DNA of 64,000 nucleotides from an uncultured Pseudomonas sp. (GTDB lineage Bacteria > Pseudomonadota > Gammaproteobacteria > Pseudomonadales > Pseudomonadaceae), in the NCBI RefSeq assembly GCF_946885955.1, contig NZ_CAMPHI010000019.1, positions 1 to 64,000 on the forward strand, read 5' to 3'. Positions 1 to 64,000 of this stretch are shown here, piece after piece (the first letter of the stretch is position 1; each line of letters begins with the position of its first letter). The notes beneath the pieces were generated by a model. It was not told the origin of the DNA, did no database searches, and saw nothing but the letters and a program-made list of their open reading frames with translations. Made by a program: the position numbers and the translations under genes.

Positions 1-167
1 CGCCCGCGTTGTTCTATGCGGACTGGACCCACCCGATCAGCCCCACCCTGACCCAAGTGCATGCCTATCGCCAACGCCTGCTGGCACGCCCCTCTTTCGC
101 CAGAGCTGTCGATGAGGCGCGCCCCTATCGTTCACTCTTTCCACTCGGCGCGCCCGATCGGGATTGA
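1..167 (+). CDS. Glutathione S-transferase-like protein, C-terminal end (partial)
   Basis: The window opens inside a reading frame that ends in TGA at 165-167; the first complete codon is at position 3. The last 54 residues read like the C-terminal helix of a glutathione S-transferase: a FYADWTHPISPTL segment, then an arginine-rich HAYRQRLLARPSFARAVDEA helix and a short tail ending PDRD. The 'RPSFARA' pattern is typical of the last helix of bacterial GSTs. The N-terminal thioredoxin-like domain lies outside the window, so substrate and subfamily cannot be judged. It is transcribed towards the leftward alcohol-oxidation operon and is separated from it by a REP-like palindrome. Confidence 0.6.
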   Translation, partial: PALFYADWTHPISPTLTQVHAYRQRLLARPSFARAVDEARPYRSLFPLGAPDRD

Positions 168-191
168 GCAAAGCGGTACAGCCAACATGCC

Positions 192-280
192 GTAGCCCGA
201 ATAAGCGCCAGCGCAATCCGGGAAATACCTGCGCCTGCACCATCGCTCCCGGATTGCGCCAAAGACTTATTCGGGCTACG
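192..280. repeat. REP-like palindromic element
   Basis: Inverted arms beginning gtagcccgaataag and ending cttattcgggctac surround inner arms gcaatccggga/tcccggattgc. The same 'tcccggattgc...gggctac' theme recurs at 54000-54068 and in decayed form at 15949-16020, so this is a dispersed repeat family rather than a private terminator. It lies between two convergent genes. Confidence 0.7.
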
Positions 281-336
281 GGATCGCATTCAAATTCCGT
301 ATCCCCGCGGTGCTTTCCAAGGGGCGCGGTCACCGC

Positions 337-1263
337 TCATTCCAGTGCCTTGAACTGCGCCTGCTCGTAACGCGGGTACAGATGGCTGACGCTGCGGATC
401 AGCTCGTAGCGGCTGAGGTTGATCGAGGCGAAGCGTTCGGGAATCGGCGCGCGGATCAACTCGTTCATATCCGCGCCTCCGGCCGCGCCATCGCGCAGCA
501 AAGCATCGAGCCAGCCCAGGTAATCGCGCATCTGTGCGAAGGGCGCGGCGCTTTCGGCCAGCGGACCGTGGCCGGGCACGATCAGCTTCCAGGGCAATGC
601 CTGCAAGCGCTGCAGATCGCTCAGCCAGACATCCAGCCCGGGCGTTCCCGGCGTGGTCAGCGCGCGCTGGTAGAACACCAGGTCGCCGGCGAACAGCACG
701 CCGCTGGCCTCGTCGAGAATCGCCAGGTCGGCGCCAGTGTGCCCGCTCAATGCGAGCAGACGCAGCGAGCGCCCGCCGATCTGCTGCGGACCGGCTTCCA
801 GGGTGCGGGTCGGCAGCACCACCTCGGTGCCGCGCATCCAGTCGCCGACCAGGCGGTACATGTTTTCCGCCATGGCCTCGCCCTGCTCGCGCAGCAGCTC
901 AGTGGTGCCCGCCAGGGCGGCGATCGGCACGTCGGCGAAGGCCTGGTTGCCGAGCACATGATCGGGGTGATGGTGGGTCAGCAGCACCTGCAGCACCGGC
1001 TTGTCGGTGACCCCGGCAATCGCCTTGCGCAGCGCTTCGCCGTAGCGTTTCGATGGCCCAGTGTCGATCACCAGCACGCCCTGCTCGGTGACGATAAACC
1101 CGCTGTTGACGATATTGCCGCCATTGCTCTGGGCAAAGTTATCGGTACTGCCCTCGAGCAGCCAGACGCCATCGGCGATCTGCCTGGGCCGCAGCGCATA
1201 GTCGAACTCGGCCCGCGCCGGCAGCGTGCAGGCGATCAGAGTCAGGAGCAATAACCAGCGCAT
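337..1263 (-). CDS. Quinoprotein relay system zinc metallohydrolase (MBL fold)
   Basis: This 308-residue protein has a signal peptide (MRWLLLLTLIACTLPARA) and the metallo-beta-lactamase metal motif THHHPDH at residues 96-102, with a later VPGHGP motif that supplies another metal ligand. It is therefore a periplasmic zinc hydrolase. Its position at the end of an operon with PedF, a MoxJ-like binding protein and a SoxYZ-like carrier matches the family known as quinoprotein relay system metallohydrolases (SoxH-related). The exact substrate is unknown; a role in processing the SoxYZ-like carrier or protecting the dehydrogenase is inferred from context. The start at 1263 puts the signal peptide at the N terminus; an upstream in-frame ATG would add 12 residues of non-signal sequence. 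Confidence 0.85.
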   Translation of the reverse strand: MRWLLLLTLIACTLPARAEFDYALRPRQIADGVWLLEGSTDNFAQSNGGNIVNSGFIVTEQGVLVIDTGPSKRYGEALRKAIAGVTDKPVLQVLLTHHHPDHVLGNQAFADVPIAALAGTTELLREQGEAMAENMYRLVGDWMRGTEVVLPTRTLEAGPQQIGGRSLRLLALSGHTGADLAILDEASGVLFAGDLVFYQRALTTPGTPGLDVWLSDLQRLQALPWKLIVPGHGPLAESAAPFAQMRDYLGWLDALLRDGAAGGADMNELIRAPIPERFASINLSRYELIRSVSHLYPRYEQAQFKALE

Positions 1264-1333
1264 GGGCACCTCTCGGGCAATCGGGTGGCGCCGTGGCAAC
1301 GGCGCCTGGGTAACGACGGGGCGCCCCGTAAAC

Positions 1334-1648
1334 TCAGGGCACCAGTTCGACGTTGCTGATCTGGATCAGCGGCCTGCTGTCGGTGAAGTTGGCGATATCC
1401 GCCATGATCCGCTCGGCATGCGGAGCGAAGCTCCGCTGGAAAGCCTCGGTGCTGTCGAAATAAAGCTGACCTATAACGACAAAGGGCGCCGCCTCGCCGG
1501 ACATATCACACACCCCCTGGTTCACCGCGATAGCCTTGCAGGCTTTGCCCAGGCACTCGCGGACGAGCTCTATGTGCCGCTTGCAAAAATAATCGAAGTC
1601 GAAATGCACATTGACCTGGTTGGGATAGAGCACGCTGACCTGGATCAT
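1334..1648 (-). CDS. EthD family protein
   Basis: The protein has 104 residues and no signal peptide. It starts MIQVSVLYPN and carries the features of the small EthD/dimeric alpha-beta barrel family: an FDFDYFCKRH segment early on and an FDSTEAFQRSFAPHA segment in the second half. Members are small dimeric ferredoxin-like barrels, often encoded beside oxidoreductases, and their biochemical activity is usually unknown. The start at 1648 follows aggagactt, whereas the upstream in-frame ATG lacks a clear ribosome site. It lies within the leftward alcohol-oxidation gene set, 175 bp after the SoxYZ-like gene, so it may be cotranscribed or have its own promoter. Confidence 0.8.
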   Translation of the reverse strand: MIQVSVLYPNQVNVHFDFDYFCKRHIELVRECLGKACKAIAVNQGVCDMSGEAAPFVVIGQLYFDSTEAFQRSFAPHAERIMADIANFTDSRPLIQISNVELVP

Positions 1649-1823
1649 ATAAGTCTCCTGAAAATGGCACACGAACGCGTTTGCGGGCGATTCTGCCGCA
1701 GCAGCTTGGCTTAGGATTCATTTGCATAAGCGTCGCTGAGCCCCTGCTGGCGTTCCGTCGCCAATGATCATCGAGTTGCTTAACGCAGCAAACAGGCCTT
1801 ATGGACAGTAAATTTGCCAATTT

Positions 1824-2573
1824 TCACAACGCTGCCTTGAATTCGTTGCCATTGTTGTCGCGCAGCCACAGCTCGGTGTCACCCTGGCCTCGCACATCCA
1901 GGCTGAGGGTCGGGTTTTCGCTGACCGAGGGAAACAGCTCGATCCGCGCCAGAACATTGCCAGCGCCATCGCGCAATTCGGCCTGATTGAGGAAGAACTC
2001 GGGAATGCCGCCGACCATGCCGTTATCCATCGGATGGTCGATGCGCAGGCGCAGGCGGCTGAAGCCGTCGAATGCGAAGCGCTGGCCGTGGATCTGGCCA
2101 AGCCGCTCCTCCCAGCCGGGCTGGGCGCGCACCACACTCGGCGCGGTGCAGCCGCCACCAGCGGCGTCGATGGTGGTCGAACCGATGTGCCAGAGACCAT
2201 CGTCGGTCAACACCGCGGCGCGGATCGGCGAGGCCTGCTCGATACGGATACGCAGCGACAGACGCGGCAACACCTGCGGGCCGGGGCTGAAGTCGAATAT
2301 CTGCGAAATCGGGTTGAGCTCGACCCAGGCCAGAATCCGCTGGATCCGCCCCGTGTAAGCGCTGGCATCGATCTGGATCGGCACCTGACGGGTATCTTCG
2401 GCAAACGGCGGCGCTACGACCTTGACCTGCTCGTCGAACACGTAGGCGGCGCCCTGCAGCAGGCGCGCATGGTGGTATTCCCACATCACCGACGCCACCG
2501 GGTCGGCGTTGGCGCCATAGCCGCCGCCAGCCCAGAGCAACGAAGCCACCGTCAATATCCTTCGCCACGCCAT
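1824..2573 (-). CDS. Quinoprotein dehydrogenase-associated SoxYZ-like carrier
   Basis: This 249-residue exported protein begins MAWRRILTVASLLWAGGG, a signal peptide. It carries a GGGCTAP motif resembling the cysteine-bearing swinging arm of SoxY, followed by a SoxZ-like immunoglobulin-fold half with the HPMDNGMVGG motif. This SoxY-SoxZ fusion architecture is a known companion of PQQ-dependent dehydrogenases, where it is thought to carry a reaction intermediate covalently on the cysteine. Note that the cysteine here is internal, whereas in true SoxY it is C-terminal. The start is fixed by a strong ggaggt five bases ahead of the ATG at 2573; earlier in-frame ATGs have no such site. It lies 37 bp after the binding-protein gene in the same operon. 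Confidence 0.85.
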   Translation of the reverse strand: MAWRRILTVASLLWAGGGYGANADPVASVMWEYHHARLLQGAAYVFDEQVKVVAPPFAEDTRQVPIQIDASAYTGRIQRILAWVELNPISQIFDFSPGPQVLPRLSLRIRIEQASPIRAAVLTDDGLWHIGSTTIDAAGGGCTAPSVVRAQPGWEERLGQIHGQRFAFDGFSRLRLRIDHPMDNGMVGGIPEFFLNQAELRDGAGNVLARIELFPSVSENPTLSLDVRGQGDTELWLRDNNGNEFKAAL

Positions 2574-2610
2574 TCGCCACCTCCAAGCTGTCATCGATAA
2601 CAGGCCTGGA

Positions 2611-3513
2611 TCATTTGCTGGCCTGATACATACTCGGCACCTCGTAGTGCAGGCCGTAGCGCTCATAGCAGCGCTGCAGCTCGCCATCGAGAATCAGCGT
2701 CTCCAGCTGTTCCTCCAGCGCATAGGCCAGCTGGCGGTTGCTCTGGTGCACGGCCATGCCGATATCCCAGACCTGCTTGCCCAGCTTCGGGTAGGCGTTT
2801 TCCGCCAGCGCCAGACGATCATCCCGGGCCTGCTTGAGCTGCCACTCGACTTCCCCGCGCAGGGCCATCACCGCGTCGACCTCGCCGCGCTGCATCGCGG
2901 CAAACGCCGCCTGCGGGTCGACGAAGTGATGCAGCTGGCGGCTGAGCATGCCGTCGAACACCGAGGACAGATAGAACGACGGAATGCTGTCGACCTCGGC
3001 GCCGATCGGGTGCTGCTGGAACACCGCGACGCTAGGCACCGCGTCCAGTCGCCGACGGTCGTAGGCGACCTGCCAGCGCTCGCGCTGATAGGGCCCGAAC
3101 ATCACCACCAGGTCGTTGGCCAGCTCGCCGAATTCGTTGCTCATGTAGGCGAAATCGCGGTCGTAGGGCACCCGCAACATCACATCGGCCAACTCCTTCG
3201 GGCGCAGGTAATGGCCGCGCCAGATGTAGTCGCGCAGGTCATCGTCGAGTTTTTCCCCCGGCGGCGCCCAGATCAGCTCCAGCTTGAGCCCAAGCCCCTT
3301 GGCGAGCATGCGGGCGATGTCGACATCGACACCGCGCTCCTGCCCGTCGAGCTGGAAACTGTAGGGCGCAAAATTCTGGTAGACCGCGACCTTGAGCACA
3401 CCGGACTCGATAATGCTGTCGTATTCGCGCACCGGCGCCTGGGCGTGCGCCAGGGTACTCGCCAGCGACAGCACACCGAGCAACACACGCAACAACAGGA
3501 GGATCCGGCGCAT
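2611..3513 (-). CDS. Quinoprotein dehydrogenase-associated periplasmic binding protein (MoxJ-like)
   Basis: The protein has 300 residues with a signal peptide (MRRILLLLRVLLGVLSLASTLAHA) and a type II periplasmic binding protein fold. Signature stretches are VLKVAVYQNFAPYSF near the mature N terminus, GVDVDIARMLAKGLG, and a late GELQRCYERYG segment like that closing solute-binding domains. It belongs to the family related to MoxJ of methanol oxidation clusters, which is encoded with PQQ-dependent dehydrogenases. It may help dehydrogenase maturation rather than import a solute; this is inferred from the absence of an adjacent amino-acid permease. It starts 5 bp after the PedF stop, so the two genes are almost certainly cotranscribed. 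Confidence 0.85.
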   Translation of the reverse strand: MRRILLLLRVLLGVLSLASTLAHAQAPVREYDSIIESGVLKVAVYQNFAPYSFQLDGQERGVDVDIARMLAKGLGLKLELIWAPPGEKLDDDLRDYIWRGHYLRPKELADVMLRVPYDRDFAYMSNEFGELANDLVVMFGPYQRERWQVAYDRRRLDAVPSVAVFQQHPIGAEVDSIPSFYLSSVFDGMLSRQLHHFVDPQAAFAAMQRGEVDAVMALRGEVEWQLKQARDDRLALAENAYPKLGKQVWDIGMAVHQSNRQLAYALEEQLETLILDGELQRCYERYGLHYEVPSMYQASK

Positions 3514-3518
3514 GGCCC

Positions 3519-3938
3519 TCACTCCTCGACGTGTACGCTTTCCAGGTAGCTGCGCACGGCCCACAGCGCTTCCTGGCTCAGGTAGTCGGCCATCTTCGGC
3601 ATATACACCCGGCCATCGCGCACCGCGCCGTTGATCACCCGCTCCTTGAACCACTCATCGCCCATGGCGCCAGTTTCCAGCAGACGCAGGTCGGGGGCGA
3701 TGCCGCCGGACTTGGCTTCCAGGCCATGGCAAGCCGCGCAGTTCTGGTTGTAGGCCGAAGCGCCGATCTCGATCGCCCGTGGGTTGTCGCGGTAGGGGTT
3801 TTCCTCCAGCCACTCTTCACCCAGCGGCTCGAGCCCTTTGGTTTCGACGGCCTGGGGCACCACGTTGCCATGGGCCCAGAGGCTGCCCGAAACGACCAGC
3901 AGAAGCAGAGCGAAACCGGTTTTCTTTGTAGTTTTCAT
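3519..3938 (-). CDS. pedF: Cytochrome c-550 PedF
   Basis: The product has 139 residues with a signal peptide (MKTTKKTGFALLLLVVSGSLWA), a single c-type haem site CAACH, and a later YMPKMADYL segment that supplies the axial methionine. It fits the small cytochrome c-550 of the PedF type that accepts electrons from PQQ-dependent alcohol dehydrogenases in the periplasm. It is the first gene of the leftward operon. A paired CTTTGG/CCTTGG motif lies about 85-125 bp upstream (4023-4063). The start at 3938 gives a clean signal peptide; the earlier in-frame start would add nine residues. The dehydrogenase partner is not encoded nearby within this window. Confidence 0.85.
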   Translation of the reverse strand: MKTTKKTGFALLLLVVSGSLWAHGNVVPQAVETKGLEPLGEEWLEENPYRDNPRAIEIGASAYNQNCAACHGLEAKSGGIAPDLRLLETGAMGDEWFKERVINGAVRDGRVYMPKMADYLSQEALWAVRSYLESVHVEE

Positions 3939-4022
3939 GTGCCAGCCCTCATCAAATGCACGCAAGACAGTCGGATATGACGCTTGGTTTCGTTCATCTT
4001 AGAAAGCCCGGGGCCGGCGCCG

Positions 4023-4063
4023 AATGCTGCTTTGGTGGCTCGCGTCTCGTTCCTTGGTAGTAG
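4023..4063 (-). promoter_or_regulatory. Putative AgmR-type paired operator ahead of pedF
   Basis: On the plus strand CTTTGG at 4030-4035 and CCTTGG at 4052-4057 are 22 bp apart, about two helical turns. The flank aatgctgctttgg is identical to the one ahead of pqqF at 20183-20195. Binding by AgmR is inferred, not shown. Confidence 0.45.
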
Positions 4064-4154
4064 ATCGCTGGCCGCATGAAGGCGGCGAACGCCAGGCTAA
4101 ACCCCTGCGGCATTCGAGAGGCCAAGCGCTGAAGGGAGCGCAGACAGAGCTGCA

Positions 4155-4382
4155 GTGATGGAGGGCATATTCTGCGAGGGCTGGCAGGCCCGCGCACGGG
4201 TTACCGAAGATGAAGTGCGCGCGGCTATACGCTCATCCGCAATCAAAACGCTGAGCCAGGTAGAGGCGCTAGTGCTGGAGACCGACGGCACTTCTAGCGT
4301 AGTGCGACCCGCATCGGACTATGGGCTTTCGAGCCTCGACAGGGTGAGGACACCGGGACCGAACAGGGTCGCTCGCGCCTGA
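4155..4382 (+). pseudogene. Fragment of a DUF421 (YetF-like) membrane protein, C-terminal domain
   Basis: The frame reads ARARVTEDEVRAAIRSS followed by QVEALVLETDGTSSVVRP. This closely resembles the cytoplasmic C-terminal domain of DUF421/YetF proteins, in which an 'E(L/N)L..ARLTEDEL..ALR..G' stretch precedes 'VEAVVLETDGSFSVI'. The four-helix membrane part that should precede it is missing, and no DUF421 sequence is visible upstream in any frame. I therefore read it as a relic. It lies in a 380-base space between the divergent pedF and binding-protein units that holds no other convincing gene apart from a possible 54-residue minus-strand ORF overlapping its end. Confidence 0.5.
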
Positions 4383-4483
4383 GCCTCGCGGCAGACCAGC
4401 TCGCTCTCCGCATGCAGGTTGTCGAAGCCGATCAGGCTGGCGATCAGCAGAATGGGCAGCAGCAGCTTTTTCAAGGTAGCCAT
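4319..4483 (-). CDS. Possible small exported protein, 54 residues
   Basis: The ORF starts MATLKKLLLPILLIASLIGF and has a plausible signal peptide ending at NLHA. The mature part of about 30 residues contains one cysteine (ELVCREAQ). I do not recognise the family. It is oriented with pedF and overlaps the end of the DUF421 relic on the other strand. The presence of a good signal peptide argues for a real gene; its small size and lack of known relatives argue against. Confidence 0.4.
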   Translation of the reverse strand: MATLKKLLLPILLIASLIGFDNLHAESELVCREAQARATLFGPGVLTLSRLESP

Positions 4484-4550
4484 GGCAATCACCGTTTTTC
4501 TTGTTATGGGTGGGTGCGCCCATGCTAAAACCGACGAACTGGCGCGAACT

Positions 4551-4586
4551 TACTACCTTGGTACGGCCTCACTGGTACTTTGGGCA
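4551..4586 (+). promoter_or_regulatory. Putative AgmR-type paired operator ahead of the rightward operon
   Basis: CCTTGG at 4556-4561 and CTTTGG at 4578-4583 are 22 bp apart, each flanked by GTAC (TACCTTGGTAC, GGTACTTTGGG). It ends about 57 bp before the binding-protein start at 4643. Both motif and spacing match the site ahead of pedF. Confidence 0.5.
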
Positions 4587-4642
4587 TATTTCCCCCGGGC
4601 ACCTGCGTTCCTATGCTGGCAACACCTACCCGGGAGTTGCCC

Positions 4643-5845
4643 ATGCGCCAGATCTGCCGTCATCTCGTCCTTGGCACCGCCGCAATCCTCGCTTGCGCGG
4701 GCAGTGCCTGCGCCGCCGAGGTCGAGGCTGCGCCCGCCGAGCTGCAGGTGCGCATCGGCTACCTGGCCTATACACCCGATACCGGCCCGCTACTCTCCAA
4801 CGTCATCCCTGAGCCCGTCGACGCCGGCCTGCGCGGCGCCGAACTGGCGATCATCGACAGCAACAGCACCGGGCGTTTTCTCCGGCACAGTTACAACCTC
4901 GCGGTGGCCGAACGCGATGACAGCAGCGACCTGCTCGCCGCCGCCAACGAGCTGCACCAGCAGGGCCTGCGCCTGTTCGTGGTCAATGCGCCCGTCGCCA
5001 CGCTGCGCCAGCTCAGCCAGGCGTTGCCGGACAGCCTGCTGTTCAACGCCGGCAGCGCCGACGACGCCCTGCGTCGCGACCAGTGCCTGAATAATGTGCT
5101 GCATACGCTGCCGAGCCGGGCGATGCTCGCCGATGCCCTGGCGCAGTTCCTCACCGTGCGCCAGTGGCAACGCTGGCTGCTGATCACCGGCCCCACCGCG
5201 GACGACCAGGCCTACGCCGACGCCCTGCGCCGCGCGGCAAAGCGTTTCGGCAACAAGATAGTCGCGGAGAAAGCCTGGAGCTTCGACAACGACCAGCGCC
5301 GCAGCGCTCAGGCAGAGATGCCGCTGTTCACCCAGACCGCCGAATACGATGTGGTGCTGGTGGCCGACGAACGCGGCGACTTCGGCGAATACCTGCCCTA
5401 TCACACCTGGTACCCGCGCCCGGTCGCCGGCACCCAGGGCCTGACACCGACCGGCTGGCACAAGACCGTGGAGACCTATGGCGCCGCACAACTGCAAAAG
5501 CGCTTCGAGGCCCATGCCAAACGCTGGATGAACGACCGCGACTTCGCCGCCTGGATCGCCGTGCGCAGCATCGCCGCCGCTGTCAGCAAGCTGCGCCGCA
5601 GCGATGCCACGGCAATTCGCCAGCTGGCGTTGAGCGATCAATTGCCGCTCGACGGTTTCAAGGGCCGCAAGCTGAGCTTTCGTAGCTGGAACGGCCAGCT
5701 GCGCCAGCCGATTCCCCTGGTGCATCCCCGTGCGCTGGTCAGCAATTCGCCGCAGGAAGGCTTTCTGCACCCCAGCAGCGAACTGGACAGCCTCGGCTAC
5801 GACCGGGCGGAGGTCAGCTGTGATCTGGCCGGTAGCGGTATTTGA
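4643..5845 (+). CDS. ABC transporter substrate-binding protein, PQQ-dependent alcohol dehydrogenase system
   Basis: This 400-residue exported protein (signal peptide MRQICRHLVLGTAAILACAGSACA) has the type I periplasmic binding fold used by branched-chain amino acid binding proteins. Supporting segments are RIGYLAYTPDTGPL, the central RWLLITGPTADDQAYADALRRA and ADERGDFGEYLPYHTWYPRP. The family is found next to PQQ alcohol dehydrogenase genes together with the beta-propeller, ATPase, permease and CXXCW protein that follow here. It probably binds a ligand for, or regulates, that unusual ABC system; the ligand is not known. The start at 4643 is preceded by gggag. A perfect 22-bp inverted repeat begins directly after its stop codon. 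Confidence 0.85.
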   Translation: MRQICRHLVLGTAAILACAGSACAAEVEAAPAELQVRIGYLAYTPDTGPLLSNVIPEPVDAGLRGAELAIIDSNSTGRFLRHSYNLAVAERDDSSDLLAAANELHQQGLRLFVVNAPVATLRQLSQALPDSLLFNAGSADDALRRDQCLNNVLHTLPSRAMLADALAQFLTVRQWQRWLLITGPTADDQAYADALRRAAKRFGNKIVAEKAWSFDNDQRRSAQAEMPLFTQTAEYDVVLVADERGDFGEYLPYHTWYPRPVAGTQGLTPTGWHKTVETYGAAQLQKRFEAHAKRWMNDRDFAAWIAVRSIAAAVSKLRRSDATAIRQLALSDQLPLDGFKGRKLSFRSWNGQLRQPIPLVHPRALVSNSPQEGFLHPSSELDSLGYDRAEVSCDLAGSGI

Positions 5846-5896
5846 CGGTGCGCACGGCGCACCCTACGGCAGAAGTAGGGTGCGCCGTGCGCACCG
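5846..5896. repeat. Perfect 22-bp inverted repeat
   Basis: Arms 5846-5867 (cggtgcgcacggcgcaccct...) and 5875-5896 are exact reverse complements around a 7-base loop. It starts on the base after the binding-protein stop codon. It may attenuate or process the operon transcript between the binding protein and the beta-propeller gene. There is no following T run, so a simple intrinsic terminator is unlikely. Confidence 0.85.
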
Positions 5897-5957
5897 CCCA
5901 ACTCCAACAACAGCGGCCCCAACAACAGTGCCCCACAACAACAAAGAGGATCGATCC

Positions 5958-6923
5958 ATGCGTCTTAGCCATCTTGCCTGCGCCTGCGCCATCGCCCTCG
6001 CCAGCCACTCGGCGCTGGCCGCCACCGCCTATGTGTCCAATGAAAAAGACGACAGCATCAGCGTGATCGACCTCGACAGCCTGGAGGTCAGCGCCACCCT
6101 GGACGTCGGTCAACGTCCGCGTGGCCTGCTGCTGTCCAGCGACAACAAGCTGTTGTACATCTGCGCCAGCGACTCGGACCGCGTCCAGGTGATGGACCTG
6201 GCCACGCGCAAGATTGTCAAGGAGCTGCCTTCCGGCGCCGACCCAGAGCAGTTCGCCCTGCATCCCAACGACCGCTGGCTGTATATCTCCAACGAAGACG
6301 ATGCGCTGGTCACCGTGGTCGATACCCAGACCGACCAGGTGCTCAACCAGATCGACGTCGGCATCGAGCCCGAAGGCATGGCTGTCAGCCCCGACGGCAA
6401 GTGGACGGTCAATACCAGCGAAACCACCAACATGCTGCACTGGATCGATACCAGTACCCAGCAACTGGTCGACAGCACCCTGGTCGACCAGCGCCCGCGC
6501 TTCGTCGAGTTCGATCCGGACGGCAAACGCCTGTGGGCCTCGGCGGAAATCGGCGGCACGGTGACCGTGCTCGACGTCGCCAGCCGGAAGAGTCTCAAGG
6601 TGCTGAGGTTCCAGATCAAGGGCGTGCACCCGGACAAGGTGCAGCCGGTCGGGGTCAAGCTGAGCGCCGATGGCAAGTTCGCCTTCGTCGCCCTCGGCCC
6701 GGCCAACCACGTCGCGGTGGTCGATGCCAAGACCTACGAGGTGCTCGATTACCTGCTGGTCGGTCGACGCGTCTGGCACATGGCGTTCACCCCGGATCAG
6801 AAGCAATTGCTGGCCACCAACGGGGTCAGCGGCGACGTTTCGGTAATCGACGTCGACAGCCTCAAGGTCAGCAAATCGATCAAGGTCGGTCGCTACCCCT
6901 GGGGCGTGGTGGTGACGCCATGA
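5958..6923 (+). CDS. PQQ-dependent catabolism-associated beta-propeller protein
   Basis: The protein has 321 residues, a signal peptide (MRLSHLACACAIALASHSALA) and roughly seven 40-residue YVTN/NHL-type blades. The repeats are easily seen as AYVSNEKDDSISVIDL, LYICASDSDRVQVMDL, LYISNEDDALVTVVDT and FVALGPANHVAVVDA. It would be a periplasmic beta-propeller. The family accompanies PQQ dehydrogenase loci, and its function is not established. The start at 5958 follows agagga. Its stop overlaps the start of the ATPase gene by four bases (ATGA), indicating translational coupling. Confidence 0.85.
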   Translation: MRLSHLACACAIALASHSALAATAYVSNEKDDSISVIDLDSLEVSATLDVGQRPRGLLLSSDNKLLYICASDSDRVQVMDLATRKIVKELPSGADPEQFALHPNDRWLYISNEDDALVTVVDTQTDQVLNQIDVGIEPEGMAVSPDGKWTVNTSETTNMLHWIDTSTQQLVDSTLVDQRPRFVEFDPDGKRLWASAEIGGTVTVLDVASRKSLKVLRFQIKGVHPDKVQPVGVKLSADGKFAFVALGPANHVAVVDAKTYEVLDYLLVGRRVWHMAFTPDQKQLLATNGVSGDVSVIDVDSLKVSKSIKVGRYPWGVVVTP

Positions 6924-7648
6924 ACGCCCTCGAAGTCAGCGATGTCGCCTTCGCCTATGGCCCGCGCCAGGCGCTGCAGGGTGTGGGTTTCAGCGTCGCA
7001 CCCGGCAGTTTCGCCGCGCTGCTGGGGCCCAACGGCGCCGGCAAATCCACCCTGATCGCCCTGCTCACCCGGCTCTACGACCTGCAGCAGGGCGATATCC
7101 AGGTGATGGGCAGCAGCCTGCGTCGGCAGCCACGCGAAGCCCTGCGCCAGCTCGGCGTGGTGTTCCAGCAAAGCACCCTGGATCTGGACCTGAGCGTCGA
7201 GCAGAACCTGCGCTACCACGCCGCCCTGCACGGCCTGGCACCACGCCTGGCCGGCGCGCGGATCGACGAGGAACTGGCGCGCCAGCAATTGACCGAACGC
7301 CGTCATGAGAAGGTCCGCGCGCTCAACGGTGGCCATCGCCGCCGCGTGGAGATCGCCCGCGCCCTGCTGCACCGGCCGCGCCTGTTGCTGCTCGACGAAG
7401 CCAGCGCCGGCCTCGACCCGGCCAGCCGCCTGGCGCTCAACCGGCATGTCCGGCAACTGTGTCGCGACGACGGCCTGGCGGTGCTCTGGACCACCCACCT
7501 GCTCGACGAGGTACAGGCCAGCGACGACCTGTTGATCCTCAACCGCGGCCACCTGGTCGCCCAGGGCATCGCCGGCCAGATCGGCGCCGACGATGCCAGC
7601 CTGGCGCAGACATTCGAGCGCCTGACCAGCAGTGAGGCGGCAGCATGA
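6920..7648 (+). CDS. ABC transporter ATP-binding protein, PQQ alcohol dehydrogenase system
   Basis: This is a 242-residue ABC ATPase with Walker [11 protein letters not shown]-loop VVFQQSTLD, Walker B LLLLDEAS followed by AGLDPASR, and switch histidine TTHLLDE. The signature motif is [15 protein letters not shown] instead of the usual LSGGQ, an atypical form. It pairs with the downstream ABC-2 type permease. The exporter is associated with PQQ-dependent alcohol metabolism, and its substrate is unknown. It overlaps the preceding gene by four bases and is followed by an 88-base spacer carrying an imperfect GC-rich hairpin. Confidence 0.9.
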
Positions 7649-7653
7649 GCGCA

Positions 7654-7703
7654 GGGGGCGCCGATGTGCGCGTCCGAGAACCTCAGGTGCGCATGGCGCC
7701 CCC
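7654..7703. repeat. Imperfect GC-rich inverted repeat between ATPase and permease genes
   Basis: Arms gggggcgcc at 7654-7662 and ggcgccccc at 7695-7703 pair, with further partial pairing of atgtgcgc and gtgcgcat inside. A role in transcript stability is possible. Confidence 0.55.
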
Positions 7704-7736
7704 AACCCCTGCGCGCCCTATCCCGGAGCCCATAGC

Positions 7737-8528
7737 ATGAACGCCTACTGGTACTGCCTCGCCGGCATCGTGCAACGCGAATGGCTGCGCTTCGTGCTGC
7801 AACGCTCGCGCTTTCTCAGCGCCCTGGTGCGTCCGCTGCTGTGGCTGCTGGTGTTCGCCGCCGGCTTTCGCGCCGCGCTGGGCATCGCCATCATCGCGCC
7901 CTACGACACCTACATCACCTACGAGACCTACATAGTCCCGGGGCTGGCCTGCATGATCCTGCTGTTCAACGGCATGCAAGGCTCGCTGTCGATGGTCTAC
8001 GACCGCGAAATGGGCAGCATGCGCGTGCTGCTGACCAGCCCTTTGCCGCGAGGGTTTCTGCTCGCCGGCAAGCTGCTGGCGATCGCCCTGATTTCGTTGC
8101 TACAGGTTTACGCCTTTCTCGCCATCGCCTGGTTTTACGGGGTGCAGCCGCCAGTCTGGGGCCTACTCGCCGCCCTGCCGGCGCTGCTGCTGGTGGCCCT
8201 GCTACTGAGCGCCCTGGGCCTGTTGCTGTCGAACGGCATCCGCCAGTTGGAGAACTTCGCCGGGGTGATGAACTTCGTGATCTTCCCGCTGTTTTTCCTC
8301 TCCTCGGCGCTCTACCCGCTGTGGAAGATGCGCGAGGCCAGCGAATGGCTGTATTGGCTATGTGCGCTCAACCCGTTCAGCCATGCGGTGGAGCTGGTGC
8401 GCTATGCCCTCTACCAGCGCCTGAATCTCAGCGCACTGCTGGTGTGCCTGGGCCTGACCGCACTGTTCGCGGTGCTCGCGGTGCTGACCTTCAACCCGCA
8501 GCACGCCGCCCTGCGGCGCGCCAGCTAA
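7737..8528 (+). CDS. ABC-2 type permease, alcohol-associated (PedC-like)
   Basis: The protein has 263 residues and about six membrane segments. The ABC-2 signature is clear: ETYIVPGLACMILLFNGM, then SMVYDREMGSMRVLLTSPLPR, and near the end LNPFSHAVELVRYALY. It forms the membrane part of the transporter with the ATPase encoded upstream. Related permeases are found in phenylethanol/alcohol (ped) gene clusters. The start at 7737 is chosen because it begins just before the first membrane segment; the longer frame upstream contains proline- and alanine-rich non-coding sequence. Export of an alcohol-related compound is inferred from family context only. Confidence 0.88.
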   Translation: MNAYWYCLAGIVQREWLRFVLQRSRFLSALVRPLLWLLVFAAGFRAALGIAIIAPYDTYITYETYIVPGLACMILLFNGMQGSLSMVYDREMGSMRVLLTSPLPRGFLLAGKLLAIALISLLQVYAFLAIAWFYGVQPPVWGLLAALPALLLVALLLSALGLLLSNGIRQLENFAGVMNFVIFPLFFLSSALYPLWKMREASEWLYWLCALNPFSHAVELVRYALYQRLNLSALLVCLGLTALFAVLAVLTFNPQHAALRRAS

Positions 8529-8564
8529 GTCCATTCGCGGCTAACAGGCCGTTGAAAACTACCT

Positions 8565-8613
8565 GCTAAAGCCCCCTCCTACAAAAACCATACCCCGTGG
8601 GAGGGGCTTTAGC
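8565..8613. repeat. Hairpin element gctaaagccccctcc / gggaggggctttagc
   Basis: A long near-perfect inverted repeat follows the permease gene. A neighbouring ggctaacaggccgttgaaaa motif recurs at 25376-25395. It may end the permease transcript, but there is no U tract. Confidence 0.6.
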
Positions 8614-8618
8614 CGCGA

Positions 8619-8651
8619 ACATTGGTTCGCGCCTCTACTACTTTGGTACTG
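8619..8651 (+). promoter_or_regulatory. Putative AgmR-type paired operator ahead of the CXXCW gene
   Basis: CATTGG at 8620-8625 and CTTTGG at 8641-8646 are 21 bp apart, with TACTACTTTGGTACT around the second. It is located about 95 bp before the start at 8744. Confidence 0.42.
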
Positions 8652-8743
8652 CTTTTACTCTCCATCGTAGAATTTCCAAAGCCTCGCTATTGGCCTGTAA
8701 TACCTCCATAAAAAGAACCGCTACTTAAGCGAGGAGGTATCAG

Positions 8744-9292
8744 GTGGCAATGCGACCCGCGTTATCCGTGATCCACGGCCTGCTGGGACTGGCCCTGACC
8801 TGTATCGCCCATGCCGAACCGCCGCTGTTTTCCGCCGACGGCTACCGCATCGACCATTACCGCAGCCCGACCCCGACGCACAACGACGACGCCCGCCCGC
8901 TCGACACCCCATCCCTGCAGCGCCTGCTGATCGAACAACCCCATGCACGCTTGATCGACGTCTACCGGCGCCCCTGGCGGCATGGCCAGTTCATCGAAGA
9001 CGAAGTCCACGCCAACCTGCCGGACAGCCTGTGGCTGGCCAATACCGGCGATGGCGAACTGGACGCGCAATGGCAGGCCTACTTCTATCATCACCTGCAG
9101 CAGGCCAGCCATGGCGACAAAGGCTGGCCGTTGGTGTTCTACTGCCGCGCCGATTGCTGGCTCGGCTGGAACGCGGCGAAACGCGCCCATGCCATGGGCT
9201 ATAACAACCTCTACTGGTACCGCGATGGCATCGATGGCTGGCAACAGGCCGGCTTGCCATTGATTCCGGCACAACCGGCGGCCCTGCCCTGA
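8744..9292 (+). CDS. PQQ-dependent catabolism-associated CXXCW motif protein
   Basis: The product has 182 residues with a signal peptide (RPALSVIHGLLGLALTCIAHA) and a rhodanese-like fold. The hallmark is FYCRADCWLGWNAAKRA near residue 135, with two cysteines followed by tryptophan, together with YNNLYWYRDGIDGW. The family is restricted to PQQ alcohol dehydrogenase loci; a thiol or sulfur relay role alongside the SoxYZ-like carrier is inferred. A GTG start at 8744 lies at ideal distance from gaggaggt (8731-8738); the ATG at 8750 is the alternative. The paired CTTTGG motif lies upstream, so this gene may have its own promoter. Confidence 0.85.
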   Translation: MAMRPALSVIHGLLGLALTCIAHAEPPLFSADGYRIDHYRSPTPTHNDDARPLDTPSLQRLLIEQPHARLIDVYRRPWRHGQFIEDEVHANLPDSLWLANTGDGELDAQWQAYFYHHLQQASHGDKGWPLVFYCRADCWLGWNAAKRAHAMGYNNLYWYRDGIDGWQQAGLPLIPAQPAALP

Positions 9293-9367
9293 TAGCCTGC
9301 CCTGACAAAAGACTCTTTGCCGACGGCTGGAAGCCACGCCAGAATTAAAATAATGAGGTGAGCGACC

Positions 9368-10033
9368 ATGTACAAAATTCTGATTGCCGACGACCATCCG
9401 CTGTTCCGCGAAGCGATCCACAACGTCATCTGTGACGGCTTCGAAGGCAGCGAAATCCTCGAAACCGCGGACCTCGACAGCGCCCTGGCCCTGACCCTGG
9501 AACACGACGACCTCGACCTGATCCTGCTCGACCTGAACATGCCCGGCATGCATGGCCTCAACGGCCTGATGCAACTGCGCAACGAGGCGCCGACCATCCC
9601 GGTGGTGATCGTCTCCGCCGAGCAGGACAAACAAGTCGTGCTGCAGGCCATCACCTATGGCGCCGTGGGTTTCATCACCAAATCATCGCCGCGTGCGCAG
9701 ATGACCGACGCGATCCAGCAGATCCTCAACGGCAACGTCTACCTGCCGCCGGACATCATCCGCACCCAGGGTAATACCTCGCGGCGCAGCCACCCGGAAA
9801 ACCCGAGCATCTCCGCCGAACTGCTGCAGGCCCTGACCCGCAAGCAGCTGCTGGTGTTGGAGCGCATGACCAAGGGCGAATCCAACAAACAGATCGCCTA
9901 CAGCCTGGATATCGCCGAAACCACGGTCAAAGCCCACGTTTCGGCGATCCTACGCAAGCTCAACGTGCACAACCGGGTGCAGGCGATCCTCTCGGCCGGC
10001 GATATCGACTTCGCCGCCTACCTGCGCCGCTGA
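9368..10033 (+). CDS. agmR: LuxR-family response regulator AgmR (ErbR/ExaE/PedR1 type)
   Basis: This 221-residue response regulator has a receiver domain (DD at 8-9, phosphoacceptor Asp55 in [10 protein letters not shown], conserved lysine in FITKSSP) and a C-terminal LuxR-type helix-turn-helix ([20 protein letters not shown]). Length and sequence match AgmR/ErbR, which activates PQQ and ethanol oxidation genes in Pseudomonas. It lies directly downstream of the ped-type operon and close to nahK (the ErcS' type kinase), as expected. No paired CTTTGG motif is visible immediately ahead of it. The start at 9368 follows tgaggtg. It probably governs the operators listed here; this is inference. Confidence 0.88.
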
Positions 10034-10074
10034 GCATTGTGTTAGAACGGCGGCTTTGCGACCTGGAGTCCGCC

Positions 10075-10494
10075 ATGCATATCCGCTCCTTCCGACTGAC
10101 CGACGAGACGGCCGTTATCGATCTGTGGCAACGCTGCGAATTGATCCGGCCATGGAACGACCCGCACAAGGACATCCAGCGCAAGCTCAAGGTGCAGCCT
10201 GAGCTGTTTCTGCTCGGCGAGATCGACGACAAGGTGGTGGCCTCGGTGATGGCCGGTTTCGACGGCCACCGCGGCTGGGTCAACTACCTGGCGGTATGTC
10301 CCACCCAGCGCCGCCTCGGCCTGGGCCGCCAGCTGATGGAAGAAGTAGAACGCCGCCTCACCGCCCTCGGCTGCCCCAAACTGAACCTGCAGGTGCGTAG
10401 CGATAACCAGGCCGTGCTGAGCTTCTACCGCAACCTCGGATACCAGGTGGATGAGGTGGTCAGCCTGGGCAAGCGCTTGATTGCCGATGTTTGA
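10075..10494 (+). CDS. GNAT family acetyltransferase (YpeA-like)
   Basis: The protein has 139 residues. It shows the GNAT acetyl-CoA pyrophosphate loop as QRRLGLGRQLM (motif A) and the final NQAVLSFYRNLGYQVDEV segment (motif B). It resembles YpeA: it begins MHIRSFRLTDETAVIDLW and contains CELIRPWNDPHKDI. The substrate is unknown. It begins about 41 bp after agmR and may be cotranscribed. The start at 10075 is at the conserved N terminus. Confidence 0.85.
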   Translation: MHIRSFRLTDETAVIDLWQRCELIRPWNDPHKDIQRKLKVQPELFLLGEIDDKVVASVMAGFDGHRGWVNYLAVCPTQRRLGLGRQLMEEVERRLTALGCPKLNLQVRSDNQAVLSFYRNLGYQVDEVVSLGKRLIADV

Positions 10495-10587
10495 GGCTGG
10501 ATGAAAAAAGCTGATTCCGATACCGAACTGTCCAAGTCATAGACGCGTCGAATTGCGCGCGTTCATTCATCCCCGCAAAAGAAAACC

Positions 10588-10869
10588 ATGTTCAATTATT
10601 TAAAGATCTTTAGCTGGTTTCTCTTCACCTTCGCCATCGTCGGCCTCGGCGCCATGGCATTTTTTGACGTTGATCCCGGGATTGGCAGCAAAACCCAAGC
10701 ACTCGTATTGATGACCTTGTAGACAGCTATCTCGTCCGTGCTGTTAGCGGGTTTCAAGCTCTATAACGCCGGCAAAATCGGCCGAAACACGCTTTTATAC
10801 GGCGGCTGGGGATTGATACTGCTGCTGCTCGTAGCCGGTCAGGTCTGGATCAATCTCGATATTGCGTAG
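10588..10869 (+). pseudogene. Small three-helix membrane protein interrupted by an amber codon
   Basis: The frame opens MFNYLKIFSWFLFTFAIVGL, runs to a TAG at 10720-10722 (codon 45), and continues in the same frame as SSVLLAGFKLYNAGKIGRN and LLYGGWGLILLLLVAGQVW to a TAG at 10867-10869. Read through, it would be a 93-residue protein with about three membrane helices. The change CAG to TAG would explain the stop. I do not recognise the family. The hydrophobic pattern on both sides of the stop supports one disrupted gene rather than two ORFs. Confidence 0.55.
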
Positions 10870-10876
10870 CATGCGG

Positions 10877-10990
10877 CCCGTAGGATGCGGTTGAGCGCAG
10901 CGATACCCATCGGCGGTCGATGAGTCACCACCTCCCCCAGCCTCCAACAGCTTGTGATGGGTATCGCTGCGCTCAACGCCATCCTACGGG
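10877..10990. repeat. REP/BIME palindrome, left copy beside RAYT
   Basis: Outer arms cccgtaggatgcggttgagc and gctcaacgccatcctacggg enclose inner arms cagcgatacccatc/gatgggtatcgctg. A second, nearly identical copy lies at 11748-11859, so the two bracket the transposase gene. Confidence 0.88.
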
Positions 10991-11165
10991 TGGTTGCAAC
11001 GTAATCCCGAGCCCCTAGGATCGGTTAGGCGCCCACCGATCTGCGGGCAGCCACAAAACTAAACGCGCCGTAACCCATCGTCGATTTATCCATCACCGCG
11101 GCTCGATGGTATTTCCTTGTCACCCGCTAAACTCTCTGCGTACTTCTCTGCAAAGGAATGCAGGC

Positions 11166-11693
11166 ATGACCGCTTACCGCCGCGACTGGACGCCGGGCGC
11201 CACCTGGTTCTTTACTCTCAACCTGGCCGAACGCCAACGCGACTTGCTGACCACGCAAATCGACCTATTGCGCGTCAGCTTTGCCAGGGTGATGCAGCGG
11301 CATCCGTGGCGGATCGATGCGATCGTCATCCTCCCCGATCACCGGCATGCCCTGTGCACGCTGCCACCTGACGATGCGGACTTTGCGCTGCGCTGGCGGC
11401 TGATCAAAACCGGTTTCTCCCGTGCCCTGCCCCGTAACGAACGGATCGGCGCCAGCCGCCTGGGCAGAGGCGAACGCGGTATCTGGCAGCGGCGCTATTG
11501 GGAGCATCGCATTCGCGACGATCGAGACTTCGCCCGGCACGTCGACTACATCCATAACAACCCGCGCAAACATGGACATGTACAACGGCTCGCGGACTGG
11601 CCGTGGTCGTCCTTTCATCGGTATGTACAGGCGGGATTGTTGCCCGAAGATTGGGGCGGAGGCGATGACCCGGATAGGGGATATGGTGAGTAG
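11166..11693 (+). CDS. REP-associated tyrosine transposase (RAYT)
   Basis: The protein has 175 residues of the IS200/Y1 HUH nuclease superfamily. The metal-binding HxH is H59-R-H61 in ILPDHRHALCTLP, and the likely catalytic tyrosine is Y129 in HVDYIHNNPRKHG. The IWQRRYWEHRIRDD segment is characteristic of RAYTs. These domesticated single-copy transposases act on REP/BIME palindromes, and both flanking copies are present here (10877-10990, 11748-11859). An in-frame ATG 60 bases upstream would add sequence that does not look like this family, so 11166 is chosen. It has inserted between the agmR region and nahK. Confidence 0.9.
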   Translation: MTAYRRDWTPGATWFFTLNLAERQRDLLTTQIDLLRVSFARVMQRHPWRIDAIVILPDHRHALCTLPPDDADFALRWRLIKTGFSRALPRNERIGASRLGRGERGIWQRRYWEHRIRDDRDFARHVDYIHNNPRKHGHVQRLADWPWSSFHRYVQAGLLPEDWGGGDDPDRGYGE

Positions 11694-11747
11694 AAAACGA
11701 ACGGGATAAGCGTGTACCGCTAAGGCTGCAGCTGTCCTTGTGCTTTT

Positions 11748-11859
11748 CGTAGGATGCGGTTGAGCGCAGCGATACCCATCGGCGTTCGATGAGTCACCAC
11801 CCTCCCTTGCCTCCAACAGCTTGTGATGGGTATCGCTTCGCTCAACGCCATCCTACGGG
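11748..11859. repeat. REP/BIME palindrome, right copy beside RAYT
   Basis: It has the same arms as the left copy (cgtaggatgcggttgagcgc ... cgctcaacgccatcctacg). Similarity extends past the palindrome into gcaacgtaatccc in both copies. The right flank stops 17 bp short of the nahK stop codon. Confidence 0.88.
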
Positions 11860-11876
11860 TGATAGCAACGTAATCC

Positions 11877-14516
11877 CTAGCCCGCCCCTCGCTCCAGTAA
11901 ATGACTCATCGCTGTCTTCAGCTTCATCGGCCGTACCGGCTTATGCATCAAGGTATGGCCGAGCTCGCGCATCTGCTGTTTCAGTTCGTTGCTGTAGTTG
12001 GCGGTGATCATCAGTGCCGGTAGCGGTGTGCTGCGCCGGGCGTTGATCAGGGCGACGGCGTCGACGCCGTTGTGGCCGTCGTCGAGGTGGTAGTCGGCGA
12101 TCAGCAGATCGGCGTCGGCGTGGTAGTTGTCGACCTGGCGCGCCAGGTCTTCTTCCGATAGCGCGGTGACCACCTGGCAACCCCAGGCTTCGAGCAAGGT
12201 GCGCATGCCGGCGCAGATCGCCGCGTCGTTATCCAGTACCCAGATGCGCGAGCCGCTGAGGCGTTCGAGCAACAGGTCAGGCGTCTCGTGCACCACCCGG
12301 GCGCGCGGCGCGCGGGTGGTCAGCGGCACTTCCACGGCGAACATCGAGCCGCGCCCCAGTTGCGAACGGACGTGGATACGGTGGCCGAGCATACGCGCGA
12401 TCTTATCGACGATCGCCAGGCCCAGGCCGAGGCCGCGGTCCTGCTTGCGGTGGGTGACGTCGCCACGTTTGAACTCCTGGAATATCTCGCCGAGCTTGTT
12501 CTCGGCGATGCCGATGCCGGTATCCCAGACCTCGATCGACAAACTCTGCCGACGCCTGCGGCAACCGAGCAGGATGCGCCCGCTGGTGGTGTAGCGAATG
12601 GCGTTGCTGAGCAGGTTGCGCAGAATCCGCGCGAGCAGCTGGATATCGCTGCGTACCAGTGCCGAGCTGGGGATGAAGTCCAGGCGCAGGCCTTCGCTGC
12701 CGGCGATCTGGTGGTATTCGGCGGCGAGGTTTTCCAGCAGCTCGCTGACCGCGAAGGGTGCGATGTCCGGCTTGATCAGCCCAGCATCGAGCTTGGAGAT
12801 ATCCACCAGGGTGCCGAGCAGACTTTCCACGTCCTCCAGGGAATTGCTGACGTTGCGCACCAGGCCGGCGTTGCCGGCCAGCTCGCGTTTCTCCAGCAGC
12901 GCACTGGTGAACAGGCGCGCGGCGTTCAACGGTTGCAACAGGTCATGGCTGACCGCGGCGAGGAATTTGGTTTTCGACAGGTTGGCCTGCTCGGCCTCGC
13001 CCTTGGCTTCGCGCAAGCGTGCTTCCATCTGCGTGCGCTCGTCGATTTCGCGGCGCAGCTGCTGGTTGACCGTGGTCAGTTCGGCGGTGCGTTCGCGCAC
13101 CCGTTGTTCCAGATGCTGATAGGCCTGATGCAGCGCTTCGGCGGTGCGTCGGCGCTCGGTGATATCGCGGATCAGCACAAAGATGCCGACTACTTCGCCG
13201 CTGGCCTGCCGGTTCGGCACGTAGGAACGCAACATGTAGCGTTCCTGGCCGCTGTGGTTGGTTTCGGCGACGTCGAAGGTCACGCTCTCGCCGGACAAGG
13301 CCCGTTCGATATAGGGCTCCAGGCGCCGGCAATGGTCCTCGCTGTGCACCTCGCGCAGGCTCTGGCCGAGCATCGCGCCGCGCGGCCAGCAGTACCATTC
13401 CTCGTAGACCTTGTTGGTGAACTCGTAGACCAGGTCGGCATTCAGGTAGGCGATCAGTGCCGGCACATGGTCGGTGATCAGGCGGATCCAGCGCTCGCTT
13501 TCGCTCAGCGCTTCGGCGTGCCGGTAGCGCTCGGTGATGTCGGTGAAGGTGTTGACGAAGCCGCCAGTGGGCAACGCATGGGTGCGCACTTCGAGCATGC
13601 GGCCGTCGAACAGGCGCAGCTCCAGTTCTTCGATTGGCCGGCCGTTGGCGTCGCGGCTGGCGGGGGTCAACAGGGCCATTTCGCTGTCGGCCATCACTTC
13701 GGCGAACGGCCGGTGCGCGTTGATCGGCGCCAGGCCGCAGAGGTCGAGGAAGCGGTGGTTCCACAACTCCAGGGTGCCTTCGGCGTTGACCATCGCCATG
13801 CCCTGGGACAGGTTGTCGACGGCGCGCTGCAGCAGCCGCGACTTCTGCGCCAGAGCCTGCTCGCGGCGCTGGGTTTCGTTGAGTTTGACCTCGGTGATAT
13901 CGGTATAGAGGATCACCAGGCCGCCCTCGCGGGTCGGTCGCTCGCTGACCTGCACCCAGCGTCCGTCGCGCAGGCGGTAGAGCATCTGCTCACCTTCCTT
14001 GCTGCGCTGTTCCTCGACCACCAGGCCGGTGCTGATGCTCAGGCGTTTTATTTCCGCCAGGCGGGTGCCGGCGCTGATGCGCGCGCGGCTATGGGCCCAG
14101 AACGATTTGAAGTGGCTGTTGAACAGGACGATGCGCTGTTCGCGGTCGAACAGCACGAAGCCGTCGGAAATGCTCTCGATGGCGTCGATCAGGTGCTGGT
14201 GCGCGGTTTCCGCGCGCAGACGCGCGTCGCTGAGCAACTGGTTGCTGGATTTCAGCTCGGCCATCGCCTGGTTCAGCGCGTCGGTGCGTTCGCGCACCTG
14301 CTCGGCGAGCACCACCGAATGCTGGAACGCGGCATAGGCGTCGTCGCCGCGCGAGTGCACCGATTCGACCCGTTCGATCAGCGCGGCGTTGATCCGCTTA
14401 AGCTTGAGGTTTTCCTTTTCCAGCGCCTGGCAACGGGCGTGCAGCTCGACGGTATCAACCCCGGCCAGGTCGGCCGATGGCGACTCCGGTGAAGGTCTGG
14501 TTGATGTGCATACCAT
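11877..14516 (-). CDS. nahK: Hybrid sensor histidine kinase NahK (ErcS'-type)
   Basis: This 879-residue soluble hybrid kinase has an N-terminal coiled coil (about 25-105), three PAS domains (about 105-210, 225-330 and 340-455), and a second coiled coil. HisKA follows with phosphoacceptor His524 in AAVSHDLLQPLN, then an ATPase domain (NLLSNAIRYT, DTGIGI, GLGLGLAI) and a receiver with Asp808 in LLIADYHLDD. Its architecture and its position next to the NO-sensing FIST gene and agmR match NahK/ErcS' (PA1976 type). In P. aeruginosa NahK is controlled by NosP and feeds biofilm and c-di-GMP signalling; ErcS' is also tied to ethanol oxidation control. The ATG at 14516 overlaps nosP by 62 bases; a downstream start is possible. 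Confidence 0.88.
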   Translation of the reverse strand: MVCTSTRPSPESPSADLAGVDTVELHARCQALEKENLKLKRINAALIERVESVHSRGDDAYAAFQHSVVLAEQVRERTDALNQAMAELKSSNQLLSDARLRAETAHQHLIDAIESISDGFVLFDREQRIVLFNSHFKSFWAHSRARISAGTRLAEIKRLSISTGLVVEEQRSKEGEQMLYRLRDGRWVQVSERPTREGGLVILYTDITEVKLNETQRREQALAQKSRLLQRAVDNLSQGMAMVNAEGTLELWNHRFLDLCGLAPINAHRPFAEVMADSEMALLTPASRDANGRPIEELELRLFDGRMLEVRTHALPTGGFVNTFTDITERYRHAEALSESERWIRLITDHVPALIAYLNADLVYEFTNKVYEEWYCWPRGAMLGQSLREVHSEDHCRRLEPYIERALSGESVTFDVAETNHSGQERYMLRSYVPNRQASGEVVGIFVLIRDITERRRTAEALHQAYQHLEQRVRERTAELTTVNQQLRREIDERTQMEARLREAKGEAEQANLSKTKFLAAVSHDLLQPLNAARLFTSALLEKRELAGNAGLVRNVSNSLEDVESLLGTLVDISKLDAGLIKPDIAPFAVSELLENLAAEYHQIAGSEGLRLDFIPSSALVRSDIQLLARILRNLLSNAIRYTTSGRILLGCRRRRQSLSIEVWDTGIGIAENKLGEIFQEFKRGDVTHRKQDRGLGLGLAIVDKIARMLGHRIHVRSQLGRGSMFAVEVPLTTRAPRARVVHETPDLLLERLSGSRIWVLDNDAAICAGMRTLLEAWGCQVVTALSEEDLARQVDNYHADADLLIADYHLDDGHNGVDAVALINARRSTPLPALMITANYSNELKQQMRELGHTLMHKPVRPMKLKTAMSHLLERGAG

Positions 14517-15609
14517 TGAACTGCTCTCCGTAGGTGTTGAACCCTATGACTGGCTGGTTACGCAGAAACGCCGAGACCGGCTCGACACCGCCCTGGTCTT
14601 CGATTTCCAGGCGGCGCAGAAAACAGTCGCAGCCGATGGTCAGCAGCAAGGGCCCGAGCCGCTCGCGCAGACCGGTGAACACCTGTTCCAGGTTCGGCAA
14701 CAACGGCCCTGGACGCATGGCGGTGAGTACGATGCCGTTCTCCACCGCACAGTAGAACGTCAGGCTCAGGTCCTCGTTGACCCGCTGGATCGAGCGCACG
14801 TAGTACTGCTCGCTGATCCGCACGGCCAGCGGATGGGCGGCGAATACCCGGTGGTCCAGCGCCTCCAGCGGCACGCCGATCAACTCGGCGTACTCCTGCG
14901 CGGCCGGCGCCGCGTTCAACTCATAGACCCGTCGACCGGCGCTGTCGGCGCGGGTCACCACCAGCTTGTCGGCGCAGGGCTGGATGTGGTGGGTGCTGAA
15001 CACTTCGAAATCCAGCCAGGTATTGAACAGCACCACCACCGCCGCGCCGGTATGGAACTCGCCGCCGTAGTAGACGTGGGTGTGGGTCAGGTGATTATCG
15101 TCGCCGGCCGAACCGCCGAAGTGCGGGATGCTGCCCAGGGCCGCGCTGAGCGCGCCGAGCACCACTTCCTCGCGGCTGGACAGGCCGTCGAGCAGGGTCA
15201 GGGCGAAGCTGTGGCCCTTGATCGAGGCCAGTTCGTTGGCGCGACAGTCCTTGACCAGACGCTCGACCAGTTGCTGGGCGTCGATCAGGCTGAAGCGTTC
15301 CATTTCGTCGATCAGGCCACTGGCGATGGAGAAACTGCGGTGGTCGAAGCCCACCGCGCTGACGCAGCCACGGCCATAGCCGTGGGGGGTGATTTCCCCG
15401 GCCGTGGTGCAACCGACCAGGTTGATCCCGCCAAAGTGCGACTCCAGCGCCTCGCCGAGCCGTTGCAGGTCATAGGCGGCGGAGCAGAAAAACAGCACGA
15501 AGCCCAGGTGCGGGTGGATCAGCTGGCGCGCCAGTTCCTGCGCCACCAGCTCGACGTCGGCGGCGCTCGATGTGGCGGTGATCACGCCTTCCGTCTGCCC
15601 TTGCTGCAT
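14455..15609 (-). CDS. nosP: FIST-domain nitric oxide sensing protein NosP
   Basis: The product has 384 residues, with an N-terminal FIST domain (GFVLFFCSAAYDL, NLVGCTTAGEITPHGY, FGGSAGDD) and a C-terminal FIST_C domain (IGCDCFLRRLE, GFNTYGEQFNGMHINQTF). FIST proteins are small-ligand sensors; in P. aeruginosa the homologue beside nahK is the haem-based NO sensor NosP that inhibits NahK. Gene order nosP-nahK is kept here. The start at 15609 (MQQGQTEGVITATSS) is preferred over an upstream in-frame ATG that adds 24 unrelated residues. The stop lies inside nahK, consistent with coupled translation. Confidence 0.87.
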   Translation of the reverse strand: MQQGQTEGVITATSSAADVELVAQELARQLIHPHLGFVLFFCSAAYDLQRLGEALESHFGGINLVGCTTAGEITPHGYGRGCVSAVGFDHRSFSIASGLIDEMERFSLIDAQQLVERLVKDCRANELASIKGHSFALTLLDGLSSREEVVLGALSAALGSIPHFGGSAGDDNHLTHTHVYYGGEFHTGAAVVVLFNTWLDFEVFSTHHIQPCADKLVVTRADSAGRRVYELNAAPAAQEYAELIGVPLEALDHRVFAAHPLAVRISEQYYVRSIQRVNEDLSLTFYCAVENGIVLTAMRPGPLLPNLEQVFTGLRERLGPLLLTIGCDCFLRRLEIEDQGGVEPVSAFLRNQPVIGFNTYGEQFNGMHINQTFTGVAIGRPGRG

Positions 15610-15734
15610 AGATCGCCCCGTAAAAAAACCTAACTTTCCGAGATCGATTTTACGAAGCTTGCCGTACGCGCCCCATGCCACTTGAGTAGCGCCGGTCTAG
15701 TCCCTAAGTAGCACGACCGCGGAAGCTGGCCCTG

Positions 15735-15827
15735 TCACAGGCAGCGCATCAGGAAAATCGGCAGAGCCGCGAACAACAGCGTCATCGGCGACAGGATCAG
15801 CAGTAAATCCAGGCTGTGGAGTTCCAT
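15735..15827 (-). CDS. Possible 30-residue membrane peptide
   Basis: The reading frame MELHSLDLLLILSP.. forms a single hydrophobic helix and ends LMRCL. A good ribosome site (gcgaggtgaat) precedes the ATG at 15827. Short single-helix proteins of this kind are often real and missed. I do not recognise a family. It lies alone between the porin terminator and nosP, in the same orientation as both. Confidence 0.4.
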   Translation of the reverse strand: MELHSLDLLLILSPMTLLFAALPIFLMRCL

Positions 15828-15948
15828 ATTCACCTCGCAAAAAAGACCAGAGTGAGTTGCCATCGCAGATCCGGCCTCGGAGCGGCAAAGTCCACGACTC
15901 CTAGGACGGACATGCCGAAGGCTGGTCCGTCATCCGCATGCCAGTTCC

Positions 15949-16020
15949 GTAGATGAAATCCGGGAGCGATTGGCCAGGCTCTGGATTTCCCCGGATTACG
16001 CCTAGGCTTATCCAGGCTAC
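15949..16020. repeat. Decayed REP-like palindrome
   Basis: It begins gtagatgaaatccggga and ends ggcttatccaggctac, with gattccccggatta-type inner sequence. The arms pair imperfectly. It is related to the elements at 192-280 and 54000-54068. Confidence 0.5.
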
Positions 16021-16061
16021 GAAGAGCGAGGCCCAACATTGGATCGCCCATACCTGCCGGA

Positions 16062-16101
16062 CAAAAAAATGCCGCTCACCTGAACCAAGTGAACGGCATT
16101 C
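16062..16101 (-). terminator. Intrinsic terminator of the porin gene
   Basis: Read on the minus strand, gaatgccgttcac pairs with gtgagcggcatt and is followed by a run of seven T. It begins about 14 bases past the porin stop. Confidence 0.7.
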
Positions 16102-16114
16102 GGCGCCAGCGTGC

Positions 16115-17299
16115 TTACCAGCTCAGCACCGCACCCACGGCGAAGGTGTCGGTGTCTTCGGCCAAGCCACTACCGGCAGCGGCATCGATCTCGTACTGGT
16201 TGTATTCGGCGACCAGCTTGAGGTTGTCGTTGATGGTGCGGAAATAGGCGACGCCACGGGTCTCGTAGTCGGCGGCGGTACCCAGGCCGTTGCCGTCGTC
16301 CTCGGTCTTGCCGTAGGACAGCGCCACGCGGTTTTTGCCGAAGGTGTAGGAACCCTGCAGCAGATAGCCTTCGCTATCGATTTCGCGCAGCGTGGCTTCG
16401 CCGGCATTGTTGGTGAAGAACGGGTTGATGCCTTCGGCCTGGAAGCCCGACGCGGTCAGCGAGACGCCACCCATCTTCGCCTGCACGCCGTAGCCGAGCC
16501 CCTGGGAGGTCACGCTGTCGACCGTGTCGTCGGTGTTTTCCGAGGTCTGGTAGGCGCCGTTGAGCCAGGAATAGATGGTCGCGCCGCCGAGGTCGAACTG
16601 GTAGCTGACCTCCGACTCGAAGCGCGGCTCTTCCTGGTAGGACTTGCCGACCGCGCTGTCGTCGTTGGTGTCCACCGGGTCCATGATGCCGACGGCGAAA
16701 CGCAGGCCTTCGGCCAGGTTGTTGTTGCGGTAGGTGATCTGCGAAGTCGGGAACGGATAGGGATAGCCGGTGCCGATATTGCCGAAGGACACGCCGGTGC
16801 CGTCGACCAGGCCCAGGGTATCGCTGACGTTGCCGTAGCCGGCGAGCATCTCGTCAAGGAAGATATTCGAGCGCGAGAACAGGCCGAAGTCCTTACCCAC
16901 CAGCACTTCGCCCCACTCCGGCGACGCCACGGTACCGTAGAACTGACGCACGTCGATGGCGGTGCTGGTGCCGTTGGTTTCGCTGTCGTTGATCGTCACC
17001 CAGAAGGACGAACGGCCGCCGAGTTTCAGGTCGTCGACCTGCTTGCCGAAGTTGAAGCCGATCCAGTTCGGCAGAAAGCCCATTTTCACCCGTGCCTGAC
17101 GGCGGTCGAATTGCTCGCCCTCGCGGTCGACGTCGCTGTTCACATAAAAGGCGTTGATATAGCCGTCGGTGGAGAAGGTGGTGTCGTCCTGGTCGTACAG
17201 AACGATCTCGGCAGCCGCTTGCTGAGCCGTGGCCAGCGCTACGGCGGCCGTCAGGGCCAGGGGCAGGAATCGGATGTTGGCGATCTTGTTGTTGTGCAT
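16115..17299 (-). CDS. Outer membrane porin
   Basis: The protein has 394 residues, a signal peptide (MHNNKIANIRFLPLALTAAV...QQAAA) and many alternating beta-strands. It ends in VGAVLSW, with an aromatic terminal residue as expected for a beta-barrel. It begins after the signal with EIVLYDQDDTTFSTDGYINAF and has the general porin features WIGFNFGKQVDDLKL and WGEVLVGKDFGLFSR. The substrate cannot be read from sequence. A half-site CTTTGG with the same gctgctttgg flank as ahead of pedF and pqqF lies about 105 bp upstream (17402-17411), so it could belong to the alcohol-oxidation regulon. The 290-base gap to pqqF holds no other feature I can support. Confidence 0.85.
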   Translation of the reverse strand: MHNNKIANIRFLPLALTAAVALATAQQAAAEIVLYDQDDTTFSTDGYINAFYVNSDVDREGEQFDRRQARVKMGFLPNWIGFNFGKQVDDLKLGGRSSFWVTINDSETNGTSTAIDVRQFYGTVASPEWGEVLVGKDFGLFSRSNIFLDEMLAGYGNVSDTLGLVDGTGVSFGNIGTGYPYPFPTSQITYRNNNLAEGLRFAVGIMDPVDTNDDSAVGKSYQEEPRFESEVSYQFDLGGATIYSWLNGAYQTSENTDDTVDSVTSQGLGYGVQAKMGGVSLTASGFQAEGINPFFTNNAGEATLREIDSEGYLLQGSYTFGKNRVALSYGKTEDDGNGLGTAADYETRGVAYFRTINDNLKLVAEYNQYEIDAAAGSGLAEDTDTFAVGAVLSW

Positions 17300-17589
17300 A
17301 TCACTCTCCGCTTGAGGGGGTCGACCGTCGGGTAGTCGGTTCGGAGGCGATTATCGAAAAGCCGCAATCCCGGCCATACGCTGCTATGGCAGCGATTAGC
17401 TGCTGCTTTGGCCGGACGTACAGGCGTGGGCAATTAGGCGTAGTACCTGGGCGCAAAGGTCGTAATAAGCATGACGAGGCGCAATCGAATGCGCCCGCTA
17501 TCGATACCGGGCAATCAGGGCGAGAGAGGGGTAGAAGCTGGGATAGCAACTGGGATGGGAGCGCAGATTGGCGCCGATACAGCAGCCGG

Positions 17590-20121
17590 TCAGTACGGTG
17601 CCGACCAGTCCGCATTGGGCTGGGTGGCATTGGCCAGCACGTGCCAACCGCCCTGCGCCAGGCTCAGCTGGCGTTGGCAACGCAGCAGATCGCTGCGGGT
17701 AATGGTCGCCAGCGCCTGTTGCAGCGCCGCGTCATGCTGTTCGGGCAGACCGGCCAGATGGTCGTTCCAGCGCTGTTCAGCGAACTCAGCCGAGTTCGCG
17801 ACCTGCAATTGACGACGCAATTCACCGCTCGCGTCGCGCAGGCTCCGCTCGTCCAAGGCCGCCAGGCGTTCGCCCTGGGCCCGTAGAAAGGCTTCTATAT
17901 GCGCAAGAATCTGCGCCGGCGAAGCCTGCGGCGATTGCACCGCAAACAGAATGCCGCGGCGTTCCTCGACCTGGCGGAAGCCGCAGAATACCGCGTAGCC
18001 CAGCTGCAGTTCGCTGCGCAAACGCTGGAAGAATGGCCCTTGGTAAAGCTGCGCGAGCAAGCGCCAGCCCGCTTCATTCGCCGCATCCGCCGCGGGCTGT
18101 GGGCAAAACAACAGCAGCACCGAGTCCTCGCAGCGGATAGCCGCGTCGCGCCAATATCGGCCCGCGCTCGGCTCGCCGTTCGGTTCGCCCTCGGCTAACG
18201 GCGACACGCTGGCGAACAGCTGTTCGATCTGGCTTTGCCCCGCCGCTTCGAGCCCCACGCCCAGGCCTTCGAATCGCGCCCGCCGATAGCTCTCGCGCAG
18301 GCCCTGGGGCGTCGGCTGGGCACAATCGCCAGGCGCCCTGAACAACTCGGGCAAGCACCGCAACAATTGACGGAAAGCCATTTCAGTCGCTTCCTGCGCC
18401 GCCTCCTCACGGGCTTGACCTGCGCTTTGTCGCCAGGCCTCGGCGGACGGCTCGAGCAATAGCGGCAATGCTTCGCCCAGCACCCGCGGCAACAGCGCCG
18501 CCGCCCCCCGTAGCGACAGCTGCCAGGCATCCGCCAGCAGAGTGATCTTCAGCACCACGCCGACTTCGCTCGCATCGGCCTCGAGGGCACGCAAAGCGAC
18601 GTGAAACAGCGCTTGCAAGGGCGCAACGGCAATCCGTTCGGCGAACCGACAACGCCAATGCAATACGCCCTGCCCGCTGCTATCGCCCTTCGGCGCTGGC
18701 AACCAACGCAATTGCGTCGGCATGGCGATGGCGCTTCGCGGCACCGTGCCTGCCTGCATAAATAGATTGGCCGGCGGCAGTTGCCAGGCCCAGGTCCGCG
18801 GCGCGGCCACCAGCGGCGCTTCGCGGCGCATCTGCAAGGCAAAGCCTGCAGCCGGCCAATCGGGCATGGCCGCGCTATCGGCGAACAGCTGAATGCACCG
18901 CGAGGCCTGGCGCATTTGCGTCAACAATGCCGCGACTGCAACCGGCGACGGCGCCGAAATCGGCGTCTCGCCCAGCGCCAGGCTCGCCTGCCAACAACGC
19001 GCCAGGGCCAGAGGCGGCAAAGTGTTCAACCAGCATTGCCGAACCTTGCGGTAGCGCTCATGCAACCCGCCCAGCTCGGCGTCGGCGAAAAAATCCAGCC
19101 AGGCCAATAGCGCCTGCATCGTAGTGGCCTGGGCCATGGGCGAAGGTTCGACCCCGGCAAAACTCAGCAGCAACAGGCTCTGCCCGGCGTAGTTGTAGAT
19201 CACCTCGCTCTTCAAGCCCTGACACAGCCCGGCTTCGCGCAGACCGGCGAGCAAGCCACCGGGCGTCTCGCTACCCAGCCAGGCCTGAAGAAACTCCACG
19301 GCTTGCGCCATGCCCGGCTGCGCCCACTCCAGGGCGAACGCCAGATGCAATACCGGCCCTCCCGCGCCCAGGTGCATCCGCAACTGCCGGGCCTGCAGCG
19401 GCAGCAAAGGCAGCGCCGGCGACTGTCGCTGCCGGGCCCCGGGCGACAATACATCGGCATGCTGGCGCGCCAGCGCGAACAACTGATCGACCGGCTGCTC
19501 GCCGACCAGCAGCAAGGACAGCTGCCCGGCCTGGTAAAAGCGTCGATGGAACGCCAGCAGCGCCTGCTGGAATGCCGCCTGCTCGACCGCCAGGGTATCC
19601 CGGTTGCCCGCCTGAAACGCCGCGCAACGATGCCCTGTCGGCAGCGCCTGAGCGAGCGCCACCGCGACCAGGGTATCGGCGTCCTGACTGCGGGCGAGAA
19701 ATTCGGCGTGCACCACCTCGCGCTCGCGCAATTGCGCGCATGGGTCGAGCAAAGGGTTGGCCAGCATATCCAGCATGCGCGCCAGCGCCTCTCCCAGTCG
19801 CTCGGCCGGCACCTCACAGAAATATTCGGTATGCCGCGCCTGGGTCGAGGCGTTCACCTGCCCGCCGCAGCTCTGGACGAAGGCCATCAAACCGTCCTCG
19901 ACGGCAAAGCCGCGGCTACCGAGAAACAGCAGATGTTCGAGAAAATGGGCCAGGCCCGGATAGTCCTCCGGCTCGTCATGGCTGCCCGCTGCAACCCGCA
20001 CGCTGATCGCCGCCTTGCCCGCTCCCGCCCGACTGATCGCAGCCACCTGCAAGCCGTTGCCCAGCAGCCGAAATTCGGGCTGGGGCATAGCGACAAGCGG
20101 GCTGTTGTTGGCGGCAGGCAT
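17590..20121 (-). CDS. pqqF: PQQ biosynthesis zinc peptidase PqqF
   Basis: This 843-residue M16 (insulinase/pitrilysin) peptidase has the inverted zinc motif H59-F-L-E-H63 in GLAHFLEHLLFLGSRGF and the downstream glutamate region REREVVHAEF. The length and two-halves layout fit PqqF, which helps cleave the PqqA peptide during PQQ synthesis. The start at 20121 (MPAANNSPL) precedes the domain closely; a longer frame to 20301 begins with low-complexity sequence and is rejected. The paired CTTTGG/CCAAAG motif lies 60-100 bp upstream. In Pseudomonas pqqF often lies apart from pqqABCDE, as here. Confidence 0.88.
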   Translation of the reverse strand: MPAANNSPLVAMPQPEFRLLGNGLQVAAISRAGAGKAAISVRVAAGSHDEPEDYPGLAHFLEHLLFLGSRGFAVEDGLMAFVQSCGGQVNASTQARHTEYFCEVPAERLGEALARMLDMLANPLLDPCAQLREREVVHAEFLARSQDADTLVAVALAQALPTGHRCAAFQAGNRDTLAVEQAAFQQALLAFHRRFYQAGQLSLLLVGEQPVDQLFALARQHADVLSPGARQRQSPALPLLPLQARQLRMHLGAGGPVLHLAFALEWAQPGMAQAVEFLQAWLGSETPGGLLAGLREAGLCQGLKSEVIYNYAGQSLLLLSFAGVEPSPMAQATTMQALLAWLDFFADAELGGLHERYRKVRQCWLNTLPPLALARCWQASLALGETPISAPSPVAVAALLTQMRQASRCIQLFADSAAMPDWPAAGFALQMRREAPLVAAPRTWAWQLPPANLFMQAGTVPRSAIAMPTQLRWLPAPKGDSSGQGVLHWRCRFAERIAVAPLQALFHVALRALEADASEVGVVLKITLLADAWQLSLRGAAALLPRVLGEALPLLLEPSAEAWRQSAGQAREEAAQEATEMAFRQLLRCLPELFRAPGDCAQPTPQGLRESYRRARFEGLGVGLEAAGQSQIEQLFASVSPLAEGEPNGEPSAGRYWRDAAIRCEDSVLLLFCPQPAADAANEAGWRLLAQLYQGPFFQRLRSELQLGYAVFCGFRQVEERRGILFAVQSPQASPAQILAHIEAFLRAQGERLAALDERSLRDASGELRRQLQVANSAEFAEQRWNDHLAGLPEQHDAALQQALATITRSDLLRCQRQLSLAQGGWHVLANATQPNADWSAPY

Positions 20122-20182
20122 GGCGAGATGGACCTTTGACGGATTCCGGCAGCTCAGCATCGAACAATCGCTGCCGCCCGGC

Positions 20183-20222
20183 AATGCTGCTTTGGCACCA
20201 GCAGCCTTGCTACCAAAGTAGC
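20183..20222 (-). promoter_or_regulatory. Putative AgmR-type paired operator ahead of pqqF
   Basis: On the plus strand CTTTGG at 20190-20195 and CCAAAG at 20213-20218 are 23 bp apart. The flank aatgctgctttgg is identical to that at 4023-4035 ahead of pedF, and gctactttggtagc surrounds the other half. Confidence 0.5.
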
Positions 20223-20708
20223 TAAGCGGCGAAGCGGCAACTGCGCCTGTCGATGACGCGCTTCTCGAGCGAGAGAGGTTTGGACTTACCCATTGTTTCA
20301 AGTTGCCTGATTCAGACCGACCATTTGTCGAATGAAACGGAATTCCGATTCACCATCATCGCCGGCTACCCCTGTCCGCCGGCCCCTTCTCGGGCGTTCG
20401 CACTCGCGCGTTTTCACCGCCAACAATCGCTTGATGGAAGCCGTTCCCGCGACCTTGGAGGTGCCATGTCGGCCCAGGTGTTTTCGCCCAGGCGGGCCGC
20501 CACTGCGCTGTCAATTCCGCAATGATTGGCCCCGTTGACGGGCTATGCATAAAGGTTCCAAGCCCTTGGGAATGAGCGACGGGTGAACGGTCCAATTCAG
20601 CCATGGACGATCAACTCGACAACTCGATGAAGCTGACAGCCGATCAGCCCTCGCCTCGTCTGCCCGACCTCCCTTAACGCATCTGGTCACGTACCAGAAG
20701 GATCTGCC
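20223..20708. other. Intergenic region between pqqF and the lipid operon
   Basis: This 486-base stretch has no convincing gene. The short frames here lack ribosome sites or known families. An imperfect palindrome ttccaagcccttgggaa lies at 20556-20572 and could be an operator for the operon that starts at 20709. No clear -35/-10 pair is visible. Confidence 0.4.
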
Positions 20709-21488
20709 ATGCGTCCGCACGTATTCCTGTTGTCCGCGATGTTTTTCCTGCCCTGGACAGCCCAGGCCGCAACCGCCGAACAAGCCGAACAAGTGGCGAA
20801 ACGCGCAGATGAAAACCTGCACCACTACGGCGACATGCGGGTGAACCTGGAGATGCAGCTGATCAGCCCCAGCGGCGCAACCGCAAGCCGCGAGCTGCGC
20901 GTGCGCAGCCGCGAAGCCGGGGATGACCGCGACCAGACCCTGATGGTGTTCGAAACCCCACGCGACGTCGCCGGCTCGGGCCTGCTGTCATACAACCGGG
21001 CGACCGGCGAAGACCAGCAGTGGCTGTATCTGCCCAGTCTCAAGCGCATCAAGCAGATCGGTGCGCGCAACAAGTCCGGGCCCTTCATGGGGTCCGAATT
21101 TGCCTACGAAGACATAGTCACGCCGTTCTGGCAGAAATTCAGCTACCGCGATCTGACCGAGACGGAACTGGACGGCATGCCCAGCTACCGCCTGGAACGC
21201 ATCCCCAAGGATCAGCACTCGGGCTATGCCCGCCAGCTGGTATGGATCGACAAGGCGCAGCATCTGATCCGGCGCATCGACTATTTCGACCGGCGCAACA
21301 GCCTGCTCAAGACCTATACCGCCGCGGACTTCCAGCAGTACCCGGGCGATAACTGGCGGCCTGGGGAAATGCTCATGGTCAACCATCAGACCGGCAAGCA
21401 GACGCGCCTGCTGTGGCGCGATTACCGCTTCGATACCGGTCTGACGGCCGCCGATTTCAGCCAGAACGCCTTGCTGCGGGTGCGTTGA
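20709..21488 (+). CDS. LolA-like outer membrane lipoprotein-sorting protein
   Basis: This first gene of the ten-gene operon encodes 259 residues with a signal peptide (MRPHVFLLSAMFFLPWTAQA). The mature protein belongs to the LolA/LolB-like 'outer membrane lipoprotein-sorting' family that accompanies MMPL/RND exporters. Typical segments are LMVFETPRDVAGSGLLSY, EDQQWLYLPSLKRIK and SGPFMGSEFAYEDI. Such proteins form an open beta-barrel half-pipe that carries lipids across the periplasm. Here it probably receives the product of the operon from the RND protein. The start follows agaaggatctgcc. It is separated by 2 bp from the next gene. Confidence 0.85.
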   Translation: MRPHVFLLSAMFFLPWTAQAATAEQAEQVAKRADENLHHYGDMRVNLEMQLISPSGATASRELRVRSREAGDDRDQTLMVFETPRDVAGSGLLSYNRATGEDQQWLYLPSLKRIKQIGARNKSGPFMGSEFAYEDIVTPFWQKFSYRDLTETELDGMPSYRLERIPKDQHSGYARQLVWIDKAQHLIRRIDYFDRRNSLLKTYTAADFQQYPGDNWRPGEMLMVNHQTGKQTRLLWRDYRFDTGLTAADFSQNALLRVR

Positions 21489-21490
21489 AC

Positions 21491-22780
21491 ATGGTCGAGC
21501 ACATGTCCCCCCGCCTCTGGCCCCTGGGGTTGGCGGCCAGCCTGATCGCCAGCCTGCCGGCCCAGGCATTGCAACAGCGCCATGAGCTGGGCCTGGAAAC
21601 CTGGCAGTTCTCCGAACCAGGTGCCCAGGGCCAGGCCCGCACGAACGCCTCGGTGAGCCTGCGCAGCGAGTTCTGGCACGACCTCGATAATGGCCGCGAG
21701 CGCCTGGTGCTGGTGCCGTTCGTGCGCGGCGACCTGCACGATGGGCGGCGCAGCCATTTCGATCTGCGCGAGGCCAGTTGGGACCACCGCGGCGACGATT
21801 TCGAGTTGCGTGCGGGCATCCACCAGGTGTTCTGGGGGGTGACCGAAGGCGTGCACCTGGTCGACATCATCAACCAGACCGACCAGGTGGAAAGCCTGGA
21901 TGGCGAAGAGAAACTCGGCCAGCCGATGATCAACCTGAGCGTCGAGCGCGGCCAGCAGTTGCTTGACCTGTTTCTTCTCGTCGGCGCCCGCGAACGGCGC
22001 TTTCCCGGTGCCGATGGGCGCCTGCGTCTGCCGCTGGTGGTCGACGAGGACCTGACCCGCTACGAGTCCGCCCGGGAGGACCGCCGCCTCGATCTGGCCG
22101 CACGCTGGCAGCTCAACCTGGCGAGCCTGCGCCTGGGTGTCAGCGGCTTCTCCGGCACCGCCCGCGAACCGCAATTGCGCCCGGTCATCGACCTCGCCCA
22201 GGTGCGCTTCAGCGACGGCCGCGCGGTCGGCTTCGCCCCCGGTTACCAGCCGCTGCTGGCAGCGTGTTACCCGCTGATCGAGCAATTTGGCGTGGACCTG
22301 CAGCTGACTCAGGGCGACCTGCTGTGGAAGCTCGAAGCCATCCGCCGCAACGGCGGCGAGGAAAACTTCGAGGCCGCCGATGCCGGCCTGGAATATACCC
22401 AGGTCGGCACCTTCGGCACCCGCCTGGATCTCGGCTGGTTGCTCGAATACCTCTACGACAGCCGAGGCGATCACGCCAGCACGCCTTTCCAGGACGACCT
22501 GCTGCTGGGTTGGCGCCTGGCGTTCAACGATGCGGCCAGCAGCACGCTACTGGCCAGTTTGATTCTCGACCGCCATAGCGGCGAGCGCCTGGTCAGCCTC
22601 GAAGGCCAGCACCGCTTCAGCGATGACCTGCTGCTGGAGTTGGAGCTGCGCGTTTTCGCCGGCGGTGCCGAGCGGCCGCAAAACGCCTTGGAGTTCGTCA
22701 ACGCGCCCGACACCCGACACAAGTTGCGCCCATTGCTACAGGACGATTTTCTGCGCCTGCAACTGAGCTGGTTTTTTTAA
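21491..22780 (+). CDS. Outer membrane beta-barrel protein of the lipid operon
   Basis: The protein has 429 residues, a signal peptide (RLWPLGLAASLIASLPAQA), many amphipathic strands and a C-terminal QLSWFF, the aromatic signature of outer-membrane barrels. The AGIHQVFWGVTEGVHLVDIINQTD segment resembles that of barrels found beside LolA-like and MMPL genes. No enzyme motif is seen. A role as outer-membrane acceptor or channel for the exported lipid is inferred from context. The start may be 21491 (ATG) or the ATG at 21503. A 60-base gap separates it from the RND gene. Confidence 0.75.
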   Translation: MVEHMSPRLWPLGLAASLIASLPAQALQQRHELGLETWQFSEPGAQGQARTNASVSLRSEFWHDLDNGRERLVLVPFVRGDLHDGRRSHFDLREASWDHRGDDFELRAGIHQVFWGVTEGVHLVDIINQTDQVESLDGEEKLGQPMINLSVERGQQLLDLFLLVGARERRFPGADGRLRLPLVVDEDLTRYESAREDRRLDLAARWQLNLASLRLGVSGFSGTAREPQLRPVIDLAQVRFSDGRAVGFAPGYQPLLAACYPLIEQFGVDLQLTQGDLLWKLEAIRRNGGEENFEAADAGLEYTQVGTFGTRLDLGWLLEYLYDSRGDHASTPFQDDLLLGWRLAFNDAASSTLLASLILDRHSGERLVSLEGQHRFSDDLLLELELRVFAGGAERPQNALEFVNAPDTRHKLRPLLQDDFLRLQLSWFF

Positions 22781-22840
22781 ACGAAGTAATTACTGGAACA
22801 GCCGCGACACGCGGCACTTCGCTACCGCCAGAGGCTTGAT

Positions 22841-25297
22841 ATGAAACGATTGTCCAACGCCACCGCCATCGAGGGCCTCGCAGAGAACTGGAGCAGCCGC
22901 CAGGCCGCGCGCCTGGCCAGCGCGATAGTCGGCCACCCGCTGATCGCCATGCTGCTCGGCCTGCTGCTGGTCGCGGCCTGCGCTGTCGGCATGGGCGGCT
23001 ATCGCTATTCGTTGGATCACCGGGTGTTCTTCAGCCCGGAAAATCCCCAGCTGCAAGCCTTCGAAAAGCTGCACGAGGATTACTCGAAAACCGATACCGT
23101 GATCATCGCCCTCGCGCCCAGGTCCGGCTCGGTGTTCACTGCGCCATTTCTCGCGGTGCTGCGCGACCTGACCGAGCAGAGCTGGCAACTGCCCTATGTA
23201 CAGCGCGTCGAGTCGCTGAGCAACTTCCAGCACGTGCAGGTCGAGGGCGACAACGTCGACACCGCCGACCTGGTGGAAAATCCCGCCGCACTGAATAGCG
23301 CCGAGCTCGCCGAAATCCGCCGCATCGCCGTGAACGAGCCGTTTCTGGTCGATGCCCTGATCAACCCCGAAGGCACTGTCGCCGGCGTGCGCCTGACCTT
23401 GAACATGCCCGGTTTGAAGCAGGTCGAGGAAGTCCCCGAGGTGGTCTTCGCGATTCGCCGACTGGTCGCCGAGCTGCACCGCGAACACCCGGATATCGAC
23501 ACCCATCTGGCCGGACAGACGATCGCCAATGAGGCCTTCCCGGAGGAGTCCCAGGCCGATTTCGTGCGGGTCTGGCCCTGGTTCATGCTGACCATGATGC
23601 TGGTGCTGGCGCTGCTGTTTCGTAACGTCAAGGCGATGTTGGTAGTCGTCTCGGCCTGCCTCTTGGCGGTGTTCGCCGGCGCCGGCCTGGTGGGCTTTTT
23701 CAAGCCGGTGGTCAACGATGCGGTGGTGGTGGCGCCGATCATGATCCTGGCCCTGGCCTTCGCCGACGGCATCCACCTGGTGGTGACCTGGACCCAGGCC
23801 ATGCATGCCGGCGAGGACAAGCGCAGCGCCATGGTCCACAGCCTGCGCAGCAACATGGGCGCCATGCTCCTGACCACCCTGCTCACCGCCGCGGGTTTTC
23901 TGACCCTGCACTTCAACGACTCGCCGCCGTTCCGCATCATGGGTTACATAGTCGCCGCCGGGGTGGTCATCGCCCTGCTGCTGACCCTGTTGCTCAGCGC
24001 ACCGCTGCTGACCCTGTTGCCGGGCCATCCGCCGCGGCGCATCTGGCCGCTGATGAGCCGCGACTCGGCGCAGATGGAGCGCCTGGCGGAATTCGTCATC
24101 CGTCGCCGCCAAGCACTGCTGGTCGCCTTGCTGGTATTCGCCGGCGGGCTGATCGCCTGCGTCCCGGCCAATCGGATCAACGACGACATCGTCAAGTATT
24201 ACACCCCGGGCACGCCGTTCCGCCAGGACATGGAGTTCGTCAACGACAACCTCACCGGCATCGCCGAGATCAATTATTCGCTGCCCGCCGGCGGCCCCGA
24301 GCAGATCGTCGAACCGGCCTACCTGCGCCGTCTCGATGCCTTCGCCCACTGGCTCAAGACCCAGCCCTACGTCACTCAGGTCAACTCCCTGGTCGATGTG
24401 ATCAAGCGGGTCAATCAGGTGATGCATGGCGACGATCCGGCCTATTACCGGATTCCCGATACGCGCGAGGAAGTCGCCCAGTACCTGCTGCAGTACGAAC
24501 TGTCGCTACCCCTGGGCATGGACCTGAACTACCTGATCCGTTTCGACCGTTCCGAGTCGCGTCTGCGGGTCGCGGTCGGCAGCTCCAGCGGTCAGGCGAT
24601 CATCGGCCTGGATCGGGCCGCGCAAGCCTGGCAGCGCGATCATCTACCGGCCGCCATGCAAACCCCGGGCGCCTCGCTGTCGCTGATGTTCGCGAATATC
24701 GGCGCGCGTTCGATCGGCGGCATGTTCGTCGGCATGCTCGGCTCGCTGATCGGCGCCTCGCTGCTCGTGGTGCTGCTGTTCGGCGCCTGGCGCCACGGCC
24801 TGGCCTGCTTCATCGGCAACCTGCTGCCGATCGGCATGGCCTTCGGCGTCTGGGGTCTGTTCAACGGCAATGTCGACGTCGGCCTGACCCTGGTACTGGG
24901 CATCGCCTTCAGCGTGGTGATCGATGACACCATCCATTTCATCAGCAAATACGAGCGCGCCAGGCGCCAGGGCCTGAGCAGCGAGGATGCGGTGCGCAGC
25001 GCCTTTCGCACGGTCGGCTACGCGCTGATCACCACCAGCCTGGTACTCGGCCTGGGCTTCGCCTGGCTGGCCAATTCGAATATCCAGATCACCGTCAACA
25101 ACGCCATTGTCATCTGCCTGAGCATCGCTTTCGCCCTGCTGATGGACCTGTTCCTGCTGCCGATCCTGTTCCTCCTCACCGACAAACGCAGCATGGCCCG
25201 CGAGCCGGCAACGACGCCATCGACGCTGGATGTCCCCAGTGCGCAGGCCGATCTGCCGGCCCCGCCCACCCTGACCAAGGGGGTCCACCATGGATAG
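22841..25297 (+). CDS. MMPL/RND superfamily lipid exporter
   Basis: This 818-residue inner-membrane protein has the RND layout: TM1 (about 33-52), a large periplasmic loop, five helices (about 240-400), TM7 (about 425-443), a second loop, and five helices at about 625-785. Family motifs are VVAPIMILALAFADGIHLV and GLTLVLGIAFSVVIDDTIHFISKY, with acidic residues in TM4 and TM10 expected to carry protons. It resembles MMPL/HpnN-type lipid transporters more than drug pumps: no membrane-fusion protein gene or TolC is present, and a LolA-like carrier is encoded in the same operon. The ligand is presumably the lipid made by downstream enzymes. Confidence 0.88.
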   Translation: MKRLSNATAIEGLAENWSSRQAARLASAIVGHPLIAMLLGLLLVAACAVGMGGYRYSLDHRVFFSPENPQLQAFEKLHEDYSKTDTVIIALAPRSGSVFTAPFLAVLRDLTEQSWQLPYVQRVESLSNFQHVQVEGDNVDTADLVENPAALNSAELAEIRRIAVNEPFLVDALINPEGTVAGVRLTLNMPGLKQVEEVPEVVFAIRRLVAELHREHPDIDTHLAGQTIANEAFPEESQADFVRVWPWFMLTMMLVLALLFRNVKAMLVVVSACLLAVFAGAGLVGFFKPVVNDAVVVAPIMILALAFADGIHLVVTWTQAMHAGEDKRSAMVHSLRSNMGAMLLTTLLTAAGFLTLHFNDSPPFRIMGYIVAAGVVIALLLTLLLSAPLLTLLPGHPPRRIWPLMSRDSAQMERLAEFVIRRRQALLVALLVFAGGLIACVPANRINDDIVKYYTPGTPFRQDMEFVNDNLTGIAEINYSLPAGGPEQIVEPAYLRRLDAFAHWLKTQPYVTQVNSLVDVIKRVNQVMHGDDPAYYRIPDTREEVAQYLLQYELSLPLGMDLNYLIRFDRSESRLRVAVGSSSGQAIIGLDRAAQAWQRDHLPAAMQTPGASLSLMFANIGARSIGGMFVGMLGSLIGASLLVVLLFGAWRHGLACFIGNLLPIGMAFGVWGLFNGNVDVGLTLVLGIAFSVVIDDTIHFISKYERARRQGLSSEDAVRSAFRTVGYALITTSLVLGLGFAWLANSNIQITVNNAIVICLSIAFALLMDLFLLPILFLLTDKRSMAREPATTPSTLDVPSAQADLPAPPTLTKGVHHG

Positions 25298-25374
25298 CCG
25301 CCGCCCTTCGCTTTCGCGCCAATTACGCCCACCCGGCGTCGCCCGATCCGTCTCAGCAACATTCGCAGTTATTC

Positions 25375-25435
25375 CGGCTAACAGGGCGTTGAAAAACAAC
25401 ATGCGACGACTAGACGAGGCTGCGTTCAACGCCGC
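25375..25435. repeat. Palindromic intergenic repeat inside the operon
   Basis: ggcgttgaa at 25385-25393 pairs with ttcaacgcc at 25425-25433. The left side, ggctaacagggcgttgaaaa, repeats the sequence seen at 8539-8558. It occupies the only long gap (173 bases) in the lipid operon. Confidence 0.6.
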
Positions 25436-25470
25436 ATCGCCTAGCGCAGCAGTTTTGCAACGGCCTGCCA

Positions 25471-26457
25471 ATGATGAACCTAGCCATGCACAGCCACACC
25501 CTGACCTCCGCCTCGCCCTTCGCCAGCCGCTTCGCCGCCTGGCTCAGCGAGCGTTTTCCCTTCGCCAATGCCTTGCTGTTCTTCTTCATCTACCTCAGCA
25601 CTGCAACCGTGGTTCGTGCAGGCTACGCCGGCGCTATCGAGCTGAGCCTGCGCGACCTGATTGGCTGCCTGATCACCTGGTCGTTCTTCCTGCTGCTGCG
25701 GATTCTCGACGAGCACAAGGACTACGCCCAGGACTGCCTGAACCACCCGCAGCGAGTGCTACAGAGCGGCCTGATCGGGCTGCGCCACCTGAAGATCGCC
25801 GGCGGGCTGGCGCTGCTCGCGCAGGGTCTGTGGTCACTGGCGCTGGACCAGCAATGGGGTGAACTGCCGGGGCCCGTCAGCCTGGCCTGGGCGATCCTGC
25901 TGGTCTGGACCGGGCTGATGACCAAGGAGTTCTTCGTCCCCACCTGGCTCAACCGGCACCTGACCTGGTACGCCATCTCGCACATGCTGGTGATGCCCCT
26001 GGCGGTCTGGTGGCTGGCCAATCTGGCCCTGCCTGGCGCCGAGCTGAGCCCGGCACTGTTGAGCGCGATGAGCCTGGCCTTGATCAGCGGCTTCTGCTTC
26101 GAGATCACCCGCAAGACCAAAGGCCCGGAAGAGGAACGCGAAAGCATCGACTCCTACTCGCGGATTTTCGGCAGTCGCGGTGCGGCATTGCTGGTGCTGG
26201 TGCTGGTCAGCGCCATGCTCGGTAACCAGTTGTGGCTGCTGGAGCAGCTGCTCGGGGCTTTGCCGCTCTGGGCGCTGGTTCTGCTGCTGGTGGTCTACGG
26301 CCTGGCCGTCCGCCAGTTGCTCGCCTTTATCCGCCGCCCTTCTGCGGCCCTGCGCAATAAGAACGAAGCATTCGTAGCCCTGGCCATGTTGGTCGGCTAT
26401 GCCGTGCTGATCGCCGCCTTGGCGGTCGAGCGCGGCCTGACTTTTTCGATAATTTGA
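25471..26457 (+). CDS. UbiA superfamily prenyltransferase
   Basis: This 328-residue membrane protein has about eight to nine helices. The first aspartate-rich motif is D80-x3-D84-x3-D88 in RILDEHKDYAQD, followed by HPQRVL. The second conserved region is KEFFVPTWLN (152-161) and then EITRKTKGPEEERESIDSYS (211-230). These match a branch of the UbiA family in which 'R..DE.KD...D...HP.R' replaces the classical NDxxD. UbiA enzymes move a prenyl chain from its diphosphate to an acceptor within the membrane. The acceptor is unknown; in this operon it could be a glycerol- or polyol-phosphate or a lipid headgroup. The start has a weak ribosome site. Confidence 0.72.
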   Translation: MMNLAMHSHTLTSASPFASRFAAWLSERFPFANALLFFFIYLSTATVVRAGYAGAIELSLRDLIGCLITWSFFLLLRILDEHKDYAQDCLNHPQRVLQSGLIGLRHLKIAGGLALLAQGLWSLALDQQWGELPGPVSLAWAILLVWTGLMTKEFFVPTWLNRHLTWYAISHMLVMPLAVWWLANLALPGAELSPALLSAMSLALISGFCFEITRKTKGPEEERESIDSYSRIFGSRGAALLVLVLVSAMLGNQLWLLEQLLGALPLWALVLLLVVYGLAVRQLLAFIRRPSAALRNKNEAFVALAMLVGYAVLIAALAVERGLTFSII

Positions 26458-26467
26458 GGAATAAGAC

Positions 26468-29098
26468 ATGCAATTCGCCAACAAAGACAACACACCAAGC
26501 AAGCCCTTGGGCGAACACAACCAGGCCTGCCTGCCGCTGAATTCTCCCACCCTCGACGCCGTCAGCACCGACGCGCAGGCGGTCCTGGGCAGCGCACTAA
26601 GAGACCTGCAACTGCACAACTCCGACCTGGGCTTCGTGATGCCCACGATGCCGCCGCAGCAGATGACCGGGAGCGAGAGCACACCCCAGGATGCTCAGTT
26701 GCAGATGCGCGGCTGCCCCGCGGCCGAGGTGAGCTACGACGAATTGACCCTGCCCAAGGTACCGGCCCGCGGCCTGTATACCGAGCAAGCCCGCCAGGAG
26801 CGCCTGGCCTTCGCCCGCGAGCAGACCGGCGCGCGGCTTTGCGAGGTCGAGCAGACCCGTCTGGACCCGCGCAAGTTGGTCGCCAATATCGAGGCCTTTA
26901 TCGGCGCGGTGGAAGTCCCGGTGGGCCTGGCCGGCCCTCTGCATATCAAGGGCGAGCACGCCACCGGCCTGTTCTACGCGCCCATGGCCACCTCCGAAGG
27001 CGCTCTGCTGGCCTCGGCCACCCGTGGCGCCACCGCCTTGTCGCGCTCGGGCGGGGTGATCGCCCGGGTAATCCACCAGCGCATGATGCGCGTACCGCTG
27101 TTCGCCTTCGGCTGCATGCAGCAGGCGCTGCTGTTTGCCGAGTGGGTACAGCAGCGGCGTCAGGAGCTGGCGCTGGTGGTGCGCAAGTACTCCAACTTCG
27201 CCAGGTTGACGGAAGTCCAGGCCCAGGTCATGGGCCGCAACGTGCATGTGCATTTCATCTACGAAACCGGCGATGCCGCCGGGCAGAACATGACCACAAG
27301 CTGCACCTGGCAGGCCTGCCAGTGGATCCTCGGGCAACTGGAGCGTTTCGACGGCCTCGAGGTGCTGGATTTCATGATCGAGGCCAACCTGTCCAACGAC
27401 AAGAAGGTCACCTACCAATCCTTCGTCAACGGCCGCGGCATGCGGGTGATGGCCGAGGCGGTGCTGAGCGATGCAACCTGCCAGCAGGTGCTCAAGGTCA
27501 GCACCAGGCACTTGGCCAACGCCTACCAGCACTGCGTCAGCGGCTCGATAGCGGCCGGCATGATCGGTTTCAACATCAATGTCGCCAATATGGTCGCCGC
27601 CATGTTCACCGCCCTGGGCCAGGACATCGCCTGCGTACACGAATCGGCCCTGGCCCAGCTGCACCTGGAGCTCAATGAACAGGGCGACCTGTACTGCATG
27701 CTGAACATGCCTTCGCTGGTCATCGGAACCGTAGGCGGCGGCACCAGCTTGCCGCAGCAACGCGAATGCCTGGAGCTGCTCGACTGCGCCGGCCCCGGCA
27801 AGGTGCGCAAGCTGGCCGAGGTGATAGCCGCCTATAGCCTGGCTCTGGAGCTGTCGACCCTGGCGGCCGTAGCCGCCGACCAGTTCGCCCGCGCCCATGA
27901 GCGGCTCGGCCGCAATCGCCCGGTCGATTACCTGAAGCTGGCCGACCTGGATACCCAGTTCTTCTACGAGGCCCTGAGCCAGAGCGGCCTCTGCGAGCTA
28001 CGCCCTTACGCCGTGGCCCCCCTGCAATTCGACAACCGGGGTTCGAGCATCATCACCGAACTTACCGCGCACAAGGTCAGCAAGCTGCTCGGGCACCTGC
28101 CCTTCCTGCTCAGGACCTATGACGGCGATGTGCGGGTGATGGTCAAGATCAAGCCCCTGGACGCTGAAGTGATCATCATGCTCAACGGTATCGCCAGCCT
28201 ATGCGACGCGCGCCTGGCCAGGGCGTTCAACCAGTACCGCGAGCAACTCGGTTTCAAGGGCTGCCATGTGCGCGAACTGGCGGTGATGAGCCAGCGCGAC
28301 CCACGTTTTACCCGCAACGCGCCGCGTGTCTATGGCGTGGTCGAAGACCAGGGACGCGAAGCCTACGTGATCATCGAGGAGCTGCTCGAAGGTCTGGAGT
28401 TGATGGACAGCGCCGACGACACCAGTGGCTGGAGCCAGGCGCATCTGGAGGCGGCGATCCGCGGCATCGCCGAGGTGCACAGCATCTGGTACGGCCGCGA
28501 GGAGCAGCTCAAGCAGCAGCCCTGGTTGACGGACTACCCCAGCGCCGCCGGCATGCTGGAAAAACGCGACCTGTGGGAAGCGCTCGGTGCCCATGCCCGG
28601 GAGGAATTTCCGCAATGGTTCGATGATCGGCACCTGGGTCTGCTGCGCGACATGGTCAACGGCATCGGCGACTGGTGGGCGGATATCGAGCGCATGCCGC
28701 GTACCCTGATCCACAACGACTTCAACCCGCGCAACATCGCCCTGCGCAACGGCCCGGAAGGCCTGCGCCTGTGCGCCTACGACTGGGAGCTGGCGACCCT
28801 GCACCTGCCCCAGCACGACCTGGCCGAACTGCTCGGCTTCACCCTGATCGCACCGGTGCAGCCAGCCACGGTGCAGCACTATCTGGAATTGCACCGCCTG
28901 GAGCTGCAGCGGCACAGCTGCCAGGCCATCGACCCCGAACAGTGGCGCTACGGTTACCAGTTGGCCCTGCGTGATCTGCTGGTCAATCGCCTGCCGCTGT
29001 ACCTGATGGCCCATAGCTTCCGCCATTTCCCCTTTATGGAAAGGGTCTACGCCACTTTCCGCCAGCTACTGCAAATCGAAGAGGCTCGCCTGTCATGA
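26468..29098 (+). CDS. HMG-CoA reductase fused to an APH-type phosphotransferase
   Basis: The protein has 876 residues. Residues about 95-485 form a class I type HMG-CoA reductase: AFIGAVEVPVGLAGPL, catalytic Glu177 in MATSEGALLAS, cofactor region TGDAAGQNM, Lys312/313 in LSNDKKVTY, Asp386 in GQDIACVHES, GTVGGGTSLP, and catalytic His477 in RAHERLGRN. Residues about 530-870 form an aminoglycoside-phosphotransferase-like kinase: Brenner motif H749-N-D751-FNPR-N756 and metal-binding Asp772 in YDWELA. All key residues are kept in both halves. The reductase would turn an acyl-CoA into a primary alcohol (mevalonate if HMG-CoA) and the kinase could phosphorylate it. The first 90 residues are unassigned. 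It starts 10 bp after the prenyltransferase gene and overlaps the next by four bases. Confidence 0.85.
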   Translation: MQFANKDNTPSKPLGEHNQACLPLNSPTLDAVSTDAQAVLGSALRDLQLHNSDLGFVMPTMPPQQMTGSESTPQDAQLQMRGCPAAEVSYDELTLPKVPARGLYTEQARQERLAFAREQTGARLCEVEQTRLDPRKLVANIEAFIGAVEVPVGLAGPLHIKGEHATGLFYAPMATSEGALLASATRGATALSRSGGVIARVIHQRMMRVPLFAFGCMQQALLFAEWVQQRRQELALVVRKYSNFARLTEVQAQVMGRNVHVHFIYETGDAAGQNMTTSCTWQACQWILGQLERFDGLEVLDFMIEANLSNDKKVTYQSFVNGRGMRVMAEAVLSDATCQQVLKVSTRHLANAYQHCVSGSIAAGMIGFNINVANMVAAMFTALGQDIACVHESALAQLHLELNEQGDLYCMLNMPSLVIGTVGGGTSLPQQRECLELLDCAGPGKVRKLAEVIAAYSLALELSTLAAVAADQFARAHERLGRNRPVDYLKLADLDTQFFYEALSQSGLCELRPYAVAPLQFDNRGSSIITELTAHKVSKLLGHLPFLLRTYDGDVRVMVKIKPLDAEVIIMLNGIASLCDARLARAFNQYREQLGFKGCHVRELAVMSQRDPRFTRNAPRVYGVVEDQGREAYVIIEELLEGLELMDSADDTSGWSQAHLEAAIRGIAEVHSIWYGREEQLKQQPWLTDYPSAAGMLEKRDLWEALGAHAREEFPQWFDDRHLGLLRDMVNGIGDWWADIERMPRTLIHNDFNPRNIALRNGPEGLRLCAYDWELATLHLPQHDLAELLGFTLIAPVQPATVQHYLELHRLELQRHSCQAIDPEQWRYGYQLALRDLLVNRLPLYLMAHSFRHFPFMERVYATFRQLLQIEEARLS

Positions 29099-31845
29099 CT
29101 GAGTATTTCTACCCTCAGGAACAGGCGTTGTTCCTGCCCCCCGAACAGCTCGGCGGCAAAGCCGCCAACCTCGCGCGCCTGAGCCGCGAGGGCCTGCCCG
29201 TGCCGCGCTGGTGGGTGCTGAGCACGGACGCCTTTCAATTGCTGCTCGAGCGCAATCGACTCAGCGACTTGATCGACAGGCGCCTGCGGCGGGTCGCCCG
29301 GAACAACGCCGGCATCGAGGCCCTGGCCCAGCAAATCCAGCAGCAGGTGCTGGCCGCGAGTATCCCCACCGAGTTGCACACGCAATTGGCCGATGCCCTG
29401 GCCGGCCAGGAGGAGGTCTTGTTCGCCGTGCGTTCCTCGGTGCAGGGCGAAGATGCCCAGGGCGCTTCGTTCGCCGGGCAGATGGACAGCTTCCTGTTCC
29501 AGCACGGCCTCGCCAGCATCGAGCAGAGCCTGTTGCAGGTCGCAGCGTCGGCCTTCAACGCCCGCGCCCTGCACTACCGTCTGAGCAAAGGCATCGCCCT
29601 GAGCGATATCCGCATCGCGGTGATCGTCCAGGAGATGGTCGAAGGCGAGGTTTCCGGGGTGATGTTCACCGCCCACCCGGTTACCGGCAGCCGCCGCCAT
29701 GCGCTGATCTCCGCGGCCTGGGGGGTGGGCGAAGGCATAGTCGCCGGCATCTGCAATACCGACGAATACAGCGTCGGCCTGTTCGATGACGGGATAGAAG
29801 TACAACTGGCGGACAAGGACGTCGCCGTACGCTTCGACCGCGCCGCTGGACGCGGCACCCAGACAAGCCCGGTCGATACGGCTCAACGCCATGCCCGCAC
29901 CCTCGACGATCGACAGGTGCTCGCCCTGCGCGACCTGGGCCGGCGCATCGCCAACCTGCAGCGCTCTCCCCAGGACATCGAGTGGACGTTGCGCGACGGA
30001 CAGTTCCACATCCTGCAAACCCGCCCCATCACCCGCCTGCCGGCCCCCAGCCAGCCGAGCGGACGGCGCCTGGTGTTCGACAACTCGAACATTCAGGAGT
30101 CCTACTGCGGGGTAACCACGCCGCTGACCTTCTCCTTCGCCAGCCGCGCCTATGCCACTGTCTATGAGCAGACCTTTCGCCTGATCGGCGTGCCCGAGCG
30201 GCAGATCCTGGCCCATCGCGACATGCTCGAAAATATGCTCGGGCTGATCCACGGCCGGGTCTACTACAACATCAACAACTGGTACCGCAGCTTGCTGCTG
30301 TTGCCCTCGTTCAAGACCAACAAGGCCGATATGGAACGCATGATGGGCCTGACCGATCCGGTCGACCTGATCGAGGATCGCCCGCTCAGCGGCCGCGAAA
30401 AACTCGCCAAACTGCCCGGCATGCTGCGCGCCCTGTTTCTGCTGACCCGCGGTTTTCGTCGCATGGATACCCTGCTCGGCGAATTCCGCCAGATGTTCGA
30501 GCAGACCTACCGCAGCATTGCCCGTAATGAACTGCACTGCCTGAACGTCGGCGAGCTGATCGAGGAAGTCCGGCGCCTGGACCGCGAACTGCTGCAACGC
30601 TGGACCACGCCGATCATCAACGACTTCTACGTAATGATGATGAACGGCCGAGTGCACCGCGCCCTGGTCGCCGCCGGCATAAGCAACCCGGAGCTGCTGC
30701 AGAACAACCTGCTGTCCGGCGAGGACGGCATCGAAAGTACCGAGCCGACCAAGCTGCTGTTGCGCCTGTGCGCCCATGTGCGCACCCAGCCCGAAGTACA
30801 GGCGCTGATCGAGCAGGCCGACAACGCCAGCCTGCTCGACCGGGTGCAGGTTTGCGACCCGGACTTCCATGCCCAGTGTCTGCATTACATCGAGCAATAC
30901 GGCGACCGCAGCATGGGCGAACTCAAGCTCGAATCCATCACCCTGCGCCAGGATCCTAGCTTCCTCTTCGCCATCCTCAAGAACTACCTGAGCCGACCCG
31001 ACCTGACCCCGCAAAGCCTGGCGGCCAGGGAGGCGAGCTTTCGCCAGGAGGCCGAAGCGCAGGCCTTCACCGCCGTCGGTCGTCAGGGCGGCCGTGCCCT
31101 GCGGCGTTTCAAAAACCATCTGGGCCGGCTGCGTGCGGCGATTCGCAACCGCGAGAACATGCGCCTGGCACGCACGCGCACATTCGGCCTGTACCGCGAG
31201 CTGTTTCTCGAGATCGGCCAGCAGCTGGCCATGGACCAGGTGCTGGCCGAACCGCGCGATATCTTCTACCTGAGCATCGATGAACTCTATGCGCTGAACG
31301 ACGGCCGTGCGGTGCAAACCGAACTGAAAAGCCTGGTCGCCGCCCGCCAGGCCGAATTCGCCGGCTACCTGAAAAAGGACCTGCCCCATCACTTCTGGAC
31401 CTGGGGCATGGTCTACCGGCACAACGCCTATGCCTACCCCGGCACCCCACAGGTGCAGGGCACAGGGGAGATCCGCGGCATCGGTTGTTACCCCGGCCTA
31501 GTCGAGGCAAAGGTCCGCTTGATCTTCTCGCCCCAGGACGAGCTGTCGCTCAACGGCCAGATCCTCTGCACGGTGCGCACCGATCCGGGCTGGGCGCCGC
31601 TGTTTCCCAGCGCCGGCGGCATTCTGGTGGAACGCGGCTCGACCCTCTCGCACTCCGCGGTGGTCGCCCGCGAGCTGGGCATCCCGGCCATCGTCGGCAT
31701 TCCCGGGATCACCGCACTGTTACGCGACGGCGAGCGGGTGCGCATGGATGGCGCCGCCGGCACCATCGAACGCCTGGACCGGCCCAGGAGCAGCGCCAAT
31801 TCAACGAGCGTCGTTCAGCCGGCGCAGGAGACCGCCCATGGCTGA
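29095..31845 (+). CDS. PEP synthase/rifampicin phosphotransferase-like enzyme
   Basis: This 916-residue protein has an N-terminal ATP-grasp domain (LGGKAANLARLSREGLPVP, FAVRSSVQGEDAQGASFAGQ, IVQEMVEGEVSGVMFT, DIEWTLRDGQFHILQTRP). A long central region of unknown function follows, then the C-terminal swivelling phosphohistidine domain with His853 in GSTLSHSAVVARELGIPA. No pyruvate/PEP TIM-barrel domain is recognisable, so it resembles rifampicin phosphotransferase, which transfers the beta-phosphate of ATP to a hydroxyl. In this operon it may phosphorylate an alcohol or alkyl phosphate. It overlaps the reductase-kinase gene by four bases and the next gene by eight. Confidence 0.8.
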   Translation: MTEYFYPQEQALFLPPEQLGGKAANLARLSREGLPVPRWWVLSTDAFQLLLERNRLSDLIDRRLRRVARNNAGIEALAQQIQQQVLAASIPTELHTQLADALAGQEEVLFAVRSSVQGEDAQGASFAGQMDSFLFQHGLASIEQSLLQVAASAFNARALHYRLSKGIALSDIRIAVIVQEMVEGEVSGVMFTAHPVTGSRRHALISAAWGVGEGIVAGICNTDEYSVGLFDDGIEVQLADKDVAVRFDRAAGRGTQTSPVDTAQRHARTLDDRQVLALRDLGRRIANLQRSPQDIEWTLRDGQFHILQTRPITRLPAPSQPSGRRLVFDNSNIQESYCGVTTPLTFSFASRAYATVYEQTFRLIGVPERQILAHRDMLENMLGLIHGRVYYNINNWYRSLLLLPSFKTNKADMERMMGLTDPVDLIEDRPLSGREKLAKLPGMLRALFLLTRGFRRMDTLLGEFRQMFEQTYRSIARNELHCLNVGELIEEVRRLDRELLQRWTTPIINDFYVMMMNGRVHRALVAAGISNPELLQNNLLSGEDGIESTEPTKLLLRLCAHVRTQPEVQALIEQADNASLLDRVQVCDPDFHAQCLHYIEQYGDRSMGELKLESITLRQDPSFLFAILKNYLSRPDLTPQSLAAREASFRQEAEAQAFTAVGRQGGRALRRFKNHLGRLRAAIRNRENMRLARTRTFGLYRELFLEIGQQLAMDQVLAEPRDIFYLSIDELYALNDGRAVQTELKSLVAARQAEFAGYLKKDLPHHFWTWGMVYRHNAYAYPGTPQVQGTGEIRGIGCYPGLVEAKVRLIFSPQDELSLNGQILCTVRTDPGWAPLFPSAGGILVERGSTLSHSAVVARELGIPAIVGIPGITALLRDGERVRMDGAAGTIERLDRPRSSANSTSVVQPAQETAHG

Positions 31846-32959
31846 TTCCCGAATGGGCGCCTGGCAACCCGAGATGCCCCTGCCCGAAGCCTTTATCGAG
31901 TTGCCCCGGCAACTTTATGCCGACGACCCGCACTGGCTAGGCGAGGACGCCCGGGCCCTACAGCGGCAATTCTCCACGGCCAATCCTTGGTTCGATAGCG
32001 GCCGCGCCTGGTTGGGGGTGCTGCCTGGGCAAGCGCGCCTGGCCGGCTTCTTTAACGATCAGCGAATCGAGGGCGAGCCAGCGGCGTTCTTCGGCTTTTG
32101 GGAGAGCATCGACGACCCCAGGCCAAATCGACTGCTATTCCAGGGCCTGCGCGATTGGGCCCATGACCTCGGCGCCAAACGCCTGTACGGGCCAATCGAT
32201 TTCCGCACTTTCGGCGCTTACCGCTTGCGTCTGGATGCCTTCGAGGCCGGCTGTTTTCCCGGCGAACCCTGGAACCCACCCTATTACCCGGCGCTGCTCG
32301 AGTACCTGGGGCTGAGCCTGCGCCACCGTTACGTCTCGACCTTCGACGACCTAAGCAAGTCTGCGGCCTCGGCGCGTCCGGTCTATGAGCGGCTCAAACC
32401 CAAGTTTGCAGGAGTGGTCAACCTGATACCTTTGACCGGCGATTTCTGGATGGCCCACCTGGATCAGTTGCATGCCTTCGTCGAGACCGTGTTCGGCGCC
32501 AATTTCGCCTACACGCCGCTGTCCCGCGCGGCCTTCGAGTGGCATTGCGGGCAAGCCCTGGCCGCACGTTTGTGCCCCCACAGCTCAGTGCTGGCCCTGA
32601 CTCCTGAAGGGCACATCGCCGGATTGTTTCTGACCTGCGCGGATTTCAGCCCGCTGCTGCGCCAGGGCAATCCGCAGCGCCTGCCGGCTTCGAGTCTCAA
32701 GCCGGCGGAGCATCTGACACTGTTACCCCAGCCGCGCCAGTTACTGGCGAAGACCGCGGCTGTGCGCCCGGAATTTCGCAAGCATGGCCTGTTCACCGCC
32801 CTAGGCTGTGAAATGTTGCTGCGCGCCGAAGCCCATTACCAGCGGATAGTCGGCGCCCTGGTGCGCGAGGACAACAACTCCTGGCAGTTCGCTCAGCACC
32901 ATATGTGCCATAGCGGCAGCGTCCTGCACCATTACGGCCTGTACCAGAGCGACCTATGA
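31838..32959 (+). CDS. GNAT-fold acyltransferase-like protein
   Basis: The protein has 373 residues and belongs to a family annotated as GNAT-like or N-acyltransferase. Hallmarks are AKRLYGPIDFRTFGAYRLRLD (the 'L.GP..F..WG.yR' pattern), GEPWNPPYYPALLEYLGL, and TAAVRPEFRKHGLFTALGCE, which resembles the GNAT acyl-CoA loop. The activity is unknown; transfer of an acyl group to an amine or alcohol of the lipid is inferred from its place next to an AMP-forming ligase. The start at 31838 has gcaggag upstream and overlaps the previous stop, and the next gene overlaps its own stop by four bases. Confidence 0.65.
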   Translation: MADSRMGAWQPEMPLPEAFIELPRQLYADDPHWLGEDARALQRQFSTANPWFDSGRAWLGVLPGQARLAGFFNDQRIEGEPAAFFGFWESIDDPRPNRLLFQGLRDWAHDLGAKRLYGPIDFRTFGAYRLRLDAFEAGCFPGEPWNPPYYPALLEYLGLSLRHRYVSTFDDLSKSAASARPVYERLKPKFAGVVNLIPLTGDFWMAHLDQLHAFVETVFGANFAYTPLSRAAFEWHCGQALAARLCPHSSVLALTPEGHIAGLFLTCADFSPLLRQGNPQRLPASSLKPAEHLTLLPQPRQLLAKTAAVRPEFRKHGLFTALGCEMLLRAEAHYQRIVGALVREDNNSWQFAQHHMCHSGSVLHHYGLYQSDL

Positions 32960-34563
32960 ACAGTGCGAACTTCTGCGCCGCCATAGTCGCCGCCGCCCGC
33001 CGCCACCCCCAGCGTCTGGCCCTGCGCGTACCCCGGGTGCAGGACGACTATCGCAACGCCGATCAACTGAGTTATGCCGAACTATTGGCCCGTTCGGCCC
33101 AGTTGCAGCAAGGCCTGTTGCAGGCCGGGTTACGGCGCGGCGCGCGGGTACTGCTGCTGGCCCGGCCGGGCTTGGACCTCTACACGGCGATCCTCGCGCT
33201 GCTCGGCCTGGGCATGGTGCCGGTGTTGCTGGATCGGGGCATGAGCCGCCCGCGCCTGCTGGCCTCGATCCGCCTGAGTGGGGCGCAGACCCTGCTCGGC
33301 GAGCGCCAATTAATCGAGCGCTGGTGGTTGCTGCCCAGCCTCTGGCGCCTTGAGCGCCTGGGTCTGGACGGCGCCTGCCTCGGCGTGCGCGCCCTGCCCT
33401 GGGCGGCGAAGGCCACGGCCCAGAGTTTTCGTTGCGAGCCGGTGACCGCCGACAGTCATGGTCTGATCAGCTTCACCTCCGGCAGCACCGGCCTGCCCAA
33501 AGGCGCCGACCGCACCCATGCCAGCCTTACCGCCCAGCACCTGGCCCTCCACGAGTACTGGCCGGAGCAGCACGCCGACATCGACCTGCCGTGTTTTCCG
33601 GTGCTGGTGTTGCACAACCTCTGCTGCGGCATCGGCACCGTGCTGCCGGCCACCGACCTGGCCGCGCCCGGTCAGGTGCAACCGGCGGCGGTGCTGCGGC
33701 AGATCCAGCTGGAAGGCATCACCCGCCTGTCTGGCGCCCCGGCGTACCTCCAGCGCCTGACGCGCCATGCCCGGGAATGCGGCCTGCGTTATCCCGGCGT
33801 GCGCTCGCTGGTGGTCGGCGGCTCGACCCTGACCGAGCCGCTGGTGCGCGACTGCCTGGCGGTATTTGCCAACGCCAAGGCGCTGGTGGTCTATGGCTCG
33901 ACCGAAGCCGAACCGATCGCCAAGGTGGAAATGGCCGAACTGCTGCGCGACTGGCAACAGCAACCGGGCCATCTGGTCGGCCGGCCGGCAACCATGACCG
34001 AGGTGTGCATCGTCGATCCATTGCTACCGCTGAGCGACGAAGCCTCGGTATGGCGTGCGCAACTCGCGGCCGGGCAACTCGGCGAGATACTGGTGGCAGG
34101 TCCCCACGTGCTCAAGGCCTATGTGGATAACCCCCGGGCGACTGCCGAAACCAAGATCGCCCGCGGCGACGGCCTGGTCTGGCACCGCACCGGCGATGTC
34201 GGCACCTTCGACGACCAGGGCCGGCTGTGGCTCAGCGGCAGACTCAAGGACGCCGTGATGGTGGATGGCCAACGGCATTACACCTACCCCCTGGAAAAAG
34301 CCCTCGACGCCCTGCCCGGCGTCGCTCGCAGCGCCCTGATCAGTCGCGACGAGGACCATCCGGACGATCTGGTGCTGGTCATCGAAGGCCAGGTACCGGC
34401 CGGGTTGCCTGCGCTGCTGGCACGCTTCGGTTTTAGCCACGCACACCTGGCGCAGACCGAGCGCATCCCGGTGGACGGCCGGCACAACAGCAAAATCGAC
34501 CGCCCGGCCCTGCGTGACGCCTTGCGCAAGGGTCGCCTGCCCCTCAAGGAGCACTTGCCATGA
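32956..34563 (+). CDS. AMP-forming acyl-CoA/acid ligase
   Basis: This 535-residue adenylate-forming enzyme has the phosphate-binding loop FTSGSTGLPKG (173-183), the motif VVYGSTEAEPIAK, and RTGDVGTFDDQGRLWLSGRLKD ahead of the C-terminal lid. The lysine expected late in the chain is in HNSKIDRPAL. The 'GSTEAEPI' form recalls OleC-type and long-chain ligases rather than acetyl-CoA synthetases. It probably activates a fatty or hydroxy acid as acyl-AMP for the acyltransferase next door or makes an acyl-CoA for the reductase. It is coupled to both neighbours by ATGA overlaps. Confidence 0.85.
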   Translation: MNSANFCAAIVAAARRHPQRLALRVPRVQDDYRNADQLSYAELLARSAQLQQGLLQAGLRRGARVLLLARPGLDLYTAILALLGLGMVPVLLDRGMSRPRLLASIRLSGAQTLLGERQLIERWWLLPSLWRLERLGLDGACLGVRALPWAAKATAQSFRCEPVTADSHGLISFTSGSTGLPKGADRTHASLTAQHLALHEYWPEQHADIDLPCFPVLVLHNLCCGIGTVLPATDLAAPGQVQPAAVLRQIQLEGITRLSGAPAYLQRLTRHARECGLRYPGVRSLVVGGSTLTEPLVRDCLAVFANAKALVVYGSTEAEPIAKVEMAELLRDWQQQPGHLVGRPATMTEVCIVDPLLPLSDEASVWRAQLAAGQLGEILVAGPHVLKAYVDNPRATAETKIARGDGLVWHRTGDVGTFDDQGRLWLSGRLKDAVMVDGQRHYTYPLEKALDALPGVARSALISRDEDHPDDLVLVIEGQVPAGLPALLARFGFSHAHLAQTERIPVDGRHNSKIDRPALRDALRKGRLPLKEHLP

Positions 34564-35198
34564 AAACCCTGGACACACCATCGCGCTATATCGTCCGCCT
34601 GAACCCCGCGGACATCCTCACCCTGAGCGGGCTACTGACCTCGGCCCTGGCCATCCTCAGCGCCCTGCATGGCCTGTTCGCGCTGGCCAGCGCCTGGCTG
34701 TTCCTGGCCATGCTCGGCGATGCCCTGGACGGCATCGTCGCCCGCAGGTTGAAGATCGAACGCCCATTCGGCCGTTACCTTGATGGCTTCATGGATATGC
34801 TGATCTACCTGGTGGCGCCGGCCCTGACCCTCTATTGGCAGGGTTTCGACGGCCTCTGGGGGCTGTTTCTGCTGCTATTGATCGGCTGCGGCTGCACCCG
34901 CCTGGCGGTATTCAACGATATCGGCAACATCCGCGAAGGCAATCAGCTGGCCTATCTGGGCATGCCGGTGTTCTGGAGCCTGTTCGGCCTCGGCTCCTAC
35001 CAGCTGCTGGTGCTATGGCTGCCGCCGCTATGGCTGCACATCCTGCTCGCCGTGGCCATAGTCGCGTTCGGCAACGCCATGTTGCTGCGCCGCCCCTTCT
35101 TCAAATTCAAGCGGCTCTCGCACATCCTCGGCCTGACCCTAGGCGGCTTCGTGCTGCTGGCTGCGCTGCAATGGTGGCTGGAGAGCGGCGTTGCGTAA
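34560..35198 (+). CDS. CDP-alcohol phosphatidyltransferase
   Basis: This 212-residue membrane protein has about six helices and the complete family signature: D54-x2-D57-G58-x2-A61-R62-x8-G71-x3-D75-x3-D79 (GDALDGIVARRLKIERPFG.., with D75 and D79 following). All four aspartates that bind metal and act in catalysis are present. It would condense a CDP-activated lipid alcohol with a second alcohol such as glycerol phosphate, inositol or serine; the motif does not reveal which. It is translationally coupled to the ligase gene (four-base overlap) and to the CarS-like gene that follows, the enzyme expected to provide its CDP-activated substrate. Confidence 0.88.
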   Translation: MKTLDTPSRYIVRLNPADILTLSGLLTSALAILSALHGLFALASAWLFLAMLGDALDGIVARRLKIERPFGRYLDGFMDMLIYLVAPALTLYWQGFDGLWGLFLLLLIGCGCTRLAVFNDIGNIREGNQLAYLGMPVFWSLFGLGSYQLLVLWLPPLWLHILLAVAIVAFGNAMLLRRPFFKFKRLSHILGLTLGGFVLLAALQWWLESGVA

Positions 35199-35718
35199 TG
35201 CCCTGTTGATCGCCCTGTATCTGCAGGTGCCGCTAGTCATCGGCGGCGTGCTACATATGCTGGCGGTGACCCGTAACTTGCTGCCGGCCCTGCGTGTGCC
35301 CATTCATACCGGCCTGTTCGGTGCCAATAAAACCTGGCGCGGCCTGCTGCTGATGCCGCTGCTAACCGCCTTCGGCGCGCTGTTGCTGTGGCCGAGCGAA
35401 CGCTGGCTGGGTGAACAGGCGGTCTTCGCCCAACCTCTGTGGTGGGTCGGCCTGATCGCCGGCCTGGCCTATGTGCTCGCCGAACTACCCAACTCCTGGC
35501 TCAAACGCCGCCTCGGCATCGCCCCCGGCGCCACACCCTCGCTCTGGGTGCTACTGGGCGACCAGCTGGACTCCGGCATAGGCGTGGCCCTGGCCTATTG
35601 GCTGGTGCTGGACCAGCCAGCCACAGTCTGCCTGCTCTACATCCTGACCTTCCCCCTGACCGCCCTGCTGGTCAAACGCCTGCTGTACCAAGGGCGGCTC
35701 AAGCAGTCGGCGGTGTAG
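35191..35718 (+). CDS. CDP-archaeol synthase (CarS/DUF46)-like enzyme
   Basis: This 175-residue protein has about five membrane helices. It shows the CarS-type features GANKTWRG (44-51), ELPNSWLKRRLGI (98-110) and the acidic motif DQLDS (124-128), analogous to the 'KRR.gi..G...D.lD' pattern of archaeal CDP-archaeol synthase and its bacterial relatives. Such enzymes use CTP to activate an unsaturated alkyl or lipid phosphate, giving a CDP-lipid. Its place directly after a CDP-alcohol phosphotransferase fits that chemistry. The start is TTG at 35191 with gagagcgg ahead, inside the end of the preceding gene (eight-base overlap). It is the last gene of the operon; no terminator is visible. Confidence 0.75.
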   Translation: MRNALLIALYLQVPLVIGGVLHMLAVTRNLLPALRVPIHTGLFGANKTWRGLLLMPLLTAFGALLLWPSERWLGEQAVFAQPLWWVGLIAGLAYVLAELPNSWLKRRLGIAPGATPSLWVLLGDQLDSGIGVALAYWLVLDQPATVCLLYILTFPLTALLVKRLLYQGRLKQSAV

Positions 35719-35726
35719 ACGGCCAA

Positions 35727-36209
35727 GCGATCGGCGGCGACAACCTCAACGACCTGCACCACATCAACAGCGACCAGCAAAGCGCTCTGCCCGCCGCCCG
35801 CGCCGAATGGAGCCGCCTGCAACGCGGCAGCGTCACCCTCAGCTACACCCTGGCCAAAGGCCGCTCGGATCTGATCCCCGAACTCACCTACACTCTGGTG
35901 GGCGTCAAAGGCGATATCGACGCCATCATCTAGCACGGCGACAACGTGCAACACAGCCTAAGCACCGCCAGCGGCTACACCATGAGCCTGGAACTGGAAA
36001 GCCAATTGCCAGAAGACACCCTCGACGAACTGGCGGATGGCGGCGATTACACCGGCGTGCTCTCCTGGTACCGCGATGCCAAAACCGGCGAGCAGCCCAA
36101 GGTCACCGCTGGCGACTAGGCCAAGCCGAAGCGGCTGACGCATCTGTATGCCAGCAAGGCGAATGCGCAGCGGGCGGTGGATCTGGAGTGGGGCACCTTC
36201 CGACCAGCT
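35727..36209 (+). pseudogene. C-terminal remnant of a phage late control gene D protein (gpD)
   Basis: One frame reads PAARAEWSRLQRGSVTLSYT, LVGVKGDIDAII, then TAG at 35931-35933, HGDNVQHSLSTASGYTMSLE, GVLSWYRDAKTGEQPKVTAG, TAG at 36117-36119, and HLYASKANAQRAVDLEWGTF. Both the 'AEW.RLQRG..TLS.TL..GR.DL' and 'YASKANAQRAV..EW' patterns belong to P2-type tail protein gpD. The first stop replaces a tryptophan in 'IIWHGD', and the second an acidic residue or Gln. The N-terminal three quarters of the gene is missing. High G+C suggests it comes from a Pseudomonas prophage. Confidence 0.7.
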
Positions 36210-36330
36210 TCGACTACTGAAACTAGCGAAACCACTCAATTGCACTATCGTTCTTCACGACGTCACCGACTCATAGCTAGCAGACCAAAGGCTAAAATCT
36301 CTAAGGTTTGATAGAGTTGGGAGAGCTATT

Positions 36331-37467
36331 ATGCTTACGCCGGAAGAAAGAGATTGGGTAATTACTGTTCTTCACGCATGCCCAATTCGTGACTATTTTG
36401 CATACCAAGACAATATTGAAGAGCTACAAAAAATACTACTTCTCTACATACAATATCTAGCAAACAAAAATCAAAACCCACACCTAACGGACCCTTTGCC
36501 AAATAACCTGTATGGAAACTGGGTTAGAAATATAGTGGACACCTGCCCACGCTGGATAATATCGGGGAGTATCGACAAAGAGTTATTGAATTACGCAATA
36601 GAAATTGCACAATCTAAAATTTACAGTATAATCCGCCAACCAGAACTCCTAAACAAAATACTCTCATACCTAAATACCAAGCAAATTGTAAACCTTGCCA
36701 GCACCTCCAGCATTTTGCATAGAGAAATTGGCTACGATCCTTTTGGCGGGAGCCAACCACACTTGATGCTAGGCTATACATCGCGCACCAATTTAAACCC
36801 GCACGATCACTATCAGGCCCTAGCAAAGCTAGCATTTAATACAATATACGATAAGGTTTCCCCCTATGTAGCTGACCACCCAAGACCTACAGACAAGAAA
36901 CTAACAGAACAATCTAGCAATAGCTATTACGGCTCATCTGGAAACAGTTTTATCGCTACAAACTGCGTCTCTACAGCTTACATACCAAAATTAAAAACAG
37001 GCGGTCACTATAATGCAGTTAACTTTATTAGCTACAGCAGCACCGAGCAGAACCGTTTAACAAACGACTTAAAACTCAATCCCAATGACTACAGATCAGC
37101 CAGCCACAAACATGCTGAAATACGCATTATCGAAAAGCAGGATGATGCCGAACAACGATATGACATATACATAGATAAACCTTGCTGTCCATTTTGCGCG
37201 GTGCAGATTATAGTCCTAGGGAGTTTAGACAAAACCAGAGGAGCAAAATTTACCAAACTAGCTTGGTACACTTTTTCACCTTATATCATGTATTTCAAAA
37301 AACGACGCACAGATATGTGGGGAGCAGATGTCGAGCATATTTTCTGTAAATTCTCCCCAGATCAGAAGATAGATTTCCTTACATATTTAGCCAGGGCCTG
37401 CCAAACAACTAAATATTTGATATCGATTGATGATGCTCTAAGGCTTAATGAATTACGCCTAGGATAA
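36331..37467 (+). CDS. F-box-like and cytidine-deaminase-fold protein, likely toxin/effector
   Basis: The protein has 378 residues, with A+T-rich codons quite unlike its neighbours. The N terminus (about 1-95) is helical and not recognised. Residues about 103-131 (QPELLNKILSYLNTKQIVNL..) match the F-box pattern of eukaryotic SCF adaptors. The C-terminal half has a deaminase-type zinc site: H261-A-E263 in SHKHAEIRIIE and C286-P-F-C289 in DKPCCPFCAVQI. A nucleic-acid or nucleotide deaminase activity is inferred. The gene follows a phage gpD remnant, the usual place for cargo genes in P2-like prophages. No immunity gene or secretion motif is seen. A good ribosome site (gggagag) precedes 36331. 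Confidence 0.6.
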   Translation: MLTPEERDWVITVLHACPIRDYFAYQDNIEELQKILLLYIQYLANKNQNPHLTDPLPNNLYGNWVRNIVDTCPRWIISGSIDKELLNYAIEIAQSKIYSIIRQPELLNKILSYLNTKQIVNLASTSSILHREIGYDPFGGSQPHLMLGYTSRTNLNPHDHYQALAKLAFNTIYDKVSPYVADHPRPTDKKLTEQSSNSYYGSSGNSFIATNCVSTAYIPKLKTGGHYNAVNFISYSSTEQNRLTNDLKLNPNDYRSASHKHAEIRIIEKQDDAEQRYDIYIDKPCCPFCAVQIIVLGSLDKTRGAKFTKLAWYTFSPYIMYFKKRRTDMWGADVEHIFCKFSPDQKIDFLTYLARACQTTKYLISIDDALRLNELRLG

Positions 37468-37853
37468 ACCATACTCGACTAGCTATGCCCTCGCGAAAAG
37501 CTGTAAATTTTTTCATATAACGCACCTCCAGAACGGACCGCGGGTTGTGAACACTTTGTTTGCGCATCAATCGTTCGCCAAAACCCAATCAGTTAATGTC
37601 TAGTTCCTTAGCCCCGAGCGCTTTGACCTTGCTCATACATCGCCCCCCATTGTTCGTCAAGGTGCTCAAACCAAGACTGCGCAGATCTAAGGACGGAAAT
37701 AGGGAACAGACCACGGTTGGCTTCCTGCCGCATTCACTTACCCTGGACAGACGACTACGTGGCCAAAGGGACTGTCGCGCCTTATATCCGAGAAAAACGA
37801 GTGCGAACGGACGCTAAAGCTGGAGTGGGACTGGTGTATGACATGATATCAAT
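37468..37853. other. Gene-poor spacer in the low-G+C island
   Basis: This stretch of 386 bases has one weak frame (37560-37817) that lacks a ribosome site and any recognisable family. A ggaaatagggaacagaccacggtt segment at about 37696-37719 resembles sequence often found by decayed IS or REP-type elements. I see nothing else here. Confidence 0.4.
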
Positions 37854-37882
37854 TTGACACCCAAAGCATTGTCGACTAATCA
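37854..37882 (+). promoter_or_regulatory. Possible sigma-70 promoter of the lipoprotein gene
   Basis: TTGACA at 37854-37859 is followed, 17 bases on, by TAATCA at 37877-37882. This lies about 40 bases before the ATG at 37921. Confidence 0.35.
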
Positions 37883-37920
37883 GATATATCTATCTCAGGC
37901 AATCATCGAAGGGAATCATC

Positions 37921-39087
37921 ATGACCTCCATGTTTAGAAGTGCTCTTGTAATTATTTCTACATCTATTGCCATCAGCGGATGCGCTACTCAACAGGATGC
38001 AATCACTCCTGAAAATGAAACAAGCGCTCTGTATGGCACGTATATGTTTGTCGAAAAATGTCCTCATTTGGAAGTAAAGGCAGGAATTTCCGGCTTTGAA
38101 CCAACTCTAGGAATGATCGCGGCCGAAGTAGTCAAAGCCGGCATCGACATCTTAGGGAGAGCGATCAAGAAAGCGGCAACCGATGAAATTGACAGAACTA
38201 CAGTACTGTCTAACGTTGCATCCAGCGAAAACCTGCAGGGTAACTGCATTAATATTGTTAGAGCGAATTTTGACTTCGCCAGTGAAAAAGATCAGGAATT
38301 TATGTCTGAAACCGGAGCACTTAGCGGCACTGGCTTGACCCCGGCCAAAGTCAAGATCATTGGCAGCCCCGATTTGTATATCACGCTACTCCCGATCATG
38401 CAGAACAAAACGATAACTTTTGTGCCATTAAATCTAGAATATTCAGGAAAGACTCCCAGCGACCCCAAGAAATCCAAAGATCGTGAATTATCCCTCGCCA
38501 TTGGCTTCTCAACAATTGACAAAGATGCATCAAAAGATACATTTTTCCGCCAGAATTATAGACTTCGGCCTAATCAAGAGCAATAAAAAAGACAGCAATA
38601 CCAAACTAAACTTCATGAATGCGGGCACCATATTCTCAGCTAATCAAACTCAACTCTTAAAAATCGATACAACTGGGAGCTTTTCTCTCGCCGCAACAAT
38701 TATAGAAACCAAAAAGGCAGGAAAGATGGCGAAATTTTGGGATACTGTTTTTAGCGCATCCCAAGAAGAGATAAAGACAGCAGCAGAAACTGCAGTTAAA
38801 GAGCTTGAGATATTCAAGACCCGAGAACAACTTGAGCGAGCCAAATGGAAAAAACAAGCCGCTGAGAACACCGCAAAGAGCCAGTACTACAGCGCTTTGC
38901 ACTGGCCACCATTAAGGCAGAAGCGCTGGCACAACTATGCAGCACCGACACTCCCAAGGAATCAGCGATTATCAAAGCACAAACTGAATTGTTTGATGCA
39001 GTCAACACCGCAAACCTTAAAAAAGAGCAAGCGGAGGTTGATGGGCCACCGTTAGAGGTTGTAGTTCCAACTGGCCAGTGCTCATAG
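37921..39087 (+). pseudogene. Lipoprotein gene with two compensating frameshifts
   Basis: The frame starts with a lipoprotein signal (MTSMFRSALVIISTSIAISGC; lipobox ISGC) and runs to SKDTFF, where protein-like reading moves to the next frame at a T5 run (38542-38546). That frame runs IIDFGLIKSNKKDSNTKL and onward to KSQYYSAL. Near 38896-38902 reading returns to the first frame (LATIKAEALAQLCSTDTPK ... VVVPTGQCS) and stops at 39087. One extra T and one lost base would explain it, restoring a protein of about 388 residues. The unshifted frame stops at 38586. Whether this is decay, a sequencing error or true recoding is open. Family not recognised. Low G+C. Confidence 0.6.
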
Positions 39088-39099
39088 CTATAGAATCCA

Positions 39100-39123
39100 G
39101 AAGCCCCGCGGATGCGGGGCTTC
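39100..39123. terminator. Terminator-like hairpin after the lipoprotein gene
   Basis: gaagccccgc and gcggggcttc pair around gat-type loop sequence. It begins 12 bases after the TAG at 39085-39087. The T tail is short. Confidence 0.6.
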
Positions 39124-39201
39124 TCGTTTCACCCCGGCGAATTACGCCTCGCCATCGCCTCGATCGCCCGGCGCATAAACACCTGGTCGGCGTCATCCAG
39201 C

Positions 39202-39255
39202 TTACGGCTTTGGGTAGAGGTAGACCTTCTGCACTTTGGCGTCGGGACGCATCAT
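39202..39255 (-). mobile_element. IS66-family tnpB fragment (N-terminal 17 residues)
   Basis: On the minus strand the frame reads MMRPDAKVQKVYLYPKP and then stops (TAA). This matches the conserved start of the IS66 Orf2/TnpB protein, which normally continues VDFRKSIDGLA. The rest of the element is missing. Confidence 0.6.
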
Positions 39256-39340
39256 GACGGGGCTCCACAGGGGAAAACAGGGAGCCCAGCATCCGGAAAT
39301 GGATAGATCAGTTGAAGGTGGGGCTTATGGAGCGTTTACA

Positions 39341-39392
39341 TTGAGGTAGTGCATTGGTCGAGTTCCTTTCGAGGTGAGTGGCCTTCTTGGCC
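39341..39392. repeat. Degenerate direct repeat, left copy
   Basis: ttgaggtagtgcattggtcg followed by agttcctttcgaggtgagtg resembles 40625-40674 in the same orientation. The two copies flank the nitrilase-like gene. Confidence 0.5.
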
Positions 39393-39411
39393 GCGGGGGT
39401 TCATTCAATTG

Positions 39412-40434
39412 TTACCAATCTAGATTATAAATTTCTACATCACCGCTTGCAGCTGCTCGTTCGATAGGATCGTCTGACTTAGCGCTCCGGACGTAGGCAC
39501 CACTATCGCTATCCGCTTGAATTACATACTTTCTTGCGACCAAGTGCGACTCCTCCAAGCCTGTACTTGCCGACATAATGATCTGAATATCTACAACAGC
39601 CTTCTTAATCTTATTTACCCATATTTTCAAAGCAGCAAAATTATGGTCAACACAAAGCTCAAGACCATAAGAAATATTGTTACTTTCGAAAACAGGACTA
39701 CCCTCGCCCGGCATAAATAGAATCGGCTCTACTAAATCGACCTTAGTCAAATCAGTGTCACTTGAATCATCAGCCTCAAAAACTTTATCATAACGATGGA
39801 TAACTGAAGCCGACTTTAAAACGAAGCACGTATTTTTGGCAACCCTGGCAGTATCCGGCGCCTTCTCCAAACCCACTACATACCTATCAATATTTATAGC
39901 CTTTCTTTCATTCAGCTCTCTAACGGGCTTATCGTAGAATTTTTCCTTTAAATATGAAGGAGCAAAACTATAATCAGGAACCGCATTAATTGACCTTCCG
40001 TATTTATCAACATACTTCGACATATCGCGGCTTGTCGATTTTAATCTTGTCTGCTTGCGAAAAATAGTCACCCCGGAACGAGAGCTTGTTTTAAACCACC
40101 CAACACTCCCAGGAATTATAAGCAAATCAGGAAATCGCAGACTCAAGAACACCAATTGAGCACGAATTAACTCCTTGCTGCCCTCGCTCATAAAGTGACT
40201 ATCTTTTGCCGTGAACAGGTATTCAGGCGCAACAAACAAATAACTTATATCTTTTCTTTTTGCATGATGGAATGATGTTTCACCTACAACATTAACATCT
40301 TGTCCAACGCTCATACCTACCATCAGCCCCCACGCAGTCTCTACTGCGTGAGTCAGCTGTGCCATTCGGGCATCTGGATTGCTTGCGTGCTTCTTAGTGT
40401 TTATCTTCCAAACAGCAACAATCATATTTGGCAT
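39412..40434 (-). CDS. Nitrilase-superfamily (carbon-nitrogen hydrolase)-like protein
   Basis: This 340-residue protein has low-G+C codons. Its order of motifs fits the nitrilase fold: an early strand IVAVWKINT, Glu71 in FVAPEYLFT, Lys217 in IHRYDKVFEAD and Cys261 in SYGLELCVDHN, the Glu-Lys-Cys triad, plus LLIIPGSVGW in between. Overall similarity is too low to name a substrate, so amide or nitrile hydrolysis is only a family expectation. There is no signal peptide. The start at 40434 follows aaaggaactgtt. It sits alone between degenerate direct repeats (39341-39392, 40625-40674) and reads away from dusA. It may be island cargo with a defensive or toxic role; that is a guess. Confidence 0.55.
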   Translation of the reverse strand: MPNMIVAVWKINTKKHASNPDARMAQLTHAVETAWGLMVGMSVGQDVNVVGETSFHHAKRKDISYLFVAPEYLFTAKDSHFMSEGSKELIRAQLVFLSLRFPDLLIIPGSVGWFKTSSRSGVTIFRKQTRLKSTSRDMSKYVDKYGRSINAVPDYSFAPSYLKEKFYDKPVRELNERKAINIDRYVVGLEKAPDTARVAKNTCFVLKSASVIHRYDKVFEADDSSDTDLTKVDLVEPILFMPGEGSPVFESNNISYGLELCVDHNFAALKIWVNKIKKAVVDIQIIMSASTGLEESHLVARKYVIQADSDSGAYVRSAKSDDPIERAAASGDVEIYNLDW

Positions 40435-40860
40435 AACAGTTCCTTTTATTGGAATTCGCTGCTCAAACTACACAAGTGACCACTAGTAAAGCAAAGAAAC
40501 GAGCAAGAGCAAGGAAAGCGGCTACGCGAGGTGAAATACACTCGAGGTAATGGCTACAGTAGGGTCAAACCAAAAGGTCGCATAGACGTTAACCATTGTG
40601 GAAAAGAGGGAGAGAAGTAGGCAGTTGAGGTAGAGCAAATCGAATTCCTTTCGGGTTGGATGGCAGTCCTTGCCAGTGATTATTTTAAAATTAAGGGTGT
40701 GCATACGCTTAACTAACCCAGCCTGCCGCAGATATGGACAAAAAAGATCCAGCGACCCGAGAAAAACAAAACCGGAAGCAAACCTTACCCTCAGAGCCAT
40801 GCGGCACTGGTACACAATCGCGGGTCTTAAGTCGGTAATCGGCTCCCGTCCAGCACACTG
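40435..40860. other. Spacer between the island and dusA
   Basis: The region holds the right-hand direct repeat (40625-40674) and the promoter region of dusA but no gene I can support. A minus-strand frame covering 40522-41301 is mostly the complement of dusA and is rejected. Confidence 0.4.
40625..40674. repeat. Degenerate direct repeat, right copy
   Basis: ttgaggtagagcaaatcgaa and ttcctttcgggttggatggc resemble 39341-39392. From cga onward, 25 of 34 positions agree without gaps. Confidence 0.5.
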
Positions 40861-40866
40861 TATAAT
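40861..40866 (+). promoter_or_regulatory. -10 element of dusA
   Basis: A consensus TATAAT lies about 94 bases ahead of the dusA start. No good -35 box is visible at 17 bases; the assignment rests on the -10 alone. Confidence 0.35.
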
Positions 40867-40959
40867 GCCGCCCCTATGCATCTTACGATGCGCCTCGGCC
40901 TGCGCCAGCGCACCGAGTAGATCCTCCGCTTTTTGGATTTCAACTTGATAGACAACCAT

Positions 40960-41940
40960 ATGAATCAACAGGTTATAAGCAGACGCTTTTCCGTCGCGCC
41001 GATGATGGACTGGACCGATCGGCATTGCCGGTTTTTCCTGCGCCAACTGTCGAAGCACGCCCTGCTGTATACCGAGATGGTTACCACCGGCGCCTTGTTG
41101 CATGGCGATAGCGCGCGGTTTTTGCGTCATAGCGAGGCGGAGTATCCGTTGGCGTTGCAGCTGGGCGGCAGCGTGCCGGCGGACCTGGCGGCCTGCGCCA
41201 AGTTGGCCGAGGAAGCGGGTTACAACGAGGTCAACCTGAATGTTGGCTGCCCCAGCGACCGGGTGCAGAACAATATGATTGGCGCCTGTTTGATGGGCCA
41301 TCCGCAGCTAGTCGCCGATTGCGTCAAAGCCATGCAGGATGCGGTGGCGATTGCGGTGACGGTCAAGCACCGCATCGGCATCAATGGCCGCGACAGCTAC
41401 GCCGAGCTGTGCGATTTCGTCGGCACGGTGCGCGAGGCCGGTTGCCGGAGTTTTACCGTGCATGCGCGCATCGCCATTCTTGAGGGGCTCTCGCCGAAGG
41501 AAAACCGCGAAGTGCCGCCGCTGCGCTACGAGGTGGCGGCGCAACTCAAGCAGGATTTCCCCGATCTGGAAATCATCCTCAACGGCGGGATCAAGACCCT
41601 GGACGAATGCCAGGAGCACCTGCGCACCTTCGATGGTGTGATGCTTGGCCGCGAGGCCTATCACAACCCCTATCTGCTCGCGCAGGTGGATGGGTTGCTG
41701 TTCGGCGCGACGACCCAGGCGCTGAGCCGCCTGGAGGCCATGCAATCGATGCGTGGCTATATCGCCGCACACCTGGCCGAAGGCGGCAGCATGCATCACA
41801 TCACCCGGCATATGCTCGGGCTCGGTCAGGGCTTCAACGGAGCACGGCGCTTTCGCCAACTGCTCTCGGTGGATATCCACAAAACCGACAACCCGCTGGC
41901 GCTGTTCGACCAAGCGGCGCAGTTGCTGGCGGGACGCTAG
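40960..41940 (+). CDS. dusA: tRNA-dihydrouridine synthase A
   Basis: The protein has 326 residues, with the FMN-binding N terminus [27 protein letters not shown], and the catalytic cysteine in [15 protein letters not shown]. Later motifs are VKHRIGIN and the phosphate-binding ILNGGIKTL. DusA reduces U20/U20a in the D-loop of tRNAs. The start at 40960 gives the usual N terminus; an in-frame ATG nine codons earlier exists. The 5' part of dusA is a known integration hotspot for genomic islands in Proteobacteria, and a low-G+C island lies just upstream here, although no integrase gene is present. Confidence 0.93.
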
Positions 41941-42031
41941 GCTCTGTTGCGGCAACCGGGCACACGGCCAGCAGTTGAGCGGGCCCGGCACCTCGGGTAA
42001 TGTCAGGCAACCGCAACGACAAGGCCCTGTC

Positions 42032-42961
42032 ATGACCGCTTCCAAGCTGGACCAATTGAAACAGTTCACCACCGTGGTCGCCGACACCGGCGATCTCGAC
42101 GCCATTGGCCGGCTGCAACCGGTCGATGCCACCACCAACCCGTCCCTGCTGCTCAAAGCCGCCGCCATGCCGCGTTACGGCGCACTGCTGCAAAGCGCCA
42201 TGAGTGCGGGCCAGGGCGACCTGCATCTGGCCTGCGATCACTTCGCCGTGGCGGTCGGTCAGGAAATCCTCAAGATCATTCCCGGGCGTATTTCCACCGA
42301 AGTCGATGCGCGGCTGTCCTTCGATACCCAAGCGACCCTGGCCCGCGCCGAACGTCTGATCGGCCTGTACGACCAAGCGGGTATCGGCCGCGAGCGCGTG
42401 CTGATCAAAATCGCCTCGACCTGGGAGGGCATTCGCGCCGCAGAACAATTGGAAAGGCGCGGTATTCAGACCAACCTCACGCTGCTGTTCTCGTTTGCTC
42501 AAGCCCAGGCCTGCGCCGACGCGGGCGCGTTCCTCATCTCACCATTCGTGGGGCGCATCTACGATTGGTACAAGAAGGCCGCCGGCCATGATTTCGTCGG
42601 TGCGGAAGATCCCGGCGTGCAGTCGGTGACGCGCATCTACAACTATTACAAGGCCAATGCCTACCAGACCGTGGTGATGGGCGCGAGCTTTCGCAACGTC
42701 GGCCAGATCGAGCAACTGGCTGGCTGCGACCGTCTGACCATCAGCCCGGAGCTGTTGCAGCAACTGGCCGACGACGCAGGCCCGCTGGAGCGCAAATTGA
42801 TCCCAGGGAAGGCCGCCGAGCCTCGCCAGACCCTCGACGAAAGCCAGTTCCGCTGGGCCCTGAACGAGGATGCGATGGCCACGGAAAAGCTCGCCGAAGG
42901 CATTCGTCAATTCGCCCGCGATCAGGAAAAGCTGGAAAAACTGCTTACGGAACTCGACTGA
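42032..42961 (+). CDS. tal: Transaldolase
   Basis: The 309-residue enzyme is of the TalB type. It has the signature [13 protein letters not shown] near the N terminus and the Schiff-base lysine in [31 protein letters not shown] and [14 protein letters not shown] follow. It catalyses transfer of a dihydroxyacetone unit in the non-oxidative pentose phosphate pathway. Its place after dusA and before the RssC/RssB-like pair is the usual Pseudomonas order. The start at 42032 follows a 91-base gap from dusA. Confidence 0.93.
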
Positions 42962-43027
42962 CAGGCCATACGGCGGGGGCATTCGACGCCCTCGCCCGCT
43001 CGCATCATGGCTTGATCGTCAGTCATG

Positions 43028-43064
43028 CAAAACGGGGCGCCAATCGTCGATTGGCGCCCCGTTT
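43028..43064. terminator. Bidirectional terminator between tal and the RssC-like gene
   Basis: A strong hairpin of aaacggggcgccaatc and gattggcgccccgttt serves both convergent genes. It begins about 67 bases past the tal stop. Confidence 0.85.
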
Positions 43065-43081
43065 CGGTATTCGTCCTGAGG

Positions 43082-43576
43082 TCAGCGGTGTTCTAGCGCA
43101 TTGACCAGATCGTGGAAGGCTTCTCGATTGGATTCATTCAATCCCATCAGAATACGGTGAGCTTCCAGTACCTTGGCTCGCACCACCTCTTCGGTCTGAT
43201 CTTGCGAGGGCAAGTCATCCAGACAATCCGGGCAGGGAACCGGGGTATCGACGATATTGAATACCTGGTCGAAGCCCATGGACTGCAGCAAGCGGGTGAT
43301 GTCTTCGTGGGTGGTGACCACGGTGGGTAGCAAGCCGATTTTCTGCCGCGACAGAATCGACAACTTGGCCAGCAGACCAAGGGTGGTGCTGTCGATACTG
43401 CGAGTTTCCGTGAGGTCGATGACGATGGCGGAGAAATTCAGCGCGGTGAAAATCTTTTCGATCGTCGCGTCCAGCGCCGAGCAGAGCGTCAGGCGGACTT
43501 CACCGACAAACTTCAGAACGAAAGTACCGTCCTGTTCGGCGAATTGGATTCGACCAGGGTTTGTCCCAGGGTTCAT
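43082..43576 (-). CDS. rssC: STAS-domain anti-anti-sigma factor (RssC-like)
   Basis: The protein has 164 residues. It contains a STAS domain with the phosphorylatable serine region ETRSIDSTTLGLLAKLS and preceding IVIDL strand. A C-terminal extension after about residue 110 contains a CPDCLDD stretch. It overlaps the upstream PP2C-type response regulator by four bases, so the phosphatase and its probable STAS substrate are made together. The pair corresponds to the RssC/RssB genes next to tal in P. aeruginosa (PA2797-PA2798). HsbA is the closest alternative name. A role in the general stress response is inferred. Confidence 0.75.
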   Translation of the reverse strand: MNPGTNPGRIQFAEQDGTFVLKFVGEVRLTLCSALDATIEKIFTALNFSAIVIDLTETRSIDSTTLGLLAKLSILSRQKIGLLPTVVTTHEDITRLLQSMGFDQVFNIVDTPVPCPDCLDDLPSQDQTEEVVRAKVLEAHRILMGLNESNREAFHDLVNALEHR

Positions 43577-44760
43577 GCAAGGTTCCTGCTTAACACCAGC
43601 AAGGCAATATCATCCGGCATATCTTCCAGATTGGCCAGCCCAAACACCTGTCGTAGACCGTCCAGCGTACCGCCGGCAGAGCTGATCAGATTCGGCAGCA
43701 CGGTCTCTTTTTCCTTCAAGGTGTCGCCTGGCAACAAATCGAGAATTCCGTCGGACAACAGCGTCAGGCTGAAGGAATCGGGTAAGGCGATCACATGATC
43801 TGCGTATTCGGCTTCATTGAACAAACCGACCGGTAAGCCACGGCCCTGCAAATACTGAGCTTTGCCTTCGCTGTAGAGCACCGGTAAAGGTAAGTGACCA
43901 CCGATGCTGTAGGTAAGTTGCCCGCTTTGTTCGTCGATCACTCCGCCCAGCATGGTCACGTGCTTGCCCAGCTTGCAATTGAGCAGGCCGCGGTTGATAT
44001 GGCCGAGCACTTCCGACGGCTTGAATTCGGGCAGGCTGGCGCCGCCGCGACGCGACTCGTAAAGCAGACGAGTGGTCATGAACTTGAGCAGTACGGTGAC
44101 GAACGCCGACGAGGCGCCATGACCGGATACATCCGCCAGATAGAAGGCGATGCGCCGCTGGTCGACCCGGAAGTAGTCGACGAAATCTCCAGAGAGATAC
44201 AGCGATGGGATGATTTTGTGAGCGAATTCCAGGCCATCGACTTTCCAGGGCGTCACCGGCAGCATGTTCATCTGCACCTGACGACCGGCGTTCTGGTCTT
44301 CCTGCAGCAAATGCAGGCTGGCTTGCAGTTCGCGATTGGCGGTTTCCAACTTGTCGCGATAGCGCTGGTTTTCCTGGCGCAATTGCAGACGATCCAGGGC
44401 CCGACGTACCGAATGCTCGAGTACCGCGAGATCCTGCAGCGGCTTGATCAGGTAGTCGGCGGCGCCCAGACGCAGGGCTTCGACGGCATCGCTCATCACT
44501 CCCGCGCCGGAAACCACGATGACGGGGGTTTGCGCGTCGATCACATTGATCCGGCGAATCAGCTCGAGGCCGTCGACCTGGGGCATGCGCAGATCGCAAA
44601 TGACCAGATCGGGGTGCTCGCGCTCGAACACTTCCAGGCCTTGCGCGCCGTTGCCGGCTTGCAGGACATTGAAGCCGCTATCTTCCAGGTAAGCGGCAAG
44701 GCTCGCGCGCACGACTTCGTCGTCATCGATAATCAGCAGCGTGGCACTGGTTTTGTGCAT
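43573..44760 (-). CDS. rssB: Response regulator with PP2C phosphatase domain (RssB-like)
   Basis: This 395-residue protein has an N-terminal receiver (IDDDEVV at 10-16, phosphoacceptor Asp in LVICDLRMPQVDG, lysine in YLIKPL), then a coiled linker and a PP2C-like serine phosphatase (LSGDFVDYF, FYLADVSGHGASSAFV, TLLSDGILDLLPGD, MPDDIALLVLSR). It would dephosphorylate the STAS partner encoded after it. The start at 44760 (MHKTSATLLIIDDDE) is at the receiver domain; a longer frame to 44880 lacks homology. A possible promoter lies in the 216-base space shared with the divergent PilZ gene. Confidence 0.82.
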   Translation of the reverse strand: MHKTSATLLIIDDDEVVRASLAAYLEDSGFNVLQAGNGAQGLEVFEREHPDLVICDLRMPQVDGLELIRRINVIDAQTPVIVVSGAGVMSDAVEALRLGAADYLIKPLQDLAVLEHSVRRALDRLQLRQENQRYRDKLETANRELQASLHLLQEDQNAGRQVQMNMLPVTPWKVDGLEFAHKIIPSLYLSGDFVDYFRVDQRRIAFYLADVSGHGASSAFVTVLLKFMTTRLLYESRRGGASLPEFKPSEVLGHINRGLLNCKLGKHVTMLGGVIDEQSGQLTYSIGGHLPLPVLYSEGKAQYLQGRGLPVGLFNEAEYADHVIALPDSFSLTLLSDGILDLLPGDTLKEKETVLPNLISSAGGTLDGLRQVFGLANLEDMPDDIALLVLSRNLA

Positions 44761-44976
44761 GGGGTATCCAGGCAAACTGCGCCAGGTTTGGTTGGCGTAA
44801 ACGCCAGGCAAACCACCTGGGCGCGCGTACACGGTTCGCTTTAAGGCGCTGACGGTACTCCCATCCGCACCTCGATTCAAGCATATGCCGGTCGTCGCCA
44901 GGCGACTTTACACCTTAAATAAGGCAAGGTTATAAGGACAACAGGAGACATCATCTATAACAAGAGGATAGCGTCC

Positions 44977-45276
44977 ATGAGCCAAAGCGATCGTGCGTAC
45001 AGCGAAAAACGCGATTACATCCGTATGCGGCTGGAAGCACCAGTTACCCTGCATCATGCCGGGCGCGAGATTCCTGCGCTCTGCCTCGATCTCTCCAGTA
45101 CCGGCATGCAAATCGAAGCCGAATGCGTATTGGCTCTGGGCGAGATGGTCAACGTGCATATCGCCTCCGACCACAACGAACTCAGCGGGCTCAATGCTCA
45201 GGCAGAGGTGGTACGAGTAATCGACCTGGGCGATGGCCGTCAATCGATCGGCTTGGCGATTGTCTCGATGACCTGA
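44977..45276 (+). CDS. PilZ domain protein
   Basis: The protein has 99 residues comprising a single PilZ domain. The c-di-GMP binding signature is visible: an arginine-rich N terminus (EKRDYIRMRL) and the D-L-S-S-T-G motif in CLDLSSTGMQIE. It probably binds cyclic di-GMP and acts through protein contacts; no output domain is present. It starts after aagaggatagcgtcc, is divergent from the RssB-like gene, and ends just before a terminator hairpin shared with convergent mlaA. Confidence 0.87.
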   Translation: MSQSDRAYSEKRDYIRMRLEAPVTLHHAGREIPALCLDLSSTGMQIEAECVLALGEMVNVHIASDHNELSGLNAQAEVVRVIDLGDGRQSIGLAIVSMT

Positions 45277-45296
45277 AGGTCTTTCAGCGGACTAGC

Positions 45297-45323
45297 AAAA
45301 AGGCGGCCTTCGGGCCGCCTTTT
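45297..45323. terminator. Bidirectional terminator between PilZ and mlaA genes
   Basis: aaaaaggcggcc and ggccgcctttt pair around ttc g; A and T runs flank both sides. Confidence 0.88.
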
Positions 45324-45344
45324 CGCTTCTTATCCATGCGCTGC

Positions 45345-46046
45345 TCAGAAGTCGTCTTCGACCTGACCGTCCTGCACGCGGAATTCGCGGTTCTGCAGAT
45401 AGGCGTTACGGATAAAGATGTATTTGTCGCCACTGACCAGGCGCTCGGCCGACAGCAGATTGGCGCGCGTATCGATCACCTCGACCCCACGGGTGACATT
45501 TCGGGTCGGGATATGATCCATGTGCGGATACGGCGTCAGGAAGCTGTCCGGAATCTTGGCGCCGGCATCGCGCACGGTACTTGGCCCCAGCAACGGCAGG
45601 ACCAGATAAGGTCCGCTGCCCAGGCCCCAGGCACCGAGGGTCTGGCCGAAGTCCTCGTCGTTCTGTGCCAGCCCCATATGCTTGGCCACGTCGAAGAAGC
45701 CCAACAGGCCAAAGGTGGTATTGAAGATCAAGCGCCCGGTATCCACGCCGGCATTATGAAACTTGCCCTGCAACAGGTCGTTGGCCAGGTTGCCGACATC
45801 GCCGATATTGCCGAACACATTGTGCACGCCATCTTCCAGGAACTGCGGCGTGACCGCCTGATAGCCCTGCGCCAGCGGCTTGAGGGCATAAGTATCGATG
45901 GTGTCGTTGAAGGTAAATACCTTGCGATTGAAGCCTTCCCAAGGATCTTCTTCGGCGGCATGGGCAAGCACTGGCAGCAGCACCAGACTGGTACAGGCAA
46001 ACAATCGGCCCAGACGACTTATCCAACTTGCACCGATTACACGCAT
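45345..46046 (-). CDS. mlaA: MlaA/VacJ family phospholipid retrograde transport protein
   Basis: The product has 233 residues with a signal peptide (MRVIGASWISRLGRLFACTSLVLLPVLAHA). Family motifs are DPWEGFNRKVFTFND, GLLGFFDVAKHMGL, FGQTLGAWGLGSGPYLVLPLLGPS and IDTRANLL. MlaA extracts misplaced phospholipids from the outer leaflet of the outer membrane and passes them to the Mla pathway. The classical lipobox cysteine is not seen at the signal end, where AHA-A is found instead. A GTG immediately precedes the ATG chosen; the ribosome site aaggagagacc fits either. Confidence 0.9.
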   Translation of the reverse strand: MRVIGASWISRLGRLFACTSLVLLPVLAHAAEEDPWEGFNRKVFTFNDTIDTYALKPLAQGYQAVTPQFLEDGVHNVFGNIGDVGNLANDLLQGKFHNAGVDTGRLIFNTTFGLLGFFDVAKHMGLAQNDEDFGQTLGAWGLGSGPYLVLPLLGPSTVRDAGAKIPDSFLTPYPHMDHIPTRNVTRGVEVIDTRANLLSAERLVSGDKYIFIRNAYLQNREFRVQDGQVEDDF

Positions 46047-46321
46047 CACGGTCTCTCCTTGAGAAAATCAGAATGGCGGCCCGCGGACGGCCAACAGGGT
46101 CGCGCAGTATAAAGTCTGAATCACTGAATAGGCAGCATAGCGGATGATGAAGGCAAAATGCCTTACCCGATAGCTCGTCTCGTATCTGGATACATTTACC
46201 CGGCACTCAGCTGCGCAAGGCTTGATCCATGGCAAGCAAAGCATCGCGGCATGCATTACCCTTACAGGTAAGTGAGGGGTTGCGGCTCCCGCATGTAACC
46301 ACCAGAAAAAGGATGTGCCCT

Positions 46322-46588
46322 ATGCCTACAAACCGCCTGCAGCAGCAATTGGAAGAACTGCGCGATCAGTTGGCAGACGACCAGCCGCTCAGCGAAGAGG
46401 AGCGCGCATCGCTGTATGTACTCGTTCAGGAAATCGAAGCGCAATTGGCTCGCCACGCCGCGACGGCGCCGGACGCCAATCTGATCGATGGCGTCAACTT
46501 CGCGGTGGAGCGTTTCGAAGCCAGTCATCCGACCCTGGCCGGCACCTTGCGCAACATCATGCAAAGCCTGGCCAACATGGGGATCTGA
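46322..46588 (+). CDS. DUF4404 family protein
   Basis: This 88-residue, mostly helical, acidic protein starts MPTNRLQQQLEELRDQL and has FEASHPTLAGTLRNIMQSLANMGI at its end, the conserved close of DUF4404. Its function is unknown. The longer frame upstream has no homology; the start at 46322 lies 12 bases after aaagga. It converges on queF, with a hairpin between. Confidence 0.82.
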   Translation: MPTNRLQQQLEELRDQLADDQPLSEEERASLYVLVQEIEAQLARHAATAPDANLIDGVNFAVERFEASHPTLAGTLRNIMQSLANMGI

Positions 46589-46593
46589 GCCAC

Positions 46594-46618
46594 AGCGGCA
46601 AGCTTATGGCTTGCCGCT
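46594..46618. terminator. Hairpin between DUF4404 and queF genes
   Basis: agcggcaagc pairs with gcttgccgct around a five-base loop. It follows the plus-strand stop by five bases and has no long T run. Confidence 0.6.
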
Positions 46619-46635
46619 CATGGTTTGCAGCCCGC

Positions 46636-47466
46636 CTACTGCCTTACCAGCCGGCAATTGTCCGGCGTTATCGCCGCGCTGCTGCGGTAAGGGTTGATGT
46701 CCAGGCCACCGCGGCGCACATAGCGCGCATACACCGTCAGGTGCTCAGGTTCGAGCAAGCGCTGCAGGTCGAGGAAGATTCGCTCGACGCACTGCTCATG
46801 AAAATCCGCGTGCTGGCGGAAGCTCACCAGATAGGCCAGCAGACTGGCGTGATCCAGCGCCGCGCCGCGATACTGCACCACCACCGTGCCCCAATCCGGC
46901 TGACCGGTGACCGGACAATTGGATTTCAGCAAATGGCTGTGCAGGCGTTCCTCGATCACCCGGGTCGAGTCACAACGCAGCAGTTGCGGTGCCGGCGCGG
47001 CGTAGTTGCTGATCGCCACATCCAGCTCATCGATACAGGTACCCGGCGCACCCGTCACGCCCTCGGCGGTGGCTTCGGCCAAACTGCGCAGGCGTACGCC
47101 AACGGGTTTGCCCGCCGCTGCCGACAGGTCCTTCTCCAGCAACGCCTGTAACTCGGCTCGGTCGCCGAACATCGTCTGATTCAGCGAATTCAGATAAAGC
47201 TTGAACGACTTGGATTCGATGATATTCGGCGAGTCGGCCGGGATCGCGAATTCGCCGATGGCCACCACCGGCTTACCGGATGGCAACAGCCAGGACAGCT
47301 CGAAACAGTTCCAGAAATCCACGCCGCGATAAGGCAGGGTCTCGGCGCTCAGGCCCAGCTCGGCCCATTTCGCCGCCCGGGGTATCGGGAACAGCAACGA
47401 CGGCGTGTAGGTATCGATGTATTCGCTGGCTTTACCCAGGGGCGAATTTTCAGCGGCGGGATGCAT
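46636..47466 (-). CDS. queF: NADPH-dependent 7-cyano-7-deazaguanine reductase
   Basis: This 276-residue enzyme of the long bimodular QueF type reduces preQ0 to preQ1 in queuosine synthesis. Visible features are the QueF motif [14 protein letters not shown] and the active-site cysteine in [13 protein letters not shown], followed by FHEQCVERI. The length is typical of gammaproteobacterial QueF. The start at 47466 ([16 protein letters not shown]) fits the family. pyrF follows upstream on the same strand with 47 bp between. Confidence 0.93.
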
Positions 47467-47513
47467 GTGTCAAAACCTGGTTAATCGAACGAATCGGTGG
47501 GAGGGCCTGGGGT

Positions 47514-48212
47514 TCAGGCCAGTTCGGCAACGACCGCGGCCAATGCCTGCGCCGGATCGGCGGCCTGGCTGATCGGCCGGCCGATGACCAGATAATCGGA
47601 ACCGACATCCATGGCCTGGCGCGGGGTCAGAATACGCCGTTGGTCGTCCTGGGCGCTGCCAGCCGGACGAATCCCCGGAGTAACCAATTGCAGTGCCGGA
47701 TGGGCGCTTTTCAACGCCTGGGCTTCCTGCGCGGAGCAGACCAGACCATCCAGTCCCGCCTGAGCGGCCAAGCCGGCCAGGCGCAGCACCTGGGCCTGGG
47801 GCTCGATATCCAGGCCGATGCCGGCCAGGTCCTCGCGCTCCATGCTGGTCAGCACGGTCACACCGATCAGCAGCGGTTTGGCGCCGCTCAATTGGTCGAG
47901 GGTTTCGCGGCACGCGGCCATCATGCGCAAGCCGCCCGAGCAATGCACATTGACCATCCATACGCCCATCTCGGCCGCAGCCTTGACCGCCATGGCCGTG
48001 GTGTTCGGAATGTCGTGAAATTTCAAGTCGAGAAACACTTCGAAGCCCTTGCCGGCCAGCGCGCTGACGATATCCGGGCCGCAGCGGGTGAACAGCTCCT
48101 TGCCGACCTTGACCCGGCACAACCGGGGATCGAGACGATCGGCCAGCGCCAGGGCGGCATCACGGGTCGGGAAATCCAGGGCAACGATAATCGGGGTCTG
48201 GCAGGCGGACAT
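47514..48212 (-). CDS. pyrF: Orotidine 5'-phosphate decarboxylase
   Basis: The enzyme has 232 residues, with the catalytic DxKxxD array in [12 protein letters not shown], the opening [28 protein letters not shown] and the phosphate-binding [10 protein letters not shown] plus VIGRPI near the end. It makes UMP from OMP. The start at 48212 ([14 protein letters not shown]) matches the usual N terminus, while the ATG seven codons earlier is also in frame. Confidence 0.93.
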
Positions 48213-48284
48213 GGACGGGCTCTCGCAGGACAAATTCGCCGCGCATTGTAGCGGAACCCGCCTGCAATTGCCGACTCGCCGTCC

Positions 48285-49496
48285 CTAGCCAAGGCACCCG
48301 CGTAATCGTGCCGCGTCGCTGCTCTTGCAATTGAGCGCCACGCGCTCCAACCCCAACCAGGCGGCCAACGCTAGCAGGTTGCGCGCCAGCGCCAATAGCG
48401 CGTCCTCATCCAGCCCTGGCGTTTCCACATGCAGCGCGTGCACGGCCAGACAGCCGTGGGCGCGCTCGGCACGCAAATCCAGGCGTGCCAGCAGACGATC
48501 GCGGTACAGAAACGGCAGTACGTAATAGCCATACACCCGTTTGTGTTGCGGGGTGTAGATCTCCAGGCGATAGCGGAAGTCGAACAAACGCTCGGTACGC
48601 GCCCGCTCCCAGATCAGCGAATCGAAGGGCGAGAGCAAGGCGCTGGCCTCGACCTTGCGCGGAATTTTCGGCTCGCCTCGGCAATACGCGAGCTGCGCCC
48701 AATCCTGCACCCGCACCGGCTGCAGCTCCCCGGCCTCGAGCAATTCGGATAGCCGCGCCTGGCTGTCGCGGGCGTCCAGACGGTAGTAGTCGCGCAGATC
48801 CTTTTCCGTGGCCACGCCCAGGGCCTCGGCCGCATGCAGCAATAGCCGCCGCTGCGCCTCGGCGCTCTCCACCTCGGGCGCGTCCAGCACGGCAGAGGGC
48901 AATACCCGTTCCGGCAAGTCGTATAAACGCTCGAAGCCGCGACGCCCGGCAACGGTCACCTCGCCCGCGGCGAACAACCATTCGAGGGCATGTTTTTCCG
49001 CACTCCAACCCCACCAGGCGCTGCTGCCGGCGGTTTTCTGCGCCAGGCTGCCGGCGCCCAATGCGCCCTGCTCGCCAACCGCCTGCAAAACCCGCCGAAT
49101 CAATGGTTGCTGCTCGCGGCCGAAACGCGCCAGTTGTTTGTAGATGCCCTCGCCATTGCGCGCTTGCTGCATGCGCCAGCGCAGCAGCGGATGGAACGAC
49201 AGCGGCAGCAACGAAGCCTCGTGCCCCCAGTACTCGAACAATCCGCGACGACGCCCGCCACTCCAGGCCACTTGCTCCAACAGCGTTCGGTCATAGGCGC
49301 CGAGGCGGGAAAACAGCGGCAGATAATGCGAACGCACCAGAGCGTTCACCGAGTCGATCTGCAGCACGCCGAGCCGGGCAATCTGCGCGAGCACTTGCCG
49401 GTGACCGACATTAGTCGGCAGCGCGCGGCCGAAGCCCTGGGCGCGCAGTGCCAGGCGCCGGGCTTGGGCGAGGGTCAGTGTCTGCGTCGAAGTCAT
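48285..49496 (-). CDS. Winged-helix DNA glycosylase (YcaQ/AlkZ family)
   Basis: The protein has 403 residues of the HTH_42/YcaQ family. The catalytic QxD-type motif is in LGVLQIDSVNALVRSHY, followed by LFEYWGHEASLLP. DYYRLDARDSQARL and LLSPFDSLIWERARTERLFDF appear later, with VYGYYVLPFLYRD. Members such as YcaQ and AlkZ excise crosslinks and alkylated bases. The start at 49496 (MTSTQTLTLAQARRLAL) is chosen; the long 5' frame extension overlaps the next gene. It is separated from the DUF3291 gene by 13 bases. Confidence 0.88.
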   Translation of the reverse strand: MTSTQTLTLAQARRLALRAQGFGRALPTNVGHRQVLAQIARLGVLQIDSVNALVRSHYLPLFSRLGAYDRTLLEQVAWSGGRRRGLFEYWGHEASLLPLSFHPLLRWRMQQARNGEGIYKQLARFGREQQPLIRRVLQAVGEQGALGAGSLAQKTAGSSAWWGWSAEKHALEWLFAAGEVTVAGRRGFERLYDLPERVLPSAVLDAPEVESAEAQRRLLLHAAEALGVATEKDLRDYYRLDARDSQARLSELLEAGELQPVRVQDWAQLAYCRGEPKIPRKVEASALLSPFDSLIWERARTERLFDFRYRLEIYTPQHKRVYGYYVLPFLYRDRLLARLDLRAERAHGCLAVHALHVETPGLDEDALLALARNLLALAAWLGLERVALNCKSSDAARLRGCLG

Positions 49497-49509
49497 GGCC
49501 TGGACGAGT

Positions 49510-49980
49510 TCATTCAGCCATCGCCGAAAGCGGCATGTCCCCGGGCGCAAACGCCTGGCGAAAGCTGAATGCTTGCGCCGTCGGTCCTCTTTCACGCAAC
49601 GACTGCAAACGCTCGGCAGCTTCCTGCTCGCTGGGTAAGTGTCCGGCCGGCACCCACCAGAGCACCATGTGTGCCTCGCCCATCCGCGCGAACCATTCGT
49701 TACGTCGCTTGAGCATCTCGGCATGGGCGGACTTGTAGACATAGTCCTTGAGCGCATCGATGTCGCGCCACAGCGACAGATTGACCAACACCTCCTCGCC
49801 GAAGGGTCGTTTCGCGGTGGCATCGCCCGCCTCGTCCTGCAAACGCCAGACGAATCCCGGCGAGGCTTCGGCCAGGGCGTTGATGCGTTGCAGATTGGCG
49901 ACGAAATCCGCCATGCCGGGGGACTCCAGCGGTTGCTTCATGCTGGCGATATTCAACTGCGCGAGGTGGTAGGCGGACAT
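49510..49980 (-). CDS. DUF3291 family protein
   Basis: This protein of 156 residues opens YHLAQLNIASMKQPLESPGM, with FVWRLQDEAGDAT, VNLSLWRDIDALKDYVYKSAHAEMLKRR and MVLWWVPAGHLPSEQEA. The pattern is that of DUF3291, a dimeric alpha-beta barrel-type family without known activity. The start at 49980 lies eight codons into the longer frame and precedes the conserved sequence. It is likely cotranscribed with the glycosylase gene. Confidence 0.85.
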   Translation of the reverse strand: MSAYHLAQLNIASMKQPLESPGMADFVANLQRINALAEASPGFVWRLQDEAGDATAKRPFGEEVLVNLSLWRDIDALKDYVYKSAHAEMLKRRNEWFARMGEAHMVLWWVPAGHLPSEQEAAERLQSLRERGPTAQAFSFRQAFAPGDMPLSAMAE

Positions 49981-50010
49981 GCATGTGCTCCTTGTGTTTG
50001 TCACTGTCCT

Positions 50011-50946
50011 TCAGCGTAGCGCCAGCCAGGCATTGAGGCGCTTGCCCACCCAGGCATGATTGCTGACCAGAACGATCCCCAGCACCACCAGCAGCGCACC
50101 GGCGACGAAATTCAGGCTCAGCGGTTCGCCGAGGATCAGCACGCCGAAGGTCACGCCGAACATCGGGGTCATAAACGAGAACACCGCCATGTTCGACGCC
50201 AGATAACGGCGCAACAACCAGAACCAGGTGAAGTAGCTGAGAAACGACACCACAACGCCTTGGAACAGCACGCTGCCGACGCTGATCGCCGTCCAGCGGA
50301 TCGGCCCGAGCTGATCGGTCGCGGCGGCATAGCCCAACAACAAGGCAAAAGAAACGCCGAGCTGATAAAGCAGCGTCAGCGTCGGCGGTGCTTCGGACAG
50401 GCGCGAACCGCGCACCACCACGGTGGTCGCGCCCCAGGCAGCCCCCGCCAACAGGCCGAACGCATCGCCTAGCAGCACGTAGCGATCCATCGTCGACCAT
50501 TGCATGCCCACGCCAAACGCCACGGCGATACCGGCGAAGCACAGGGCGATGCCCAACCATTGCAGGCGGTACAAGCGTTCATGCGGCAGCAGCAGGTGCA
50601 GGCCCAGCGCGGAAAATATCGGCGCGGTATAGAGAAATACCGCGATGTGCGAGGCCGAGGTGTACTGCAAACCGAGCGCGATGAAAAAGAACTCCAGAGC
50701 GAACAGCACCCCGGCCAGCAAGCCGCCACGCCAGGTGCACCCCAGCCAGCCCTGCCAGCCGCGCTGCCAGAGCATCAACGCGCCGACCAATAGCGCGGCA
50801 ATACCCGAACGCAGCGCGACCTGCAGCAGCGGTGTGATATCCGCGGCCGCCAGCTTGATCGCCACCTGCTGGAAGCCCCAGATGGCGCATAGCAGCAACA
50901 TCAACTGGAACAGAAATACGTCGGCGCCCTTGCGCGCGACACTCAT
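50011..50946 (-). CDS. DMT-family (EamA) transporter
   Basis: This 311-residue inner membrane protein has ten predicted helices and two EamA repeats. Typical segments are LCAIWGFQQVAIKLA in TM1, ALRSGIAALLV, YTSASHIAVFLYTAPIFSALG ending the first repeat, and NMAVFSFMTPMFGVTFGVLILGE ending the second. It is a metabolite exporter or drug/metabolite transporter of unknown substrate. Confidence 0.88.
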   Translation of the reverse strand: MSVARKGADVFLFQLMLLLCAIWGFQQVAIKLAAADITPLLQVALRSGIAALLVGALMLWQRGWQGWLGCTWRGGLLAGVLFALEFFFIALGLQYTSASHIAVFLYTAPIFSALGLHLLLPHERLYRLQWLGIALCFAGIAVAFGVGMQWSTMDRYVLLGDAFGLLAGAAWGATTVVVRGSRLSEAPPTLTLLYQLGVSFALLLGYAAATDQLGPIRWTAISVGSVLFQGVVVSFLSYFTWFWLLRRYLASNMAVFSFMTPMFGVTFGVLILGEPLSLNFVAGALLVVLGIVLVSNHAWVGKRLNAWLALR

Positions 50947-50991
50947 CCGGACCCACTGCCTGCGGCCACCATGGAGCCCTCCTCAAAACGG

Positions 50992-51222
50992 TTATTTCAC
51001 AAGCGGATCATCCCAGAATGACCGCTCGGTTTCCTGCAAAATATCCGCCCGGCTCAAGCCGATATCCTTCAGTGCACCGTCACTCAGCGTCGCCAGCTGC
51101 TGACGCTCCCTGGCCAATTGATTCCAACGCTTGAGGTGCAGCCACAATGCGCGGGCATAGGCAGTCGGATCCAGCTGACGCGGCAGAGCAGAAGCTATTG
51201 CATAACCTTTTTGACCTTTCAT
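50992..51222 (-). CDS. DUF1127 domain protein
   Basis: This protein of 76 residues has the C-terminal DUF1127 motif RERQQLATLSDGALKDIGLSRADI. The family consists of small arginine-rich proteins, some tied to phosphate, RNA or stress regulation. A strong ribosome site (aggagggcaacgag) fixes the start at 51222; the longer frame is rejected. It is divergent from the LysR gene, with a 96-base shared upstream region. Confidence 0.85.
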   Translation of the reverse strand: MKGQKGYAIASALPRQLDPTAYARALWLHLKRWNQLARERQQLATLSDGALKDIGLSRADILQETERSFWDDPLVK

Positions 51223-51318
51223 CTCGTTGCCCTCCTGTGGGGTTGGCGCCAGTCTCGCGCCAGGCTTATGATCAAGCCAACGAATGTTTCTTATGTAATC
51301 CATTTCAGAGATTGATGA

Positions 51319-52173
51319 ATGGCCAACTACCCGAGCATCGACAGTGAACTGCTGCGCACCTTTGTCGCGATCGCCGACCATGGCGGCTTCACCCGCGCCG
51401 CGGAAATGGTCAACCGCACCCAGTCGGCAGTCAGCATGCAGATGAAGCGCCTGGAAGAAGACGTGATGCAGCGCCCGCTGTTTCAGCGCGACGGCCGCCA
51501 GTTCAGCCTCACCGCCGAAGGCCAATTATTGCTGAGCTACGCCAGGCGGATTCTCCGCCTGCATGCCGAGGTGATGAACAGCATGCGCGAGCCGCATATG
51601 GTCGGCACCGTGCGTATCGGTACCCCGGATGATTATGTGATGCGCTTTATGCAGGGCATTCTGGTGCGCTTCGCCGACTCCTACCCGCTGGTGCAGGTGG
51701 AATTGCACTGCGAGCCCTCGTTCCAGTTACTGCAGCGAAAGGATCTCGACCTGACCATCGTCACCCGCGAACCAGGCACCGAAATCGGCCAACTGCTGCG
51801 CCAGGAACACCTGGTCTGGGCTCAGGCCCGGGGCAGCAAGCTGCACACGCGAAGCACCTTGCCACTTGCCATGTTCAACTCCCAGTGCTTCTGCCGCTCC
51901 TGGGCTTGTAATGGCCTGGATGCCCTCGGGCGCGACTACCGCATCGCCTACACCAGCCCCAGCCTCTCGGCGATCATGGCCGCGGTGAGCGCCGGCCTGG
52001 CGATTACCGCGCAATTGCACAGCCTGATCACCGCGGACCTGGAGATCATCGGCGAAGCGGAAGGCCTGCCAAGCATGCCCATGGCCAGTATCGTGTTGCT
52101 GCGCAACAGCAATACCCAGTCTCAGGTCAGCGAAACCCTGGCCGAGCAGATCGTCGAAGGCTTCAGATTTTAA
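51319..52173 (+). CDS. LysR-family transcriptional regulator
   Basis: The protein has 284 residues. The winged helix is at the N terminus (SELLRTFVAIADHGGFTRAAEMVNRTQSAVSMQMKRLE) and the substrate-binding domain starts at about residue 92 (VGTVRIGTPDDYVMRF). It is divergent from the DUF1127 gene and convergent with a TSUP permease, whose stop it overlaps by 11 bases. The target is not clear; the divergently encoded DUF1127 gene is a candidate. Confidence 0.9.
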   Translation: MANYPSIDSELLRTFVAIADHGGFTRAAEMVNRTQSAVSMQMKRLEEDVMQRPLFQRDGRQFSLTAEGQLLLSYARRILRLHAEVMNSMREPHMVGTVRIGTPDDYVMRFMQGILVRFADSYPLVQVELHCEPSFQLLQRKDLDLTIVTREPGTEIGQLLRQEHLVWAQARGSKLHTRSTLPLAMFNSQCFCRSWACNGLDALGRDYRIAYTSPSLSAIMAAVSAGLAITAQLHSLITADLEIIGEAEGLPSMPMASIVLLRNSNTQSQVSETLAEQIVEGFRF

Positions 52174-52918
52174 ACCCGAGCAACACCGCGCAGAGCAGCA
52201 GGAACCCAGCGAACAGCACGCGCAGTGTGCGTTCCGGCAAGGCGTGAGCCAGGCGCACGCCCCAACTGATACTAAGCAAGCCGCCCAATGCCAGAGGCGC
52301 CGCCAGCACCCAATCGACATGGCCGTGCAGGCCATAGGTCACCAGGGTTACCGCGGTGCTCGGAGCCGCCAGCGACAACGCAAGGCCCTGGGCGATCACC
52401 TGGGTGACGCCGAACACGCCGGTCAATACCGGCACCGCCAGTACCGCACCACCCACACCGAACAAGCCCCCCAGCAGCCCCGCTCCGCTGCCGAGCGCGG
52501 CCAGCCATGGCCAGGGCTGACGCAACCTGGTACCGCCGGCCTGCGGGCGAAAATACAAGCGCGACAGGTTGTAAGCGGCCAATGCCAGGAGAAACGCCAC
52601 GAAGCCCATGCGCATCAGCTCCGCATCCAGATTCACCGCCCAGCCGGCACCGAGCAGCGCACAGAGAAAACTGCTCGCCGCCAGAATCAGCGCATGGCGC
52701 CATTCGATGCGGTTTCGTTGGTGATAGCGCCACAAAGCCAACAACACGTTCGGCACCACCATCACCAGGGCCGTGCCCTGAGCCATCTGCTGATCCAGCC
52801 CGAAGAGCACGCCGAGCGCCGGAATCGCGATCAGGCCGCCGCCAATCCCGAACAACCCACCGAGGGCGCCGAGCGACAAACCGAGCATCAGGTTCAAAGC
52901 AAAATCAATCGGGTCCAT
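52163..52918 (-). CDS. TSUP (TauE/SafE) family permease
   Basis: This 251-residue membrane protein has two repeats of the TauE/SafE fold: LSLGALGGLFGIGGGLIAIP near the N terminus and GLLGGLFGVGGAVLAVPVL in the middle. Members transport sulfite, sulfonates or similar anions. The start at 52918 is fixed by ggaggtagcg; an upstream ATG four codons before lies inside that ribosome site. It is divergent from a LysR gene that may control it. Confidence 0.9.
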   Translation of the reverse strand: MDPIDFALNLMLGLSLGALGGLFGIGGGLIAIPALGVLFGLDQQMAQGTALVMVVPNVLLALWRYHQRNRIEWRHALILAASSFLCALLGAGWAVNLDAELMRMGFVAFLLALAAYNLSRLYFRPQAGGTRLRQPWPWLAALGSGAGLLGGLFGVGGAVLAVPVLTGVFGVTQVIAQGLALSLAAPSTAVTLVTYGLHGHVDWVLAAPLALGGLLSISWGVRLAHALPERTLRVLFAGFLLLCAVLLGFKI

Positions 52919-53021
52919 CGCTACCTCCATACAGGTGCCACCCATGCTATCCGGCGGCCTCTATCCCGGAAACGCACAGCAGTGCACAATGGCTATGCAT
53001 AAATCGCACAAGCAAACCGAT

Positions 53022-53978
53022 ATGAATCCCGATGCGCTAACCGATCAACTCAGCCTGTTTCTCGATGTCCTGGAAACCGGCAGCTTTTCCGCGGCCGCAC
53101 GCCGCCACCCCCTGACACCTTCGGCGGTAGCGCGGCGCATCGATGCGCTGGAGCGCTCGCTGGGCAGCAACCTGTTCAGCCGCAGCACCCATGCGGTTCG
53201 CGCCACCCAGGCCGGGTTCGCCTTCGCCGAACGCGCCCGGCGCATTCTGGCGGAGCTGAACCTGGCCCGCGCCGAAGCCGTATCGCTGAGCAGCGAGCCC
53301 GAAGGCCTGATCCGCATCGACGCGCCCGCGCCTTTCGGCAGGCGTCGGCTGGCCCCGGTCATCGCCGAATTTCTAAGCGCCTACCCCGGCCTGGATGTGC
53401 AGCTGCGCTTGATCGACAGCTTTGTCGATCTACAGGGCGCGCACTTGGGCGAAGTCGACCTGGTATTGCGCATCGGTCCGCTGGCGGATACCCGCTTGGT
53501 CGCCAGCGCCCTGTCGCCGATGATCCGGGTGGCATGCGCCAGCCCCGATTATCTGGCGCGCCGCGGCGTACCACGTAGCCCCGGCGAACTTGTCGAGCAC
53601 GACGGTATCGACTGGAGCAGCCTGGCGCCGCCCTATGCCTGGCGCTTCGAACAAGATGGCAAGCTGCAGGTGTATCGACCCAAACGCCTGCGCATGACCG
53701 CCAACAATGCCGAAGCCCTGCTGTCCAGCGCGCTGGCCGGCCTGGGCATCGCCCACTTGCCGACCTGGCTGATCAGCGAATACCTGCTGCGTGGCGAACT
53801 GCTGCCGCTGTTCTGCGAAGACGGCCTGCCCGCCCCCGAACCCAGCGGCATCTATGCCCTGCGCCTGGAGCGCGAAACCGACTCGCGCAGCCGCCTGCTA
53901 CTGGAGTTTCTCAAGTCGCGTTTCGGGCCCGTGGCGCCCTGGGATCTGGCCCTGCAAAGCGGTCTGAATCTTGGCTAA
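53022..53978 (+). CDS. LysR-family transcriptional regulator
   Basis: The protein has 318 residues, with helix-turn-helix LFLDVLETGSFSAAARRHPLTPSAVARRIDALE and a substrate domain from about residue 90 (EGLIRIDAPAPFGRRRL). It resembles the large DsdC/PA-type LysR subgroup. The gene is divergent from the TSUP permease, a likely target. The start at 53022 lies at the usual distance before the helix-turn-helix; upstream in-frame ATGs at 52989 and 52995 are possible. Confidence 0.88.
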   Translation: MNPDALTDQLSLFLDVLETGSFSAAARRHPLTPSAVARRIDALERSLGSNLFSRSTHAVRATQAGFAFAERARRILAELNLARAEAVSLSSEPEGLIRIDAPAPFGRRRLAPVIAEFLSAYPGLDVQLRLIDSFVDLQGAHLGEVDLVLRIGPLADTRLVASALSPMIRVACASPDYLARRGVPRSPGELVEHDGIDWSSLAPPYAWRFEQDGKLQVYRPKRLRMTANNAEALLSSALAGLGIAHLPTWLISEYLLRGELLPLFCEDGLPAPEPSGIYALRLERETDSRSRLLLEFLKSRFGPVAPWDLALQSGLNLG

Positions 53979-53999
53979 TCGCGGCGCACAAGCAACCCT

Positions 54000-54068
54000 G
54001 TAGCCCGGATGAAATCCGGGGGGAGATCTATCCCCTGCATACCCGCTCCCGGATTGCATCCGGGCTAC
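54000..54068. repeat. REP-like palindromic element
   Basis: gtagcccggatgaaatccggg pairs with cccggattgcatccgggctac. It shares the motif with the element at 192-280. Confidence 0.75.
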
Positions 54069-54144
54069 TGATCGGCGCCCTTGCTGGAGCGGTCCCGGCC
54101 TCCCACCCAAGCATGGAACGAGTAATCCGGCAAAACCCGGACAT

Positions 54145-54176
54145 AAAAAAGCCCGGCGCTGAGGCCGGGCTTTTTT
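54145..54176 (-). terminator. Terminator of efp
   Basis: aaaaaagcccggc pairs with gccgggctttttt around gctgag. It is a strong hairpin with T runs in both directions, 20 bases past the efp stop. Confidence 0.9.
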
Positions 54177-54196
54177 GCTCGCGATTAAAGCAGGTC

Positions 54197-54769
54197 TTAG
54201 ACCGGAGCTTTAGCGCGCGACTTGTATTCGCCGGTACGGGTATCGATTTCGATCCAGTCGTCGATGTTGCAGAAATCGGCAACCTTGACTTCAGTACCGT
54301 TGCTCAGCTTGGCAGGCTTCATCACCTTGCCGGAAGTGTCGCCACGGGCCGAACCTTCGGTGTAGGTGATCTGACGCACGATGGTGGTCGGCAGGTCTAC
54401 CGAAACCACTTTGCCTTCGAAGAATACGGCTTCGCAAACGTCGGTCATGCCGTCGACGATGAAAGGCATAACGCTTTCCAGATCGTCCTTGTTCAGTTCG
54501 TACTGGTTGAACTCTTCGTCCATAAAGACGTAGTTCGGCTCGCTGTAGTAGGAGTAGGTCACCGCTACGCGATCGAGGATCACCGGCTCCATCTTGTCGT
54601 CGGCTTTGTAGACGGTCTCGGTCGAGGAACCGGTCAACAGGTTGCGCAGCTTCATTTTGACGATGGCGCTGTTACGACCGGACTTGGTGAATTCGGCCTT
54701 CTGGATAAGCCAAGGTTGGCCGTCGATCAGAGCCACACTGTTGGGCTTCATTTCTTGTGCGGTTTTCAT
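54197..54769 (-). CDS. efp: Elongation factor P
   Basis: The protein has 190 residues and three barrel domains. Arg32 lies in [16 protein letters not shown], the loop that enters the ribosomal peptidyl-transferase centre; in Pseudomonas this arginine is rhamnosylated. Other segments are [18 protein letters not shown] and [19 protein letters not shown] at the end. It rescues ribosomes stalled at polyproline. The matching modification enzyme earP lies upstream on the same strand, 47 bp apart. Confidence 0.96.
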
Positions 54770-54816
54770 ACTAGGATCCGGATTTGGATGGAGTTACAGA
54801 ATTTCTAGGCCGCGTA

Positions 54817-55950
54817 TCATAGCCAATTTAGGTAAAAGTGTGCCAGCGCTGCGGCAAGATCGGGCTGAGAGGCCTGTTGCAGACACCAGCGCTCCGCATG
54901 CTCGGCCAGCTCCGGCCAGTTCTCCAGTAATGCCCGCCAGGGATCGCCGAGCGCTTCGCCAGTGTTCCAGGCGCGCCAGAAGCCCGTCAGCGCCGCACCC
55001 GCCGTCGGCGACAAACCTTCTGTATAGCGCGCGAGAAAGGCCTCGAGCTTATCCAGATGGGCATCTTCCGCCTGTCGGTAAATATGCCAAAGCAGTGGCC
55101 GCCCAGCCCATTGCGCGCGCACGAATGAATCCTCGCCACGCACGGCATTTAGCTCGCAGCACCAGAGCAGGCAGTCGTATTGGTCCTGCCGGACAAACGG
55201 CAGTATCTGCACCTGCAATTGGCCGCGCCGGTGAACGTCACCCGCATGCAGATTGGCGCAACCGAGCCAGGATTGCAGGTCGCCGATAATGCGCCCTTCC
55301 GGGACCAGCAACTGAGTGACGCGAACATCCGCGGCCAGCACGTCAAGCCAACTGCCCAGCGCATCGTTCTCATAAGCGAATAGCGATATCAACCGCGCCC
55401 CAGGCAGCGCCTGTACCCCGAGACTGCGCAGAAAGCTCGCACGCACCTGCGCATCGGCTTGCAAAGCCTGCCGACGCGCAAGTAATTCGCGCTCGCGCAG
55501 CAAGCCACCGCTGCCCGCGGTAAAGCCTGGAAAGAAGAAGAACTTTTGCAGGCCGTTGGATTGCAACGACGGCAAACCATGACAACCCTCGACCCACTCC
55601 TCGGCGCTGAGGTACTCCAGGTTGAGCCACAACACCTTAGGCTCACGCGCCCTCATGGCCTCGATATAGGTCGCCGGCAGCTCGCAGGCAAAGGCCTCGA
55701 TCACCACATCCGCAGCTTCGACCGGTTGCCACGGTTTGGGCCACAGGCGCACCTCCACGCCCTGCTGAACTTGCTGCGCCGCATGCGCGTCCGCCTCGGG
55801 GCAAAGACGACCGAACGCACTCAGATCATCCACCCACAGCCGCACCCGGGCGTCATGCTCGGCAACCAATTGCCGTGCCAGGCGCCAGGTCACCCCGATA
55901 TCGCCGTAGTTGTCGATCACACTGCAGAAAATGTCCCAGCTCGCCTTCAT
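54817..55950 (-). CDS. earP: EF-P arginine 32 rhamnosyltransferase
   Basis: This protein of 377 residues is of the GT-B fold, formerly DUF2331. Known catalytic residues fall in place with this start: Asp13 and Asp17 in VIDNYGDIGVTWRLARQL, and Glu in NAVRGEDSFVRAQWAGRP. It transfers rhamnose from dTDP-rhamnose to Arg32 of EF-P. The ATG at 55950 gives the published numbering; an in-frame ATG four codons upstream exists. The pair earP-efp is conserved in Pseudomonas. Confidence 0.94.
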   Translation of the reverse strand: MKASWDIFCSVIDNYGDIGVTWRLARQLVAEHDARVRLWVDDLSAFGRLCPEADAHAAQQVQQGVEVRLWPKPWQPVEAADVVIEAFACELPATYIEAMRAREPKVLWLNLEYLSAEEWVEGCHGLPSLQSNGLQKFFFFPGFTAGSGGLLRERELLARRQALQADAQVRASFLRSLGVQALPGARLISLFAYENDALGSWLDVLAADVRVTQLLVPEGRIIGDLQSWLGCANLHAGDVHRRGQLQVQILPFVRQDQYDCLLWCCELNAVRGEDSFVRAQWAGRPLLWHIYRQAEDAHLDKLEAFLARYTEGLSPTAGAALTGFWRAWNTGEALGDPWRALLENWPELAEHAERWCLQQASQPDLAAALAHFYLNWL

Positions 55951-56037
55951 GCTCTGCCCCATTTATCAGGCGCGCAGTCTAGCAAGAGCCAGGCAGCGAG
56001 GCTTGACTCCAAATCTGCCCAAGCGCGGCACCCCGTT

Positions 56038-56997
56038 TTAGCCGCGACCAAAACGCTCGCGATAAACCGAAGGCGGCAAACCGACATTGCCGCGAAATGC
56101 CACTCGAAAGCTTTCCACTGAGCGGTAACCGCAACGCTCTGCGATGCTTTCGTGCCCCAAGTCACTGTTTTCCAACAACTCCCGCGCCCGGGCCAGACGC
56201 TCATGCTGCAACCAGGACTTGGGCGACATGCCCGTTGCCTCGCTAAAGCGGCGCAGAAAGGTACGCTCGCTCATTGCTGCCCTTCCCGCCAACTGATCCA
56301 CGCTCAACGGCTCATGCAAGCGTTCGCGCGCCCAGTGCATCACCTTGGACAGATCATTGCGCGGGGTTTGACTAAAGGGAGCAGGAATGAATTGCGCTTG
56401 CCCGCCCGTGCGTTGCGGCGGGGTTACCAGGCGTCGCGCCACTGTGTTGGCGACTTGCGTACCGAAGTCGCGGGCAATCAGATGCAAGCAGGCATCGATC
56501 CCCGCGGCACTACCCGCCGAGCTGATCAGTTGCCCGGCATCCACATAAAGCACATCGGGGTCGACGACAATTGTCGGGAAGCGCTCCGCCAACTCCTCGG
56601 CATAACGCCAATGTGTTGTGGCCCGTAAACCGTCGAGCAGGCCGGTCGCCGCCAGCACGAACACTCCCGAACAGATAGAGACGATTCTTGCGCCACGCGC
56701 ATGCGCTTCACGCAACGCCTCCAGCAGCGCCTCGGGTGGCCGCTCGCTGCGGCTGCGCCAACCCGGGACGATGATCGTGCGCGCGCTCGCCAATTGCTCC
56801 AAGCCTCCGTCGGCCAGCACCTGAAATCCGCCCATGGCGCGCATCGGCCCCGGCTCGACCGCAACGATTCGATGCTGATACCAAGGAAAGTCGAATTCAG
56901 GACGCGGCAACCCGAAGATCTCCACCGCGATACCGAATTCGAATGTGCACAGACCATCATAAGCCAGGATGGCCACTAAACCGGGAGCTTGCAGCAT
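56038..56997 (-). CDS. GlxA/FtrA family AraC-type transcriptional regulator
   Basis: The protein has 319 residues, with an N-terminal DJ-1/PfpI-like domain (VAILAYDGLCTFEFGIAVEIFGLPRP, VSICSGVFVLAATGLL) and a C-terminal AraC double helix-turn-helix (AAMSERTFLRRFSEATGMSP, RCGYRSVESFRVAFRGNVG). The sequence fits FtrA. It is divergent from a rhodanese-like gene that it probably controls. The start at 56997 precedes the conserved domain; the frame extends to 57072 with no homology. Confidence 0.88.
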   Translation of the reverse strand: MLQAPGLVAILAYDGLCTFEFGIAVEIFGLPRPEFDFPWYQHRIVAVEPGPMRAMGGFQVLADGGLEQLASARTIIVPGWRSRSERPPEALLEALREAHARGARIVSICSGVFVLAATGLLDGLRATTHWRYAEELAERFPTIVVDPDVLYVDAGQLISSAGSAAGIDACLHLIARDFGTQVANTVARRLVTPPQRTGGQAQFIPAPFSQTPRNDLSKVMHWARERLHEPLSVDQLAGRAAMSERTFLRRFSEATGMSPKSWLQHERLARARELLENSDLGHESIAERCGYRSVESFRVAFRGNVGLPPSVYRERFGRG

Positions 56998-57094
56998 TGG
57001 CGGAAAATTACCAGTTGATGTCTTTTGCGCCACTGTAGCGCCAAATCGGGCGTAGTTATAGTGGCTCGACACCCACCGACCACCGGAGAATCCA

Positions 57095-57538
57095 ATGCCC
57101 AGCCTGGTTCGCGAAATAGCCGCCGCCCCTGCCGCAATCGCCCTGATGCACTTCAGTAACCGCTTGACCTTTGAAACCGACTGCTCCGACGTACACGCCA
57201 GCCTACAGGCTGGGGAGCTCGACTTCGTATTGGCCGATGTTCGCGGTCCTGCTGGCTTCGCTCAGGGCCATGTGCCGGGGGCAATCAATCTGCCACACCG
57301 TTCGATTACCGCGGAAAACATGAGCGGTTACGACAAGAACACGCTGTTTGTCGTGTACTGCGCCGGCCCACACTGTAACGGCGCCAACCGCGCAGCGATC
57401 AAACTGGCTGCCCTGGGGTACCCGGTTAAGGAAATGCTCGGAGGTATTACCGGCTGGCTCGATGAGGGCTTCCGCCTGAGCACCGAGGTGATACCAGCCT
57501 CGGCGGCCACCATAGCCTGCGAATGCCGAACAAGATGA
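57095..57538 (+). CDS. Rhodanese-like domain protein
   Basis: This protein of 147 residues is a single rhodanese domain. DVRGPAGFAQGHVPGAINLPHRSI precedes the active-site loop VVYCAGPHCNGANRAA, where the first or second cysteine would be catalytic. It lacks a signal peptide. It is the first gene of a three-gene set divergent from the FtrA-like regulator; the GNAT gene overlaps its stop by four bases. Confidence 0.9.
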   Translation: MPSLVREIAAAPAAIALMHFSNRLTFETDCSDVHASLQAGELDFVLADVRGPAGFAQGHVPGAINLPHRSITAENMSGYDKNTLFVVYCAGPHCNGANRAAIKLAALGYPVKEMLGGITGWLDEGFRLSTEVIPASAATIACECRTR

Positions 57539-58017
57539 TCAATATCCGCTCCGCAACCCGGACCGACCTGCCGCAAGTACTGGAACTGATGCGCGACCTT
57601 GCGGCATTCGAAGATTACCTCGACACATTCGCCGTCGACCTTGGCGAACTGAACTCACGGGCCTTCGGGCCCGGGGCACAATGCCGGATTTTCGTTGCAG
57701 AACAGGCCGAAACGCTCGCCGGCTATGCGGTAGCGCTGGAGATCCCGTTCACCTACGACTTACGCCCAACGATCATCCTCAAGGAGCTCTATGTGCGTGC
57801 CACAGAGCGCAGCGCGGGCATCGGAACGCGCTTGCTCGAAAGCGCTGCCGTCTGGGCGCTGAGCAAAGGTGCCGGCCGTCTGCATTGGGACGTACTGACG
57901 GGCAACCAGCATGCCGAGCGCTTCTACCAGCGGCATGGCGGCCAGCGGGTAAGAAAATGGATCGCCTACCAAATGGATGCAGCAAAACTTATCGAACTGC
58001 AGGCCCGCTCCCAATAA
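57535..58017 (+). CDS. GNAT family acetyltransferase
   Basis: The protein has 160 residues. GNAT motif A is ELYVRATERSAGIGTRLLE, followed by LHWDVLTGNQHAERFYQRHGG. The N terminus MINIRSATRTDLPQVLELM is typical. The substrate is unknown. The ATG at 57535 overlaps the preceding TGA; another ATG at 57523 is in frame. It is probably an operon partner of the rhodanese gene. Confidence 0.88.
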   Translation: MINIRSATRTDLPQVLELMRDLAAFEDYLDTFAVDLGELNSRAFGPGAQCRIFVAEQAETLAGYAVALEIPFTYDLRPTIILKELYVRATERSAGIGTRLLESAAVWALSKGAGRLHWDVLTGNQHAERFYQRHGGQRVRKWIAYQMDAAKLIELQARSQ

Positions 58018-58128
58018 CCTGAAGCATCAGCAGACCGCTAAAAACATAGCCGAGGCCAGAGGCAAGGCTCCAGAATCGCATCCATGAACTGCACTACCGA
58101 CACACCACACCCCGCCACCGAGGACACT

Positions 58129-58434
58129 ATGGTCACCTGCTACCTGCGCTATATCGTCGATCCCTTCAAACTCGGGGAATTCGAGCACTACGCCAAGCTC
58201 TGGATTCCGCTGGTCGAGCGATTCGGCGGCAATCACCACGGCTACTTCCTGCCGTCGGAGGGCGCGAACAACGTGGCCCTTGCCCTGTTCAGCTTTCCAA
58301 GTCTGGCAATGTATGAAGACTACCGCAGCCGATCGGCGACCGACCCCGACTGCCAGGCCGCCTTCCAGTACGCGCAAGACACCCGCTGCATCGTCAGCTA
58401 CGAACGCAGCTTCTTCCGCCCGGTACTGTCCTGA
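58129..58434 (+). CDS. NIPSNAP family protein
   Basis: This protein of 101 residues, a dimeric alpha-beta barrel, has VTCYLRYIVDPFKLGEFEHYAKLW, RFGGNHHGYFLPSEG and CIVSYERSFFRPVL. These are NIPSNAP-family features; activity is not known. The start at 58129 is preceded by gagga at good spacing; the longer frame adds 15 residues of unlikely sequence. It probably belongs to the FtrA-controlled unit. Confidence 0.87.
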   Translation: MVTCYLRYIVDPFKLGEFEHYAKLWIPLVERFGGNHHGYFLPSEGANNVALALFSFPSLAMYEDYRSRSATDPDCQAAFQYAQDTRCIVSYERSFFRPVLS

Positions 58435-58476
58435 TAAGCGCACAGCCTGTTTCGCCGCAGGCAAACGCCAGAAAAC

Positions 58477-58513
58477 AAAAAGCCCCGACAACTTGTTAGT
58501 TATCAGGGCTTTA
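58477..58513 (-). terminator. Terminator after tRNA-Ser
   Basis: On the minus strand taaagccc and gggctttttg pair around a long loop. T run present. It lies just past the tRNA 3' end. Confidence 0.6.
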
Positions 58514-58525
58514 GTATTTCGAAAG

Positions 58526-58615
58526 TGGCGGTGAAGAAGGGATTCGAACCCTTGATACGATTTCTCGTATACACACTTTCCAGGCGTGCTCCTTCAACCG
58601 CTCGGACACTTCACC
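58526..58615 (-). tRNA. tRNA-Ser(GGA)
   Basis: The 90-base gene on the minus strand starts ggtgaagtgtccgagcggtt and ends ttcttcaccgcca. The acceptor stem is GGTGAAG/CTTCACC, the T loop is ggttcgaatcc, and the anticodon loop ctGGAaag gives anticodon GGA. The long variable arm (tacgagaaatcgta) is that of a class II tRNA. CCA is encoded. Confidence 0.95.
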
Positions 58616-58707
58616 GGATCTCGGCGGACACTGCTGTCTGTCGAGGCGCGCTAATCTAGCCGAACAGTCGCCTAAAGGCAAAAGGTTTTTTCAGAATATT
58701 CATGTGC

Positions 58708-58935
58708 TTAAGCCAGGTGTTCGTCATCCGTCTGGCGTGGCGCCGAGTCGGATGGAAAGCGTTGCTCGCCGAACAGCAAAAAGCCCAGAGAGACGAACAG
58801 GCTGAAACAAAACAGGCCGAGCACGCCGAACGGGCTCTGGCTACGTGCGCTATCGGCAAGCACCAAAAGCCCGAGCATCAAACCCAATACAAGCGCCGTG
58901 CGGCAGATAATCATGGTCCATCCGGAGGTAGGCAT
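58708..58935 (-). CDS. Small membrane protein, 75 residues
   Basis: The protein MPTSGWTMIICRTALVLGLM... has two hydrophobic helices (about 9-27 and 38-56), the second ending in FLLFGEQRFPSDSAP, and a polar C terminus. I do not recognise the family. The start follows caggagccgcat. It lies upstream of tRNA-Ser and divergent from the crotonase gene. Confidence 0.65.
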   Translation of the reverse strand: MPTSGWTMIICRTALVLGLMLGLLVLADSARSQSPFGVLGLFCFSLFVSLGFLLFGEQRFPSDSAPRQTDDEHLA

Positions 58936-59142
58936 ATGCGGCTCCTGTGTCATTCCAAGATGCCGCACGCTAATGCCTGCGATTTCGCATCGCCAATTGC
59001 CGATGGCAATTGCATTGATAGTGAATGAGAGGCGCACACCCCCGAATAAGTTCACCGCGCTGACTCACCAGTCAGTCACGGCGCTTTACCTGGGCGATGC
59101 GGGTGGGTAACGTTTCGTGCACTTCAGTACAAGGAATCCGCC

Positions 59143-59832
59143 ATGAGCGACCTGATCAGCTATCAATTCGAAGACGGCATCGCCACCCTGACGCTATGCA
59201 ATGGCAAGGTGAACGCCATTTCCCCGGCTGTCATTACCGCCTTCAACGCCGCGCTGGACCGCGCCGAGCAGGACAAGGCGATCATCATCATCACGGGGCA
59301 ACCGGGCATTCTGTCTGGCGGCTACGACTTGAAGGTGATGACCTCCGGCCCACAGAACGCCATCGATCTCGTCGCTTCCGGCTCGACCCTGGCACGCCGC
59401 ATGCTAGCCCACCCCTTCCCGATCATCGTCGCCTGTCCCGGCCACGCGGTGGCCAAGGGCGCGTTCATTCTGCTATCGGCTGATTACCGCATCGGCGTCG
59501 AAGGTGCCTTCAGCATCGGCCTGAACGAGGTGCAGATCGGCATGACCATGCACCACGCCGGTATCGAACTGGCCCGTGATCGTCTGCGTAAATCGGCGTT
59601 CCACCGTTCGGTGATCAATGGCGAGATGTTCGACCCGCAGGGCGCCGTTGATGCCGGTTTCCTCGACAAGGTGGTGGCGCCCGAGCAACTGCTGGCCAGC
59701 GCGCAAGCCGTCGCGCAGCAGATGAAGAAGATCAATATGACCGCGCACAAGAACACCAAGCTGAAAGTGCGCAAGGGCTTGCTCGAAGCCCTGGATCGGG
59801 CCGTGGAGCTGGATAAACAACAATTGCTCTGA
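59143..59832 (+). CDS. Enoyl-CoA hydratase/isomerase (crotonase) family protein
   Basis: This enzyme of 229 residues has crotonase features: GKVNAISPAVITAFNAAL, ILSGGYDLKVM (first oxyanion-hole loop) and VAKGAFILLSADYRIGVEG (second). Crotonase hydratase glutamates are not found at the usual place; NEVQIGMTMHHAGIELARDRL stands there instead, so the reaction may differ from enoyl hydration. Its length is slightly short for the family. The start at 59143 follows caaggaatccgcc. Confidence 0.88.
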   Translation: MSDLISYQFEDGIATLTLCNGKVNAISPAVITAFNAALDRAEQDKAIIIITGQPGILSGGYDLKVMTSGPQNAIDLVASGSTLARRMLAHPFPIIVACPGHAVAKGAFILLSADYRIGVEGAFSIGLNEVQIGMTMHHAGIELARDRLRKSAFHRSVINGEMFDPQGAVDAGFLDKVVAPEQLLASAQAVAQQMKKINMTAHKNTKLKVRKGLLEALDRAVELDKQQLL

Positions 59833-59850
59833 CAGCGCCCCGCACGACAC

Positions 59851-59880
59851 AAGCCCGGCCTCCATAGCCGGGCTTTTTTA
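59851..59880 (+). terminator. Terminator of the crotonase gene
   Basis: aagcccggcc and agccgggctt pair and are followed by six T. It begins 19 bases after the stop. Confidence 0.88.
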
Positions 59881-60013
59881 TTCGATAGTCCTAAGGCAAC
59901 GAACGGCGGATAACAGCAAGCCATCTCCGGCAATTACCTCCGATCGACAGCAATTGCCGATCAGAGTGCACGCCCGTACACTGCGCGCCTTTTTCCTATG
60001 ACGGACGTACCAG

Positions 60014-60739
60014 ATGCTTTTCCTTCTGCGCATGTTGGCGATGGGCGTGCACTTCATTGTTGCCGGTACCATGGGGTTGCTGCTGGGGCTGTGCCGCCCG
60101 TTCAACCCGGATAACAGCCGCCTCTGCGCCCGCCTCTATTCGCTGCCGGCACTCTGGATGCTGCGTCTGAAGCTGAGCGCCGAGGTGCAAGCGCTGCGCG
60201 ACCAGCAGCGCTCCTACGTGATAGTCGCCAATCACCAATCCAACTATGACCTCTACGTGCTGGGACGGGTCGTGCCGAAACGCACAGTGAGCATTGGCAA
60301 GAAAAGCCTGCGCTGGGTGCCGTTTTTCGGGCAATTGTACTGGCTGGCCGGCAACGTGCTGCTCGATCGGGGCAATGCCACAAGTGCCAAGCGGGCGATG
60401 CTCACCACCACCGACACGCTCAAGCATAAGGACACCTCGATCTGGGTGTTCCCCGAAGGCACGCGCAATCTCGGCAAGGGTTTGCTGCCATTCAAGAAAG
60501 GTGCGTTCCAGATGGCGATCGCCGCGGGCGTGCCGATCATCCCCGTGTGCGTCAGCAGTTATGCCAAACACCTGCGGATCAATAGCTGGGATAGCGGCAA
60601 GATCATGATTCGCTCACTGCCGGCGATCCCCACCGCGGGACTCGGCCTGGACGACCTGCCGAAGCTGATCGCCGATTGCCACGGACAAATGCAGCAATGC
60701 ATCAGCGAAATGGACCAGCAGTTGGCACGGGCGGCCTGA
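60014..60739 (+). CDS. plsC: 1-acyl-sn-glycerol-3-phosphate acyltransferase (PlsC family)
   Basis: The protein has 241 residues and an N-terminal membrane helix. The catalytic NHxxxxD motif is VIVANHQSNYDLYVLG, and the later FPEGTRNLGKGLLPFKKGAF and VPIIPVCVSS are acyltransferase motifs 3 and 4. It makes phosphatidic acid from lysophosphatidic acid. Pseudomonas carry several PlsC paralogues, so the symbol marks family rather than a proven main enzyme. Confidence 0.88.
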   Translation: MLFLLRMLAMGVHFIVAGTMGLLLGLCRPFNPDNSRLCARLYSLPALWMLRLKLSAEVQALRDQQRSYVIVANHQSNYDLYVLGRVVPKRTVSIGKKSLRWVPFFGQLYWLAGNVLLDRGNATSAKRAMLTTTDTLKHKDTSIWVFPEGTRNLGKGLLPFKKGAFQMAIAAGVPIIPVCVSSYAKHLRINSWDSGKIMIRSLPAIPTAGLGLDDLPKLIADCHGQMQQCISEMDQQLARAA

Positions 60740-60903
60740 TCGCATCCTACGGAACCCGCCCGGATCGAGAAACCGAATGCTGGAGGGCCGCCCTGCGCTC
60801 GAATAAAAACCGGTGACGACCGATCAACCCCATGGTCATAACCGCTATTCTGAGGCGCAACCGTTCAACGCGCCCAAGCGCTGTCATCTGTCCAGGAGTC
60901 GAA

Positions 60904-61875
60904 ATGGGTCATGTCGTTGCCGCCGCCGTCTATTACAAGGGTAAGAGAGTCACCGACATTTCCCTGGACGAAGGCTTGTCATGGTCGAAAAAGCCCGGGC
61001 ACTTCGTCTGGATCGGCCTGCACGATCCAGGAACCGAAGAGCTGACCAATCTGCAACGGCAGTACGACCTGCACGAACTGGCCCTGGAAGATGCCCTGCA
61101 GCGGCATACCCGACCGAAGCTGGAAACCTTTGGCGATGCGCTTTTTCTGGTGCTCTACTCGCCGGTCAAGGTAGGCGGTGAGCTTGAGTTCATCGAGACC
61201 CAACTGTTCGCCGGCAAGGGTTATGTGATCAGCGCGCGCTATGGCGACTCGGCGCCATATTCGCAGGTGCGCCAGCGTTGCGAAGCGCGGCCATTGCTGC
61301 TCGAGCACGGCGAGGATTTCGTGCTTTATGCCCTGCTCAACTTCGTCATCGAGAACTATCGCCCCTTGATGGACGACTATTACGAAGAGCTGGAGGAGAT
61401 CGAACGGGAGGCGTTCAAACGCACACTGGCCCAAGCCGATGTCGAGCGCATTCAATGCCTGCGGCGCAATCTGCTGCGCTTGCGCCGTTACATCGGCCCC
61501 CTGGCGGAAATCTGCCAGGAGCTGCAAAGCCTGGACTTCCCGTTTATCGACAAGCACATGCGCCCGTATTTTCGCGATGTGGCGATCCATGTGAACCGCC
61601 TGCTCGAAGACTTGGCCACCCTGCGCGAAATGGCCGACCACGCGATCGAGATCGGCCTATTGCTGGAGTCTTCGCGGCAGAGCATCACCCAGCGCAAGTT
61701 TGCCGCCTGGGCGGCGATCCTTGCCTTTCCTACCGCGGTTGCGGGGATTTACGGGATGAACTTCAAAAATATGCCGGAGCTGACCTGGCACTTCGGTTAC
61801 TTCGGCGTCCTCGGCTTTATCGCTGCCGGGTGCGTCGGCCTGTACGCCAGCTTCAAGCACTACGGCTGGCTATAG
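60904..61875 (+). CDS. corA: CorA-family divalent metal ion transporter
   Basis: The protein has 323 residues: a large N-terminal cytoplasmic domain with a long helix, and two C-terminal membrane helices with the conserved YGMNF motif (in VAGIYGMNFKNMPEL) between them. It forms a pentameric Mg2+/Co2+ channel in the inner membrane. The start at 60904 follows ccaggagtcgaa; the longer frame upstream lacks homology. Confidence 0.92.
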   Translation: MGHVVAAAVYYKGKRVTDISLDEGLSWSKKPGHFVWIGLHDPGTEELTNLQRQYDLHELALEDALQRHTRPKLETFGDALFLVLYSPVKVGGELEFIETQLFAGKGYVISARYGDSAPYSQVRQRCEARPLLLEHGEDFVLYALLNFVIENYRPLMDDYYEELEEIEREAFKRTLAQADVERIQCLRRNLLRLRRYIGPLAEICQELQSLDFPFIDKHMRPYFRDVAIHVNRLLEDLATLREMADHAIEIGLLLESSRQSITQRKFAAWAAILAFPTAVAGIYGMNFKNMPELTWHFGYFGVLGFIAAGCVGLYASFKHYGWL

Positions 61876-61893
61876 AGGGCTTGCAGCCGAGGT

Positions 61894-62622
61894 TCAATCG
61901 TCCAGCCCGGTTCGCCCGTGGGCGACGAAGCGCATCATCCACTCTGCGACGGTGTGCCCCTGATGCTCGTGCTCCAAGCTGCTCATGCCCTGGCTGTAGG
62001 CCGGCTCGCCGATATGTTGCTGGCGGATTTCCAACAGCGCCTTGGAGTAGTCGTGGATGAATTCCGGATGGCCCTGGAAGCACAGCACCTGATCGCCGAT
62101 GCAGTAGGCGGCGATCGGGCAGAACTCGCTGGATGCCAGCAAAGTGGCGTTCTCGGGTAGCTTGGTGACCTGATCCTGGTGGCTGATCAACAAGGTCAAC
62201 TCCTCCAGCGGTGGCATCATCCAGGTCGGTTGATGTTTGACCTCGTAACGGTGTATGCCCACCCCCCAGCCGCGCTCGGCGCGCTCGGCATGGCCGCCGA
62301 ACAGCAAGGCCAGCAATTGATGGCCGAAACAGATACCGAGAATCTTGTCGCCATGCCGGTAGCGCTCCAGCAAGTAGAGTCTTAGCGTCTGAATCCAAGG
62401 TTCGGGGCCGAAGGAGTCGGCCTTGCTGCCGGTTACCAGATAGGCGTCGTAGTGCTGCTCGTCCGGCGGATAATTGCCCTCCACCACATTGAATACCTCG
62501 AAGCTCGCCGCGATCGGCTGCCGAGCGAACAACCGCTCAAACATATGGCCATAGCTTTGGTACTGCTCGATCAACTCGGGGCGCAGGATATCGGTCTCGA
62601 GAATGCAAATGCGTAGCGGCAT
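61894..62622 (-). CDS. Class I glutamine amidotransferase-like protein
   Basis: The protein has 242 residues of the GuaA-type GATase-1 fold. The nucleophilic cysteine lies in KILGICFGHQLLA, and the catalytic His and Glu are in LCFQGHPEFIHDY. YLVTGSKADSF supplies the oxyanion strand. It lacks a synthetase domain, so the partner enzyme or amide substrate is unknown. The start at 62622 has aggacccctc upstream. It is convergent with corA, only 18 bases apart. Confidence 0.9.
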   Translation of the reverse strand: MPLRICILETDILRPELIEQYQSYGHMFERLFARQPIAASFEVFNVVEGNYPPDEQHYDAYLVTGSKADSFGPEPWIQTLRLYLLERYRHGDKILGICFGHQLLALLFGGHAERAERGWGVGIHRYEVKHQPTWMMPPLEELTLLISHQDQVTKLPENATLLASSEFCPIAAYCIGDQVLCFQGHPEFIHDYSKALLEIRQQHIGEPAYSQGMSSLEHEHQGHTVAEWMMRFVAHGRTGLDD

Positions 62623-62796
62623 GAGGGGTCCTGAATGGGCAAACGGAACGGGCCCGCCCTTTTTAGCACAGACGACAGCGCACCGGCAGCGCTGCTTATC
62701 AGCCGGGGTGATATTCACCATGAAGGGCATTCACTTCTGCGACCCGCTGGGCTCGGCAATGATCTGCTCACGATCAATCCACCCCGGAACCCGACC

Positions 62797-63003
62797 ATGA
62801 GCAACCCCGCATCCCTGCCCTTGAATGGCTACGGCATCACCTATGTGACGCTCGACGACAACGGCCTGTCCTTCGAATCGGAACTGGCCATTCACCTTGA
62901 GGACGGCGGCCTGCTGGCCCTGCCGATGCCGACGCGGCAGAGCGAACGCCTGGCGATCCATGATCAGCTGTGCGTACGCAACGGCTGGTGCCAGGCGGCC
63001 TGA
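62797..63003 (+). CDS. Hypothetical protein, 68 residues
   Basis: The small soluble protein starts MSNPASLPLNGYGITYVTLDD and contains FESELAIHLEDGGLLALPMP and IHDQLCVRNGWCQAA, with two cysteines. I do not recognise the family. Its codon use matches neighbouring genes. The start follows ggaacccgacc. It abuts the stop of the convergent ion transporter gene with no spacing. Confidence 0.65.
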   Translation: MSNPASLPLNGYGITYVTLDDNGLSFESELAIHLEDGGLLALPMPTRQSERLAIHDQLCVRNGWCQAA

Positions 63004-63792
63004 TCAGCGTGGTTCCCCCTGGCGGCGAACTTCTTCGCGCAGTTGCACGATTTCCGCGTGCAGCGCTTTGATCGCGGCCTGCCCGGCAACTGCCGACTTC
63101 TTGTCCGCGGCATCTCGGTCGATAAAAAACGACGCCAAGGTCGCCGTCAGGTAGCCGAATACGGCGAAACCGTACAGCGCCAACAGGAAGCACAGCAAGC
63201 GCCCCTCCGGGGTGTGCGGCCAGGCCTCGGAACCGATGCTGGTGATCAGCATGGCGACCCACCAGAGCGATTCGCTGAAACTGCCGAACCCCGGCGCACC
63301 GCCTTCGAGCGCATAGATGCCGGCAGCTCCGGCGACGCAGATCAGCAGGGTCAGCGCCAGCACATAACCGAAACCGCGACGGCGCATGGCGCGGCGCAAG
63401 GCGGCGATGCCGCGGTTGGTCGAGGTGAGGATGCGCAGCAGGTTCAGGCCTCGGCCGGCGCGCAGGATACGGGCCATGCGCAATACCCGCAGGGTACGCA
63501 GGGCCGGAAGCAGCAGCGCCAGCAAGGTCAGCAGGTTGCGTTGCAGATAAACGCGTTTGCGCGGCGCCAGGCTGAAACGCAGGAGAAAGTCGGCGATAAA
63601 GATCACCCATATGCCACGCCCGAGCAGCGAAACCAACGGCGAGTCACCGCGCACCAGCTCAACGATCAGCAAGCTCAGCCAGACAAAACCGAGCACCACC
63701 ATCGGCGCTTCGAGCCAGGCTTCAACCTGGCGCAGCAAACGCCAGCGCTGGTGGTCGACGGAACGCCGGGCTTGCTCGGTACTGCTCGACAT
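63004..63792 (-). CDS. Ion transporter (voltage-gated potassium-channel-like) with atypical filter
   Basis: This 262-residue protein has about six helices in the voltage-gated channel pattern. The S4-like segment RTLRVLRMARILRAGRGLNLLR has regularly spaced arginines. The pore region is FSESLWWVAMLITSIGSEAWP, where TSIGSE occupies the place of the K+ selectivity filter TVGYGD. A C-terminal coiled coil follows (AAIKALHAEIVQLREEVRR). The ion is therefore not certain. The start at 63792 precedes STEQARRS; an upstream frame extends ten codons. Confidence 0.85.
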   Translation of the reverse strand: MSSSTEQARRSVDHQRWRLLRQVEAWLEAPMVVLGFVWLSLLIVELVRGDSPLVSLLGRGIWVIFIADFLLRFSLAPRKRVYLQRNLLTLLALLLPALRTLRVLRMARILRAGRGLNLLRILTSTNRGIAALRRAMRRRGFGYVLALTLLICVAGAAGIYALEGGAPGFGSFSESLWWVAMLITSIGSEAWPHTPEGRLLCFLLALYGFAVFGYLTATLASFFIDRDAADKKSAVAGQAAIKALHAEIVQLREEVRRQGEPR

Positions 63793-63818
63793 AAGACGTC
63801 CTGTGATTCGGCTACGGA

Positions 63819-64000
63819 TCAATTGCCGCGGCTGGGCACCGGCGTAATGCGCTCGGACTCGCCCGGCAGGCGTGGTGCGGGAACCGCGGACGGGCTGGGC
63901 GCCATCTGCGGCGAATCAGGCGAGATCAGAGGCGGTACGGGGTCGATGTCCATTGAGCGGGCGTCAGGATCAATGGCTGGGGCATCCCTCAGTTCGTCCT
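63819..64000 (-). CDS. C-terminal end of an unidentified proline-rich protein (partial)
   Basis: The minus-strand frame enters from beyond 64000 and ends with TGA at 63819-63821. The visible 60 residues are rich in Pro, Ser and Asp (DIDPVPPLISPDSPQMAPSP and ITPVPSRGN at the end). This looks like a disordered tail, and no family can be named. It precedes the ion transporter gene by 26 bases on the same strand. Confidence 0.55.
   Translation of the reverse strand, partial: DELRDAPAIDPDARSMDIDPVPPLISPDSPQMAPSPSAVPAPRLPGESERITPVPSRGN

Follow-up and report, generated by a model that had tools for sequence, protein, structure and literature searches.

We predict that the ten-gene operon described here, lying in a 64-kb window (the whole stretch of DNA analysed), uses fatty alcohols to build an alkyl phospholipid, likely ether-linked, and passes it to the outer membrane, a reading to which we give a probability of about 0.5. 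Somewhat short of even odds is its wider form, a widespread bacterial pathway in which the archaeal last steps (ether formation by a UbiA enzyme, CarS, serine addition) would act on fatty alcohols that an HMGR-derived reductase-kinase produces; alkyl diphosphate would be a donor new to UbiA enzymes, and the pathway would have an outer-membrane export line of its own. The earlier note on this DNA had proposed that the operon makes and exports an unusual lipid; the archaeal-kind phospholipid enzymes and the envelope-type exporters of that proposal are supported, and its isoprenoid half is not. Full-text literature searches found no description of this gene cluster, in agreement with the note, whose author knew of no described pathway that matches it.

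All ten open reading frames run on the plus strand without internal stops (Table 1), as the note had it, and its five successive overlaps from the HMGR-like gene (g5) through the CarS-like gene (g10) were found at 4, 8, 4, 4 and 8 bases; the gaps among g1 to g5 are 2, 60, 173 and 10 bases in order. The starts of g2 and g7 were set at the ATG codons at 21491 and 31838 instead of the longest-ORF starts. Tight coupling of the ten genes in a single pathway, also claimed earlier, is supported. Scans for promoters and terminators did not exceed what shuffled sequences yielded. Gene set, gene order, gene fusions, conservation across phyla and residue patterns are direct observations, and most of the product families named in the note were recovered by Pfam, NCBIfam or models, CarS only weakly in the window.

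Table 1. The ten genes of the operon, their predicted products and the basis of each assignment
Gene	Predicted product	Position	Strand	Basis
g1	LolA-like periplasmic lipid carrier	20709..21488	+	LolA_like PF17131, 190 bits
g2	Predicted outer-membrane beta-barrel, N-terminal signal-like helix	21491..22780	+	AlphaFold2 model
g3	MMPL/RND exporter	22841..25297	+	MMPL PF03176, 93 bits
g4	UbiA-superfamily transferase, predicted ether-bond former	25471..26457	+	NF004617
g5	FcrA-like (HMGR-fold) predicted fatty acyl-CoA reductase + APH-type kinase	26468..29098	+	PF00368, PF01636
g6	Rph/PigC-type ATP dikinase (PEP synthase by NCBIfam), predicted second phosphorylation	29095..31845	+	NF004883
g7	Tandem-GNAT acyl or aminoacyl transferase	31838..32959	+	AlphaFold2 pLDDT 89, Foldseek
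g8	AMP-forming acyl ligase (PRK09274 family)	32956..34563	+	NF006754 533 bits (cut-off 478); PF00501
g9	CDP-alcohol phosphotransferase, predicted serine-type head-group enzyme	34560..35198	+	PF01066
g10	CarS-like CTP:lipid-phosphate cytidylyltransferase	35191..35718	+	NF003114 28 bits (cut-off 148)

The g5 protein joins an HMG-CoA reductase domain (376 bits, residues ~96-485) to an APH domain (38 bits, residues ~500-876). The class-I HMGR catalytic set of Glu, Lys, Asp and His is present (E177, K312, D386 and H477) and is kept in all 38 fused rows of the alignment, and the HMG-binding residues of mevalonate-forming class-I HMGR are lacking: E305, Q354 and F473 stand at the positions of human S684, K735 and L862. 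We equate the HMG-binding Lys position with human K735, printed as Lys795 in PMC11948995. Among these 38 rows (of which L001 and L081 represent a single gene and others are related), the S684 position holds E in 35 and D in three, the L862 position is F in every row and no row has K at the K735 position. In archaeal HMGR 6hr7, the residues at S684, L862 and K735 are S, L and K, respectively. These replacements form the FcrA signature (Glu for S684, loss of the HMG-binding Lys and a bulky residue in place of L862) on the same class-I HMGR fold. In the available text of PMC11948995 (Grossi et al. 2025), assayed FcrA reduces fatty acyl-CoA and not HMG-CoA, and some FcrA are proposed to feed ether lipids. 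On this pattern the "isoprenoid" half of the operon is to be read as fatty-alcohol chemistry; the reductase half of g5 is predicted from its residues to be a fatty acyl-CoA reductase, and an HMG-CoA reductase that makes mevalonate is not borne out.

It is accordingly very unlikely that g5 makes mevalonate (or its phosphate) for an isoprenoid lipid. Membership in PF00368, a Lys at the K735 position in one of five Bacteroidota cluster reductases and GGGP synthase (PF01884) matches in both Paenibacillus and two of the six Bacteroidota carriers tested are consistent with that reading, but against it stand the residue pattern of the fused rows, the assays of FcrA and the search of eight gammaproteobacterial carriers, where GGGP synthase gave no match in six and partial matches (39 and 47 of 226 positions, the longer just over the cut-off) in two. 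An archaeal isoprenoid diether was set aside on this last result. Beyond the fused branch the FcrA rule holds less strictly: of the five Bacteroidota cluster reductases, three carry R, one K and one Q at the K735 position, and Ser is retained at that of S684 in 27 of 62 kinase-less rows, these rows including L029, apparently a broken fused gene, in both residue and neighbour counts.

A quick reductase tree of 87 of the 111 rows, with 6hr7 as the single archaeal outgroup and published FcrA sequences not knowingly among the rows, resolved three branches (SH-aLRT 100, 99 and 99%): the fused rows, which form a branch of their own with the Streptomyces rows inside, the Bacteroidota clusters and the kinase-less relatives. 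Left out by name were L081 (a second row for the L001 gene), L082 and L083 (neither needed), L010, L068 and L071 (cut by contig ends) and L029, and 17 rows of L086-L110 were thinned out. The searches behind the analysis were capped, one at 80 of 564 relatives and another at 120 of 1193 proteins. The g5 protein differs from FcrA in its fused kinase and in its operon of UbiA, dikinase, CarS and CDP-alcohol phosphotransferase (CDP-OH_P) genes; the words kinase, phosphotransferase, UbiA, gene cluster and CDP are absent from the available main text of PMC11948995, in which the archaeal member of the assayed group has Trp, against Phe in g5, at the L862 position. The N-terminal region of g5 might correspond to the alkyl-carrier domain that certain FcrA are described as having; a PilZ-like domain suspected there by eye had no Pfam support in P0083 or P0070.

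Beyond the fatty alcohol, we infer all steps. Acyl-CoA would be supplied by the g8 ligase (second-ranking models, olefin beta-lactone synthetase) or by host metabolism and reduced to fatty alcohol by the FcrA-like half of g5, as its residues and the assayed homologue suggest. The fused kinase, which keeps K560, H749, D751, N756 and D772 and looks intact, would then form alkyl phosphate. In the Bacteroidota clusters with a kinase-less reductase, a phytol-kinase-like gene (A5) occurs in five of five, with no match to its profile in the other loci of L001-L110, and we count it towards our explanation as a replacement for the missing fused kinase. Among the 120 of its 569 homologues listed, 12 are labelled phytol kinase, four dolichol kinase, three diacylglycerol/polyprenol kinase and four phosphatidate cytidylyltransferase (a second name shared by at least two kinase-labelled ones), the rest having other labels or none. 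NCBIfam gave no name for three of the phytol-kinase-like proteins, and of two compared with Pfam, one had a match, below its cut-off. Beside these mixed labels, the name leans on what we presume to be the family motif. In plant phytol salvage, VTE5, VTE6 and VTE2 act as alcohol kinase, phosphate kinase and UbiA enzyme in the order proposed here; in the present scheme, the second kinase would differ in being an Rph-type dikinase, and the predicted acceptor is a glycerolipid.

That second kinase, g6, would probably add a phosphate to give alkyl diphosphate, the weakest of the kinase steps; we know of no Rph-type enzyme that phosphorylates a phosphate monoester. Its Pfam domains are PPDK_N and PEP-utilizers, with no match to PEP-utilizers_C in the same scan; it passes the PRK06241 models NF004883 (1447 bits, cut-off 1063) and NF004881 (891, cut-off 883), both named PEP synthase, and fails the PEP synthase model TIGR01418 (276 bits against 740). 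Its best PDB match, 5fbs, is deposited as phosphoenolpyruvate synthase, and we take it to be rifampin phosphotransferase. The swivel His853 is kept in 29 of 29 aligned homologues. Since g6 also scores 325 bits with the PigC model, the operon might instead make a diffusible or surface natural product, with g6 serving in condensation, like PigC, and the g8 ligase in adenylation; the RND exporter fits this, as does a PigE-like aminotransferase that, with two dikinases, replaces FcrA in two variant clusters keeping UbiA, CarS and CDP-OH_P. However, the PigC score lies far below its cut-off of 1300 and the PigE scores (304 and 322) below 850, and the Paenibacillus and Desulfobacterales clusters have the lipid-type enzymes without the g1-g3 exporters, which makes the natural-product alternative quite improbable.

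For g4, the only NCBIfam model passed is NF004617 (268 bits, cut-off 239), named only prenyltransferase, and Pfam gave no match. The UbiA family profile (A4) found DGGGP synthase 6m31 first in PDB (E = 2.7e-15, 60 bits), followed by chlorophyll synthase (5.9e-9), and R77, D80 and D88 are invariant across 19 sequences. Like archaeal DGGGP synthase, g4 would join alkyl diphosphate to a hydroxyl of glycerol phosphate or lysophosphatidate in an ether bond. UbiA enzymes ionise allylic diphosphates, so a saturated alkyl diphosphate would need another mechanism, or the chain is 2-unsaturated; to our knowledge, no UbiA enzyme uses alkyl diphosphates, all UbiA donors known to us being allylic diphosphates or PRPP. 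These donors fit an enzyme that uses an ordinary isoprenoid diphosphate to make an isoprenoid-alkyl hybrid, or that acts like decaprenyl-phosphate phosphoribosyltransferase on an alkyl phosphate, g5 supplying the acceptor. We hold either improbable: Pfam matched no prenyl diphosphate synthase among the ten proteins, and no phosphoribosyltransferase appeared beside DGGGP and chlorophyll synthases at E <= 1 in the PDB copy searched, which may contain none.

The lipid phosphate would be activated to CDP-lipid by g10 and receive serine from g9, as families, fusions and phosphatidylserine (PS) decarboxylase neighbours suggest. By NCBIfam, g9 comes nearest to archaetidylserine synthase (67 bits) and then to pssA (62 bits), reaching neither cut-off, and its active-site Gly, Asp, Ala and Arg positions are kept in 15 of 15 aligned proteins; the CDP-alcohol phosphotransferase of Sphingobacterium (L069) best matches ClsA and pgsA. 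Pfam found no match for g10 itself, and of its fused relatives, two pass PF01864 at the cut-off of 22 (L030, 28.2; L007, 24.0) and L037 (19.5) fails. CDP-OH_P-CarS fusions occur in L030, L122, L123, L125 and L133, AMP-CDP-OH_P in L124, AMP-CarS in L037 and all three in L007. PS decarboxylase lies inside the module in L024, L017 (without a detected g9) and L121, that is, in only two of loci L001-L110 plus L121.

The frequent g9/g10 fusion, with alkyl phosphate as the predicted g5 product, also suits a glycerol-free alkyl phospholipid, in which g10 would turn alkyl phosphate into CDP-alkyl, g9 would join serine, and UbiA and g6 would serve a separate decoration. This is unlikely: UbiA and g6, near the fused gene in 13 and 17 of 21 loci, are left without a role, and DUF3419 in Bacteroidota clusters points to a glycerol acceptor, DUF3419 being presumably the BtaA family, which acts on diacylglycerol. 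Returning to the ether phospholipid, g7 would modify the head-group amine or add an acyl chain. The g7 window protein has no Pfam match (Acetyltransf_1 occurs in four of 13 family members); its Foldseek matches are 7q3a (E = 6e-13) and mycothiol synthase, FemX and MprF-type proteins.

The product is likely sent to the outer membrane, and g3, g1 and g2 would carry it across the envelope. The g2 model is mostly beta and barrel-like (mean pLDDT only 67) with porins as nearest PDB matches, and its Pfam scan was without match. LolA-like, MMPL and AMP-ligase genes occur in wax ester, aryl polyene and hopanoid loci, and WS/DGAT adjoins kinase-less relatives in L060 and L052 and in L005 is separated from the fused gene by about 7 kb. 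Even so, an operon of one of these known types, of which the note had named aryl polyene and hopanoid export as possible refutations, is barely credible. Aryl polyene clusters are expected to have a ketosynthase-type gene, and Pfam matched no WS/DGAT, ketosynthase or squalene-hopene cyclase among the ten proteins; for g3, the HpnN model gave 65 bits where its cut-off is 752.

The three central genes occur together in five bacterial phyla. Among 244 genomes of the order, fused g5 is found in five, UbiA above 300 bits in exactly the same five (Fisher p = 1e-10) and CarS above 150 bits in six that include them (p = 9e-10), p values that overstate independence because we chose the cut-offs once the gaps were visible, the genomes are related to one another and some fed the profiles (G001 for A1, A3 and A4; G086 for A4; HdN1, apparently G043, for A1). 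Thus these gene families co-occur elsewhere, as the note had suggested checking for all ten, and do so beyond a chance grouping in one strain. In the 21 fused loci that have 5 kb of sequence on both sides, g6 is near in 17, UbiA and CarS in 13 each and CDP-OH_P in 12, so that four to nine loci are without a given part (score thresholds chosen by us, at 0.85 of our own in the earlier neighbour survey). In Streptomyces L008 and L009 the fusion is present and all four are absent nearby; none of the five Bacteroidota clusters has g10, and three are also without g9. On its 5.2-kb contig, G493 carries CarS (133 bits) and no further gene of the cluster.

The operon resembles the archaeal ether phospholipid pathway in a UbiA profile nearest DGGGP synthase, in CarS-like and archaetidylserine-synthase-like enzymes, both named in the window by models below cut-off, and, at three loci, in PS decarboxylase, which agrees with the note's claim of archaeal-kind enzymes. 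It differs in its bacterial hosts, the chain predicted from fatty acyl-CoA, the extra kinase and dikinase, and GGGP synthase, for which none of the eight gammaproteobacterial carriers gave a match of full length. UbiA-type DGGGP synthase homologues are also described for FCB-group bacteria in the available text of PMC7852524, whose proposal rests on GGGP and DGGGP synthases and isoprenoid chains, CarS being undetected in Cloacimonetes MAGs. Fatty alcohol likewise feeds ether lipid through the myxobacterial ElbD, which, in the passage of PMC11948995 citing it, combines FarA-domain reductase, FadD, ACP and PlsC-like domains in one protein, and UbiA, CarS and dikinase are not named there.

If the proposal is true, a bacterial ether-phospholipid route would be added to those known to us (plasmalogen/ester-reductase, AGPS/ElbD and isoprenoid), and archaeal-style head-end enzymes would be handling fatty chains, a matter that touches on the "lipid divide". 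Genes misleadingly named HMG-CoA reductase and PEP synthase would become testable lipid enzymes, and the RND/LolA exporter would gain a candidate cargo. The G+C content of the operon genes is 62-69%, against 61.5% in the window, and a stretch of 45% G+C begins at about 36 kb, downstream of the operon.

The ten genes of the operon (g1 to g10 in order) all lie on one strand and, as the earlier note had it, overlap from g5 to g10, by 4, 8, 4, 4 and 8 bases at the successive junctions. Pfam and NCBIfam identified g1 as LolA-like, g3 as MMPL, g4 as UbiA (named by NF004617), g5 as HMG-CoA reductase plus an APH kinase, g6 as PPDK/PEP-synthase type, g8 as AMP-binding, g9 as a CDP-OH_P transferase and, with a score below the cut-off, g10 as CarS-like; neither database gave a family name to g2 or g7. 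The g7 product is predicted to be a tandem GNAT protein (AlphaFold2, 13 sequences; pLDDT 89), and its model resembles MAB_4324 most, while mycothiol synthase, FemX and MprF-type synthases match as well; an Acetyltransf_1 match was recognized in four of the 13 family members. The g2 product was modelled with modest confidence as a barrel, with porins nearest. For g6, the nearest PDB entries are 5fbs and 5hv1, which we take to be rifampin phosphotransferases, and the phospho-His is conserved in 29 of 29 aligned sequences. Among the close homologues of g5 listed are MAG proteins labelled Pseudomonas sp. (80-81% identity), which makes a Pseudomonas-like host probable.

Features of the operon, its surroundings and related loci, with their positions
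Feature	Location	Positions	Strand
Ten-gene operon	window	20709-35718	all one strand
g5 N-terminus: domain of most aligned relatives (DVSK-like motif), shortened by internal gaps	window	26468-26755	
ORF in a 45% G+C stretch that follows the operon	window	36331-37467	+
Variant cluster, FcrA replaced	L131	5588-16928	
Variant cluster, FcrA replaced (G134, pair with L134); PS decarboxylase as extra	L121	10564-18372	
Variant cluster, FcrA replaced (G134, pair with L121); RND gene as extra	L134	2106-9684	
DUF3419 gene	L069	15977-17158	
DUF3419 gene	L040	14648-15742	
DUF3419 fused to GNAT	L028	3831-5918	
Cluster with formyltransferase-like gene; alpha/beta-hydrolase fused to AMP ligase	L133 (G499)	8694-19411	
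Kinase-less FcrA-like gene beside wax ester synthase and acyl ligase	L060	9528-14397	
Kinase-less FcrA-like gene beside wax ester synthase and acyl ligase	L052	7514-12686	

The earlier note had taken g5 for an HMG-CoA reductase, a reading that its residues do not bear out. In an alignment to solved HMGRs, g5 retains the catalytic Glu, Lys, Asp and His, and the positions of human S684, K735 and L862 are occupied by E305, Q354 and F473. Among 111 aligned homologues, all 38 fused rows, in which reductase and kinase are joined and one gene appears twice (L001 = L081), have E or D at the S684 position, never K at the K735 position and always F at the L862 position; the kinase half has Lys, His, Asp, Asn and Asp intact in 38 of 38. 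According to PMC11948995, FcrA is homologous to HMGR and converts long-chain acyl-CoA (C14 and longer in the assay) to alcohol with NADPH, but does not reduce HMG-CoA. It has Glu for S684 and a bulky residue for L862, and the Lys that binds HMG (printed Lys795) is generally replaced by small residues; the authors propose that some FcrA have a role in ether lipids. The resemblance to FcrA is limited: FcrA of N. pharaonis has Trp where the fused branch has Phe; at the K735 position the reductases of five Bacteroidota clusters have R (three), K (one) or Q (one); Ser at S684 is retained in 27 of 62 kinase-less rows; and our tree covers the homologues found here, with no published FcrA sequence knowingly among them. 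Judged by its sequence, g5 thus does not look like a mevalonate-type HMG-CoA reductase, and its changed residues are FcrA-like.

FcrA itself is already known; what differs here is the kinase fusion and the operon context, of which a word search of the main text of PMC11948995 found no mention. Full-text searches of open-licence papers found no description of the fusion or the operon; the earlier note likewise knew of no matching pathway.

The cluster is conserved as a unit. Scanning genome contigs gave 564 relatives, from which 80 loci were taken, and our own profiles recognized the fusion in 32 of them. Of these fused loci, 21 have flanks of 5 kb or more on both sides; g6 lies near the fusion in 17 of the 21 (missing in four, the other partners more often), UbiA and CarS in 13 each, CDP-OH_P in 12, AMP ligase in nine, GNAT in seven, MMPL and LolA in five each, and g2 in three. 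By thresholds that we set, and with many contigs short, g4, g6, g9 and g10 were absent in 37 kinase-less and six Streptomyces kinase-less loci. The combination of g4, g5 and g6 exists in five phyla, the loci being assigned to Pseudomonadota, Bacillota, Bacteroidota, Myxococcota and Thermodesulfobacteriota. L001, L002 and L003 have the full set of ten in the same order, as does L124, where g8 and g9 are fused; the four Paenibacillus loci (among them L020 of P. assamensis) harbor only a five-gene core, without g1-g3, g7 and g8. The fusion is also present in Streptomyces L008 and L009, with no g4 or g6-g10 within the available flanks. In these two and six further Streptomyces loci (L032-L036 and L038), the FcrA-like genes belong to the fused branch, the kinase is missing in six of the eight, and none has g4, g6, g9 or g10 in its flanks. 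In two of these 37 kinase-less loci (L060 and L052; Rhodothermales, Solirubrobacterales), the relative stands beside a wax ester synthase gene, and in L005 about 7 kb separate such a gene from the fused one.

Co-occurrence in other genomes, which the earlier note had proposed as a check, was also seen in genome surveys, with CarS and UbiA tracking the fusion. In the order of L001, five of 244 genomes contain the fusion; CarS exceeds 150 bits in six, including all five (next score, 41), and UbiA exceeds 300 bits in exactly these five (next score, 121). The Fisher p values are 9e-10 for CarS and 1e-10 for UbiA; they call for caution, as the cut-offs were chosen afterwards, the genomes are related, and some of the five fusion genomes fed the family profiles (G001 for A1, A3 and A4; G086 for A4; HdN1, apparently G043, for A1). 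A class-level survey of 369 genomes found the fusion in two, both with CarS, and CarS in four overall; one CarS genome, G493, has no other cluster genes on its short contig.

In the proposed pathway, g5 would most likely convert acyl-CoA to an alcohol, judging from its residues and the assayed homologue, and its kinase would most likely yield the alkyl phosphate, on the basis of the fusion and of the kinase's apparent replacement elsewhere. Each of the five Bacteroidota clusters, whose reductases are kinase-less, carries a gene of family A5, which had no match in any other of the loci L001-L110. Among the 120 listed out of 569 A5 homologues, the label is phytol kinase for 12, dolichol kinase for four, diacylglycerol/polyprenol kinase for three and phosphatidate cytidylyltransferase for four; a kinase is thus more probable, though other readings remain.

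From families and context, we infer that g6 would then form the alkyl diphosphate, which would serve g4 as donor for an ether bond, the weakest step of the scheme; g10 would provide CDP activation, g9 would add serine, g7 and g8 would modify the product, and g3, g1 and g2 would export it. The best PDB match of the UbiA profile is DGGGP synthase. As far as is known, UbiA enzymes need donors of the allylic kind, and the chain may therefore be 2-enoyl. An archaeal isoprenoid pathway was rejected for the gammaproteobacteria because GGGP synthase is missing or just partially matched in the eight gammaproteobacterial carriers tested; it is present in two of two Paenibacillus and two of six Bacteroidota carriers. 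Points against the scheme are the fused loci that lack partners, Streptomyces L008 and L009 included, the variant clusters described below, the isolated CarS of G493 and the wax ester synthase near the fused gene of L005.

Several partners are fused to one another: CDP-OH_P with CarS (L030 of Thalassolituus alkanivorans, L122, L123, L125 and L133), and AMP ligase with CDP-OH_P (L124), with CarS (L037) or with both (L007). PS decarboxylase genes lie inside the module in L024, L121 and L017, the last with no g9 detected; a search with the L121 protein gave no match in the other loci of L001-L110. L069 and L040, the two scanned of the five Bacteroidota clusters with a kinase-less reductase, both have a DUF3419 gene; so does L028, where the reductase carries its kinase. 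DUF3419 is the BtaA family, which suggests a betaine-like head group in the DUF3419-bearing Bacteroidota clusters.

The variant clusters, from two surveyed genomes (L131; L121 with L134), retain UbiA, CarS, CDP-OH_P and GNAT; FcrA is replaced in them by a PigE-like aminotransferase, along with two dikinases. Because FcrA is missing there, the alcohol may not be the sole entry point of the pathway.

The ORF that follows the operon has an F-box match of 23.0 bits against a Pfam cut-off of 20.5, together with weak deaminase matches under the cut-off; its product resembles proteins of the effector or toxin type.
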